NCBI GenBank assembly: GCA_963969395.1
Contig: OZ017797.1
Span: 744,001 to 808,000, forward strand
From: Pseudoscleropodium purum
Lineage: Eukaryota > Streptophyta > Bryopsida > Hypnales > Brachytheciaceae
Length of the DNA: 64,000 bases
Direction: 5' to 3'
In this document: positions 1 to 64,000 of the stretch, in pieces
Position numbering within the stretch: position 1 is the stretch's first letter
Layout of the letters: the number at the start of each line of letters is the position of its first letter
Translations under genes and position numbers: made by a program
The notes under the pieces: model-generated
The model's input: the letters and a program-made list of their open reading frames with translations, nothing else
Told to the model about the DNA's origin: nothing
Database searches by the model: none

Positions 1-117
1 CCACTTCCGTCTGCCACAAGAGAATCCCGGAGGATCAGAATTGAAATATTGGATGGCCGGCACCTCCGGGCTCTCTCCGTGGATCTCGTTGTGGAGACAC
101 AGGCAAATGCAAGATAA
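1..117 (+). CDS. Possible C-terminal exon of an upstream gene (partial, unknown)
   Basis: Frame 1 is open from the window edge to a TAA at 115-117 and encodes 38 residues that include RIRIEILDGRHLRALSVDL. The stretch is far more GC-rich than the AT-rich DNA after it, as the coding islands of this window are. About 300 bp downstream lies an AATAAA, as expected for a plus-strand gene ending here. The start, and any upstream exons, are outside the window. I do not recognise the family. Other frames are also partly open, so the coding call rests on composition and on the downstream signal, not on homology. Confidence 0.35.
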   Translation, partial: PLPSATRESRRIRIEILDGRHLRALSVDLVVETQANAR

Positions 118-414
118 GATAAGCTTACTGTATTTTGCAGGTCAATTTTGCTCATTAAATGCAACCCCCCCCCCTTTTTTTTTTCTTCTTCTTCCTTTTG
201 AGAAAAATGAAATGGGATTTCATTGCAAGAGAAACAAACACAAAATTGAGAATCCGCCTTAGGGAGCTTCTGCTCATCTTGTGACAGGGAGGGAGTCTTC
301 AGTTGTTTCCCCACAGGCCATCAGAATCTCACTCAAGGCCACGCAATCAGCAATGTACTTTTCTCTTGCAGAGATGTACTTTCACTTCAGTTGTACCCAA
401 TGAGTTACGAAATC

Positions 415-420
415 AATAAA
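415..420 (+). terminator. Candidate polyadenylation signal AATAAA
   Basis: An exact AATAAA lies about 300 bp after the stop of the partial exon at the left edge. A T-rich tract follows at about 429-445. It would end that gene's 3' UTR near 440. AATAAA is common by chance in AT-rich DNA, so this is only supportive. Confidence 0.3.
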
Positions 421-440
421 TGACTGTTTATTTCTTTTCT

Positions 441-1209
441 TTTTTACCATCATTAAGTTACTACATGGGATGACGACCCATTTCCAACCACTTCAGCAAT
501 TCAGCATAGCAGTTGGATGGGTGTATTTAAGGAAATATTTTTCCCTTGTAGGGAAATTGATTTTAAAGGGATTAAAAAATATTACAATTTTTTTTGGTCA
601 AAATTGAAATTATTCTAAATTTTTTTCTTGAAGGTTTTGTACAACCTACTCTTGTTATGTAGGTCGTTATGATTCCAACCACATGCTAGTTACAAAATTG
701 ATGAAAGTGATAATTATGTACATGCCATGATCATTTTGTGCTTTCAATATATCCTTCTTGGACATTTTTGCAGCTCCTGCAAGACCTAGACATGAGCTGT
801 AATGCAAACAAAGATATGATTGGAAATAGAGTAGCTTATAGTGTGGAAAGGGGGTGGGGGTGGGGGTTGGAAATGGGTTGCTTGCTCTAGAAGAGTCACT
901 CTATTTCAAGAGAGAGAGAAAGACATGGCTAAGTCGCACTCTAGTATCAAATTTTGAAGGTTGCAATGCCCTTCACCGCTTGCAAAATGGTCCTATGTAC
1001 AATAACTACATCTACACTTAGGCTTAAAATGGACCACTCTTCAAAATCTAGCCCTATTTTTGAAGGGAAAATGAATAGGGAAGACACTCAAAATGGTGCA
1101 CATTGCAAGGACAAGTGTGAGGCAGAGTTGCATCTCTATGTATTTTACTATGAAGGTGACAAACTAGAAACTCTACAAGTAGTTGATTTGGGTTACACTT
1201 TTTGTTGTT
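441..1209. other. Gene-free stretch
   Basis: AT-rich sequence with a G-rich run at about 847-868 and a short GA-rich tract near 911. A reading frame from an ATG at 965 to 1241 would encode about 92 residues, but it runs into the left terminus of the transposon at 1210 and shows no recognisable domain. I see no supportable gene. Confidence 0.5.
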
Positions 1210-3080
1210 TTAACCCTAGAAGACCAAACTATGTTTTTTGACAACATAGTAGTTTTTGACAACTCACTATAAAAAGAATTTTTTTTTAAAAACCTTGAAA
1301 TTTTCTCACAACATGTGTCCAAGGAGTTTCTTTAACGCTTAATAAACTTTATAACTTTTGACTACATGTTCAAAAGTTATCACATGATATGTAATTTTGA
1401 ATGCTTGGCGGGCAATCCAAAAATTTCTTAACCTCTACAGGACCATTGTCCCTTTGGAGGACAAATGGAATTTTGGGCAAATACCCACAAGCTGAAATTT
1501 TTTTTTGATTTTTTGAAACTTTTTTTGAAGAAAGGATAATTGATTAGCTTTATGGGAATATAATATTTTTTCCTATTGGTGTCCATGAACAAAAGTTATG
1601 CCCAAATAAACTCAAAATAGGAGCTGGGTGTGTGTATGTGTGTGTATGTAGGTGGGAGGGGGTAGCAAAAAAAATTTCAAAAATTTTAAATTTTTTTCCC
1701 CTCATATATTATATTTTTTGTACATGGAAATCTTTGATGTATTTCATTTGGATTGCTTATGAGAATATTGTGGACAATCTTGTTTTGGGGGCAATTAGAG
1801 AATTTTCTTGAAAAAATAATTTGTAAGATTCATTTTTAAATGCAATTTTTACAACTTTTCTAAAAGAAAGTTTCATGTGGTTTATCTTGCTTATTAGAAC
1901 AATCTCACCGTTGGAATTAGTGCATTTTAATTCCATTTTAGAGATATTAATAATCTAGATTTTCCTTTTATCTCATATCTACTTCTACTTAACAATTTTT
2001 TAAAGAATAAAAAATTAAAATTTTTTGAATTATTAAATTTTTCTCTAGACTCTCAACTCAATTCTATACCATAAAGATTTAAAGCTCAATATTCTGTAGT
2101 GCAAAAGATTAAAGTTAAAAATTTTCAAAGTAAAAAAATCTAGTCCCGCAATGTGTTGAAAAACTTGTTTTTTCTACTTTAAACACAAATATCTTGCAAT
2201 TTGTGCGGTCAAAAATTATGAAGTTTTTTCCACACATTTTCATACTAGTGAGGTTTAAGATCCTATGATTAGATATGAGGAAAAAATCAATTTGTAATTT
2301 TTGAGCTTCTACTATAGAAATGGCAGTTTTGAGTGTTTTTTGGCAGAAAAAAGACCTTGGTCCTTTAGGGGGTAAAAAATCACTTTTTTCAAAAAGAAAA
2401 ATTTGAAATTGGTTATCTAGATTTCTATATACATGGAAAGCTTTGAGTCATTGCATTTTGATTTAGGAGATGAAAGTTATGAGGAGTTTTAGTTTGTAGG
2501 TAGTTATGAATTCCCTACTCTAAAATAAACTTTGAAGTCCTTTATTTGATTCAATTTTCAATATTTTTTGAAAAAAATTAAAAACATATGATGTAGAATT
2601 TTTATTACTACATTGTAAACATTGGAATTTGTCACTTTTCAATTCTATAATTAAATTCATGATAATTTAGTGTTTTGAATCATTCTCTACTTCTTTCTAC
2701 TTTCTATTTTTTTCTTATATGCTGTACAATTCCAAATGATCTAATAAATTTCAAGCATATAGCCAACTTGCCTTGAAAAATGAATCCAAAGAGATACTAC
2801 CATTTTAGACATTTTTTCATACAAATGTGACCTTATGAAATGGAGTTGCACACTTTTTTTGTAGGGCCCAAAAAAGGATTTTTGTCAATTCAAACACTAA
2901 TATCTACAAAGTGGAAATTTCTGAAATTTTTTCTTTATCTTCTCAAACTAATGCACTACAAGATTCTATGGTTACATGTGTCCAAAAATGTTTGTCTTCT
3001 AAAATTTGGTTCTTATGTGAGAAATGGTAGTTTCAAAATGTTTTTTTATGAAAACATAGTCTATGACTTTTAGGGGTTAA
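1210..3080 (+). mobile_element. TTAA-flanked non-autonomous DNA transposon, outer copy of a nested pair
   Basis: The left end reads TTAACCCTAGAAGACC at 1210. The right end, read inward on the other strand, is TTAACCCCTAAAAGTC ending at 3080. A second element of the same family sits inside (1428-2375). Removing it with one TTAA leaves about 927 bp, the usual length of this family in the window. Internal stretches match the copies at 11366 and 45141, for example the segments around 'tctacaaagtggaaa' and 'caaatgtgacctt'. No open reading frame is conserved, so this is a non-autonomous relic. The superfamily is uncertain; TTAA targets with CCC-starting ends would fit a piggyBac-like type. Confidence 0.6.
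1428..2375 (+). mobile_element. TTAA-flanked DNA transposon, inner copy nested in another
   Basis: The left end is TTAACCTCTACAGGACC and the right end is GGTCCTTTAGGGGGTAA. The copies at 11366 and 45141 are uninterrupted at the corresponding point. The one at 45141 reads 'ccTTTAAAAATCAG' where this one has TTAA, insert, (G)TAA, AAAATCAC. This is what a TTAA duplication on insertion would leave, with one later point change. It is a close relative of the element at 41436-42370, which lies in the opposite orientation and shares a 23-bp identical stretch next to the right end (about 2325-2347 here). It has no coding capacity. Confidence 0.6.
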
Positions 3081-5256
3081 CTTCTTCTCTATGACATGTC
3101 TTGATCAAGGCTTTTTTTCATTTTTTTATGAAGTGCCAAAATAGTGATATAAAATGTCATAGTGGTGCTCCAAATTTCAACATTCATCCACATATTGGTT
3201 AGAAAATATCACATTAGTATATATTACATATCCATAATTTTGTTTTCATCCACAATTTATAAATTTCATCCAAGATTTTTTTTCGTAATTTGAAGTTTTC
3301 TAGCAAAAACTTCATAAACTATCATCGTTTTTTGGCTAAATTATTTTTTTCTGGTGCAATCTGGCACTATAAAGCAAAAAAAAAAAAAGCCCTAGTTTTG
3401 ATACTACTAAGGTAGGAGGTTCTAAAAGCACACATGCTCTAAAAGTGTCTACCTCCTTAATTATTCATTGCATGTACATGTTTCTTTTTTGTAGCCTTTA
3501 GCTATGTACAAATAGTGTACATTTTAGGAAGTGGACGCTATTAGAGCCCTATGCTACTTTAGCTTCAAATTTTCATAACTAATTCCATAAAGCTCTAAAA
3601 AATATGAACTGACTTGGGTTAGATGCCAATTCTACTTGTCTTTCAAGGAAAATTTACTGAAAAAATTTGAAGTTTCACCTCCCCAAAAATCAATTCTAGC
3701 TCTTAAATGGTTGGTTTATGGGCCTCCTACCCTAGTGTCATTTCTTCATGTGCATGAGATGCATTTTGGCATCATCTACATGACACTTTTAGCACCCTAC
3801 ACCTTGTATTTTTGAAAATTTGTAATGAATTCATAATGAATTCATAAATATGAAACCATGTGCATTTTGATTCTTAGTCCTTCCCCAATGTGCAAAAATT
3901 GTTGTTCATTTTCGACAACATATTGGTTATCCTCTAGGTTTTCTTCCCTTCATATAAGGTAGTTATTTGTATGATTATAATTACCTTATATGAAGGGAGG
4001 AAAAATTAGTGCTGTCTAAAAGAAAGGAAAAAAAAAAAAAGGTCAAGAATTGCTTGCAAAAATTAAAACTTGTCAATGAAGGGTGGGCTGAAAATGAAAG
4101 GGCTCATTTGTTAACAAGTACTAGAATATGAATCTAAGTTAAAATTGGTGTAGTTATTGAAAATGGGCTATTAGGATATGTCAACAACCAATATTTGGGG
4201 TAGATATTAAGGTCAAAGGCTTAGAATGGACTTAGGATAGACTTAGGGTTGGTTTGATACCTCAATTTTTTAAATACTTTTTGTGAATGTGGATTTTCAA
4301 AACAAAATTTGGTAAAATATAAACAACAATGTCCTATGAAGTTAAGAACTTTGGAAGCACTAAATGAGGGGGGATTTGTGTAAAGAGGAATTTCAGGCCA
4401 TGGATTGGTCAAGAATCTTTGATATTTGGAGAAGCATGAAACACTTCAAAGCAACACTCTTGGGGAAGGGTACTATGTAGCCAAATTGCAACATTTCAAA
4501 AGAAATCTCTATTTTTTGCTACATAAAAAGTAGTCCTTTATAGCCTAAACTTTTCAATTTTCATTTAAACTATTGATGAAGTTGCTTGTTTGGGATGGGA
4601 AAAGCATATGAATAAATTGAAAATTGTTTTTTTGTCCAAAAATGAATAAATGTAGAAATGTAATGCTTCATCAAATTTGAAGTGAGTGCCATCTTGACAC
4701 TTTCTCAAAAAGTAAAACATGCTTGCTACATTTAAATAGTTAAATTGGAAGTAGACTTAGAAGTAGAAAAACATACTTTATTGTTTTATTGGATTCAATA
4801 AAGTTTTGTTACATGTCTTTTATTTCAATGAATTTGTTTATTTCATTCTTTGATTTTTAACAATCAACTTATGTTCACTACATGCATGTAAAAAATGAAG
4901 GGCTACCAATTTGACAACACTTCAATTCATAGGGCAATTTTTCTTTATAAATATTTTGCATGAAAAGTTGAATATCCTTCAAATTCTTACATTGACAAGT
5001 GGGGGATAATTCGTTTTATTCATAAGTCCATCATGAATTCAATCAAAGATTGTCATGTGGCATGGGCAACCTAAAATATAATGCACACAAAGCCTAAACT
5101 ATCTCAACTATAAAAAATTAAAAAAAAGCATATACTAAATTCCTATTCTTTCATTTTCAACAACTTTTGCTTAAAATCCTCTCAAGGTCTCTTTAGAGAC
5201 AATTACATCTAGTATGTCATGATTGTGAATTAGTTGATTTTTTCAATTCAAGCATT
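3081..5256. other. AT-rich gene-free stretch
   Basis: Long A/T runs and only short chance reading frames. It contains the perfect hairpin at 3946-3997, annotated separately, and an A-run at 4029-4040. I see no supportable gene. Confidence 0.5.
3946..3997. repeat. Perfect 16-bp inverted repeat (hairpin)
   Basis: The arm CCCTTCATATAAGGTA at 3946-3961 is matched exactly in reverse complement at 3982-3997, with a 20-base spacer. It may be the remnant of a very short palindromic MITE or a chance palindrome. No terminator or promoter role can be assigned. Confidence 0.7.
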
Positions 5257-6180
5257 TTAACCCCTAAAGGACAATTGTTTACTAAGTGGACAATTAGAAA
5301 TTCAAATAGGTTACCCCAAAGTTCATTCAAATAGACGAAAGTAAAATTCTTATCAAATATGCACATTTCTATAAACTTCTCCAAAATATAATCTTCTTTT
5401 TCCAATCGGTACTTCAGTCAAAGTTATTAGGCTCAAAAGTTTAGGGGCAACCTGGGTATCATGCTAATATAGAAGGTGGTGTTTTTTCATTACCTTTAAA
5501 TGCTTATATCTTGCATTCTATGAAGCCAAATTGGCTGAATTCTTTATCACACATTTCCATGGTAGTATAGAAAAATGGTGTATGTTTGAAATTGTAAAAG
5601 GACTCCTTTTTTCCCAATTTTCACTCAAAATACTAAAAATGGAAATTTTAGATTAATTTTAGAACCACTAGCACAAATTTTCATGAGATTTTTTATTTCT
5701 TTATTTAGATTTATTAAGAGAAGAAAAGCTTTGTATTGATTGTTGGGATTTATATTCTTTCAAAAATTGAAATCTTGTCCATGTACTTGCTTTTGGAGGG
5801 GCATTTCTTTAGTATAAGGTGTTGTGTTAGACACCTCCATTATCTTTGAGAATTGACATGCAAGTAACTAACACAACTACCTATCTAATGGTCAAAGTTT
5901 CCAAAGTTGAATAGTGCCTCTTTCTCTACAAAGTTGAGTCAAACTATACTCACGTTGTTGGCAAGGGCCTCAATTTTTTTCCAACTTCAAATGTTCTAAT
6001 CTTGCAATATCAATCAAATGGTCTAAATTTTTTTCCACAAATTCCTATAGCAATCTAGTATAAGTTTGTATAGTTGAAGGTTTGAAAAATGCTTTTATAT
6101 TTCAATTATTCTCAATGCACTAGAAAATGGCAATTTTAGATACTTTAAGTGAAAAATAGTTAATGAGCTTTAAGGGTTAA
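5257..6180. mobile_element. TTAA-flanked DNA transposon, 924 bp
   Basis: The left terminus is TTAACCCCTAAAGGAC and the right terminus is CTTTAAGGGTTAA, so the ends are inverted repeats bounded by TTAA on both sides. Its length matches the standard size of this family (924-980 bp). The body is AT-rich, has internal motifs in common with the other copies ('aaaatggcaattttag' near the right end), and has no open reading frame of note. Confidence 0.55.
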
Positions 6181-6586
6181 ACTTGCATCCGAAAATGATT
6201 AGATCATATATTTGGACTTTCCACGAGACCTCCGCTCCCCTGTCGTGTAGTTTGTTTTGACAATTTTGGTCAAATTTTTTGCTGATAGTTATAATCTTCA
6301 GATGCACTATATATCTGATCTTGATGGAACTTTGCAGGGAGGGGTGCAAACTGAAGCGTCCTAAATATCCTCCTCAAGCTGCTGCGTTACATTGAGACGT
6401 GTGATGATAGAAGGATTAATTTCAAACTTCAAACGCCTTTTTTTTTTGTAGGCAAACTCACAAACGGTGAATATTTTCTACGCCATTGGTGGCCAACTAA
6501 CTGCTGCGCTGAATTAGTTAGCCGTTAATTTTCATTTATATCTTTTTTTTCCTTTAAGTTCTCATTCTGTTTCTAGCAAACCAAAC
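6181..6586. other. Gene-free stretch, possible 3' region of the minus-strand exon
   Basis: Composition becomes more balanced from about 6220 onward. The stretch lies downstream of the minus-strand stop codon at 6587 and may hold its 3' UTR. No clear polyadenylation signal was identified. Confidence 0.35.
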
Positions 6587-6920
6587 TCAGGTGTAGCCTG
6601 CTTGCTCAGTGTGAAGATCGACATCATTTTCTTCAACCCAAGGGAGCGAGTACGCTTGCATCACGAAAGAGCTGTTGCCCAATTCAGGTGATCCCAACTT
6701 CCCAAGCGTGTCAGGGAGCTCGCTTAGTCCGGGCTCCTCGAATATTAAGTGACGAGCATTGATGGCTTTGTGCAGCTCGCCTGCTGCGCCTGCCTCCTTG
6801 CTGGCCTGGAGGTTCCCAACCATGCCTTCAATGGCGTACCACTCAATCGAACGCGATGCTTGAGTGGGGAGTAGGAGGGTCTGCTCTGGCGCTCCGTTGT
6901 TGTACTGCAGAGCCACATGC
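6587..6920 (-). CDS. Probable terminal exon of an unrecognised gene
   Basis: On the minus strand a good splice acceptor (TTAATTGCAG, AG at 6922-6921) is followed by an open frame of about 110 codons ending in TGA at 6589-6587. The product begins HVALQYNNGAPEQTLLLPTQ and contains SIEWYAIEGMVGN and HLIFEEPGLSELPDTLGKLG, ending in an acidic tail. GC content and amino-acid mix are those of real coding sequence, and there is no in-frame ATG at the start, which supports an internal splice boundary. The exon would start with one base completing a split codon. I could not find its upstream exons convincingly between 6921 and 8240. The gene lies on the same strand as GPAT and downstream of it. The family is not recognised. 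An alternative frame on the same strand (6745-6957) is less convincing. Confidence 0.45.
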
Positions 6921-8240
6921 CTGCAATTAAGGCATGGCAGTGATAGGGGGTGGACACTTCCCTAGTGACATGATTGAATGGGAACCGGCTCCATCAATTA
7001 TCTAATTAATCCAAACCTACTGAATTTATTAATATGGCAGTAAACCGGTACACATTCAAACGTCAGTCTTGGGATCAATAACTTATGTACAGGCCGAGGT
7101 TAACGTAATTGAGTTCCAGAATTGAACGTCAGCGTCACTCACGCTCTATAATCAATGCACTTAATCGCAGTTTCCAGAGAGCAGGACGATGACTGCATGT
7201 GCGGAAGAGACTACGGAGTATGACGTTACTATCATCGCAATCCATACAATCGATACGAGCTGATACGAACTGTATTGACTGCAAACAAATTGGAGAGCCA
7301 AGAAATTGAAGATTTCTAGTTTACTAGCAAGTGCTGGTAATTTCAGTGTCTAATATTACCAGAAATCGATACCATGTACCCAACATGGCTAGCTGGAATT
7401 GCCCATTGATGAGGAGTTCAACTGAAGATCCCCGGCTGGGAGTTGCACGACATGGTTTCCAGCTAGTATGCATCATTGAAAAGCGTTCATGCAATGGATC
7501 GAGGTTAGGGTGTACGAATCAGAATGTCAGTCAGAGAATTGCAAACTAGGTTGAATTTGGATATTGATCACATATCCTTCGATGAATCATAAAAAATAGT
7601 TAATAATACAAACCACGAGTCCTGTTGTGGTGTTGTCGACAGTGGATGAGTGTGCTACCGCTAAATAGTTGCTATAAAACTGTCTCGGATCTCGTAAGTG
7701 GATAAGCATTAAGTTACTAAGCTGATGATTGATGTGAATGATCGATCCACCGTCGTCGTAACAATTCAGGAACAATTCAGTCACAACTCATGGTCGATCT
7801 AAAAGCAGTCAGTGTCCTTATACCGCCGCAGTAGAGCAACTTCCAAGTTCTAATGTGATTAAGTCCACTAAAAATACTAGAGATCCAATGTATCGAAAAT
7901 ATCTGAAGTAACGATCTGAAGTCCACCTCTGCTGCAGAATAACGATCAAACTCCACTTCACAGTTGAAATGCACATTCGGATTCTAGCTCTCGATCTCCC
8001 TTTCACTATCAAAGCTGACTTCGATCTTTTGCAACCCCACCATGCCAATCCATGTAAAAATGATCATTCTAATAGCTATCTTTCCGTATCTCCAGTGCAG
8101 CACTAAACCATTCATAAGTTTCCAAATCCGTAACAAAGGACCGGACCTTTTCCCTGACTCATCCTTAGCATGAGGAAAAGCTTCGGTCCTCCGCCACTCA
8201 CCCTGCAAAAAAACAGTAACTAAACAGAGCCCTGGACTCA
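6921..8240. other. Interval between GPAT and the downstream exon
   Basis: Balanced-composition sequence with only short frames on either strand. It should hold the 3' UTR of GPAT and either introns or the 5' part of the gene ending at 6587. An acceptor-like site on the minus strand (T-rich tract then GCAG at about 8207-8204) lies shortly after the GPAT stop and could mark a 3' UTR intron or an alternative 3' exon, but no matching donor was found. A minus-strand AATAAA occurs at about 7024-7029. Confidence 0.3.
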
Positions 8241-9809
8241 TCACTGCAACCCGAACAAAATGCGTCCGGCTCTCTGCCGCAGGTCCTGATGATCCGGCAC
8301 GATCCCATCGTTCCCTGCTAACACGTTATATTTATCCTTCCGAGTCAAGTTCGTGCACTTGAATCCCAAGGAATTTGCAAGCACGCGTTGAATGTAGTTC
8401 GCCACTTCGTGACTCGTCTTCCCACCATTGCAAGTCAGCTGCGGTGGAAGTTGGTCGAGAAACGTCACCTCGTATTTCGGACACGGGTTCATGAAGAAAA
8501 AGAAGGGGTCCAAGCTTTTCCACCCCCTCGCACTGGTGCCATGGAACATGGTGATCTTGATGTTCATCGTCACGGGCACAATCTGGTCCGTCAGCTCAGC
8601 AAACAAGGAGCTGAAACGAAGCAAGAAAGGCTCCCTGCAAGTGGTGCCCTCAGGGCACACCACAAGGTCGCCTTCTTGAAGTAACTCGGCCATGGTGTTG
8701 GCGTCTCTGTCCCTACAGCGAGTGAGGCGCACTGTGCGAATGGGAGCCAGAACTTCGGACAACCGACTAATGCTGTACGTCACAGCGGTGACCCTGCGAC
8801 GCACTGCGATGCACAGGAAAATGGGGTCCAGTAACGTACGGTGGGAGCAGACAAAGAGAACGCCGCGCTTCTTGGTGCGCATGGGGCTTGTTGGAGGGAT
8901 GCCGCGGACACGAACCGTCACTCCTAACATAGCTTCCAACGGTAACGCCCACCACATGGGGAGAATAATCCCAATGAGCATGCGAAACAAAGCAAGAATG
9001 AACCCGATGGGACACCAGAGCATGACAATGAGCGACATGAGCGGCGTTGGGCGACACACCAGGCGGCCATCGTGGAAGATGAGCGGCTTCAAATACTCGT
9101 GCTTGGGAACGGCTTCGACTTCCTTGTAGCTCGCCACAATATAGGCTTCTTTGCAAAGATCCATAAACGGGAAATCACTCTGGCGGTCCCCCAGTCCCAC
9201 GTCGGGTTGATCAGATCCGAAATACTTTTTCACCGCGCGCTCTTTGTTACTCCCAACTAACACCCCCGGCCCAGTCACGAACCCGGTTGCATACCCGCCT
9301 GTTGTTACTTGAAGCTCCGTCCCCATCACCGCTTCTACATCCAAATACTCCTTGAGAAAAGGTTCCACCATGATCCTAGGATTCGCAGTCACCACGTAAC
9401 GCTTCTCACAGGAGATGAACACGCGGTAGCTCACGCTGTGCATATCCTCGAGGTAGAACTTGGGTAAGACGCCACGGGCAACGGACTCGATCACTGAAGC
9501 TTTCAACCCCGCGAGTGATACGAAGATGAGCATCTTGATGCCTGCTGCTTCCGAGACGAAGTTGTAAACAAGCCAAATGAGGGGGGAGACGAGTAAGAGA
9601 ATGATAGACCGTAAAGGACTGCCGGCTTCGAAAGCCACGAGCATGAAGTAAGGAAAGGAGCTGCGTGACCGGATGAGCGTCCCGTCCAAGTCGGAAACAA
9701 TGCTGGAAGTTTTTCGACCTTCGACACGACACGTCTCGACTTCGGGGAAACTCTCGCTGCAGAAGAAAGAAGCGCTGTCGACTGCACCCGGATCCAGCGC
9801 CTTCTCCAT
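8241..9809 (-). CDS. sn-glycerol-3-phosphate acyltransferase (land-plant GPAT, HAD phosphatase plus PlsC acyltransferase)
   Basis: A single open exon encodes 522 residues from an ATG at 9809 in good context (GCCATGG) to TGA at 8243-8241. It transfers an acyl group from acyl-CoA to glycerol-3-phosphate. Land-plant members act at sn-2 in the endoplasmic reticulum and feed cutin and suberin synthesis. The N-terminal HAD domain starts at residues 40-44 (DLDGT), followed by [17 protein letters not shown], and has a second motif GLGDRQSD at 205-212. Hydrophobic segments lie at about 60-85 and 257-285. The PlsC domain has block I as SHRTLLDP (322-329), where many members have NHR, then [20 protein letters not shown] (385-395) and IVPV. 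The C-terminal half most resembles the suberin-type GPAT5/7 group, while the intact HAD motifs resemble the cutin-type GPAT4/6/8 group. The frame stays open 44 codons upstream of the ATG, to a TAG at 9944-9942, without another ATG, so a longer spliced N-terminus is possible. Confidence 0.93.
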
Positions 9810-9931
9810 GGCGTTCTTGGGGTTCCAAAAACACGATGCCCAAGTGTGGAAGGCTGTCACCACAAAACGAACTGCGGAGAAGTCCTCCAGCTTGATAAAC
9901 GGAATGCCACCGCCCCAATGTATGGATATCC

Positions 9932-9938
9932 ACCTACC
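9932..9938 (+). promoter_or_regulatory. AC element (ACCTACC), possible MYB site upstream of GPAT
   Basis: An exact ACCTACC lies about 125 bp upstream of the GPAT start codon. AC elements are known MYB-binding sites in phenylpropanoid and cuticle or suberin-related promoters. A 7-mer can occur by chance and the site may lie in the transcribed leader. Confidence 0.22.
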
Positions 9939-9944
9939 CAGCTA

Positions 9945-10860
9945 GTTAGGTATATCTTTGTATACACGCACCAGCTTGCTAGCTCGCTAGCTCTTCAACA
10001 TGGTATTATCAATTCTCCAAGGCGTCCACGCTTCCTTACATATATCGATCCAGACCACGATAATAATGCATACAATTCTCTCGGCCTGATGAATATATAT
10101 ATCAACACTATCTACAGACTTTGTATATATTGCTGAAGTCACAGAGCTCGCCGGTTCTCCACTAGAAGCCAGCTTACAAAATGGGGCGTCATCTTGGTGA
10201 CGGCTTTAACTTACACTTGAAATTTAGAGTTGTTGGAGATGGGAGGTTGGTTACTGTACCTAGAAAATGGGACTGTTCAGGAGACTGGACGAGGTGGTGT
10301 GAGGCTGGTGTGAAGCATAAGTTATAACTTAAGTTATGAATGAACTTGATGAGTTCGAGAGTGTGGGGAGTTCTACGGGCGGTGTAGGAAGTTTGCTGGT
10401 AAGTTAAGTCAGCTTGCTAGCTGGGGTGGGGTGGTTTGCGGTGCGGTCAGGGGGTGGAGGTGGCATTGAAGGGGGTGGATATTAGCGTTAATAGCCGCTG
10501 GTGCCAGTTTTAATTTGCGCAGGCGGGGGTTGCTCATGGGAATTCAAGACTGAGGTGGTCATGGCCGAACCCGTGTTTGCTTGACTTGTTAAGTTATGAC
10601 TGACTGCCGCCTGGAGGGAGTTTCTAGAGTTTCAGTTGCCAGCTAGGAAGGACGCGGAGAACTGATGGATGATGAATGAAATTCAGGGGAACTGAAACTG
10701 AGTGGTACAGACTGACGGAAGAATGCCGACATTTATTCATCCTGGAATTGGATGATTTTGGGTTGACTATCGGCCAGTGATTAGGTTGTGATCTTCTAGA
10801 GTTAAGGTAAGGTAGAATCATGGATTTTTTTTTCGTTTTTAATGAAATGTCATAGTGTCG
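9945..10860. other. Upstream region of GPAT
   Basis: Balanced to GC-rich sequence between the GPAT frame and AT-rich repeat DNA. It holds alternating AT stretches at 10093-10102 and 10124-10131 that could serve as TATA boxes on the minus strand. It also has a G-rich plus-strand (C-rich minus-strand) block at about 10420-10475. A 48-codon plus-strand frame at 10181-10327 is noted but unsupported. The boundary with the AT-rich region lies near 10830. Confidence 0.4.
10093..10102 (-). promoter_or_regulatory. Candidate TATA element for GPAT
   Basis: A run of alternating A and T within the otherwise balanced upstream island, about 285 bp before the start codon on the minus strand. It would imply a 5' leader of roughly 250 bases. 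No transcript evidence is visible. Confidence 0.25.
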
Positions 10861-11365
10861 ATACAAAATGTTATTGTAGTAATACAAATTTCAACATTCA
10901 TCCACACATTGGATAGAAAATATCATATTGGCACACATCACATATTCATAATTCTATTTTCATCCACAATCTCTCAATTTTGTCCAAGATTTTATTTAAT
11001 TTGAAAAATTTTGGCAATTTTTTGTCCTATTAGTATTTTCTATTAGAGGCTCAATGCGAGGTCCAATATTTTGGTTCAAATTGACGATAAATCGTTACAA
11101 AAAAAACTAAGTTAGGTAGAACAATCCGTCATAGGCAGAATTAGGAGTTTGCTCTCATGCCAAATGTTGCTAATTTTTTTTTAGTTTCTTACATAAAGAA
11201 CAATGTGAATAATAGTGAGAGCACTTGAAATTAAATTTTTGGCAAAAGTATGAATTTGTTATGAATTTTTGAAGTATGTTGCCCATCATGGCCCATAAGA
11301 ATTTCTAGACTAGTACCTCCAAAATCAACAAAAATAAATAAATTTATAATGCTCATCTTACTCAC
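10861..11365. other. AT-rich gene-free stretch
   Basis: Repeat-like AT-rich sequence that shares the 'caacattcatccacacattgg' type of segment with about 3180-3230 and, inverted, with 47385-47420. This indicates an additional dispersed repeat. There is no supportable gene. Confidence 0.4.
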
Positions 11366-12333
11366 TAAACCCCTAAAGGATCAAGGTGCTTTTTTCGGCA
11401 ACATAACTTTTTTGGGTAGGTGCATGTGAGCGGAGTTTTCCATATTTTGGGCCCAGATTTTAACAAAAGTTGTGAACTAGGAATATCTTTCATGTGCACA
11501 AATTTTAGGACATTGGAAATATGAGTCAAAAGTTATGGCCTAATATGTAGTTTGTTTTCCAACTTGGGCTATCCGGGCAGATCTGAAAAAATCATTTTTT
11601 TCAAAAATAAAAATTTGAAATTAATTTTCTAGATTGATATATACATAAAAAGCTTTGAATCATTTTATTTTGATCAATGAGTCAAAAGTTATGAGGTGTT
11701 TTAGTTTGCAGGCAATTATGGATTCTCTACTTCAAAATAAACTTTGAAGTTCTTTATTGAACTCAATTTTTAATATTTTGGAAATAATAATAATAATAAT
11801 TTATTTTTTAAAATAAAAATAATTTAATATATATATATTAGGTAAAATTGTTTATTACAGCATTACAACCATTGGGATTGGAATTTTTCAATTCCATAAC
11901 TAAATCATTAACAAATTAGTATTTTGATTCATTCTCTACTTCTTTCTACTTACTATTTTTTTCCTATATGTTGTATAATTCCAAATGATCTGAAATTTTT
12001 CAAAAATGTAGCCAACTTGCCTTGAAGAATGAATCCAAAGAGTTTCAACCATTTTGGACATTTTTTCATACAAATGTGACCTTGTGAAGTGTAGCTACCC
12101 GGTTTTTTGCACGGCCAAAAAAAGGCTTTTTGTCAATTCAAATGCCATTATCTTGCAATCTACAAGGTGGAAAATTCTGAAATTTTTTCCACGTCTTCTT
12201 AAATTATCATAATACAAGATCCTACGGTTGGATGTATCAAAAAAAAATTGAATCTGTTTTGGTACTTGTCCTAAAAAAAAGTAATTTTGGAGCATTTTTG
12301 GTGAAGACATAGTCAATGAACTTTAGGGGTTAA
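11366..12333 (+). mobile_element. TTAA-flanked DNA transposon, 968 bp, full length
   Basis: The left end reads TAAACCCCTAAAGGATCAAGG (TTAA altered by one base) and the right end is ACTTTAGGGGTTAA. The internal order is the same as in the copies at 1210 and 45141: a 'gcaacata' segment, then a 'caaaagttatg' segment, 'caaatgtgacctt', 'caatctacaaggtgg', and a 'gaagacatagtcaatgaac' segment at the right end. The longest frame is only 73 codons on the minus strand and is not conserved between copies. It serves as an uninterrupted reference for the nested copies. Confidence 0.6.
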
Positions 12334-13601
12334 AGTAGTCACAATATTTTTTAACATGGCCATAACATAAAGGCCTAAGAATTCACTTCCTACAATGAAT
12401 TTATACTCAAAAGGTGTAAGTTCCTATTGTATATAGTCACTAATCACTCTACTACTGTCACCTAAGACTTTGATTGTAGCCCAAATGGTTTATAAGAGCA
12501 AATCTAATTAGTTATTGTTAACATTGATAGTTCAAAATATATTGTAGATTCCATATGTATAATTTATAGAAATAATCAACAAACTAAAGTTAGTAGGATT
12601 TTAGTGTCACTAAAGTTAGTTGTTAAAAATGTGTATTTTTATGTTTCAATCATCCAATGTCTACATTCGGATCTTATATCTATTTCATGTGATGTTTTAA
12701 TGCCCTTCTAATGATTGTTATCTAAAAGAACTCTTGTATTTATACCCTCTAGAATTTTATGCATAATATTTAAGATCAATTATTCTTTCTTTGGAATGAT
12801 CTAAAATATTATTTACATCTGCTATCTAGAGAGAATGGGGGATATTCTAACTTCCTAAAAGAAAAGGCTATCCAAAGAAATGGTGTGATTTCCAATTTCA
12901 CTTGATAGATTAATCCTTCAAGCTTCAGAATTATATGTAGGTAAAAAACACTCCAAAACTACAATTCCTCAATGCAAAGAGCTAAAGAAAGATTTTTTCC
13001 AAATATCCAACGTCATGAACTTGTATAATTTAGATTTGTTTGAGTATGTGTGGAAAAAATTCAAGAAATTTCATTGCTAGAGCATGGGGGTATCTCTAAA
13101 AGACCAAGGGTATTTTGTCAAAAATTGTCTTTTCTTGGTGCATTTACTATAGTTGAAAATAAATGCATTTTTTAAAAACTTCAACCATTCAAAGGAGTAG
13201 TAGACCAATATATCAATGTAAAAAGACAATTTTAGCCCATTTGATCTCGCAAATTACTTGGAAAAGGCATGTAGTGGAAATTAAATGATCCAAGTGCAAG
13301 CAAAGGGGATATAATTGGGAGAATTTTTTTTATAGAGGTAATCTTTGGCACCCTATAATTAAAAAAAAAATTCAAATATTATTTGGAGGAATGTAGGTAA
13401 TTCAAATACTAGTTTAATCCATCGTTAGGATGAGATTGAATCCATAGGAGGGGGACTTCGTCCTAATTCACATTCCTACTTTCTTCACCAATTTCAATAG
13501 TTTCCATTTATTGAATTTTTCTTGAAAAGTTCATGAGTGCTTTTCAAGAACATTCATGATTGGCAAGCACCTATATTTGCTATAATATTATAGTCATACT
13601 A
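12334..13601. other. AT-rich gene-free stretch
   Basis: No reading frame, hairpin or known motif worth calling. A 'aaaagaccaagggtattttgtc' segment near 13095 resembles the ends of the TTAA-flanked family and may be a decayed terminus. Confidence 0.4.
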
Positions 13602-13685
13602 ATTTCATAGTTTCCATAGTTTCATAGTTTCATAGTTTTCCATAATTTCATAGTTTCATAATTTCAAAGCTTCATAATTTCCAAT
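13602..13685. repeat. Short tandem repeat, TTTCATAGTT type
   Basis: About eight degenerate copies of a 9-11-bp unit (TTTCATAGTT, TTTCCATAGT, TTTCATAATT) in direct succession. It is a simple minisatellite with no coding role. Confidence 0.7.
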
Positions 13686-13892
13686 ATTCTTTTTTTAAAG
13701 AATTCTAGTATAGTAAATTGAACAAATCAAACATTTTCAACATCTATATCACTTAGCTTTAGGTGTCACTTACTATGAGGCGTAGAGATGAAAAGACAAG
13801 ATTTTCATACAATTGCAATAGTAGTAAGTAAAACAACCTATGTGGAATATATAAATTAGGATTAGTGGGATTTCAACTACTCATAGGTAATT

Positions 13893-14279
13893 CAAAAGTA
13901 GAAATTGTGTTCAAAATAACATTTCAAACTTCATTTTGGTATAGTAGAATAACTTTTTTCAAAAACTTTTATTCAAATTAATGTGAGAAATCAAGATATC
14001 TTTCATCTCAAAGAACCTGCTTGAGATTTAGAGCCTCCAATCAAAAGTTATGGACAAAATTTAGAAAAGAGTTGGAAGGGACATTTTCTTTGGTATTTTC
14101 AAACATTCTCCATGAAGTTTGTCCATAACTTTTGACTGAAGTCTCAAATGGTTTTTTGGAGATGAAAATTATCTTGATTTCCTTCATTAATTTAGTTCAA
14201 AGTTTTTATTAAGAGGTTATTTCTCTCTCTTCCTAAATGAGGTTTGAAATTCTATTTTGAACATAGTTCCTACATTTTG
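13893..14279. mobile_element. Foldback MITE, copy 1 (~385 bp palindromic element)
   Basis: Nearly the whole element is one imperfect inverted repeat. The outer left arm GTAGAAATTGTGTTCAAAAT pairs with the outer right arm (reverse complement GTAGGAACTATGTTCAAAAT). Further in, 'ccaatcaaaagttatggaca' pairs with 'tgtccataacttttgactga'. The spacer between the arms is only about 60 bp. The same architecture and sequence recur at 19904-20251 and 31712-32106, so this is a dispersed family and not a chance palindrome. A transcript would fold into a long hairpin. It has no coding capacity. Confidence 0.65.
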
Positions 14280-15746
14280 ACAATGAACAAGCAAGCTTTC
14301 ATTTTCAAATTATCACACATCCTTTCATGATGGACAATGCATTTCATTATAAAAACAACCTCTCCACAAAATTTCATTGAATTAATTTTGTCATTTTGCA
14401 TTCAAAAGTTTTTATGATGCTTGGTAGATGGTTAATTGATAGATAGGTAATGACTTCAATAGATTGTTAATGGATTCTCTAGATTTTCTAAAATTTTATA
14501 ATTAATTTAGGCTAAAGTTGCTATCCGGTTATGGTAATTTCTTCGTTTGATGTGATACTCTCTTGACCACATTACATTTAATTCAACAATAGTCACCACC
14601 AAGGGTGGGCTATTGTGAACATTTTTGGAACTCACAATCTTCTAATGACCTCAATCATTAATCATCTAAAGTATTAGACACCTTGTCTTACTTAATCTTT
14701 TTTTGTAAAAAATAAGTCTAATGATTTCATAATATTATTGAGCATTGGTAGGAAATACCCTTTTCCTCCCTCCAATCTAGAAACTACTCTAGCATTATAA
14801 TTGAAAGTTTGCATGACAAGACTATAGAATAGGAAACCTTAGCCAATCTTGAATTCAAAATTCAACGGAAGTCACACGGAAAAGGTATCTTTGTAAAGCT
14901 CTACCTACTAAGCTAGGGAAGTTGTGGGGGTATACAATGTTATGTTTATTGTGCTCTAAAATTATCCAATATGTATGACAAAAATTTCAACTACACTCAA
15001 ATGCTTTTTGGAACCTCAATCTTATGGTTTAGATTAATGCATCTCCAAACAATGTATTGTGGGGCATTCTTGTAACCATAATCTTTGTATGCCCAAAACT
15101 ATTGTCAAAAGAATTTATTTGAACCTCTAGAGGTTGATGACTACAAATTCTAGTTTTAAAATAGACTCACATATCATTGATAACCTAATATGTTCACAAT
15201 TGTTCACAACAATGAAATTTAGAGAAATAAATCTTAAGATGTAGGATCTACAAATGGTTCATACAATTGACAAGAATATCACAAAATTCACCACATGATT
15301 GCTAAAGTATGAGAAGGGAGTGTCAAGTAATGAGCGTTAAATAATGACTTGTTTTTAGAAAATCTTGTAAAAATATTTAAAACTTTTCACCATGAGATGC
15401 CTATTTTGTGGTTTAGGATAAATATCTATGGCTATAAATGAGTTTGAAGAGGTTGAATGGGGATGAATGGATTTGGATGGATTTTTGTAGTTGATTTTAT
15501 TGTATGAAATACATTTGTTGTTCATTGCATTGGATGATGAATGTTTATTGAATGGGATTTAAAACTTAATTGTTTAAGATAAAGATTGATGTTCAAGTAC
15601 CTTAAATTAAAGATAAAGAAGTTGCCAAAGGATCCTCCCTTTATTAATTTAGAAGTTTATTTGAACTACAATTGAAATTTCAAAATTTCAAAATTATTTT
15701 CTTCAAAAAAATAATGAAAAAATAATATTAAAGAAATTCAGTAGAT
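14280..15746. other. AT-rich gene-free stretch
   Basis: No supportable gene or structured element seen. Only short, low-complexity frames occur. Confidence 0.45.
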
Positions 15747-16233
15747 GGCTCTTTAGATTTGAAGAGCAAATTCTTGTTGCAGAAGGCAACCTCTCCATAT
15801 TAATTTGGAAAAAATTTAAACTACTATTTTCAAAAAAGAATTCAATTTTTTTTCAATTAAAAAAATTAATACATATTTTTAATTAGGGCTCCTTGGATTT
15901 TGAAGAGTCCTTCCTTGCTAGAGTCAACTACCAAAAGAAGGCTCTTTGATTTCAAGAAGCCTTTTTTTGGTGCCAAAAATAATTATTTGGAAATTATTTA
16001 AAGGTCTTCAATTTTTTGTAAAGGTTCCTTTATGCCATTGAAAGGCTTTTTAGAGTCCACGGAAGGCTCTTCAGATTCCAAAGAGCCTTGAGTTGAATAA
16101 TTTTATTTGTTTTTAAAAACACTTTTAAAAAAAATAAATTAAAAAGAAAATAAATTGTAGTTCAAATATACTCTAAATTAATAGACAAAAGATGCTTTTT
16201 GCAACAAGATGTTGCTCTTTGGATCTGAACAAC
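15747..16233. repeat. Cluster of short palindromes (GGCTCTT...AAGAGCC type)
   Basis: Five related imperfect palindromes of 21-27 bp occur at 15747-15767, 15886-15911, 15940-15961, 16063-16089 and 16211-16233. The clearest is 16063-16089, where AAGGCTCTT is separated by 9 bases from its exact reverse complement AAGAGCCTT. They sit in AT-rich DNA that also repeats 'caaatattaatttgg'-like filler. They probably derive from a degenerate tandem repeat. Confidence 0.5.
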
Positions 16234-17350
16234 CATTTGTTGATTAAAAGAATTGAAAAAAATTAAAATTTATTTTAAAATCTTTTTTTATCAAAAAAAA
16301 TTTCTTTAAAAATCATTTTGAATATTTTTTTGGCATCACAATTCAAATACACCCCTTCAAATTAATAGAAAGAAAGTCCTTTGGCAATAAGAATTGGATC
16401 CAAGGAGTAATCTTCTACATAAAATAATATTTTTTTTCTATTCATTGATTGTCATAGTATTTTTCAATTATTCCCCCAAATGAATGGATGATATGGATAA
16501 AATTCATTCACAAATCACCTCAATGGTATTACCTTTCATACTATAGGAGAGGCTAGGCTATCATTTTCAGCTCTACCTACAACATTTGAGTGCTAAATAA
16601 CTACCTTAAATTAAACATTTTTTTAGCAATAAATTAAAAAAAATTATTTGGATAATTTTGACATTATTATTTTTGGGTTTAACATTACTATTTATGACTT
16701 TGATATGTTTATTTTTAATAAAAAAAGTCTTAGTGAGTGTTCAAATCTAAACACTTGTGACTCAATACTCATTGCTTGTCACTCCCTACTCACACTCTAG
16801 CATCATTGAAATTCACCACAGCCGTTATCAACAAAAAAATAGTTGTTCTAATTTTACTACCAAATGTGATCCACATAAGCATAAACAAGTTATGTTGTTC
16901 CATTAGTTCCAAATTCATGGACAAAACAACAATTTACCACACATCATGTAGCTTGCATTAACCCTCCATCATCAAGTCCTTGAACCAAAAAAATGATATT
17001 CGGGTGCATTGAAAACAACTACCTACTTCAACAATCTGACTCCAATAAATTGCTTACAAACTAGCAAAAAGCCCACAAAAACTCAAACACTTTGAGCCTC
17101 AGTCTTTACCTACATTTTATTAGTTGCAATGTTTATACTGTCACCTATAAGGTCTACCTTGTACTATAAAATCATCATTACATATCAAAAGATCTTCAAC
17201 TTCTTATTGTTCAACTTTTAAAAAAGAGATGTTAGAATTTTAGGGAACACAAGCTTGATAATTTGTCTTCTTGGGATCAACATCCTCAAGTTGTGATGAA
17301 ATGCATTTGGAAGGAAAGACTAAAGATCATAAGAGATTAAGGCCCCCAAA
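16234..17350. other. AT-rich gene-free stretch
   Basis: No supportable gene. A 61-codon frame at 16776-16961 shows no recognisable features. Confidence 0.45.
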
Positions 17351-18330
17351 TTAACCCCTCACCGCCCAAGGGGACCAAAAGTGTCCTCACAGAGTTTCAA
17401 GTCATATTCAAAGTGTTGTAACTTTTTCATCCAACGTCCAAATTCAATAAAATTTGTTGAAAAAGTTGCACTCTTTCTTTTAGTTTATATGGTAAAATTT
17501 TCAGATTAATACAAGCTGTATTGATTTCTTGAAAGTCAGTCAAAGTTCACAGGTTCAATTTGAGTCCACCAAACTACATTTCATGGCTGAAACTTTTTTT
17601 GGGGGGTATCTCCTTCATCCAATGTTTGTTTTTAATAAAATTTGTTGGATTATGTTTTCCTTGAAGTCTAGTTCTTGTAGTAAAATTTTCATGTAAATCC
17701 AAGTTGTTTTCAATGTTTGAGATCAATTTGAAGTTCAAAATCCAGACAATTTTGGATTATAGTGAACTTTGACAACTTGTTTCTTCTATATGCAATGTCC
17801 GTTTTCAATAAATATTTTAGAGAAAGTTGCACATACTAGTCTAGTTTTTGTGACTAAAATTTCAAATCAATCCAAAAAGTTATGAGGGATTGAGAAGCAT
17901 TTTAGTAAAAGAAGGTTTAGCCTTACATGTGTTTTCTGTAACTTTTCTTGCCTATTTTTTGAAATTTGCAAGCCATTTTGCAAAGACATTGAGTCAATTT
18001 ATTGATATTTTTTTCCTTCAATGTGTTTGTATGCTGGTTTTGAATCACTTTATAGTTTCAAGTTTTTTCATTTGAGTAAGTTTAGAAATCGAATTTCACC
18101 TCCAAGTGTGTTGCTAGGAAAATTTCAGCATCTTTTTTCAACACCAAAACATTATAATCTTTCAATCTATACGGTCAAATGACTCCAAATTTGATTCCCA
18201 TCATCTACAATATGTTCACTACAAGATTGTATGATTAAGATCTTTATAACTTAGTGACATTTACATCTACACCGCTTCAAAAGCACTGATGTTTTGGAAC
18301 CTGAAACAACCTTGGGCGGTAAGGGGTTAA
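17351..18330. mobile_element. TTAA-flanked DNA transposon with 21-bp terminal inverted repeats, 980 bp
   Basis: The left terminus begins TTAACCCCTCACCGCCCAAG and the right terminus, reverse complemented, begins TTAACCCCTTACCGCCCAAG. They agree at 20 of 21 positions. This is the best-preserved inverted repeat of the family in the window. It represents a variant subfamily in which CACCGCCC replaces AAAGGACC. The body is AT-rich with a repeated 'ccaatg.tcc.ttttcaataaa' theme. No coding region was found; frames at 17890-18075 and similar are short. Confidence 0.7.
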
Positions 18331-19634
18331 GGTTTTCAAGATTGATGTTTGCAAGCTTTATTGCTACATATCCAAATTGCAAGACCCCTACACATCTTCA
18401 ATAGCATTGTCATATTGGAATTGCAAAGTTTAATTAACAAGTTGGGCTCTTTGTACTCCTCTATTGTACCCAAATCATCATTTTGCTCTATAGTCCTCTA
18501 CATCTACAACAACATCAACGAAGCACATGATGACATAATGTTGCTAAAAACATCCATATACATCCAATTTGCATTGAATTAGAATGCTAATTAAGAAAGG
18601 ACAATGACAAAAACCATATAGTGACGAGGTGGTGACAAGATGTTACAACCTAAATGAAAATATAACACAAATCATTGTAATTTCCATAACAATAGATACA
18701 ACAAAATGACAAACCTTAAACTTTGGGACATTTTAGAAATGCAATTATCGAAAAGAAGGGATGGAAATATAAGCTAGCAAAAAATAAATAAATGTATCTC
18801 TTGAGGTTGAAAATCACTTCAAGAATTGCAATCCATGAGGTGAATGATAATATATTAATTATACTCTATTAGAAGTCACTAGCTGAATTAGATTGCCCAA
18901 ATGATAGAAAGTCTTGCTGCCCAAGTACTCTAACAATAAGATAGTTTATGTATAATATATTGAAAATGAAAGAGTTAGTAAGGGATACAATTTTTTTTAA
19001 AAGGCGAATATAATGAAAGACAGTCATTATGTCAATAAGGGAAAATAAAGAAAGTCAAAGTAGAAGCAACATACCTTAGGCCTAAAAGCTAATAGATTTG
19101 TTGTTTTAGATGCTTCAAATTTATTAGGACCAACTTTGCTTCATATTAAATATTGCATTCTAAAGAAATCATGGCTAACCCTTACACCATTCACTTTGAT
19201 AAAAAGATGCATTTACAACAATTTGCATAAAGAAATCTAAACCTTCAAATTAAATGGATTCAATAGAAGTGCAATAATCTTCAATTACATATGAATGCAA
19301 CAGAACTTATGCTCAAAAAGATTTATACAACCTCAACAAAGTTGGCTAATCTATTTTAAAATAAAATAAAAAACAAAACCAAATATGTATATATATAAAT
19401 AAAGATGATAGACATTCAAATCAACAATATTTTAGAAGTTATATAGAAAAATTGAAAAAGTTAAAAATTAAAAGATATTAAACACTATTAGTAAACCATT
19501 GAATTAAAACTAAAGGACACTATTAGAAAATTCATGACTTAAATAACATAATTTCAACTCAAATTTATTGAATGATTCAATCATTTTAGAGGTGTTGTTT
19601 TGGACAAATTCAAAATATTAAATCAAATTTAATT
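18331..19634. other. AT-rich gene-free stretch
   Basis: No supportable gene. The 77-codon frame at 18349-18582 is AT-rich with no recognisable domain. Confidence 0.45.
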
Positions 19635-19668
19635 TTTATTTATTTATTTATTTTTATTTATTTATTTT
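19635..19668. repeat. (TTTA)n microsatellite
   Basis: An interrupted run of TTTA units in AT-rich DNA, followed by a short GC-richer patch at 19686-19770 ('ggtggtgcccg', 'cacgtgggtgggtgcctcc'). Confidence 0.8.
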
Positions 19669-19903
19669 TTAAATTAAATATTTTTTGGGGTGGTGCCCGT
19701 TTAAAATGAATTTTTTTTTACCTGGGTAAGTGGGTAGCCTGCCACGTGGGTGGGTGCCTCCAAGGAGGTTCAAACCTTGGACCTCATGTTTGGAGGTTCA
19801 AAGTTCCAACCACTAAACCACTCAAATACTTAGGTGACCTCACATGAACTAGAAATTTATATATATAGTTTTTTCATTATTTTTTCATGTGTTTTGTATT
19901 TTC

Positions 19904-20251
19904 AGCAAACTTCAGAGGACATTTAGTCATAGTATAACACATTTTTTCAAAAAAATTTAAACTAAGAAAAGTTTTAAATTCAAGCTAAATTTCACTTCCA
20001 AAAATCCGTTTGTTATTTTGAGTTTCCAATAAAAAGTTATGGACAAAAATCAGAGAGGATGTTTGAAAATGTCAAAATAAATGTTCCTAACTACCCCTCT
20101 TTGATTTTTGTCTGTAACTTTTGATTGGAGGATCTAAATCACAAAAGAATTTTTGGAGGTGAAAGGTATCTTGAATTTACAACTTTTCTCAGTTCTATGT
20201 TTTCTGAATTTTTGTATTCTACTATATGAGAATGGACTCCAAAGTTTGCTA
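19904..20251. mobile_element. Foldback MITE, copy 2 (~348 bp)
   Basis: The outer left arm AGCAAACTTCAGAGGACATT pairs with the right arm, reverse complement AGCAAACTTTGGAGTCCATT. Inner arms around 'aaaagttatggacaaaaatc' pair with 'gatttttgtctgtaactttt'. The centre matches the copies at 13893 and 31712, while the outer ends have diverged from theirs. It has no reading frame. Confidence 0.62.
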
Positions 20252-22399
20252 AATTGAAAAAAGACTGAATTTTACATGATTAATTTAAAAAAAAAATTAG
20301 TATACTTAGATTCTAAAATATTCCAAAAATATTTCAAAAAGATTCCAAAGATTCCAAAAATATTTTTAAAAGATTCCAAACTCAACAAAAACTTGTTGAT
20401 TTGGTCATTGCACTATCCAAATCAACAAAAAGAATTTGCCATTCTGTTGATTTTCACAAAAAGTTACAAAATGGTCATTCTACTGTCCCAAATATTATAA
20501 ATCATTTGAATTTCTGTTGTTTTGGTTGTGCATTTCTATTAGTGGTACATGGTGAAACACAACAATAAATAGTTGTTGTTATAAAAATCAACAAGAAATT
20601 ACAGAATATAACAAAGGTTTATAAGAAAACAACAACATTGACAATCCTACTACAACAAGCATATGTTTATTGTCACGTACATGAATAGAAAAATAACCTA
20701 AACAATACCAAGCTTCCTCATACATGATGTTAAATTAAGATCCTACACTAGTCTTTCTTTGAATACACCGCAAACTCTTTGAAACTAGGTGCAAAGTCCT
20801 CTGGATTTAATGTTCATAACTTTTAAAAAAGTAAATAAGTTTCTATCATTGTGAATATCAAACTATCAATGTCTACCTACATACAATTTACATGGTTGTA
20901 TTTCAAATTAATTGTAGATTTTGAAACTAATTTACCCATACTTATTGTAATAGTCCCCCTAAGGATTTTCTATCCACTATATAAGTCATGAATCTTATAG
21001 AAGTTCTTCCTTAATTGTCCTTATTTTCCACCTTTTTTAAACACATGCAAGCCACTAGTAACTTTTGTTGATTCCATTGTATATATATATATATATTCAA
21101 AGAGTATAAAGTAATTGGAACATCTTTGGTTTGCTTTTTTATTTAGTAGTCTAGGACCACAATTTTATTGTAGATCTTTGCATCATAAACACAATACAAT
21201 TAGTGCCTAATTCTAGTAATCTTATAGTTGTTGGCAACATTTAAATATCATTTACATGTTTGAAGTAGAAAAAGTTTTCAATTTATCATTGTCAACCAAT
21301 TTTTTGAGAGAAAGGGATTGTTGTTGAATTGATTCATGAGGGTACTCTTGAAGATCATATTTCCTACTATCTAGATTCTACAATCAAACATGTATCAATA
21401 TTAAAAGACCTTCAACTTGACCTTTATAAATGTCCACCATGTTTTTAATTGCCTCCCTTGCTTCTGACTCAAATGTAATTGTTGGTTCAATATCTTCAAT
21501 TGGATTGCACAATTCTTCTCTAGTGTACAATGTTGTGAACCAAATTTCCATCTCCTTCCACTTCAACAATATCACTCCTTGCATCCCTTGCATGATAGAC
21601 ATATCTTGTAGTCCTTGTCTTCTCTAACCACTTGTATCTTCAATTGCACATGGGCAAAATGTCTTGTGTTTAGTATCCCAACCAATCAGGGCTCTTGGAA
21701 CCATTTCTTGTCCTTAGCAAAACTCAAGGTAGCCATTTTCAAGGAATGCAATAGTCATTGACATAGGGCTTTTATTTTTGGCGAAATTTTTCCAATTTGT
21801 TAGAAATTTGACCAATTTGGCTTCATCCCTCCAAAAACTGACCTTTGGAGTAAGGCCAACAAAGGGAACAGTGTTCCAAAAAAAAGCCTTGGTCTTTGTG
21901 TTTTACAAAGGCCTTCATTGCTTTCATTAGTCTTTGATTGATTAAAATACAGCTATAGTCCTCTTAATCAAGTGGGAACTCATCTTCAGTGAGAGAGTAG
22001 ATGTTTGCCTGCACATTGACTTATTTATTGTAAGCACGTCTTAATTACAAGCCATTTGAACTATATTCCAAGGTTGTCAACTGATTTGAAGCAATGGCAC
22101 ACCCTCACCAATTCATGAAATTTAAGTCATAAACATGATCCATCTCCACCATGCCACGAATTTTTGAAGATTTTTTTGCAAGAGTCACAACAAGTGAGGG
22201 GTAGAGAAATTGGCATACTGGAGTATCTATCTATGAACAAGTTGATCAATTGGATACCAAAATTGTAGAAATAGTATTTTTGTGTAATTGAAAAAACAAC
22301 CAAAGATGTAGGGTTTGAACATTGGGGAGGTAATTTGCTAGGTTTGTTATACTAAGTCATTACTTATCAACTTATAATAACCTATTGGTTTCCTTTCAC
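20252..22399. other. AT-rich gene-free stretch
   Basis: Contains a (TA)n run at 21080-21097. A minus-strand frame at 21384-21602 (72 codons, purine-rich sense strand) could be a decayed piece of the neighbouring minus-strand retroelement but has no recognisable motif. Confidence 0.4.
21080..21097. repeat. (TA)n microsatellite
   Basis: Nine uninterrupted TA units in AT-rich DNA. Confidence 0.85.
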
Positions 22400-25089
22400 T
22401 CATATACATCAATTGTTCTCTAATTGGACCTTAACTTGTCCTTAATTAACTTTCAAATACATCATTAGCTCCATATCCATTTGACTACACAATTTCCAAT
22501 TGTTTACTACAATGACACTTCTCTCTTACCTTTTAATTATCTTTCATTTTATATTTTTTAATTTCTCTCTTTTGATATTTATTATTAATTTATTTTTATA
22601 TGTTACTTCATGCAAACCCAAGTATGATAATTTCAATTTTTCTCTTCCAATTTTATCTTTTTCACAATAGGTTCCTCTTGCTTCATCCAATTGGTACCAA
22701 ATTCCACTCAATAAAACTCCCACTTGGTATTCTCACACAATACTCAACACACACATACACCAACTTCAATATTTTAAAAAATCTCTTCTTAAATTAAACT
22801 CCAATATTCTCACATCACATCACACCACATCACACTACATCAACTATCCAATCTCTGATTCTAACTCTAAAGTTTTACTTCCTTCTTCCTAAGGAAGGAG
22901 CTTCAACTTTTCTCCCGCATGAACACCCAATTCCAATTTTGGTCTTTTCTAAACTTATGCATCTTGCAATTGCTTACAAAAACTCACTAGCGGTTCTCCC
23001 ATTGGAAGTTTGGTTAACCATCCAAACCGATTGGCTTAACTCCCAATTGAGCTATTTTCACACTACTTCTATCTTATTTGCTTCTATCTTATAACTATAG
23101 CCTATTATGAGCGCTTTTTTACCCACCCTTGGTAAATAAGCAACCACAACCAGATTCTTGGTTTCTGTTGATTTCTATACTATGGGTGTCCTAACATTGG
23201 TCCATTGTGCCTTCCAAGAAATGGATCTTCTCTAACTTCTTGCATATTCTTATCTTAAATTGAACTCCAGAGAAGCCTAGTTTTACTATAACTAATTTCA
23301 CAATTAGTTCAAGGTTAAGGTCACAATGGTTTCTAAATAAAAGTGATGAAAGTTTACATTTAATTACTTGAGGTGGTAGGGCATCTCATGCCATTTCCAA
23401 AAACATAAGACTTGTAAGATTTGAAGCTTCTTACACGAAGTTATGGACGGATGAAGTTTGAGCTTCTAGTGGCTATTGAAACTTCATCCACTCTTTTCAA
23501 CACCTTCTCTAATTCAAATGCCTCCAAGATTTGAACCCTGACTTTATGATTCTAACTAATCCTCATACACTGAAATTAGATTCACTTGGATGATTTCTAC
23601 TTAACTTCATCCATTCCTTGTGCCAAACTTCATCCTTCTTTAACTATTGAAGTTTTGAGACTTTCCGTGAAGTTGACGTTGTTTTGAATCTTCCTAAGCT
23701 TCTTCTATTTCATGCTACTCTAATTCTTTTACTTGGTTGTCTTCAAAAGATTCTAATTTACTTCCTTCATTACTTCTAAAGGTTGGAGTTTCTTTTGTTA
23801 AGTTACTATTTTTAGACTTTAGGCTTTGGTTTCTTGTTGGATTTAAGATTAGCTTTCTAATTAGCTGAAGAACTCTAAGTTTAGACCTTCCAAGTGAGAG
23901 TTATGGGTGGATGAAGTTTGATTGGTAATTAGTGCTTCGAACTTCATTCATGATTTTCTACCTCTCTACAATTCACAATCAACTTTTACTTCCACTTTTG
24001 ACTTCTAAGCGTTTAACTCTATCTAACTTACTAATCTTGTTCCTCTTGGATGAAAATTGGCTAAATTCATCCAATATGACCTTCAAACTTCATCCTCTTC
24101 TATCTGCCCCATTTTAACTCCAAATTCTACGTGTAATACGGTTTTGGAAACCTACAACTATGCTTTACAACTCTAGCTACCTGATTCTTGAAAGAAATCT
24201 AGACTAGACCCTCTGAATTGACTTGGTAATTCGGTCCTCCTTCACAAAACCTAACTTTTGAAAATTGAAAAGGAAGGGTTGTAATTAGAAGTTCACCTCG
24301 AAATTGGCATTGTTGTGGAAGCAGTTGTACACTCCTTTGAATTCTCCATCATTTGCCATGGTTGAAGCCATGTGTATATTTGTGCTCACTGCTTAAAGAG
24401 GGCCTTTGATACAAGTTTGTCAATTTGGACTTCTTCCTTTTCTTGATCTCCTATGTCTTCTTTCCCCTTCTAACACTATTCTCCTTCAATTATTTGTTTA
24501 TCCCAAGAGTTGAATCCTTTTGGAATAGATAATTGAATTCCAATTCCAAATACTAATTGACCCTTGGACTTCTTATCTCTTTGTTTGATCAATTATTATC
24601 TAATCCTAATTCTAATGGTTCAACTTATTTCCTACGATTTCCTTCTAATCTTATCCCTTCCTCGTCTAATTTTCAATTTTCTCTTTACATCTTCAATCCT
24701 CACTTGTATCACTCATTCTTCACCTTCACTCTAGCATTAATGAGTTCTAAGTCTCTTACCTCTTCAATGTCAACTTGAGAGTTTTTGCTACTTCGAAAGA
24801 CTTCTAATTATTTGTTTATATTCTACTCCACTAATTTCTCTTCTACTTGACTTCCTACTTTGAATTTATGCAACTCTTCTACTTCCCAAAGTTTATTTTA
24901 GTTTGGAAGAGTCTTTTGTTTATATCAAAGCAAGGTTTGTCAATCAATTTTTTGGCAAATTTTGGAACCAATACCCAGGTGGGGCAAGTCCAAAGCCGCA
25001 ACCCAAAGCACAGTCCAAAGCTAGCAAACAGTCTAGAGCTGGCAATTGGAACCCCCCCATGGTTATTAGATCCCCTTCTCATGGCAATG
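22400..25089 (-). mobile_element. Decayed interior of an LTR retrotransposon (minus strand)
   Basis: The plus strand is strikingly rich in C and T for about 2.5 kb, so the minus strand is purine-rich. This is usual for retrotransposon gag/pol sense strands. It starts immediately inside a primer-binding-site match next to the LTR at 25099-27379. Short minus-strand stretches read like Lys/Glu-rich gag (for example VEELHKFKVGSQVEEKL near 24840), but stops interrupt every frame. 'aacttcatcc' or its complement recurs many times between 23440 and 24090. No protease, reverse transcriptase or integrase motif was found. The left limit is set by composition only, and no second LTR was found. Confidence 0.45.
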
Positions 25090-25096
25090 GGCGCCA
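25090..25096 (-). other. Primer-binding-site match (TGGCGCC) of an LTR retrotransposon
   Basis: On the minus strand the LTR ends CCCCGCA, followed by two spacer bases and TGGCGCCCATTGCC. TGGCGCC is complementary to the 3' end of tRNAs ending GGCGCCA, such as plant tRNA-Asp, and is the usual start of many Ty3/Gypsy primer-binding sites. Only the first seven bases match well. Confidence 0.5.
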
Positions 25097-25499
25097 ACTG
25101 CGGGGTAGCGTATGACAAGACGAACCCTTCCTTGTGTTGACGTAGATGTATCTTGAGCACTTGTAGCATGACACATGGCAGCTTAGGGGTTGGCTGGACC
25201 CCTCCTTGACTCTCAATTCGGATTCTTTGGCTCTCTAGTTCGGATTTCTTTTGGCTTCCCAAAAAATAAAATAAATACAAAACAAGAAATCTCAAACGCT
25301 TGGAAATTCCCCTTTTCTAACTTTGTTAATTTTATTGAGGGCCCTTCCTACCAAACCTTTTAGACATGACCTTTACGTGGCTTCCTACGATAACATTTTC
25401 AAGGATACATTTTAGCTTTTGGAGACTAAACTTGATATTTCAAAATGGTGTTTTGGAAACTAAACTTGGTATCTAGTGAAAAAATGGAAATGTCAACTA

Positions 25500-25730
25500 G
25501 CACCTAAATTTTATAGAATTTTCTAGGACTTTGTAGAACCAAAGCTTTGCCGTGATTTTCTCTAACACCCAAAATTTTAAACATAAAAGGCTATAGCTTC
25601 GCCGTAATTTCTCACATGCCCCAAACTCTAAATATAAAAGGCTATAGCTTCGCCGTAACCTCTTGCAAAATATTATAGAATTCTCCCAACTTCTAAACAA
25701 CCAAAGTCAAAGCTTCACCGTACTTGCATC
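25500..25730. repeat. Tandem repeat of ~65 bp inside the LTR
   Basis: Four degenerate units carry the motif 'agcttcGCCGTaa' or 'agcttTGCCGTga' at about 25543, 25587, 25648 and 25712. They are separated by similar 'caaactctaaatataaaaggctat'-type spacers. The two central units are the most alike. An apparent 67-codon minus-strand frame here is only a translation of the repeat. Confidence 0.7.
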
Positions 25731-26113
25731 ACGTGCTAAATTCTACAACAAATGATAACTTGGAAACGTAAACAAAACCTCAAAGTTACACGTCAAGCAC
25801 TAGAGTCCCTCCAAAGTGGTATCACCTAGATACGGTGGGGGGTAAGCTCTAGGGTTAGTTCAAAGTTTTTCAAAATTCAACAACAATACCTCAAAGGACC
25901 TCAATGCAAGAAAACAAAGCAATCTTTGAAGGTACCCCAATGTCCTTCAAAGCAAGCTTGAAAAGCAATGACAATGGAGCTTAAAATGCTCCAAAAACAC
26001 ACAATTTTGACAATGTGGCCTAAAATGACCAAAATCCAATTAAATGGGCCCAAATGTATAAAGTGAGCCAAAATGTGGCTACAAGGGGTGTTTGTGAGAG
26101 GAAAATGAGCCCC

Positions 26114-26121
26114 CTTATATA
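26114..26121 (-). promoter_or_regulatory. TATA box of the LTR promoter (TATATAAG)
   Basis: The minus strand reads GTATATAAGGGGGCTC, a consensus TATA box inside the LTR with its own GC-richer downstream flank. Transcription would start about 30 bp further along the minus strand, near 26085, and run toward the primer-binding site. Confidence 0.5.
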
Positions 26122-27379
26122 CATTTCCAAGGGCCTCATCTCCTCCCAATTCCTACATGGTAACCTTATCAATTAGGATTTTCATCCTAATCCTTCCAAT
26201 TTTTGACTTCTACGTTGATTCAAACTTCTAACTTTTAGAGAAATACTCCAAATGGAAAATGGATTGTGCCAATGGCTTTAGAATATCATTTTTAGTTTTC
26301 AGAATCCCTTGCCTCCTTTTCCAACCTCAAAATCCTAAAGAATCTTAGTAGTGATTGAAAACTCCAAATGAGTAAAAACCCTAGTTTTGGAGTTTTCACT
26401 TTTTGACAAAAATGACTAGCCTAGGCTCTTAGGTAAATTCAAGGGAGTAGAAAAGACCCTAAATTTGTTTTATTTCGATGTTGTGTGCTCCTGATATGCC
26501 AGTCAACTCCATACTTTATCCTTGAATTTGCCGGTTACAGAGGATCTTGCTACTTTTGGCATCTCCCACTATCAAAATGTTACAAAACTTGTTGTAGAAC
26601 TTTATAAACATGAAAGAAGATATATTAATTTTTAGTGAGATTTTTCCGCACTCATGGTAATTTCCACAATTTTACCACGTCAAATTTGGGCAGTCGACTG
26701 TTCTAAAAAAATCTAGGATGATAAAAAAAATTGAGTCTTTTGGGGGAACCTCTCATGGAATTCTTCAAAAATTATGCAAGTTTACAATTTTACCTTGCGT
26801 CTGTGGAAAAAGAGAAAAAATCCCGCTACCTCCTTTAATTTCCAATGAAATAAGGAATCTTCTACGAAAAGAGGAATCTTGACAAAGTGATGGCTCCATT
26901 GGCTCCTTGACGTGATTCTTGCTTTGAATCACCGTACTTAGGTCGTAGATGCCCTTTGATGCTTCAGTTTGAGTTTCTTCATCTATAGACTAACAATTGG
27001 AGTTTCTACTATTTCGTTGATAGAATGGTGAAACTGAAACCTATTACAGGAAATCTATACTAGGGTTTTTATAAGATTCCCTCAAACCAATTTTAGCCAA
27101 TTTGTGTCTCGTTGCACAAGTAGGTATAGATAATCGAGCAGTTTCTACTAAACACACTTACTATATAAAAAATATGGGTTTCTATCCTCTCTACATGCAA
27201 ATTTGCGTTGTATATGTATAAAACTAGGCGTAAAGTGACTAGGGGGCGTATTGGTATGTGCAAAACAAGTTTGGGTACAACATGCATTCCTAGTCTATTC
27301 TCACCTAAAACCACACTCAAAACTATAAGAATCGAAAAAAATAAAGTCTAAGTCCCAGATGACAAAATCGGGCCTTACA

Positions 27380-30300
27380 CCTATTTGGCTAACTAAATTC
27401 AATCTAATTGGTAATTCAAAATATTTTTAGCAAAATTTTACTAATTTGGTTTCTACTATCTAAATCTTCTATTCACAAAAATGGAAAAAACATTTGTATA
27501 TTCACAAAACATAATTGATTGACAAATGAATCTTGGGCACTAACAGACTTACTACATATGAGTTGACCATGGTTAATCCACAACTTGAAGAGTGAGACTT
27601 TAGATGCCAAGACCATTCTAACTACCTCGCAAATGACTAGTCTATTTAAAAAGAAATTTCAATTTAATCAACATAGATCTCTAGGTACATGAGTACTTCT
27701 CCATTCCAAGCATTTATTCTTGATGGTCTTCCAGGAGTATTCACAAATTTTATAAGCATTCTCTAATTTCTTTGGCAAATTTGTGAGGCTTGTGGCCTAA
27801 TTTTATCTTCTTGCCTTTAATGTCTTTGAGCTTCAACCCAAGCTTCTCAAAACTAAATTTATTATAAACAAGCCCAATATGTTCTAAACAACACATATCT
27901 ACCCCCAATCATAAGACTTGAATAAGATTGCCCTACAAGTAAACAAGCTTTTCACTGATATTGACAAGTTCATGGTCATGCAAATTGTGAATTTTTCCTT
28001 TGTCATTGAACAACCCCTATAAATAACGTAAAAACATCTTGGAGATTTAAAGTTGATACCTTTCTGAAACAATTTGCCAGAAGTTTTGGAGCTTAAGTTG
28101 TTGTTGCTAGCATGACTTAAAATATAATTATCAATCAAGGTTACAATTGGTTGAATGTATTTTTCCTAGAAATCCTTGACACATTCTTTATAGTGATTTT
28201 TTACAATACTTACTCCATTTGCATCCTTAAACATGGTTGATATCTCAAGGATGCTAGTTTGTGGGCTTGTGAGCATGAATCCATGAGCCTATGAGCCTAC
28301 ATTTTTTCAGAATAAACACCCATGATTGTAGATAGTGGTACCTATGAGCTATGACTTTTTCTTGGTCATAGGTCAAAATTTTACTATAAAGTGTCTATGT
28401 TTTTGGTGTAGAATAGAAATATATATATGCCTTTAAATGTACCCGAAGAGGATGAATGTTAATGAGTAGAGTTGGATGAATTTATATACTTAACTTTGTT
28501 GGATGAAATTCATTTGTTGTTTATAGCATTGAATGAAAAATAATTGTAATGATTACAAATTATGATTATTTATTTAGGGTAAGGTTTAAATACAAAGTAC
28601 CTTAGATCCAAGGTTTATTGTGACTTCTAGGAAACTAGGGAAATGTGCTTACATCATATTATGAAACCATTTTAGAGAGGGTATTGTTAATTTTCCAATT
28701 TCAATTTATAATTTTTTTCAAGCATTATTGAAATTTGTTGAATTTATTTCTAAGTATGCTCACACCAACATTTACAAGCTCTAATTGCATGTTTATATCT
28801 AAGTTTTACACCATGTTTCTAATTGAGAAAAAAATTCAATCCACAAAAATTCCTAGAAGTTGTCTTCTAAAATGAAGATGTCTTTTAAAATAGGTGTCAA
28901 ATAGAATGATGATGACCTTTACCGCTACACCAAGGGTCACAAGAATACAAAAGAATTCAAGAATGTAATAATGTGCAAGACTATAGTGGCTCAAATAGAC
29001 ACTATTTTCTTATAGTGCTTATGTAGAAGAATCCAAAAGCTTTTTTTTTAATAGTAAGTAAATGACTGTAAAGTAGCACATATGAAATTTGGTTGTTTCA
29101 TATATTGGGTTGAAGTGATTTGAAATTTAAATTGACAAGCTTATATTTAAGGATTTTATGCATGGCTTACAATTGAGTTATTTTATTTTAGTTATTATGA
29201 TACAATCCTTGAAATTATTACTTCTAAATAATATTGCACTCATAGATGAAGGCACATCAAAAATCACCAAGTGGAGGCCTCTTTTATTGTAGGGGTGATA
29301 TCTTCAAATGTTAGTGATTATGAGGCAATTGAATGAAGAAAGAATGACTCTAATGACCGCTTTTGTCTTAGTAAATATATGCCATTCTATCTAAAGAAGG
29401 TGAGAAGGTCTAATTAATTAGTTGAGAATACATTCATTAGACTTCTAGAGTGTTATATATTGAAGAGATTGGAAAGTTGCCTCCGAAAAAGAAGAATTAG
29501 TTTTTTTGTAGTGTTTTCAAGCTAGAGGGATGCCAAAGGATTCTCATAGGAAGAAACTTAAGACGGGTATTTTTTTTTTTCTAGTAAGAAACAATTAGAA
29601 AAATTGAAAATGCTTAAACGCTTGTAAAGGCTAGTAATACTAAAATTAATAGCACTATTCGGACCTTCTTCTATAAAGATCATGGAGTTGAAGTTGGACA
29701 TTTTCAGTAAGGGGATAGTTTGACAAAAAGTAGGAAAAGAACAAATATTGTGAAGCTTAATAGTGTGGATGAAATTAGAAAAGATGTTTGCCGATCAAGT
29801 ACACCAAAGAATAACATGTCTCTAAGAAGCACAAATTTGGCAAGTTTATTTGTTTATTGACAAAACTAAAATTATTAGATTATAAGGAATTCAATCTACA
29901 TATACATGTTTTTATTTGTTAGAAGTGCATTTGACATTAGACATTATATCATTCAATCTAAGAAGACAATTCCAACAGTATACAACATGGAAAAAATGGA
30001 GAGTTTTTAATTGTTTGCTAGCCTAAAGATAAATTTAGCATATGAAAATCCACTTTGAAGTCTTTAGAATTGGAAGATTTTTGCTAAATCTTGCCCATGT
30101 GTTTTCAAAGAGCTTTGACAATTTTTGTAAAATTTCTTGTGAGTCTAAAAAATTTGAAAAAAACTGAGGTGAATTGTAAGTTTGTAATGCATGTATAAGA
30201 AAACATTTGTACTCCAAATCTTCAAAATCACAAAATCTATTCACAAGATTCTTTTGCCCTACATCTACTAATCTCTTCCTTGCTTTTTTTATTTTTTTAT

Positions 30301-30499
30301 TTGAGACCAAAGAAGAACTTGTTGGCTAGGCTAAAGTTTGCTTTTGCATAATTTTCTATGTTTTGCATTACTTGTTGTAGAAGGATGGAGAAAAGTGTGG
30401 CAAAAGTAGGGAAGGTGTCCTTGAATGTATTGAAGGTGTCAATGCTTTGGAAATTAAAGCCACCAAAACTCCTTACTATTTGCCATTTTTAATTAGCTA
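27380..30499. other. AT-rich gene-free stretch
   Basis: Only short frames (79 codons at 27899-28138 and 91 at 30035-30310, both minus strand), without recognisable domains. No structured repeat was identified. The flank at 28430-28560 resembles 15430-15600 ('gtttaaat', 'gatgaatg...ttgttgtttat'), which suggests a further dispersed repeat. Confidence 0.4.
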
Positions 30500-31460
30500 A
30501 ATTACTCATTTGAATTATAGAACATAGCCTCATTAACAAGGCATCAATCTTGCATTGTTTTGTATTTCATTAGAATGCTACAAGATTAGGTGCATGTTTT
30601 TTAATCTTTTTTAACATTGGCTTGGATTCTAGAATAAGACTTCATTAATGAAGGGTCAATTTTGGGTTGTTTAGGTTCTTACTCCAATGGTATAATTTTA
30701 CAATGTGTGCTTTAAGTTGCTTTCTAAAATTCCTCTTGATTCTTAGCTTGGATTGTAAAACATGGCCTCATTGACAAGGTCTCAATTTCTTATTGTTTTG
30801 TGTCTCGCTTAGACATAACAAGTTTAAAGTATAGGTTTCAAATTTTTTTTCTTCAACTACTCGTTTAGGCTATAAAATATGGCCTCGTTGACAAAGCCTT
30901 AATTTTTTGTTATTTTGTGTCTCAATTTGACGTAAAAATTTTGAAGTATAGGTTTCAAATATTTTTTCTTTGATTTTTGGTTTGGGCTATAGAACATGGC
31001 CTCATTAACGAGGTGTCAATTTTTGGTAGTATGATGTCTCATTTAGACAATATAAGTTTTTTTAATTGCTAATTTGGGCTATCTAATATAGCCTCATTAA
31101 CAAGGTGTCAATTTTCAATTGTTTTGTATCTCACTTGGGCAGTATAAGTTTAGGATTCATATTTTCAAAAAAATTGGACTGATGGCTTGGGCTGTAGAAC
31201 ATAGCCTCGTTAATGAAGTGTCAATTTTCAATTGTTTTGTATCTCACTTGGGCAGTATAAGTTTAGGATTCATTTTTTCATAAAGAAAATTTGACTGATG
31301 GCTTAGGCTGTATAACATGGCCTCATTAACAAGGTGTCAGTTTCTGGTAGTGTGATGTGTTACTTGGACTATACAAACTTAAAGTGCATGCTTTCAATTT
31401 TATTTAAACTGCTAATTTGTGCTGTAGAATATGACCTCATTAACAAGGTCTTGCACAACC
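30500..31460. repeat. Tandem array, nine units of ~115 bp
   Basis: Nine degenerate units each carry 'gggctgtagaacatggCCTCATTAACaaggtgtcaattt' or a close variant. The CCTCATTAAC core starts at 30528, 30640, 30766, 30883, 31000, 31092, 31205, 31321 and 31435, a spacing of 92-126 bp. The rest of each unit runs 'ttgttttgtgtctcacttgg.cagtataagttta..gtgcatg'. The array is AT-rich, non-coding and continues at 32380 after an insertion. Confidence 0.8.
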
Positions 31461-32379
31461 AAATCTACAAATGAATGTAAAGATGGTTTGTTGAAAGATT
31501 GAAAAACAAACAATAAGAATCAAATACCATCTATCATTTCACTACCAACCATCAAGAAAACTCAAGATGGTATAATTATGGAAGAATGTAGTTCATGAAT
31601 AGACTGTATTAGGTAGAGATGGAGAAGACCTACTTATAATACAATCCAGTGTCCGTCATGAATTGTCAAAGGGTATGGGACTATTTGACAATGAGTTTGA
31701 CCACTCATTGTCAAAACGCAGAAATTGTATTCTATGTAGAACTTTAGACATCATTTAGGTATATAATAATAATAATTTTTAAAACATTTTGAACTGAGAA
31801 AAGATGTTAAATCAAGATAAGTTTCATTTACAAAAATCCGTTTAAGATTTCAAGCCTCTAATCACAAGTTATGAAAAAAATTCAAAGAGGATATTTAAAA
31901 TTGTCAAAGAAAATATCCTTCCAACCTTCTTTGAGTTTTGTCCATAACTTTTGATTGGAGAATTAAAATCTCAAACGGATTTTTGGAGATGAAATTTAGT
32001 TTAATTTAACACCTTTTTCAAGTTCAAAATTTAAAATAAAAAAATTATTCTACTATGCCTAAATGATATCTGAAATTCTACATTGAATACAATTTCTACT
32101 TTTAACTTAACTAGATATGAGCGACTGAGCTCCTACTAATTCTAATTTACATATTCTAGATTGATTGTTTTACCTCCTACTAAGCCACTTGAATAAAGAG
32201 CTTGTCTTCTTTTATAGCAGCTTACAATGAATGATATTTTAAGTTATTATAAAGTGGCTATTGAAAACTATTTTATTCTCTTATTCTAATGTTGAATTTT
32301 TCAATAATAATATTATAAAGTGTTAAAGTTCATTTTGGAAATAAATTAAATATTTGGCACCAAAGTACCAAACCTCCTA
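31461..32379. other. Insertion splitting the ~115-bp tandem array
   Basis: About 0.9 kb of unrelated sequence lies between the last unit on the left and the resumed array on the right. It includes foldback MITE copy 3 (31712-32106). The array resumes in mid-unit, which fits an insertion. The exact borders and any target duplication could not be resolved. Confidence 0.5.
31712..32106. mobile_element. Foldback MITE, copy 3 (~395 bp, long arms)
   Basis: The outer left arm GCAGAAATTGTATTCTATGT pairs with the right arm, reverse complement GTAGAAATTGTATTCAATGT. The pairing continues through 'catcatttaggta' and 'aaaatccgttt' to 'cacaagttatga'. Arms are about 170 bp with a ~40-60-bp centre. It shares outer ends with copy 1 (13893) and the centre with copies 1 and 2. 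No coding. Confidence 0.68.
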
Positions 32380-32620
32380 TTCGAGTATGTTACAAGCTTA
32401 GGATGCATGTTGTCAATTTTTTTTCCAAATATTAGCTTGGGCTGTAGAACATGGCCTCATTAATAAGGTGTCAATTTGTCGTTGTTTTGTATTTCAATTG
32501 GACAGTACAAGCTAAGAGTACATGTTTTAATAAAACATTCACTTTTTTTTATTGCTCATTTGGGTTGTAGAACATCACCTTGTTGACGAAATGTCTAATT
32601 CAAAGGCTTCTATGTCTCTT
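32380..32620. repeat. Tandem array continued, two units of ~115 bp
   Basis: Two further units have cores at 32455 and 32578, spaced 123 bp, with the same 'gggctgtagaacatggcctc' lead. They are the right-hand remainder of the split array; the last unit is the most diverged. Confidence 0.7.
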
Positions 32621-33679
32621 TTGGAAAGAAGATGTAATTAGTACATGTTCTCAATTTTTCAAAAATAGAGCTTCATAGATGTTGATGGAGGGCTTAAATA
32701 AGTGGAGCAGTTGGAGCTTGTCATTAATGATGATTTTGAGATTGTAGCTACCATTCTTCAAGTTAGATACAATTTTAGTTTTCTTTGGATGCATGTCACA
32801 TCAATTGTTCCTACATCATAGTTTTGATTCAATTTGTTTTGTTTTTTCATGACTTTTTAGTGTTAATCATAATTTATTTTGACTATACTATTCATTCTAA
32901 GTAGAAAAAATCATTGAAAGTCAAAGTATTGATTTCACTTTTCAGGAGGAGAATGATAAAAAAAATAGAATATGATGTACAATATGGTCAAAAACTCAAT
33001 TTCAATGTTGTCATCAACAATATACTATTCAACGTTGGTGGGACAAAATCCCAATTGATTTTTTTGTGTAGAATAATTGGTGGATCTCTTTCTTATATGA
33101 TCTTGTCTTTTAAGCAAAGTTCTATGCTTTTGACACATGCATAGGATCTTGAACTTTTTAGGTCTTCCTAGAACTTGTATCTACATTGGTATTGACAATG
33201 ATCTTGTGATAAAGGCATAAATTGTGATTTTGTTGATTGAACATCTCTAATTAGTTAAGAGGTATCAAAGACATCAACCGCAACAAATTTATCCATTTAA
33301 TTAATTGCTAGCAAGTAATTTCTTGCATTTGAATTGTTTGCAGAAGGACTATAAAGTGACCAAAAGTACCTCCCTAGAAAGACCCTTGAGGTTGCCATGG
33401 AGAAATTATCAAGAGATTAGTTCATCAAGTATTCAAAATACCATCTCTAGTTTCTATCACTGTAAAAGTAGGGGACCCATTGACAACATTATTTTATTGT
33501 AAATGAGAAGTGTATATTCCTTTATTCAAGATAACATATTTCTTGAACAAGGTAAGAATAAGGTTTACCTTTTCAAAATATTTGAGAAAGGTCTAGAAAG
33601 CAATGTGGATTTGGTAAGGTGAATGCAATATGGTAGTGTTGTAGCATAAGGAAGCACAAATTCTCTAGTTAGTGCTAAA
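32621..33679. other. AT-rich gene-free stretch
   Basis: Short frames only (76 codons at 32914-33144, 65 at 33305-33502, plus strand), with no recognisable domains. Confidence 0.4.
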
Positions 33680-35110
33680 AAGTATTTAAAGCACCACTAT
33701 AGTGACTCGTGTATTGTTCCCAAGAGATTTAGTTTATAATTCCTAAAGAGATGTCCGGAACCGGATATAGAAGTCAAAATTCAGTAATCCCAAATCCACC
33801 GGATCTACAACCGGAAGGTCTAGTCTTACTCCCTAACTAATTCCAACTATTTTTTTTTGTTCAAATGTAATATTTCCTCACTCTCTAGCAACCAAGAAGG
33901 AGTGTTCGGGCATTGTGCCTCTTTTGGTTCCAGTCTTCAATAATTAATGTAGAAGTTTAACCTCTATATCAGAGGGTTCCACTCTTACGTTTAAGGAAGA
34001 ACGCGTAAATCCTACCTTCTTAGATATGTAAGTGATTGGAGTTCCACTAAAACACGACAATATACACAAATCCAAGAAGCAAGTATTTCCTCATAACTAA
34101 TCCAGTTATCAATTCGAACTAGCAAGTCATGCAAGAAACCCCTACTATCCTCTCTTACTACAATGATAGACCTATCCAATCCAGTTCCTTTAGCGAGGAT
34201 GGTTTACTGAATAACTACATGAATTCTGCCATGTTGCTCATTCCTACTTCCGGTTATAATAGAGCCTCATCACGAGTTAACTAGCATGTGACCGGATGCT
34301 CACGAATCAAACCTAATCTCAGCGCAACTATCCCATATAGAAGTCTCCAAGTCAAAAGCCCAATAGAGTTTACTGTCTAGTACACCAAGTTTCTTCCAAC
34401 TAGTCCAATTGCTCTCAACTGGAACCACATTCAGACAGAATCTGAGGGCCACTCCTTTTTTCCAATTTCGGCAAACCCAACTACCTGCATTAAACAATCG
34501 TTCTAGCATTGCCAGCATACCAACACACAATTAAGGAATAAACTCAACAATGTGGAGTGGACATACTGAAATTTGATTTGCTTATTCAAGGAAAACACAA
34601 AAGTTTGAAAACGCCCTCTGGGGCTTCAAACTAACTTCAGCCCCTAAATACACAACCACCCAAGAAACCCTAAAAGCCCCCACGGGAAATACAAGGACCA
34701 GAGAATGACACATAACATTCCCCTAATCCACAACCCCTTGACTTTCCTAACATGTGGCTAATTCAGCAAAAAATAGATCTCAAATCCGAAAAATCTGGAT
34801 CCGGTAACACCAGGTGCATTCCGGTCAAAAGTAACTAGTAAATAGCTTCCTAAGTCCAAAAACTTTTGTTTTCTTTTGCCTACCTACTTCTGCTTCTAAA
34901 ATAGCTATAGTTAAGTTTTCTTAAACTGCTTTGGAGTTTCCTCCACTTGCTTGGATGTTCCTTGCTTTATTGGCTGTTTCTTGCTGGCTGAGGCCTTGGA
35001 GACATGTGACGCCTTTCTTTTGCTTGGAACTAGAATGTTCTGGTTCCAATTTTGATTCCGATTCCGGTTAGAACAGAAAATGTAGTTTTCCTCTTTAACC
35101 ATTTTATTTC
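33680..35110. other. Compositionally distinct block, probably retroelement-derived
   Basis: This block is less AT-rich than both flanks and carries about ten CCGGA/TCCGG motifs, for example near 33754, 33761, 33799, 33811, 34249, 34291, 34800, 34819 and 35062. On the minus strand it holds a 76-codon frame (34530-34300) and a 63-codon Lys/Ser/Gln-rich frame (35102-34911). The sharp change in composition and lack of repeats shared with the flanks suggest an inserted element, perhaps LTR or leader sequence of a retrotransposon. No LTR ends or primer-binding site were pinned down. Confidence 0.35.
34911..35102 (-). CDS. Small basic hypothetical ORF, possible gag N-terminus remnant
   Basis: It has a true ATG at 35102 and 63 codons to TAA. 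The product begins MVKEENYIFCSNRNRNQNWN and is rich in Lys, Ser, Gln and Asn, with KRKASHVSKASASKKQ in the middle. Basic, low-complexity N-termini occur in retrotransposon gag proteins, but no zinc knuckle or capsid motif is present. It could equally be a chance frame. Confidence 0.18.
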   Translation of the reverse strand: MVKEENYIFCSNRNRNQNWNQNILVPSKRKASHVSKASASKKQPIKQGTSKQVEETPKQFKKT

Positions 35111-38099
35111 AATTAAGAAACACTATGATTTGCTAATCCACAATTTTTGTAATTTCTCTATTTCTAATCCATAGAAGCAAAAAAATGTACTAGGAATGGA
35201 CTTCTTACTTCAAATTCTATTTGAAATAACTAAAATTTGATTCTCTAGGTTCCAACAGGTAGAGACTTGTAGAACTTTTGGTGAATATTCGATCATGTGA
35301 AGAAAATCAAAGAATGGATATCAATAACTACCTACATATATGACATTGAATTTTATTGAGTTCAAACTATCATTTTGCGTTTGTAACATGATGAGTGAGA
35401 ATGCTCAATCACAAAAACAAATGTGGAGATCCCTTAACTTTGTCGGCATGCCATGGGATTTCTTCTTCAAAGTTCATAGGGGTCATAGTTGATAATTGGA
35501 TGATCAATTGGCATGATGTTTGTATGTTATATGGAAGTAGCAACAAGTAAGAACCAATGCAAGATCAAGAGCACTCTTGTCTATTGCATTGAAAAATTTT
35601 GTTATAGAGACATATAGAGAAGTTCAACTAGAGTTCCAAGAAACTCATTAAAGACTTTGCAAACAATACAAGGATACAAAATTGACAGATATTAGCATGA
35701 TATGAAGTAGATACATAGTATCAATATATTATCTTCAAAATCCCCAATATGAGAGTAGCAAAATCTTATATTTATATTCCAATGTGTATTCCCTTTTGCA
35801 ATAAAAAAGATATTTTATTTTATATACAATTTTGCACATCCTATAATATTTTCATTACATTTGTCCTCCTCTCATTTTTAGATTTGATTCTATATTATTT
35901 GTACTTTCACTTGATCAACCCACCTTGGGATAGCTTCTCAAACATGATATAAATTTCAAAACATCCAATAGTTGTATAGCACCAACTTCCGAAGGACTTG
36001 ATCTAAAACCCACATTCATCGGTCTAATGGTTGTAGGTCAAATTCACCTACATTCCCTAAATTTTGTTGAAAAAGCATCAGTCTAATGATTTTTAAACAA
36101 ATAAAATTAAAAATTACATCATATTCTAAATTTCTAGGCTTTAGGCTTACACAATCCTTGCTCACCGTTCTCAGGCTCATACTCACATGCTAGCATCGTT
36201 GGTTGATATCCTACTTAATACGTAAATCTTGAAATTCTTTGATAAGTTCTACTATAATAAGTATTTTTAGAATTTTTGTAATATTCATTAATGAATGTCA
36301 AGTATCCTATTATTTTTTTTAATAATTTCTCAATTCCTAATATATGGGGGAATAATTGAAATTTTTTCTCTTTCTAAGTAGTTGATTTATATATATTTTG
36401 AATAAACAAGACCCTATCTTTACTCTCATGTGGTTTCCAAGATTTATGCAAATTGAATTTCCTCACTACAAGATTACAACATTTGAGGTGAGAATTTTTT
36501 TCAAGCCTTTTCTACTACAACTATTAAGATGAAAAAATAGTAAAAACTTACTAGAATGTGGTTTATAGTGCTAAGTGGTCAAGTTGGTTGTATATAAAGA
36601 GTATGTTGCAAGTCCACAATACTAATCAATCATTACATTGATGAAAATTTATCCTCTTTGGTCACGGGGTACTAGTCAAATGGTCAAGACTAAGAGTGTT
36701 TACGTGAATGTCCAAGAAATATCTTGAAACATGTATTGCACTTTAAAAATTCATGATAAATTCCATAAAGGTTCAAAAAAATACAAAATGATTTGAATTT
36801 GCATTGTGACAATTCAATGTAGAAGCAGGCTCAAAAAGGTTGGAATTGGATTGAAAAATTCCTATTTATAAATTCAATGAATACCACCATGTGGTTTCTT
36901 CACTCATGGCAAAAGGTCCATTCATTATTCTACATGCTTGAGGGATGCTTTTTAAAAAAAAGTAATTGGTGACCATTAAAAGCAATAAGAGGGGGGAACA
37001 ATCAATCAAGCTCTTGCAGCCTATTCAGCCTCATGAAGGGTGCTTTCAATTACCATTGCAATTACATTATGAAACAAAAGAGCTGTGTTTAAATCCAAAT
37101 AGACATTTATAATCCTTTCCTAATGACAACAATAGGAAGCTATATGATATTGGTTTGACACCTACTATGCCTCTTTTGTCCTCTGAAAAATGGTTTGACC
37201 AAATGACATATGAAGAATTCTCACATTTGCCATTCTTTTAAGTGCTAAAAACTTGTGAATTCACCCAATCTAATATGAGCTATAACCAAAAGGATGGCAA
37301 TGGTTACCCTACCTTATTGAGACCCATATATGCTAGACTTGATCAATACAAAACCCTAAGAGACTTAGACCTAGTGCCAAAGTAATGAGCCAAAAAATGA
37401 TTGGATTCTTAGATGAATAGGTGCATTTTGGATGATTGTACACTATTGGGTACCAATTCCTATTATGTAGTATTGTGATTTGCACAAGTTTTGTCCCAAG
37501 TGGCACATCATTGAATCAAAATTTGCATTAGAAAATCTACTTTATTTTGCCATAGCTATACATCATCTTTATCAAAAATTTCTACCTCATGATTTATATT
37601 AAATGCACATTTAAAAAAATATAAAATATACATTTTAAAATCCTTGAATGCAAATCTAAAATTTTGAACTTCAATGTTAAATATTAAAATGTCAAAAAAT
37701 CCTAAAATATTATTAACTGAAAAATATTATCGTCAAGAAATAAATATCTATATTAAAAAAATCTAAACTTTTATCAATGAGATCTCTATATTTAGTGTGC
37801 ATAATCTACCATGACAAAGAATTTTAACTTTTAGTGTGAATTTCCTCATTGAGTCCATGTAGAGATTTTTTCATTGATTTTTCAATGTAATTATGTACTT
37901 TGAATAAACTTGGTCTGTAAAAAGACTTGCTTAATAAACTTGATTTGGAACTTGCTTCTATCCCAAATTCAATGTGCATTTAACTGTATGAATTATCAAA
38001 ATTCATAAAACAATGCATAGTAGTGAATTGTGACCATGAAATTGGTACACCATACTACCATAGCATGCAAACACCCTTTTGTGTTTTTATAATTTCCCT
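35111..38099. other. AT-rich gene-free stretch
   Basis: No supportable gene or structured repeat. Short frames only. Confidence 0.45.
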
Positions 38100-39690
38100 A
38101 AATTAATGACAATAATGTCCCTCACCATTCTCCTAGTTTGTCCTCGTAGTTCACATGAAGAGGCTCTACTTTCCCTTGGCGGAGGAATCTATGGATCATA
38201 CATACTTTCAGAAGGTGACAGAGGCTTGTTGAAAGACATTGCAGTTTTTTTTAAAGTGACAGTGTTGAATTAGAGGATCCGAAAAAATACCAAAAGATAG
38301 ATTACAGTGCAGTCTAGTTTCTGTTGGAAACTCAGAATGATCATGATTCAGAGAGATGGGAGTATTTTGCAAGTGGAAGCATTAAAAGCACCGACTGGCA
38401 GAAATTAAACTGAAGTCAGTCATTTTACATTATTGGAGTTGAACTTTCATGGCAAATCCCAGTTTTAATTTTGTGTTGGTGCAAAGTAAATTCCAAAATA
38501 ATGTGCAAGCCACAGGAAATTAAGATGCCAAGCCAATACCCAAGTATATTTCATTTTTTAGAATTGTGCTCTGAGCATATTCTGGCGAGTTCCCGGTCTG
38601 CTCCGTGAGTGGGGATGTCTAGGTTTCTTACACAATCATTCAATGGAATAACTGAAAGAAGAAACTTCAGGAAGCTGCAACAAGCTCATCATTTGATCTC
38701 ATGTCTGCCATTTCCAGTGAGACTCACAAGACAGTCTAAGTCTTCACCAAACTGAAAATCGGTTGTGCAGTATTTTGGATTGTGTGAGGATAGCTTGTTC
38801 GCAACTGAAGCCCTTTGGCTGAGTTTGGAGAGATGGTATGGGTTTGATTTTTAATCTCACGAGGCTACCTCTTAGAGTGAGTGTGTGTGTGTTGTGTTGT
38901 GTGTGTGTGTTGGTTGTCTTTGTGATTTCTTTTGATTGGATAGAGTGGTGGCTCTGCCTAATGTTGTATTGTGGAGTTTCACATTGAAGAAATCTCAGTT
39001 CTGTGTCAAGGAAAAAACTACTGGAAATTGAATTCTCATGTTAGATTGGCAGTGCTTGAGCTGCTTGAACTGCCCTTGAAGGACTCTAGAAAGATGCAAA
39101 TGAAGATAACTTTTGATTTCCATGCAGGAGCGTAGGATTAATAAGTTCACTTGATACTGAGTGATGGACTGCAAAATTTGCATTGAGATATGTCTGTCCA
39201 AATGTTCAATTTGTTTCAATAACTATTGATGAAAGCACAAAAGAATCCACTGGTTCTTCTACAACTCCGATGATGGCATTTGTAAAGATATCATGGTCTG
39301 GGTTCCTCAGATTTTTGTGCATTGCCAAATGCGCTTAAATCGCGGGTTGATTTCAGTGGAAATGACTCAAAATTCGTCAATTTCATCAAATTGATGCGAT
39401 TCTGGACACCAAAGACTGTAACTTTCATTTGCAGTCAATGCTCTAATTCTAGGACTGGTACAGTTTGGAGCTGCAAGATGTGAAAATTGCTAAAGTTCCG
39501 GAATTCTTCCAGTAAAAGGAAAACTAATGTTCAAACAGCAGTTGAAGAAGAGAAATATATTTTGACACTGAAAATTGGGAGGTGTGCTTTCTGAAGTACT
39601 ACATGTATGGTTCCCTTATCAGCGACAGCGTCAAGAGATACTTAGAAGTTATGAACGATTTGACTGATCAGAGCCCGATTAGAGCTTAAC
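38100..39690. other. Less AT-rich island without a convincing gene
   Basis: Word use and composition change here toward those of the gene-bearing islands, with fewer A/T runs and patches such as 'cgagttcccggtctgctccgtgagtgg' near 38584. A plus-strand frame ends at 38273 and includes SLGGGIYGSYILSEGDRGLL. A (GT)n tract lies at 38879-38912. No exon chain or known domain could be built on either strand. It may be a decayed gene, a non-coding RNA locus or the leader of an unrecognised gene. Confidence 0.3.
38879..38912. repeat. (GT)n microsatellite, interrupted
   Basis: GT units with TGTTGTG interruptions. A similar but shorter GT-rich tract occurs at about 1627-1650. Confidence 0.8.
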
Positions 39691-39926
39691 CCCTTAATGC
39701 CTCAATCCTTTTTCAATTTTTTCCACATTTTGGCTTATATCTTTTTACAGAAATATCATTCACTGCAATTTCATGAATTTGGTCATTAAGAAAGGTTGTC
39801 TTTTCAAGATTCAAGTATTACATTGGATGAATGAAAAGTTTGTTGGACTATACAACTCTTGGAAGTGCTCTGTTCATCGTCCAAAATATGGACATCGATG
39901 CGCTTCACGGTTAAGTTCTCTACAAT

Positions 39927-40178
39927 ACACAAAATAGTGAAATTAAGTTGCCCCACACTAATTTCTTGACTTTTGACATTATGTAAATATTTTTAATTGT
40001 TGTGCAAGAATATATTACTTTTGAATTAGATATTGTTGTAATTGGGACCAATGAATCTTCATGTGAGCAAATGGAAAAAAAATTTGAAATATTTTTTTGA
40101 CTTTGATGGCTTGTAAAGTAACTTTCTTGATATAAGGCAACCTAATTGTTAAGGCAACCTAATTTCACTATTTTGTGT
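39927..40178. repeat. Inverted repeat with 26-bp arms (MITE-like, 252 bp)
   Basis: The left arm at 39927-39952 begins ACACAAAATAGTGAAATTAA. The right arm at 40153-40178 is its reverse complement with one mismatch. The arms enclose about 200 bp of AT-rich sequence. The arrangement is that of a small terminal-inverted-repeat element; no target duplication was resolved. Confidence 0.6.
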
Positions 40179-40938
40179 AGGTTGCAAAGGAATCAAATGA
40201 TCTTCAAAAATGGCATAACATGAAAAACATTGATTGAAGCATAAGTTGAATAACAATTTTTAGGAATTAATCTTGAAATTCAACTTCCTTGTATATCAAG
40301 ATTGTCTACAATTTCGCCAAACATTATCCATTGGAGTGAATTTAATAGGTTTCAATGGTGCACTCATGAGCCTTCAATTAAGTTGATCTTAAGGAAATAT
40401 GTAAAAAAAACATATAACATTTTAAAATCAACTAGTGTAAGGTAATATTAAATATCATTATTAGCGTATCAGAAATAATCAAATTGTTGATTTTGAATTG
40501 AAGGAAGGAGAGTAGGCAACTTTGCATTGACAGCAGGTACGTGTGAGGAAGTTGAATAGACCTTACTTAAAAAGTCCTAGGGAGCAAGTAGTGCTTCATG
40601 ACAAAGCTTTTCATAGTGTGACTTATTTGTTAAATTTGCACAATTCAGAACTTCAAGAATGTGACATTTAAGTTGCAACCCACAAAAACTCTAAAAACTA
40701 GAACTGGTATATATCTAAGGTTTCAAACAAATATTTGAAAAAGCCAATTTCAAAAAACTCTTTTGGTTTAACAAATTTGAAGTAATTTTAATTCAAGAAG
40801 CATTAGAATTTCATTGTAAATTTTTTTTAATGAGACACTCAATCCTCTCTAATTGCATTGCACCACAAGACAAATGCACTTTCATCACATGTGCTTACAA
40901 TAAGAGTACAAGACATGTAAAATTTAACATCAATTTCA
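40179..40938. other. AT-rich gene-free stretch
   Basis: No supportable gene or repeat was identified. Confidence 0.4.
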
Positions 40939-42456
40939 TTAACTTCTAAAGGACCAAGGCACATTTTGGGCACAAATTGTGAAAAGTTGCCACTTTTCAA
41001 GGCAATGAAAAAAAGATGAAAATAAAACTTTTTTTCAAAATTCAACCCTATAAATTTTTACTAAACTACTATAAGAATGTGTGGAAAATTTTCAAAAACT
41101 TTGACTTTGTAGATTGAAAGATTATAACATTTGAAGTCAGTAGATAGAGTGTTTTTTTCTAATCCTGCCTATAGGGCTAGCAAACTTTAACATCTAAAGT
41201 GAGAGTTTTACACTATACTATACACTTATTTTGTTCTTATATTTTCATCTTGTATCATGTAAGTTAGATACCTGACAAATTTCAAAATTATTGGAGGAAT
41301 TTTGCACATGGTGCCCCAAATTGTCAAAACTACCTCCAAAGTTTGGGATAGCATAACATTTGATCCTAGAACTCAATTGGAGAAAAAATTATAATCCCAA
41401 TAGAAGAGTACATGTTCACACTTTGTCTCAAAAATTTAACCCCTAAAGGATCTAGGCTTTTTTTTTGCCAAAAAACACTCAAAACTGCCATTTCTATATC
41501 ATTCAAAAGTAAAAAAAAAAAAAATTGATTATTTTTTATCCACACTTTACTATAGGATTTTATACTTAATCATAATGAAAATGTGTAGAAAAAATTTCAC
41601 AATTTCTGACATCATAGATTGCAAGATATCAGAGTTTAAAGTGAAAAAAAAAAAGTTTTTGAGTACATTGTGGGACTAAATTTTTTGACTTTGAACATTT
41701 TTAACTTAAAATTTTTGCACTATATAGTTTTGAGCTTTAAATCTTTTTTGTGAAAAATTTAGTTTAGAGTATATGAAAAAAAATAAAATTCAAAAAAACT
41801 TCAATATTAATCCTTTAAAAAATTGTTAAGTAGAAGTAGGTATAAGATAGAAGGAAAATCTAAATCATTAATATATCTAAATTGGAATTAAAATGCACTA
41901 ATTTCAATGGTGAAATTGTTCTAACAAGCAAAATAAACCATGTGTAACTTTTTTTTCTTAAAATTGTAAAAATTGCATTGAGATTTGAATCCTACTAGTT
42001 ATTTTTTGAAGAGTATGCTCTAATTGCCTAAAAAATAAGATTGTTTATAGCTTTTCTCATAAAAAATCCAAATGGAATGAATCAAAGTTCTCCATGTAGA
42101 TAAAAACATAATCTATAAGAAGAAAAAAATTGAATTTAAGAATTTGAATTTTTGAAATTTTTTTGTTGCCCTCTTTCCCTCGTTTTGAGGTTATTTGGGC
42201 ATAACTTTTGTTCTCATGCATCGATTAAAAAAATTTATATTCCCACAAAGTTAATCAATTTTTTTATCTTCGAAAAAAGTTTCAAAAAATTAGGAAAAAA
42301 TTTCAGCCCATTGGTTCTTGCTTGAAATCCCATTTGTCCCTTGAAGGGACAATGGTCCTTTAGGAGTTAAAAACATTTGTTAAAAAGTGACTTCAAATAC
42401 ACCTATCCAAGATCACATGTGAATGTTCAACGGTCATTTGGTCCTTCAAGGGTTAA
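40939..42456. mobile_element. TTAA-flanked DNA transposon, outer copy of a nested pair (partly deleted)
   Basis: The left end is TTAACTTCTAAAGGACCAAGG and the right end is GGTCCTTCAAGGGTTAA, inverted repeats bounded by TTAA. An inner element (41436-42370) accounts for 935 bp, leaving about 587 bp, shorter than the usual 924-980, so internal sequence has been lost. A 68-codon minus-strand frame inside is a chance frame. Confidence 0.5.
41436..42370 (-). mobile_element. TTAA-flanked DNA transposon, inner copy, 935 bp
   Basis: The left end is TTAACCCCTAAAGGATC and the right end is GGTCCTTTAGGAGTTAA. It is the reverse-oriented relative of the inner element at 1428-2375. Near its left end it carries the exact reverse complement of that copy's 23-bp stretch (GCCAAAAAACACTCAAAACT and onward). 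Further shared blocks follow in the expected inverted order. Length is typical of the family and it has no coding frame. Confidence 0.62.
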
Positions 42457-43250
42457 TTAGTGGAATTCCACAACCCTCACACCTCTCAAGACTTGCATTC
42501 TCAAATGGAAAACTATTCTAGTCCAAGTATTTGTTGTAATTACACCAAAAATTGTGCAAATAAGCTTTGTGGCATTATCAATGTGCTCTACAAAAGGAAC
42601 AAAAAATTTTGCACATTGCTAAACAATTATGAATCAAAATGCAAGTGGCTCTATAATTTTTGAACTCATTGTGAATTAGTTACAAATTTTCAAAGATGCA
42701 AGGTGTAGAATGCTAAAAGTATCTTGTAGGTGATACCAAATTGCATTTGATGCACATGAAGAAATAACACTAGTCAAAATACTAGAGAGAAGTTAAAATA
42801 GTAAGAAGTGTACACAAAATTGACCACTTGTAAGGTTGCCACCTCCACATTACTATAAATAGTCAAAATTCACCTTATTATATGTTCACACTTGGTATTA
42901 AGAAGTGTTGTTACTAAAAATCTTTATGCATATGAATGTCACAATTTTTGGAGTCTACAATTGTGCCAATTTAACAAAATTGACAATAATTGTCTAAAAG
43001 AACATTCATATTCAACATACAAAGGTTTCCAGGTTATATTGTGAATGTGCAATAAAAGCAAAGAGTGTTTGATTAGAGCGAGTAGACAATATACAAACTC
43101 AATAAAATAAATAGTCACAATCTTTGGGCATGATACTATCTAGTGAAAAAGATGCATCCTCTCTAGGTTGCAAAAGGGGGTTTTGCAAAAATAACAAGAG
43201 CCATTGATCATCAAAAATAATTTTTCCTCCCCCTCCTAACATTGTTGATC
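42457..43250. other. AT-rich gene-free stretch
   Basis: No supportable gene. A 67-codon frame at 42460-42663 has no recognisable domain. Confidence 0.4.
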
Positions 43251-43400
43251 TTGAAAATAAATAAATAAATAAATAAATTTTTAAAAAATAAAAATAAAAA
43301 TAAAAATAAAAATAAAAATAAATAAAAAATAAAAAATAAAAAATAAAAATAAAAAAAAAATATATATATATATATACGCGCGCACACACACACACACACA
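43251..43400. repeat. Compound microsatellite (AAAT)n-(AAAAAT)n-(TA)n-(CG)n-(CA)n
   Basis: AAAT units change into AAAAAT-type units, then an A-run. From 43360 to 43400 there are 41 bp of uninterrupted alternating purine-pyrimidine (TA, then CGCGCG, then CA). Frames of 112 and 72 codons across this tract are repeat translations and not genes. Confidence 0.9.
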
Positions 43401-43505
43401 AGACAAATATAGAATATGGATACCAACAAGAATACATATGAAATACATAAGTATTATCCCATATCGTTAGCTCGAGTGAGTGAGTTTGAAAAATATAAGA
43501 ATAGA

Positions 43506-43519
43506 GGGGGGGGGGGGGG
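43506..43519. repeat. Poly(G) run of 14
   Basis: Fourteen consecutive G on the plus strand, about 100 bp from the compound microsatellite. Confidence 0.9.
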
Positions 43520-43573
43520 CAAATATGATAAATTAAAAATCATTAATCATTAATATAAATCTATGACCTCAAG

Positions 43574-43798
43574 TATGGTGGAACCACCTATTGTCAACCA
43601 CTTAAGGGATCCTACATATGTTTTGGAACAATGTAAGGCAATGTAAATTTCCATGACTTGATTAGTTTCAACTTTGGAAAGGAGGGAAAGCACATCCTAC
43701 ACTTTGGTTGGAAATTTGTTTTAGCCTTGGTTGCAACTATTTACAGCCCTACAGGTTGCGAAAGGATCCCTAGTCGACAATGGGTGGTTCTATCATAA
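43574..43798. repeat. Imperfect inverted repeat with ~37-bp arms
   Basis: The left arm has 'ggtggaaccacctattgtc' and then 'gggatcct'. The right arm, reverse complemented, has 'gatagaaccacccattgtc' and then 'gggatcct'. The arms are separated by about 150 bp. It may be a small inverted-repeat element. DNA to its right (to about 43980) is noticeably richer in GC. Confidence 0.5.
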
Positions 43799-43940
43799 CC
43801 TCAAGTGACTATCCACTCAAAAGATAATGCACGCTTCCAGATAAGCGCAAACAAACAAATCATCCTTGGTCACCAAATACGGTAGCATGAAAGTCTGGGG
43901 TCACTCTGGGCTTGGTCTCTCCCAGTCATAACTTACTGTA

Positions 43941-43976
43941 CCGACTTTGAGCACAGACAGTTCGACTCAAAGTCGG
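43941..43976. repeat. Perfect 11-bp hairpin
   Basis: CCGACTTTGAG at 43941-43951 and its exact reverse complement at 43966-43976, with a 14-base loop, inside a less AT-rich patch. Function unknown. Confidence 0.7.
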
Positions 43977-45140
43977 CATGGTAGAAGTACAAATTACAAA
44001 AACATTCTCCCATTTCGGAATGAGTCCAAAATTAGAATGATATGGGAAATAGTGCAACAAGTTTTGGTATTTGAGTTTCAACACAAACAAAACTCACAAG
44101 CACATAATGAATGAATGCAAATTTCACCCAATTGAATTGCCATTGGCGGAGATAAATTGTTTGGATTCTTGCCTAGAATTAAGATATTAATTCTCAAATT
44201 GTACAATGTATGAATGAATACTAGAGTCTATTGTCAATTTATCATGCACCTATGTTTAGCACTTGAAAACTCATAACTTCTGCAACAACGTCCAAGATAA
44301 TGTATGCAAAATTGAGTTAGAATCCCTTTCAATTTTCAAAAGATTAGTAAAAATGTATTCTATTGTTCCATAGTAACTATCTTTAGTTGCATGTAGTGAC
44401 AATTATAGGTGTGGGCATACCTTACTATTTGTATCCCTGATGACAAGGTTGTGACTTTTTCAATTTTTTGAACAAAGGCCTTGGCATTTGTGGATAGTAA
44501 GTTGGATAAGGTTGGGTTCACTTGGTTGGCCTCAAGCACAAATGCCTTTAGATCTTGATTGCATAATGGGCCTTAATTGACTTGGACTCTTGCCTTATTG
44601 TATATTTTGTATCTATTAGCCTAACCTTATCCAAAATGTTCTTGTAACCAAGGAGATAAAAAAAATCCTTTATATTATGTATGTTTTACAATACTATTCA
44701 CCAATCAAAAGTGCACATTAGATAACAAATTTGGATTCAATTGCATATCAAAATAGTTCCCTCTTAAGAATGTTTATAGTTGACTAGTCAATGATCAATA
44801 TTCTGAGAGCTAATTATGAGAGCTATAAAAATAATCATATGAAGCACATCTAAATATGTTGATTTTTGTCTACAATCCTTCAATGATGTTAGCATATACA
44901 CTAACATTTACATTGTAGTATGAAGAGAGGGGGTTGTTTTTAATGTTTTTTTAAATATTAATTTACCAAGAACCAATAAGAAAATCCTTTAGTTTTCAAA
45001 ACTTTAGTGTCAAAAAATGTTGAACTTGATAATTATGTTGGAAAAATATTTTTTTTAAATAGTGTAAAGAAGAATGATGAAAAAATTATTAGATAGATTG
45101 TTGAAAAAAGTGGTAAAAAATCAAAACAAATTCATTATGT
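43977..45140. other. AT-rich gene-free stretch
   Basis: No supportable gene or structured repeat was identified. Confidence 0.4.
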
Positions 45141-46075
45141 TTAACCCCTAAAGGACTACACTATTTTTTTGGCAACATAGTAATTTGGGATAGCTCACTA
45201 TGAATGAAATTTTTATTTATTTTTCTTTGAAATTTCTATATGGCATCTGCCCAAGGCATAGCTTCAAAGCTTGACAATTTTCATAACTTTGGACTATATG
45301 GTTAAAAAGTTATTGCATGATATGTAATTTCCATTAATCTACTAGTAGCTTGGACAACTCAAAAAATCCTTTAAAAATCAGTTTTTTAAAAATGAAAAAT
45401 TCCAAATTGATTTTCTAGATTTAAATATACACGGAAAGTCTTGAATCATTCCATTTTGATTAATGAAATGAAAGTTATATGGAGTTTTAGTTTGCAAGCA
45501 GTTGTCAATTCTCTTTTCTAAAATAAAATTTGAAGTCCTTTATTTTAACTAAATTTTTAATATTCAAAAAAATAAAAAAATCATATAATGTAGATTATCT
45601 ATTCCAACATTATAAGCATTGGATTGGCATTTTTCAATTCTATAACTAAATTCTCAACAATTTGTATTTTGAATCATTTTCTACTTCTTTCTACTTACTA
45701 TTTTTTTCCTATATGTTGTACAATTCCAAATGATGTGAAAATTTTCAAGTATCTAGCCAACTTGACTTGAAAACTAAATCTGAAGAAGTACTACCATTTT
45801 GGACATTTTTTTTATACAAATGTGTAACCTTGTAAAGTGTAGTTGCCTATTTTTTTGCAAGCCAAAAAAGGATTTCTATCAATTCAAACACTACTATCTT
45901 GCAATCTACATAGTGAAAAATTCTGAAATTTTTTCGACATTTTGTGAAACTAGTTTACTACAAGATCCTATGGTAAAATGTGTCAAAAAAAAAAATTCTT
46001 GAAATTTGGTACTTGTATTAGAAATGGTTTTGAAGTGTTTTTGTGAAAACATAGTAAAAATTGTTTACGAGTTAA
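45141..46075 (+). mobile_element. TTAA-flanked DNA transposon, 935 bp
   Basis: The left end is TTAACCCCTAAAGGACTACAC. The right end is worn (ACGAGTTAA) but still closes with TTAA. Internal blocks occur in the same order as at 11366-12333 and in the outer copy at 1210-3080. It provides the uninterrupted counterpart (near 45366-45390) of the site where the inner element at 1428 inserted. No coding frame. Confidence 0.55.
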
Positions 46076-47909
46076 AATGAATTTGGATTGTCTTAGTTTG
46101 TTGTTCAAGTTGCTTGTCTAAAATCTTTAGATTGGCCATCCCTACCTCGGTACTCAAAGGGAAATAACATACAAGTGAAAAAGAAAAAAATTGTATATTT
46201 GAAAATTTACTCTATGACATGAATTTTTATGTAAATTCTTCACAACCAAAGTTTAATTTGAGTAAAAACATCCAAATATGCATTTTCATTCCGACCAAGC
46301 TTTCATTGGCAATGGAAGTGTCCACATTGCAATCCCCAAAACATAAAGCACGTGCACCTTTAACCATTGTTGTCCAAAATGCGACATCAACATTTGAAAA
46401 AAAAAATGACACTAAAACCTAGATACTAATGATACAAGATGTATACAATAAGAACATAAGAGCCTATAAGACCCCAATGCCAATTTTTTTAAACAATTTT
46501 CTATGATTTATTATATTCAATATCTATTGTATCCATCATTGACACTAATATTGACTAACTCTAGAATTTTGACTTTTAAACCCAATGCGGTGTTTTCTGG
46601 ATAAAAAGTGAGCAACATAAATGTATGCTCCAATCAAAACATTTTCTTTGACATTACAGAACTTGCATTTTTGTAATTGTTTTACTTGGGATTTTTCTCC
46701 ATTCCCCAACATCTACCAATTGTTGCTATTTGATCATCTTTAAAATAATTATTGATATCATCAATGATATTGCTTTGGTGCACTAGAAAAATTCCATTGG
46801 TTTGAAGGTAGAATATGAAGTTGCACACATGATACCTAACATCTCCCCAAACCTTGTCAAATTGCATTCACATGATATTCACAACAATTCCATTCTATAT
46901 GCGACTTATTTGAACTTCATGTGATTTGAATTTTCAGTACTGTATTAAAAGTTACAAATTTATGGGTTTTTTTATCTTTAAGAAAAACAAACGAAAAAAA
47001 CAAACATGGTTTAAATAAGGTGATCCTAAAATTGCAACTTTTCCAAACTTCCAAATTTAAAAGTTAGTAAAAACTGAGATCATTAGTATGAAAATCTCAA
47101 CCAGTGCACCCCCCCAATGATAGTCATATGAATTTGCACAATGAAGCCTTGAAGTGTTTTGGAGACAAAGTGATCCTCGCAAAACATTATGACTTAGGGC
47201 TTTTTTTCTTCTTTCTGGTGCTAGGTTGCACCCCCAAAAAATAATTTCCAGGCTAAAAACTGGAAACAAAATGTGAAATTTTTCACCAAAAAACTTTACA
47301 TTGAAAAAAATTCTGGATGAAATTGCTAGATTGTGGATGAAAATAAAATTATCGACACGTGATATGTACTGATTATGTGATATTCTCTATCCAATATGTC
47401 CAAATTATAGATGAATGTTGAAATTTGGAGCACTACTATAAAATTTTATGTTGCCACTTTGGCACCTCATAAAAAATGAAAAAAAGAAACCTTGATTGAG
47501 ACCACAATCTATACCAAACATACTCTTATTCTATAATTACAATGACTTACATTACATTTCCTTTGCACACCCATATTTAATTACAAACTTTTGAAACCTA
47601 CACATTGTCAAAAAAATCCTAATATAGAGTCTTTTTTTTAAACCAAGGTATGTAGTATTGGTAAAACTCCTATAATTATTTGTAGTTGTAAGTGGGATTT
47701 GGTATGAACAAGCCCTTAATTCATGCCATCCTAAATAAGCATTGGAATTATTTCTTTCTTTAAGTTAGTGACTTAGCCAATAATTCCTTTCACTATTTTT
47801 CATTTCTACACATAACATTGTAATTACAAGTAACCAAGCAACGGTCCTCCCATGCTTGAAATATATTATGCTTTGCTAAATACCTAAGACCCTAGGACGG
47901 ACATACTAG
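46076..47909. other. AT-rich gene-free stretch
   Basis: No supportable gene. The segment 47335-47520 is the reverse complement of sequence near 3110-3250 and 10840-10960, so it belongs to another dispersed repeat. Short frames at 46219-46422 and 47057-47269 lack recognisable features. Confidence 0.4.
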
Positions 47910-49417
47910 TTAACTTCTAAATGAATTTGACTATATTTTCACCAAATCTGCTCCGAAACTGCCATTTCTAGTACAAGTACCAAATTTTTGAAAGAAAACA
48001 TTTTTGAATACATGTAATTGTAGGATCTTATAATATGCTAGTTTAAAAAGATGTGCAAAAAATTTCTAAAACTTTAACTATATAGATTGCAAGATATTAG
48101 CATTTGAAGTGACAAAAATCCTTTTTTTGGCCCTGCAAAAATTTGGGCAATTGCACTTCATAAGGTCACATTTGTATGAAAAAATGTCCAAAGTAGTGGT
48201 TACTTTTTAAATTCATTCTTTAAATCAAGTTGGCTACATGCTTGAAACTTTTAAATCATTTGAAATTATACAACATATAGGAAAAAAGTAGTAAGTAGAA
48301 AGAAGGAGAAAATGATTCAAAATACTAAATTGTTAACAATTTATTTATGGAATTGAAAAATGTCAATCCCAATGGTTGTAATGTTGTAATAAACAATCTA
48401 CACCCAATCTTTTTATTTTTTTTCCAAAAATATTAAAAATTGAGTTAAATAAAGGACTTCAAAGTTTGTCTTAGAGTAGAGATTCAATAATGGCCCATAA
48501 ACTCCCGCAAATTCAAACTCCTTGTAACTTTTGACTCATTGATCAAAATGGAATGATTCAAAGATAACAAATTTCGTTAAGTTGGCACTTTGAAAAGTTA
48601 GACTGCGCATTCTAAACTGTTTTTTATGTACTAGGATCTATAGGAGTACTAGGTTTTTGAAATCTACAACTCTCCTAGATATCTGAAATCTATATCAACC
48701 CTAGATTTTAGGCTACTTAGTCTAATATCTATGCCAATTATAGATTCTTGAAATCTAAAAGTAACCTAGATGTTAACAATGTATATTTGTCCTAGATGTC
48801 AAGGTGTAAAAATGGTATGTGGAATACTGCCATTTTAATGAAATTTGTTACAAAGCTTTCCAAGTATATATAAATCTAGAGAACCAATTTCAAATTTTAA
48901 TTTAAAAAATATTAATTTTTAAAGAAGTGTTTTTTGATGCAAATAATGCAAATATATATCATACAATAATTTTTTAACCATGTAGTCAAAAGTTACATTA
49001 TGAAAAATTTCAGCCCTTAGGAAGGCTGCAAGTTTTGAATTGCTTGGAACTTCATGGAGCAATTAGGGAGGTATTCAAACTGTTTTTTTAATTTTTTAAC
49101 AAAAGTAGCTAATGTTGCACTACTTGTGCCACATTAGTGCCAAATCAGATTTTAATATTAAAAAAAATTAAAAAAATCCCAAATTGTTATTTTTTAATTT
49201 TTTTGTATTTGCATTGTGGCGTGCCAAAAAACCAAACCTTAACAGCCCTCACAAGGCTCACATTTTTTTTTAATGTGAAAATTGTTGAGTCTTAAAGCTT
49301 CTCCTTGGGCACATATTGTATTAAAATTTTAAAGAAAAAAATTAAAAACTCCATTTGTAGTGAGTTGCCGAAAATTTCTATGTTGCCGAAAATATAGTTT
49401 GGGCAGTTAGGGGTTAA
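47910..49417 (-). mobile_element. TTAA-flanked DNA transposon, enlarged copy (1508 bp)
   Basis: The left end is TTAACTTCTAAATG and the right end is GCAGTTAGGGGTTAA. Internal blocks match the 11366 copy in inverted order ('aagatgtgcaaaaaatttct', 'cacttcataaggtcacatttg'). It is about 570 bp longer than the family norm. An unrelated segment at about 48580-48830, with repeated 'ctagat', 'gaaatcta' words, is the likeliest later insertion. Confidence 0.5.
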
Positions 49418-50370
49418 TTTAGGGGTTTGGGTTGTTTGAGAAAACATATAAGATGGTTTTGTCTATTGTAGGGGGTGCTCTTTTCAAGGATGCAAGTGGG
49501 ACCCCATTACATTTGTAAACAATGTTAAGTTATGTATTCATGAGTGAAGCTACTCTACAAAAGTACTTCTATTCCATAAACAACATTGAGAATATTTTTG
49601 GCTATTGAATGATTAAGAATTCCTCCATGTAGGACAAAAATTTAACTATTCATCTTCTAAATTTTTGTGTGAAAAGGGAAGGTCACCTACTGTTGTTAAT
49701 TTGACTTCCAATGAATGCTATTATAGTATTTAAGCCAACAATTCACAGTTTCACACAATACCAAAACAAATGATTTCCATGATGACCAGCTCGTCCTTGA
49801 AGTCTAGACTCCATTTTCTCTATGCATGACCTTGTGGCGTGGTAAAGTGCCATGAATGCATAGAATACTCTGTGAAAGTAGAATCTTCTTGGATGTTCTT
49901 TTTCATAGAAATCCTGTAGAACCGCACTACTGTACTGTAGACTGTCTGTATATAATATTCATGTTCCGAGTACGCAGGCAAGCGCGTCCAGATCGAATAT
50001 CGTCACAGACGGCACCTCCCTGACCGAAGTTTACAACACCCTGCACGCACCATACTCTCCTCGCAATTTCCTCAGTCAGTTGGTGCCGGTAATAAAGAAA
50101 CTGGGCCCCAGGCCAGCCGCAATCTGCAACACCCAGTCAGAAAAGAATCGGTAAGAAATCGAAACCCACACCTCCACGTCACTCCGACAAATTGTTGTCC
50201 GTCCGTCCTGCCTCTCGCCCCCCTTTCCCTTCTGGAAATGGTGGCAAAAATTGCCAATCCTTCCCCATTATTTTATCCATTTCCTAGCTCGAACGTCCTC
50301 TGCAAAGGGCGCGGTGAGAGTCAGCTACTCTAGCACTCTAGCTGCCTAGCTGCCAGGCTGCCAGTCAGTA
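49418..50370. other. Transition from AT-rich repeat DNA into the HMA gene island
   Basis: AT-rich to about 49900, then balanced composition. From 49930 the sequence probably belongs to the regulatory region of the HMA gene. There is a pyrimidine-rich block near 50195-50235. No gene was identified. Confidence 0.35.
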
Positions 50371-50607
50371 CTACAGACAGTCTACAGTTGTAGACCTTGC
50401 GGTTCTCCAGTACTGTAGTCTCTGGAACGGAAGACTGACGTAACATTGTTTACCAATGGGCCCTTTTGCATCCTTGAAATGGGGCCCTACAGAGAACAAG
50501 ATTGTCTTATATGTGGGCTCCTCAGGCAACCCCAATCCTTGATAATTGGTAAGTTCCTCCCAGGAATCTAGCAAAGCATAATACCTTTCCAGCATGGGGA
50601 GGACCAT
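50371..50607 (-). CDS. Hypothetical 78-codon ORF upstream of the HMA gene
   Basis: It has a true ATG at 50607 and TAG at 50373-50371, in the less AT-rich island. The product begins MVLPMLERYYALLDSWEELT and contains GLPEEPTYKTILFSVGPHF. It lies head to head with the HMA gene, about 170 bp from its start codon. No family is recognised. It may be a chance frame in promoter DNA. Confidence 0.2.
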   Translation of the reverse strand: MVLPMLERYYALLDSWEELTNYQGLGLPEEPTYKTILFSVGPHFKDAKGPIGKQCYVSLPFQRLQYWRTARSTTVDCL

Positions 50608-50777
50608 TGACTAGTCGATTATACAATGTTATGTGCTAGCTCACGTTAAAAGGCGTCGATCTGATCGCATTCACTTGTATCAGTCCGGTACCGATCTTAT
50701 ATCTTGCAGTTGTGGTACATTTCAGTTCTGTAAGTGATGTATCGATCGACAAGGTAGTGGATCGTTCAGAAGTTGAA

Positions 50778-52755
50778 ATGGCGTTCTATGATTTCTATGA
50801 TCAGCGTGGAGGCTACGATTCTATTGATAATATGGGGTACCCGAATTATTACGGGCGAGAGAATTATCGACAGCAGCCTTACTACGATGCAGCACCGGAA
50901 ATGTATCGACATGGTGGGGGAAGACGTTATAATTCTGAGCCTTACCTTGAGAATTATCGGCGAGACTATCGCCAGGGGGGTGGGTATACTCATGGCCGTT
51001 TCGGCGTTCTGCCACCGGGAGAAGTACGTGACTTCATTCGTTTTCTTCTATTCTGTACCTTAGTTTCAAGCTTGCACTTCTTGGTGAATTGAGTGTCAAA
51101 ATTGCTTACATTTCAAGGATTTAAGAGGGGAATGCTTTCTGATGTAAGTGTGAGGGTACGGGGTTTTGAAACCTCATTGTTTGTGGAAATTTCGATGTTC
51201 TCTTATGGGGTTTCCTGAGTCTGTGCATGATTTCTCTCTGAGTCTCACCATGCATTCTCGATCTCTGTGCTTCAAAATTGGACATCTGTCTAAAACCACT
51301 TACTTAACGAGAACGTACCTGGCCTCACCTCGGTACGTACGTGAAGCAAATGCATGGTTTGAGCATCACAGAGAATTGTGAGAGAAATGAATTCTCACGA
51401 TTGGAGCTTCAGAGAGAATTATGGTACTCAAGTCTAGGAAACGCACACGTCTCCACCACGTACCCGGCCCCGTGACAGGCGTATTTCAGTCGGAAATTGG
51501 CAAAGTTTCAGTCTCCCAACTGATCAAACCTTAGATCTACACGAGTGGTAGTTTCTAGACCTTTGAAACACACCATCGTTACCGATTATGCAACCGATTG
51601 CGTTTTGCTGAAGAACACTTGCTGGTGTAACTTTCGCAGGTGATTCGCAGAGTCAACCCCCTGCAGTGGATGGACGACGGCTACCGTCACGGAGGGCACC
51701 AGGGCGGCTACCGCATCGATCGTCGCGATTATCACGGCGGGCAGAATTATGGACATGACAATTTTCTCCATCTCCAGGATGGCTACGACCTTGGTGACCA
51801 TCACGGTTCACGACGACAGGTACGTAGAAATTTTTCAACAAGCAAATTTGAAAATATATCCTCAGTCCCCAAAGCTTCACATGCAGTTATGGTCCCATTG
51901 ATGATCCTGAAATCCGGCCCTGACATGCCCGATTTGGGCTCTTGGTCGATCGATTTCAGGAAGTGGAGTTGTATGTGCCACTTTGCTGTGACAAATGCGA
52001 ACGAAAATTGAGGAAGCATTTGGAGTATCTGCAAGGTATGATTGCTCTCTACCTTGAAACTTTTATTCCTATTGGTGCATACGTACGTACATACAGTTAT
52101 TCGTTATGTATAATGGTGACCCAAGATCTGTACCAGTTGTAGATTGTAGAGCTTTGTGCACATTTTTTAGCGCAAGTACTGTGGGCTGTAATAAATTTTA
52201 CATCGTGTTTTGTATCTTGGTGTAATTTTGTACTTGTAACAGAGTTTTGGATGCATCAAGGACTAAATCTCACCCGTTTTCAATTGTTTAAGTCTGTTAA
52301 AAATGGTTCTTCTTAATAATTCAAGCTAACCTTACAACTAAAGCAAAAAATCTTAGTAGACTTTGACATCAGCAAATTGTACTGAAAATTGTGTATTGAC
52401 TGTACTTGAATGTTACGATTTTAATTGGCACTCTGAAACAAGCCAATTTAGCAACTACGACCATGCAATTTGATCTCTGTCACTAGATATATTTTTAGTT
52501 TCCAGTACGCTTACTAATAAATGATTCTAACATGTTTTCACTATCTTGTCATGCAAACATTTGATTTCTTCCTAGATGTTGCGTTTTCTCAGAGAGTGCC
52601 TTGCTTGTTTGACTCATGTAGGTGTGGAGACCATAACGATGGATCAAACCACGAAGAAAGTGGTGGTGTTTGGGAATGTGAACCCTTCGCATGTGCTGAA
52701 CCGTGCTCGCCTAGACAAGCCGGAGTCTGAATTCTGGCATCCTCGCTACAGGTGA
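50778..52755 (+). CDS. Heavy-metal-associated (HMA) domain protein with Tyr/Gly/Arg/His-rich N-terminus, four exons
   Basis: Exons 50778-51023, 51640-51819, 51960-52035 and 52622-52755 join in frame across three GT-AG introns (616, 140 and 586 bp; phases 0, 0 and 1) to give 211 residues. The ATG lies in good context (GAAATGG). Residues 1-82 are low complexity with 15 Tyr and many Arg and Gly. Residues 83-142 are rich in His, Gly and Asp. The C-terminal HMA fold starts VELYVPLCCDKCERKLRKHL at 144, with the metal-binding C-x-x-C at 152-155 split from the second half (GVETITMDQTTKKVVVFGNV) by an intron. The C-terminus ESEFWHPRYR has no CaaX box, so it is an HPP-type rather than a prenylated HIPP protein. 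Such proteins bind heavy metals or act as interaction adaptors in cytosol or nucleus. The reading frame is open upstream of the ATG to 50712 without another ATG. A TATA-like TTATATC lies near 50697. Confidence 0.88.
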
Positions 52756-53915
52756 CAATGACTCGAAGAATCGAAGTATTTCTACTGCGGGTATAATTGT
52801 ACAACTTTATCAAGTAGTTTCTTATTAGGACTCTTCAAATTCTATAACAGAAGTCGATGGGATTGGCATGGGGATTACAGTATTCTTGCATTCCAGATCA
52901 GGCATGCCTGTCTGAGATCATTTTTTCATGTAACATGTTTGTCACTGACAGTAATCTTCCAAATCTCCCAAAGATCCTCTGCAAAGTCTGAATTTAAATG
53001 CATAGAGCTAGTAGTCTAGCTGAACCCTGTAAATAATTCAGTTTAATTTGGTACAAATTGTGTGTGGTTTCTGGTACTGATGAAGTAAAGGTGCAAACTC
53101 TGTTTATTGTAACATTTGGTGTTTTAGAAATTCTGCTATTTGCTATTCATGTTGGGTTCCCTTCACACCACTTTCGGTAAAAAATATTGAAACCATAAGG
53201 ATTCTGATCGCGTTTCCTTTAGCAACCCCTGTTCTCAAACATCGACTCATCTATTCATGCACTCAGTTGGACTTGCTGGCAAGTGGTGTAACGGGTGGTG
53301 TAAGCATGACTTGCTTGTTTTTCTACAATCACAAATCTTTGAATGAAAAGAGGTTTGTCTACTTGTTTTTTAGTGGTTTTTCTACAACCTCCCACTGTGA
53401 AATTACATGAAAAACTTTTACACGATGATAAGATTTGATCACTTTTGTATCCAAAGAGATCTCTCAAAAGTCACCTCTCTCTCTCTCTCTGCATCCATTG
53501 CATACTGATTAGTTACCAACTTAACATGACAATATTTAAAGAATTTGGCACTTTTCAAGACATGGGTGAATGCAAGAAAGACGACCATCACGCAAAGTTT
53601 GCGTATCGTTTTCACCACTATTTATGATTTTTTCGGGAGCACTTTATATTTTATAATTAGAAAAATAATTTTAAAAATATACATATCTTTAAAAAGAGGG
53701 TACTTTAGGAAAGAAAAGCATAGAAAAATTCTCTAAGCAGGAGAACTAAAAAAGTGCAAAATCTTATGAAAATAGGTACTTTAACGTTTTAATTTGTAAA
53801 AAATAGGAAAAATAATTTTTCAAGAAATTAAAAATTGAACATTTGAAAAGACTTCACAAAAAAGTGATTTCACCAAAAACAAGATCAAAAGAATCATTAT
53901 GAAATCATTTTCAAT
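52756..53915. other. Downstream flank of the HMA gene
   Basis: Probable 3' UTR followed by gene-free DNA. No clear AATAAA was found close to the stop. A (CT)n tract lies at 53475-53490. A 20-bp segment at 53563-53582 (TGGGTGAATGCAAGAAAGAC) recurs inverted at about 54675-54694 with one mismatch. Confidence 0.35.
53475..53490. repeat. (CT)n microsatellite
   Basis: About eight CT units. Confidence 0.85.
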
Positions 53916-54092
53916 GATTAGAATTGCATGCTCAAGGGAGCCCTACTTGCTCAAAGGAGCCCTATGTAGAATGTGTAAAATATATTTAAAATAATGTTCT
54001 TTGAAGTTTTTTTTGGTGGGTACATGCCTTTATAGTGTAGGAATATTTGACACAAATTTCAGTTGTAAATATTTGAGCATGCAATTCTAATC
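53916..54092. repeat. Inverted repeat with perfect 19-bp arms (177 bp)
   Basis: GATTAGAATTGCATGCTCA at 53916-53934 is matched exactly in reverse complement at 54074-54092. This fits a very small palindromic MITE in the repeat cluster downstream of the HMA gene. Confidence 0.65.
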
Positions 54093-54093
54093 A

Positions 54094-54686
54094 TGCAAAA
54101 AAGACTGGTACTATTTTGTATAGTCTCCAAAAAAGACCAATACTATTTTGAATAGTCTCCAATACTAAAAATCCCTAAATCATGAAGTGTGACAAATTAA
54201 CTAAATTGAAATTGAAATATAAAATGATTTATGAATTTTTTTTGAAAAAAATGCTTTAATTACTATCTAGACATTCGTCTTCAAAAAAAAATTCAAGTAC
54301 ATCAGCTTCAATCAAGGTTGACAAATCAGTACATCCGCCCCAAAATAGCGTCTGTAACCCAAACATTCGGACGTCCGTCTTCACGGACACCAGTGGACGT
54401 AGCATCCCTCCCGCCGTCGGAAGGCGAACGGGCGGGGCGGACGCCCAAATCATGCGAACCACATCAGTCCGCGTGTCGATCGGACGGCCGTAACCGGGCG
54501 GACAGGGCGGTCCCAGCGGACGCTGCGTCTGTCAGGACCGCGAATGTCAGCGAACGCTGCGGACACAACGTCCACGTCCGGACGTCCGATCGTCCTGTCA
54601 ACCCTGGCTTCAATCTACCAAAATTATGGCTGATGACTATACAACAACTTCAAATGTGATACAAGATAGTACCAGTCTTTTTTGCA
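54094..54686. repeat. Inverted repeat with 28-bp arms enclosing the hAT element
   Basis: The left arm at 54094-54121 starts TGCAAAAAAGACTGGTACTA. The right arm at 54659-54686 is its reverse complement with a single mismatch. The hAT-type insertion at 54313-54606 lies between them, so the original inverted-repeat unit was about 290 bp. A second, tandem partial copy of the left arm follows at about 54127-54155. Confidence 0.6.
54313..54606. mobile_element. Non-autonomous hAT-type element, 294 bp, GC-rich
   Basis: The termini are CAAGGTTGACA and, reverse complemented from the right, CAGGGTTGACA, 10 of 11 identical. They are flanked on both sides by the same 8 bp, GCTTCAAT (54305-54312 and 54607-54614). 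Eight-bp target duplication and CA(G)GG ends are hallmarks of hAT elements. The interior is very GC-rich against AT-rich surroundings and carries many CGGACG/CGTCCG motifs on both strands, like hAT subterminal transposase-binding repeats. A 113-codon frame across it is a by-product of GC richness. No transposase is encoded, so it is a MITE-like derivative. The perfect target duplication suggests recent insertion. Confidence 0.82.
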
Positions 54687-54914
54687 TTCACCCACATTGA
54701 CTGCAAATAATTTGGAGCTTCAAATTTACATTATAGTAGTTGCACCTAATTGTGATGTGTTTGCAAAACTATCTCATCTAAATTCTTGCTTGAAATGTAG
54801 AGCCTCAATGCATCAGTTAAGGATGAATTTTAGGTACACCTAGTATTTTAAATTCTTGGAAAATTCAAAATTTCTTCACGTAGAGTCCAAAAAATTATAC
54901 TCCCTTTGTCCCAT

Positions 54915-55935
54915 GTACTAAAAAAAAAACATGTTTAATATAATCAACTATTATGCAACTAGTATCCTATACAACTATCGTGTGATTGTAATTCTTTCTA
55001 TTAGCACCAAATCTAATGTAATTGTTTTACATAGTTGTTTTATAGCATTGATAATTACATTGTTTTAGTTTCAAAGTAGTCAATCTATAGTTGCAAAAAC
55101 GACTAAGAAACAACTAAGAAAAGATTGCAACTGTATAATGACTATAGTTATATCCTAGTCGCTTTCTAGTCATACATTAGTTGTTTCTTAGTCATGTCCT
55201 TCAATATTAAAAAATTCAACTTTTCTATTGATTTAGTTGCATAGATTTGATTCACTTTTCTATTGACTTGGAGTATGATGATGCAATTATCAGGGGTGCG
55301 TTATAATTTGTTGATTTGGATAGAAATCAATAGAAAAGTGAACCAAAATGAATGCAACCAAATCATTTCCTATTCATTTTTAAGTTGTATACTATTTGTT
55401 TTCTAGTCATTTTCTAGTTGTTTTTTAGTTGCTTCCAAAGTTCATTCCCATTTGTCTTATATCAATTATCCCATATTAATTGTAAAGTATACCATTAAAT
55501 TGAACATATAAGACTTGAAAGTTGTTTTAGTCTTATGCAATGAATTTTGTTGATAGAATTACAAGATTTTTACAATGTATAAAAATAAAAGAATATTTAA
55601 AATACAAGAAATTTTAAAATCTATGAAATTGTAAAGTATTTGAAATAAGCCAATGAAATCTATTAAATACTAGTATTTGAATTTTTTGAAATCTATAAAT
55701 CATTGAGTTTAATATTTTACAATCTACAAATCTATAAGTTGCAAAGAAGTTGCAAATGAGTCACACATGAAGCGTGACTTTTGCAATTGCTACACCTTTT
55801 TCCTAGATTTTAGTGTATCCATTGCAACTACAAGTCTCCAAATTATCTCTAGTTGCAAATTCTTCGCAAAAGTCTTATGCAACTGAAATACTAGTTATAT
55901 AGTGTAGTCGCAAAGCCACTCATTTTCTTATAGTG
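54915..55935. mobile_element. Probable CACTA-type element, ~1.0 kb, worn left end
   Basis: The right end, read on the minus strand, is CACTATAAGAAAATGAGTGG, close to the plant CACTA terminus CACTACAAGAAA. The left end may be the eroded ACTAAAAAAAAAACATG at about 54917. Both halves are packed with short repeats of the AGTTGC/GCAACTA and GACTAAGAAACAACTA type, which look like CACTA subterminal repeats. No reading frame. No target duplication could be verified, so the left limit is tentative. Confidence 0.4.
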
Positions 55936-56671
55936 ACTTTCAAGAGCTCTCATTCCTTTCAACACTACGGAAAGTCAAGATTGCAATGGATACCCTTGCA
56001 CAAAATTTTGAATAGAAAAATCAGAATCAATCATTTCAAAAAACATATTTTTGATGCAAAAACTAGAATTCAAAAAGAAATTTTCAAAAATAGAAAATAC
56101 TAAAAATAGAAAATTGGTTAAGTTTCATTTAACTTCAAAGTATTGTTGACACCAAAAAAATTTGCCTTAAGCATTTAGAGGTTGTGGTGGATCAATCCTT
56201 CATTGTCTGCTTTCTAATTCCATGCCCTATTGTTTGGCCTCAATTGCTTTCACTTTTCCATCCAAATTTGTTTGAAAAAGATTGTATGTACCATTTAAAA
56301 TTTTGACAAAATCTAACAAGATTGAAGATTTAATGTTAACATTGGATAACGTGTCAACCCTTGATTGGTGGATTTTTAAGAGTTAATAGATACATAGAAG
56401 GACAATTATGGGTTGTAGATAGGGAATCTATGACTCTAATCTACAGGCAGTTCTCTAATTTTAGAGTGATTACTTCAAAAATTTACAAAAATTACAATTT
56501 TGATTGGAAAATTACAATTCCACTTGGCTTTGATTTGTGAAACAAACACACACCTTTGAAAAATACATGCCCTTCTTGAAATTGGCACCAAAATATTTAA
56601 GGCCACTTCATACTATGGCCGAAGGTTGAGAGGCCGTGGATTTCTACTAATCACATTTCAAAAAACCAAAA
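55936..56671. other. AT-rich gene-free stretch between CACTA-type elements
   Basis: No supportable gene or structured repeat. Confidence 0.4.
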
Positions 56672-56893
56672 CAATACAAGAAAAATGGGTGCTTTAAGTG
56701 AGTTTTTTTGTATAGTCCTAGACATAAGATTTTAAATAATGACCTTCAAGGAGGTTTTTAGCAAAAATTTACTAGAAATACATGTGTTTTTAGTAAAATT
56801 TTGCTAAAAATCTTTATAAAGGTCATTACTTAAAATCTTATGTCTAGGACTTTACTTTAAAACTCACTTAAAACACCCATTTTTCTTGTGGTG
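56672..56893. mobile_element. Miniature CACTA-type element, 222 bp, almost wholly palindromic
   Basis: The left end is CAATACAAGAAAAATGGGTG and the right end, reverse complemented, is CACCACAAGAAAAATGGGTG; each differs by one base from the CACTACAAG consensus. The element is flanked by AAA on both sides, fitting a 3-bp target duplication. The arms pair for about 100 bp (for example 'tcctagacataagatttt' and its complement), so a transcript would fold into a long hairpin. Confidence 0.7.
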
Positions 56894-58082
56894 AAAGTTT
56901 GGCTCCTCAACCCTTCACACTAGAAGGCACAGCCCAAAGGCCATCATCCTCCAAAATTGCCTACAAGGTAAGAAAAGTGACTACAATGTGATAGATTCTC
57001 AAAGAAAATTTGGGTTGGCAAAAGTTGGAGACCCAAACTATAGTTGAGAGGCCATTGAAGATGACTATTTATTGCTCATTTATTTGGATTCTTAACAAAG
57101 TTTGGCCACTCAATCCCACGACCTTTTGATTTAAACGGCCATAGTGTGAAGTGGCCCTTGGATTGCAAATTAGGGTGGTGATAGGCTTGTCTTATTTAAG
57201 TCCTTAATCCCAATTACCAATAGCTAATTAGTCTATTCCAACTAGCTTGTATAAGCATTTATTTATTTTATTAGTATTAGAATAGATTTCTATATCATTC
57301 TTGGTGAAGTGAGCAAATACTTAAGATTATTAAATTCTTTGCAAACATTGTTATTTAAAAAAAAGCCATTATTCTTTTCACACAAAATTTGAACATTTTT
57401 GCACTTGGTCAAGTACATTGGTTGTTGTGAGCTTCTAATTTATCACTTGGAACTTATAACTCTCTTTTATTTTGTTTTTTTATAATTGAAGTTAAGTTTT
57501 ACATGACAAAATCTGCTAGAAGAATGTTAAACCAAAATAGGTATGTTACTTATCAAAATAGTATTTTGGTCCATATTGTCCAAATTTTCAATATTGTCTT
57601 GCATTTTTCATTAATTTATGCTAAAGTTGCTATCTATGTATAATAATTTTCTTGTTTCTGTTGGTAGTCTCTTGATGACATCAAATTTGTTCCTACAACC
57701 AACAACAACAAAGGTGTCCTTACAAGAACCTCTTGGGAACTTGCAATTTTCTAATGGCCTTAGAAAACATCTAATGCATGAATGTATGTGATAATTGTGG
57801 CTAAATAGGAGTGAATTTTCTTTAGCCTTAGATGAACTTGTAAAAGAGGGGCCCTTGAGTTGCTAGGAATCTTGGTAGAAGTCAAAATTATTTTTCCTAC
57901 ATCTAAAAAATACAAATACCATGAAGAAAAAAGCTTTGAACTACCTAATTTCTAGATTTAAGGTAATAAAATTGTATTTAATCTTCTTGGGACAAATATA
58001 GAGTAAAAACATGAGCTTGTATGATGTGAAAAGGACCCTCTAGAGACAAATTTTCAAATATTGGATTTTTCTAGAACAAAAA
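56894..58082. other. AT-rich gene-free stretch
   Basis: No supportable gene. The segments 'ggccgaaggttgagaggcc' (about 56618) and 'acggccatagtgtgaagtggccc' (about 57130-57155), with 'ggccacttcatactatggcc' (56601), form an inverted pair bracketing the miniature CACTA element. This suggests it inserted into a larger inverted-repeat unit of about 56601-57155. Confidence 0.4.
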
Positions 58083-60547
58083 CACTACAAGAAATCGAGA
58101 GTAAATGTGACTGGGCACATGTAACTGCATGTTTGGAATGATTGGAATGTGATTTAGCACATGTGACGGCGTGTTCAAAATGACTCAAATGCAACTAGTC
58201 TTTCTATAATTGCACTAAATTTTGCAATCTCCAACATCCCAGTCATTCTATAGTCGTCACTGCGATTGCAAGATGAACCAATGACGACATCTATTTTTCA
58301 TCTACACTTTTCTGTTGACAATGTCGTCAATGGAACAATGTAGGAGGCCTTTGTATCCAATATAGAAGACTCAGTTATGCAAGATGACTTCCTGTCATTG
58401 ATATGTCACTCAAACATGACTCATGTTGACTAATGCGTGATTGAGTATTATGTCATCAATTGGCTATCTTGGAAAGCGGTGTGATAACGTGGCCTTGGCC
58501 TTGTTGTGGTTCAAAGTTGCAAACTTCTCGCAATTACATTGCAGTGACATGAAGGTACGTAGATTGACTTAGGACACTAGGACACAACAGGAATATAACT
58601 TAGTTGTTATTTGCAATAGGATCATAGGCGATTCGTGAATTTTTTTTCAGTATTTGCCTTTGTCCAAACGGGTAGGACTGCACTGTGTTGCCAACTGGAA
58701 CGTGATTGGTATATTTGTCATAAATAGAGGAGTGTAGTTAGAGGGATGGAAAAGGAGGGTGGTATATTTTGATAAAATTGTGCAAATAAATCTTCATCAA
58801 GTTTTAGAACCATTTTTAATAAAACTTTAAAATATAAAATATTAGGAAAGCAATTGCTTCATCATAGTTACAAAAATATTTTTTTACCAAAATCCCAAAA
58901 TATGAAAAATTATGAAAATAATTAAAGGATCTTAAAGTTACCTTCTTAAAATATTTATCTTTGTATTGTTCAAAATAAATGTATTTGAATTTATGAAACT
59001 TTCAAAGCATGGATAGTGTGACAAAAATTGAAATAAAGGAATCCTAGAACCATTTAAGACTTTAATTATTTTGGTTATTTTGATTTAAAATTTGAATTTA
59101 TGAAATTATTTCATAATACTTAACCGTCTCCCCCAGAAAATACGTTTTTGTAGAAAGTAGTACATTACAAGAATATTTTAACATTTAATAATTAAAATTA
59201 TTATGATTTAGAAACATAAGTGTTACTTACAATAATAGGATAAATCCTTGTAATGATTTTAATATCTACTAGTTTAGTTTTTAATTCTATATTGACATAT
59301 CCATCATGTTATTATTTGGTAAATTGTTATTGTAGTAAATTATTGTGGTATACAATTTGAATAATTCAACATTATTTTCAAAAATAATCAAAGTAGGGTT
59401 GTTTACTTAGGTTTGAATTGTTTATTAGACATAAATTATCAATATAGGCGTACACTTTATATATGTGTATGCCTACAAACAATTCTCATGAGACAAAATG
59501 CACATGCATCTCACAGGGAAGACTTTTGTATTGTTGCATTTCAATCACATTGAAGTCATGCAATAAGAAATTGACTTAAAGAAGATTGATATGCAACACC
59601 ACTATAACTTAGACACTACTATGCAAGCAAATATGAGTAGGATCTCCTTGACCTCTATGCTTTATAGTAATTGAACAATATAGGCTTTATAATTTTATAT
59701 CTGAGATTTGAAATCTCAAACAAATTTTTGGAAAAGAGAGATTGTTTGTTTTCCCAACTTTTCATAGTTTCAAGTTTCTTAAAAAGGCAATGTACCATGC
59801 CTAAATGTGGTTTGAAGTTTTATTTTAATATAATTCCTATGTTTTACATATCCCATATCATTTATCATACCTCCTACCACCCCACTTGTATAAATATCTT
59901 GTATTTTCAAGGTATAATGTTCACATTAAGTGGCCTTTGAAGCTATGTAACATAACTATCAAATATGGTGTATTTGTATGATATACTATGTATAATATAT
60001 TGTGTATGAATTATGTATGGTATATTATATACATGTACAATGAGTCAAAATTTGTGACTAATATGAATCTATTGAATAATTGCAGTTGAAAAAATGGGCC
60101 ACATATTGGTGGCTTAAATCGACATGGTAACTAAAATGTAACTAAAAAATGAGTTGGTCCTCTCTCTAAGATGATACAACATCAAATTCCATGATTGCAA
60201 AATGACTCTATATATGCTATTCATCTGTGCTGAAACACAACTAAAACATGATTGAAAAATGACTTCCAAAAATAGCTAACGTGGAGGTCAACGTCAGCCA
60301 AAATAAGATAAGGTCATGATTGAAACATGGCTGCTGATGTGTACGTCCACATCAATGAAATTCACTCAAAAAAGGAACAACTGCCCGTGTTTTTTCCAAA
60401 ATTTCCTCTTCCATGCCAATAGGCTTTCTTCATCCTCTAAAATGAATGGTGATATTATAATGTTGCAATCACATTCATTGACTTGTCAAGAATGATTGTT
60501 TTGCAATCACATTTTGTAGTTACATTTATCCCTGATTTCTTGTAGTG
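58083..60547. mobile_element. Non-autonomous CACTA-type element, 2465 bp
   Basis: The left terminus is CACTACAAGAAATCGAGAGT and the right terminus, reverse complemented, is CACTACAAGAAATCAGGGAT; both continue TAAATGT. CACTACAAGAAA is the classic plant CACTA (En/Spm) terminus. Flanking trinucleotides are AAA and ACA, so a 3-bp duplication is present only with one change. Near both ends short direct and inverted repeats are frequent ('gcaact', 'catgattgaaa.atgact', 'aactaaaa.gta'). No transposase frame is present. It contains a half copy of the foldback MITE at 59706-59845. Confidence 0.75.
59706..59845. repeat. Right-half fragment of the foldback MITE inside the CACTA element
   Basis: The series 'gatttgaaatctcaaacaaatttttgga', 'ccatgcctaaatg', 'gtttgaagttttattttaa', 'aattcctatgtttta' follows the right arms of the copies at 13893 and 31712. 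The matching left arm is missing or too worn to see. Confidence 0.45.
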
Positions 60548-63500
60548 ACAAAGCATAGATTTTACATAGTCAAATAAGTCAACTACTTAAATCAACCTTC
60601 ATAAATTCTTAGAAAATATCAAGTTTGCAATAAAATTCCATTAAAAATTAGGTTAATTTGTTTTGTGATAGTAATGCACCTTGACAAGTTTCAAGGCATT
60701 CCAATACTAAGAAGTATCCAAATTGATGTCTACCTTTTATTTAGGTTAATTTAAAAAAATTCAACACCGTATCAAGAACATATGACATCCAAACAAAGCC
60801 AAAGAGGTTTCATTGTTACTTTCATAAGCCCTTTAAACACTCCAAGCAAATTATAATCTTTGAAAATTTCAAATTCCATCATTTGGGATTTTTACAATTT
60901 ATTATTTTGGTGATTTGTTAGTTTTACAAGTCCAAATGAATTGGAAATAGGGGTAGAAGAAACCCTCAAGGTAACTAAGTATTTTTGAAGCCATTGGCAC
61001 AATTTATTCTTTATTTCAAGTTGTTTTTCAAGAGTTAAAAATAAGTCCAACAATAAATTTGACTTATTTTTGTAATTAGTAGTTAATTCTATAAATGACT
61101 TGGGGTTAAAAGAAAAGAAGAAGAATTTAAGTAAGTGTATAAGGCCAATCCTTCTCTCTCCAAAATACCTTTATTTTATTATTGTTGAACTACTTAGGTT
61201 CATTTCTTAGTGGATTTTTGGTCTTTGGGCTAAACTTTACCAACTAGGTGTTTTTGGAGCCTTACCAAATTCTAGCAATACAATTAGTGAGGATACTCTA
61301 GTCTTGCATTTTGTTCTTAAAACTCCATCTTTGGGCGAGAATTCTATTCATTGAAAAATTTCCTACAAAGTTTGGATTATTTTTTTGTTTTAACAATTGT
61401 AGTTGTTTGTCCATGTGTTGAATATTGGTGTTCTAATCATTCCATACTAATATATCGTTACAAAAATTATCCTAATATTTTTCTAAGTATGATTAATCAT
61501 ACTAAAGATTTGTCCAATTTTTTCTAGTATTTTTTAACAAACAATGGATTAGCCATATTAAAACAACCATCAATTAAACACTTTGACCCAACTTTCTTTG
61601 AGATTGTAGGAAAGTTAGTCAATTTAGATTTTTTGTTTATAACATGTGAGAAGGCTAGTTCATTAAATGTTTTTTGGACGGTTTGGAGGGCCATTTGGGC
61701 TTGATCATGGCCTTGTTCCCCCAACAATCCGTAAACATCCGCTATCAAAATTATTTTTTAAGAATAAATTATTTTTTATAATTTTAAAATGAATATAAGG
61801 TGGGAATTTTTCTTTTAAAAAATTACATGGCAGTCACTGTGCCACATCATGTAGCTATTGTTGGGCAATACGTAGAGTTTGGGAATGTAGGGGAATTCAC
61901 AACCTTCTTGGAGGTTGAAATCTCATCTAATGATTTGAAATCCAAGTCCGTTTATATTTTAAAGTTGAAAATTTGTGATGTCCATGCTAGCTAAAATTTA
62001 CATTTGAAAGACTGTAAGGTTCAATCAATTGAGTCAAATAGATTCTAAAAATTGAAAGACTTTTTTGAGATATAGTAGGATGCAAAATTGCAAATTTAAT
62101 TTAGTGAATTCCAACCTATGTGGAAATCTAAAGTAATGGAAAAATAGAAAAGAAAAAAACATTGGTTAGCATAATAGTGTGGGTAGCAGTTGAGAGATTA
62201 GAAAAAGATCCAAACTATTGAAAAATTAGTATTTAGTGTCACATTATTTGAAGATTCTATATGTAGATAGTTAGAATACGAAGTAGTTACATCAAGAAAA
62301 GTTGAAGAATTCTTAGATAGGAATAGAAAAACATTAATCTTTGGATGTTCAAAAGCCATGTAGAATTAGAAGTCTTTTAAATAGGAATTGGTAGGAAAAC
62401 CACTAGAAGTCCAATAGTCATTATGTAGTTCATTACATAGAAGTTTAACTATTACTTAGTGAGAACCTAGTTGCGAAAGACATTCAAATTAGTTCACCTA
62501 TAGTATTTCTTCCATTTCAAATTTATGATGGAAAAATTAACTTGGAGTCCATTAGACTCTATTGAAAGTCACATTACAAAATAAAAGATAATTAAAGAAC
62601 AAAAAAGAAGAAGATTATGGAGTAGGTGTGAGCTAGCAAGAAAATCTTGTAATTGGAGAGAAGAAGAGGTAGTTTGAGATCCCAATTCGTCACTTTAGAC
62701 TTGTAGTTTTTGTTTGAATTGTTGTTATAGTTGAAGTTAAGGTTTATATGAAAAATCCTAAAAAAAACATTAAAATCAAATTAGGTTTATTACATACCAA
62801 AATAATATTTTAATCCAAAATAGAAAAAAATATTAAAGTAATGAGAATCTTGTATGTATATATAAATTAAAAATCCAAAAGTAGTGCAAGTATCATATAC
62901 TTTGTATTTTCTTTTTGAATGCCTAACCTTGCTAAGTATATGACAAATTTTGGCTAAAATAGTCCTAAAGAATCCTAATGAGATTCTTAAGTAATTTCCA
63001 TAGATAAGATTTAGCTTCTTAGTTGTTCCAAGAAATAATAGAAACTCTAATAGTTAACCTATAGATTTCAAAAACTTACGACATACCAGAAGGGGGCATC
63101 CATGATAGAATTTAGGTTTTTCAAAGTCAAAATCACTTAATGAATTCAATGAGGAAATTAATTTATCAAAATTCCTCTCTTTGTAAAATATGACTTGATT
63201 ACTTATAATTAAAAAAAGCAATAGAAATTTAATCTCCTTCTTTGAATGTGCAAAATAGAAATGTTAGTTTGGATGTTTTTTATGAAATTTCATGAAAGGT
63301 TTTATAAAAACTTTTGAAATCTTTTAACTTATAGAAGATCCTCTTCTAGATGGTCAACAACTCAAACCAATAATGAATTTTTTTTAGAAATTATCTAAGG
63401 TGCAGTAAAATCTTACTAATAATTATAATAACTTATTTTATATTAATAACCCATCTTGTTATGACTCTCATTTTGTGATGTGCTTGTGCAACCTTGATGA

Positions 63501-64000
63501 GTAAAAGGGATGTTGGAGGTGACTCTGTAAGTCTTATAAGAGATGAAGGGTGAGGAATTGGGAGTCTAGAGCAATTAGGATGTTGTAGCACTTTGTTTGG
63601 ACCAAATTGGGTGGTGTGCTATACATTCTTTAATATTTTGTGAGAAAACACATTTATAAATTTTTTTTTTAAATGCAAAGATACAAGTTGGGAATCAAAA
63701 GTTATGACTCCATAAAGTTGGCAATGTCTTGTTGCATTATGGCCGAATTCCAAAGTATGGGACATGGGAGTAGGGATTTGGAAATTCTCCTTTGAGCCAA
63801 ATAGAACATGTTGCATATTATTGAAAAACTTAAGAGATCAACTTTTTAGAATGCTAAAGATTTTAAGGAGATCAATTGGAAGTTGAAAGTTATGAGCATT
63901 TAAAAAGGGCAGAATCCCAAAGAAGTACCCTCCCGAGGGATTTGAATTTTTGGAGGGTCATAACTTCCTTATAACTTGTCAGAATTGAGAAAGTAAGTAA
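60548..64000. other. AT-rich gene-free stretch to the window end
   Basis: No supportable gene, with only short frames (74 codons at 61524-61748 minus; 65 at 63619-63816 minus). Near the right edge (63870-63985) 'gttgaaagttatgagcat' and 'gggtcataacttcc' form a weak inverted pair that may be another foldback element cut by the window edge. Confidence 0.4.

Follow-up and report, generated by a model that had tools for sequence, protein, structure and literature searches.

Introduction

Elements of the piggyBac superfamily have been studied mainly in animals. Their ends are inverted, 12-19 bp long and begin with a CC[C/T]T-type sequence (PMC2872659). According to the same source, the coral CMITE families are gene-free elements with TTAA flanks and short, imperfect inverted ends that begin with CCC (family III starts with CCCCTCAG); larger piggyBac relatives with like ends occur in the same genome, and the short elements are understood as their deletion derivatives. 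The moss elements described here share all of these features with the coral ones. They differ in being mostly about 930 bp long, about nine times longer than the coral elements (96-108 bp), in being older and more divergent, and in number, with estimates of up to hundreds of copies per family in coral (PMC2872659) against 2,100 exact ends alone in the moss. The piggyBac of Trichoplusia ni and the piggyBat of Myotis also have a TTAA target, short inverted ends and a related transposase, but T. ni piggyBac is 2.47 kb long (PMC10140906, PMC7351741), whereas the large moss elements span approximately 6.5 kb, of which more than 3 kb separate the left end from the transposase domain.

A reading of this DNA made from the sequence only had known of no well-described piggyBac family in land plants. 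Such elements have been reported there, since PiggyBac is listed among the MITE superfamilies of angiosperms (PMC10004981) and has a row in a fern repeat table (PMC6890710). It is also named among plant superfamilies (PMC10794571), and plants are mentioned in single statements elsewhere (PMC10813416, PMC8086355, PMC10140906). The moss elements have the plant host and the superfamily name in common with the angiosperm PiggyBac MITEs; this comparison was by name alone, and the passage in PMC10004981 gives no link to a transposase. No description of piggyBac in a bryophyte was found among the titles and abstract openings of papers that searches of an open-access library listed, and the moss genome paper PMC10619864 was discarded as such a report, the text match there being 'piggybacking'. 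As PiggyBac MITEs have already been named in angiosperms, the kind of element is known, and the new part would be the moss host group. The family is of moderate interest for its host, for how numerous it is and for its connection with a probable parental element. Within a single land-plant genome, the ends, the target, the short element and the likely parent are all open to inspection, and a repeat-library entry for the family is expected to mask much of this genome and possibly of those of related mosses.

We analysed a stretch of 64 kb of the moss Pseudoscleropodium purum, here called the window, together with the assembly from which it comes. We are highly confident that the short elements are non-autonomous (MITE-like) transposons of the piggyBac superfamily in the moss nuclear genome, probably moved by the transposase of an element of approximately 6.5 kb that has the same ends and carries PF13843 (DDE_Tnp_1_7), which we take to be the piggyBac transposase domain.

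Ends and structure of the copies in the window

The nine pairs of ends that had been noticed beforehand are present in the window. They are listed with further end-like sites by window coordinates and strand.

1210..3080, + strand: A copy, 927 bp after removal of the B copy (1428-2375) that splits it; TTAA on both sides
1428..2375, + strand: B copy of 948 bp inside the 1210 A copy; right flank GTAA; shares 80% identity with the other B copy (41436)
5257..6180, + strand: C copy, 924 bp; TTAA on both sides; a second right-end module inside, at 5482-5662
11366..12333, + strand: A copy of 968 bp, with TAAA in place of TTAA on the left
17351..18330, + strand: D copy of 980 bp with variant ends TTAACCCCTYACCGCCCAAGG (21 bp, 95%) and a weak right-end module
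40939..42456, - strand: E copy, 587 bp after removal of the B copy (41436-42370) that splits it; TTAA on both sides
41436..42370, - strand: B copy, 935 bp, nested in the E copy
45141..46075, + strand: A copy, 935 bp
47910..49417, - strand: A copy with two foreign inserts; approximately 940 bp without them
12910..13072, - strand: decayed right end belonging to another copy (right-end profile, E 1.2e-12)
13094..13255, - strand: second decayed right end (right-end profile, E 7.6e-9)
39686..39702, + strand: unpaired left-type end-like site TTAACCCCTTAATGCCT (end matrix score 19.4), for which no convincing partner was found

The lengths agree with the sequence-only reading, six copies measuring 924-980 bp and the outer copy at 1210 coming to 927 bp after removal of its insert. 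The inverted ends next to TTAA were likewise borne out: 16 of 18 ends have an intact TTAA and two carry a single substitution, so that TTAA stands on both sides of seven of the nine copies and one end is altered in two of nine (TAAA on the left of 11366; TTAC, read inward, on the right at 2375). The consensus of the 18 ends is TTAA-CCCCTAAAGGACC, which extends 13 bp past TTAA. Per-position counts for TTAA and the first base after it were T 18, T 17, A 18, A 17 and C 18, and the positions after this first C, CCCTAAAGGACC, showed the consensus base in 10-17 of 18 ends each, through position 17. The exact 17-base form TTAACCCCTAAAGGACC occurred in none of the 18 window ends. Short inverted ends of the piggyBac kind (12-19 bp, CC[C/T]T start) are represented by CCCCTAAAGGACC, with the qualification that the first four bases are CCCC, the same departure from CC[C/T]T that coral family III shows. 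With an end matrix, 19 sites of the window scored at least 12, compared with 0-4 per sequence in ten simulated by a Markov model; as these same window ends had served to train it, the result describes their rarity and is not an independent confirmation.

Pairwise BLAST matches that reach the ends stop at TTAA or within approximately 8 bases of it. A scan for exact direct repeats of 4-13 bases flanking the nine copies returned TTAA and no other repeat. T. ni piggyBac has a palindromic subterminal repeat. When left subterminal hairpins were sought (18 ends tested), p was below 0.05 in two of 18, the left ends of A1210 and B41436, and subterminal palindromes are therefore not claimed. An Rfam scan of the window gave no match, and viral contigs had 0 matches to the 17-base end and 0 to an internal stretch. 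That no transposase is visible in the window was confirmed for the 10 + 135 open reading frames (ORFs) scanned, all of at least 62 aa; the longest stop-free stretches in the nine copies are 60-110 aa. The elements have the characters of MITEs, namely no transposase gene, many copies and ends in common with a larger element, and approximately 930 bp is long for MITEs.

Subfamilies and age

The view of the nine copies as a single family stood with respect to their common ends but not with respect to uniformity, as they comprise subfamilies A and B and the single copies C, D and E. Subfamily A (1210, 11366, 45141 and 47910) has mutual identities of 73-78% by BLAST and alignment, and the members of subfamily B (1428 and 41436) are 80% identical to each other; identity between A and B is 53-55%. 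C (5257), E (40939) and D (17351) occur once each in the window, and pieces of the E copy resemble C. A profile of the A copies detected both B copies near full length (E 1.5e-37 and 2.5e-34), which indicates common descent of A and B. Between subfamilies, the termini and a stretch close to the right end are the most conserved parts, and this right module is a putative region of transposase binding, which is probably its role. A right-end profile built without D still detected D (E 2.2e-8); the D copy is tied to the other copies only through its ends and this weak right-end module.

The A copies differ by 10-18% from a rough majority sequence of the four and are therefore old. Copies elsewhere in the genome belong to the same A and B groups, with within-group identities of 69-80% and 79-89%, and the copy at locus L009 is more distant than both groups. 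Nine copies in the fetched loci were inspected: four are flanked by TTAA on both sides, and in the others one end is truncated, mutated or composite. The family appears to be inactive now.

Abundance in the genome

The assembly searched comprised 313.2 Mb in 52 contigs, with the window at C41:744001-808000. The exact 17-base end TTAACCCCTAAAGGACC was found 1,064 times in forward and 1,036 times in reverse orientation (2,100 in the whole assembly), compared with 0 + 0 for the reversed-sequence control. All eight exact ends that were fetched, two of them in overlapping stretches, coincided with an end of a family match (profile position 1 or 931). Two stretches of 10 kb from contig C1, taken at round coordinates, contained four copies, near full length or cut by the end of the stretch. 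Together with the nine copies in 64 kb this corresponds to approximately one copy per 5-7 kb, a density from a very small sample that includes a window selected for its copies. We estimate tens of thousands of copies, which would make up roughly a tenth of the genome at least.

PiggyBac transposases in the same genome

A profile search of the genome with PF13843, in which 116 of 512 first-look candidates were scored, gave 117 matches, the best with E 2.2e-66 and 230.9 bits at a cut-off of 22.4; none of 14 control genomes matched. Many of the matches cover nearly all 349 positions of the profile. Of the matches listed, two were free of stops, both partial, and the others carry at least one stop; the search ignores introns, so some of these stops may be intronic. 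Stretches were fetched around ten of the 117 matches, picked among the better ones. By DNA similarity they formed the groups L011/L012/L016, L014/L018/L019 and L015/L017, with L013 and L020 standing apart. L011, L012 and L016, here called lineage 1, are 67-71% identical in DNA, and L020 has 236 bp in common with L012.

A fragment of 428 residues from L012 (one stop read as X) scored 212 bits to PF13843, and the L012 protein matched the solved structure of piggyBat (9c0f, E 9.1e-15) as well as chain 6x67 (E 3.6e-11), presumably T. ni piggyBac. The fragment contains the motifs TIDE, VTDN and EVDVA, the aspartates of which we take to be catalytic, in line with the alignment to piggyBat. A search of public proteins gave 142 matches at E ≤0.001, and all 120 listed carry PF13843. 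A second protein common to the large elements was sought and yielded short upstream matches only, the best between L011 and L016 (63 aa, 37%, E 1e-8).

At L014 (G000:C1:29029001-29036000) two PF13843 matches lie in direct order approximately 2 kb apart, both 63-64% similar in DNA to L019, as a tandem or nested pair. Common right-end sites TTAACCCTTTAGT at position 4960 of L018 and position 4631 of L019 suggest a second set of ends in the genome.

Linkage of the short elements to a large piggyBac element

Longer relatives with the same ends and a DDD/E transposase had been suggested as a thing to look for, and three lineage-1 loci carry both sides of such an element. In all three, a left end lies upstream and right-end sequence downstream of the domain, on the strand of the transposase. 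L011 and L016 have the exact TTAACCCCTAAAGGACC 3,672 and 3,687 bases before the domain, and L012 has the left end TTAATCCCTAAAGTCCC 3,169 bases before it. These ends continued into profile positions 1-242, 1-144 and 2-215 (E 2.9e-17, 2.6e-16 and 7.9e-11), and the right part matched downstream at 553-931 (E 9.9e-47), 553-932 (E 3.5e-4) and 543-793 (E 1.5e-5). The right match of L016 is weak and was absent with a combined A+B profile. L011 extends from TTAA to TTAA over approximately 6.66 kb and L016 over approximately 6.5 kb with a right end of CTAA, read inward; no right terminus was recognised at L012. The large elements, two of them measured, are approximately 6.5 kb long and decayed.

The arrangement of left part upstream and right part downstream was not found at the seven other loci, which were represented by shorter stretches. 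One of these, L020, does match the family in part, on the opposite strand. The end matrix proposed candidates on both sides of L013 that are unlike each other, right ends at L018 and L019 that are alike, a left end only at L020 and a weak candidate at L014; such single or unmatched candidates at the seven loci were not counted as linkage.

The linkage could be accidental if transposase genes were flanked by dense copies of the family or had inserted into short copies, which we regard as very unlikely. The density of the family is high, as the four copies in two arbitrary stretches of 10 kb illustrate, and a short copy at L005, in which profile positions 1-209 are joined directly to 562-931, makes a split copy with similar borders conceivable. 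However, at all three lineage-1 loci the left part was found only upstream and the right part only downstream, on the same strand, in the correct order and at similar distances, whereas the four copies from the arbitrary stretches were near full length or cut by the end of the stretch. The piggyBac-like reading was upheld in this way, as PF13843 genes of the same genome sit inside larger elements whose ends and subterminal sequence are the same, and the linkage to the transposase settles the superfamily as piggyBac.

We propose that the short elements arose through internal deletion of a larger piggyBac element of approximately 6.5 kb, which had the same ends and encoded a DDD-type transposase (PF13843). 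They would have kept up to approximately 240 bp of the left end of the parent and approximately 390 bp of its right end, and most of them would hold approximately 300 bp of other sequence between the retained ends. The PF13843 transposase of the parent would have moved them by cut-and-paste and pasted them into TTAA sites up to a very high copy number, and two main subfamilies (A and B) and the minor C, D and E may have formed in this way. The large elements gave no match to the middle of the 930-bp element (profile positions approximately 243-540), and with this middle third absent, simple deletion of the parent cannot explain the whole element. The L005 copy looks like a plain deletion form, to judge from its joined segments, to which the 930-bp form would add the extra middle. 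In our judgement there is an even chance that mosses hosted a massive piggyBac radiation of their own. It would comprise several lineages of PF13843 transposases together with a non-autonomous line that persisted for a long time at approximately 930 bp, divided into deep subfamilies and reached tens of thousands of copies and perhaps at least a tenth of this genome, and the conserved right module would have kept this line mobile across transposase lineages.

Target site and other superfamilies

A comparison of empty and occupied sites was provided by B1428, which is nested in A1210. Its joined flanks fitted an empty site with one TTAA best in comparison with each of three uninterrupted A copies, one of which was used with its own inserts left out; the one-TTAA model outscored models with none, with TA alone and with two TTAA. 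The empty site therefore holds a single TTAA. The further claim that TTAA is the only symmetric reading was supported by an outer T in 18 of 18 ends, but it is not strictly the sole reading: duplication of the TA within a TTAA target would be equally symmetric, give the identical product and have the same outcome in the empty-site comparison.

Movement by another superfamily that targets TTAA, either Kolobok or Sola3, is highly improbable. The TTAA target is indeed common to Kolobok, the termini of which are given as 5'-RR and YY-3' (PMC9587614). The ends here are of the form CC..GG, with C as the first base past TTAA in 18 of 18, so that Kolobok was rejected on its termini, and against both superfamilies stands the presence of PF13843 in elements with the same ends. 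A Tc1/mariner-like element that duplicates TA and prefers TTAA would leave the identical product T-TA-ACCCC...GGGGT-TA-A, but its probability is close to nil in view of the outer T at every end and the piggyBac transposase within elements with the same ends.

The classification as piggyBac is accompanied by the rejection of further superfamilies. Helitrons have no inverted ends and no target duplication, and were rejected on the inverted ends and the TTAA on both sides. hAT and Mutator elements make target duplications of 8 bp and approximately 9 bp, respectively, and were rejected as none of the nine copies has an exact flanking repeat of 5-13 bases. PIF/Harbinger elements duplicate 3 bp, TTA or TAA, in direct orientation (PMC10004981); the outer TTA and TAA are inverted here and not direct and the repeat scan gave TTAA only, so that this superfamily was rejected and the earlier remark that a 3-bp target does not fit proved correct.

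Neighbouring features of the window

The ORF at 8244-9941 (- strand) encodes a RAM2-like glycerol-3-phosphate acyltransferase, with its best named relative in the moss Ceratodon purpureus (85%) and another public protein at 91%, which points to a moss host. A protein search with an unrelated ORF of the window gave no match.

The two inserts in the A copy at 47910 (48996-49275 and 48564-48851) are approximately 280 bp each and partly palindromic, with the ends CATTA...TAATG and TAACAAATTTC...GAAATTTGTTA, and represent other foldback mini-elements. A diverged tandem array with a unit of approximately 115 bp occupies 30500-31452 and 32415-32600, with partial copies near. Another family of self-complementary repeats, with approximately 70-75% identity, is found at 13793-14352, 19894-20253 and 31634-32208, and a palindrome of 214 bp at 56676-56889 is 87% identical to its own reverse complement. 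Finally, a repeat of approximately 200-300 bp occurs at 3098-3394, 10816-11014 and 47195-47502 with 74-80% identity, and each of its copies lies at most approximately 600 bp from an A element.
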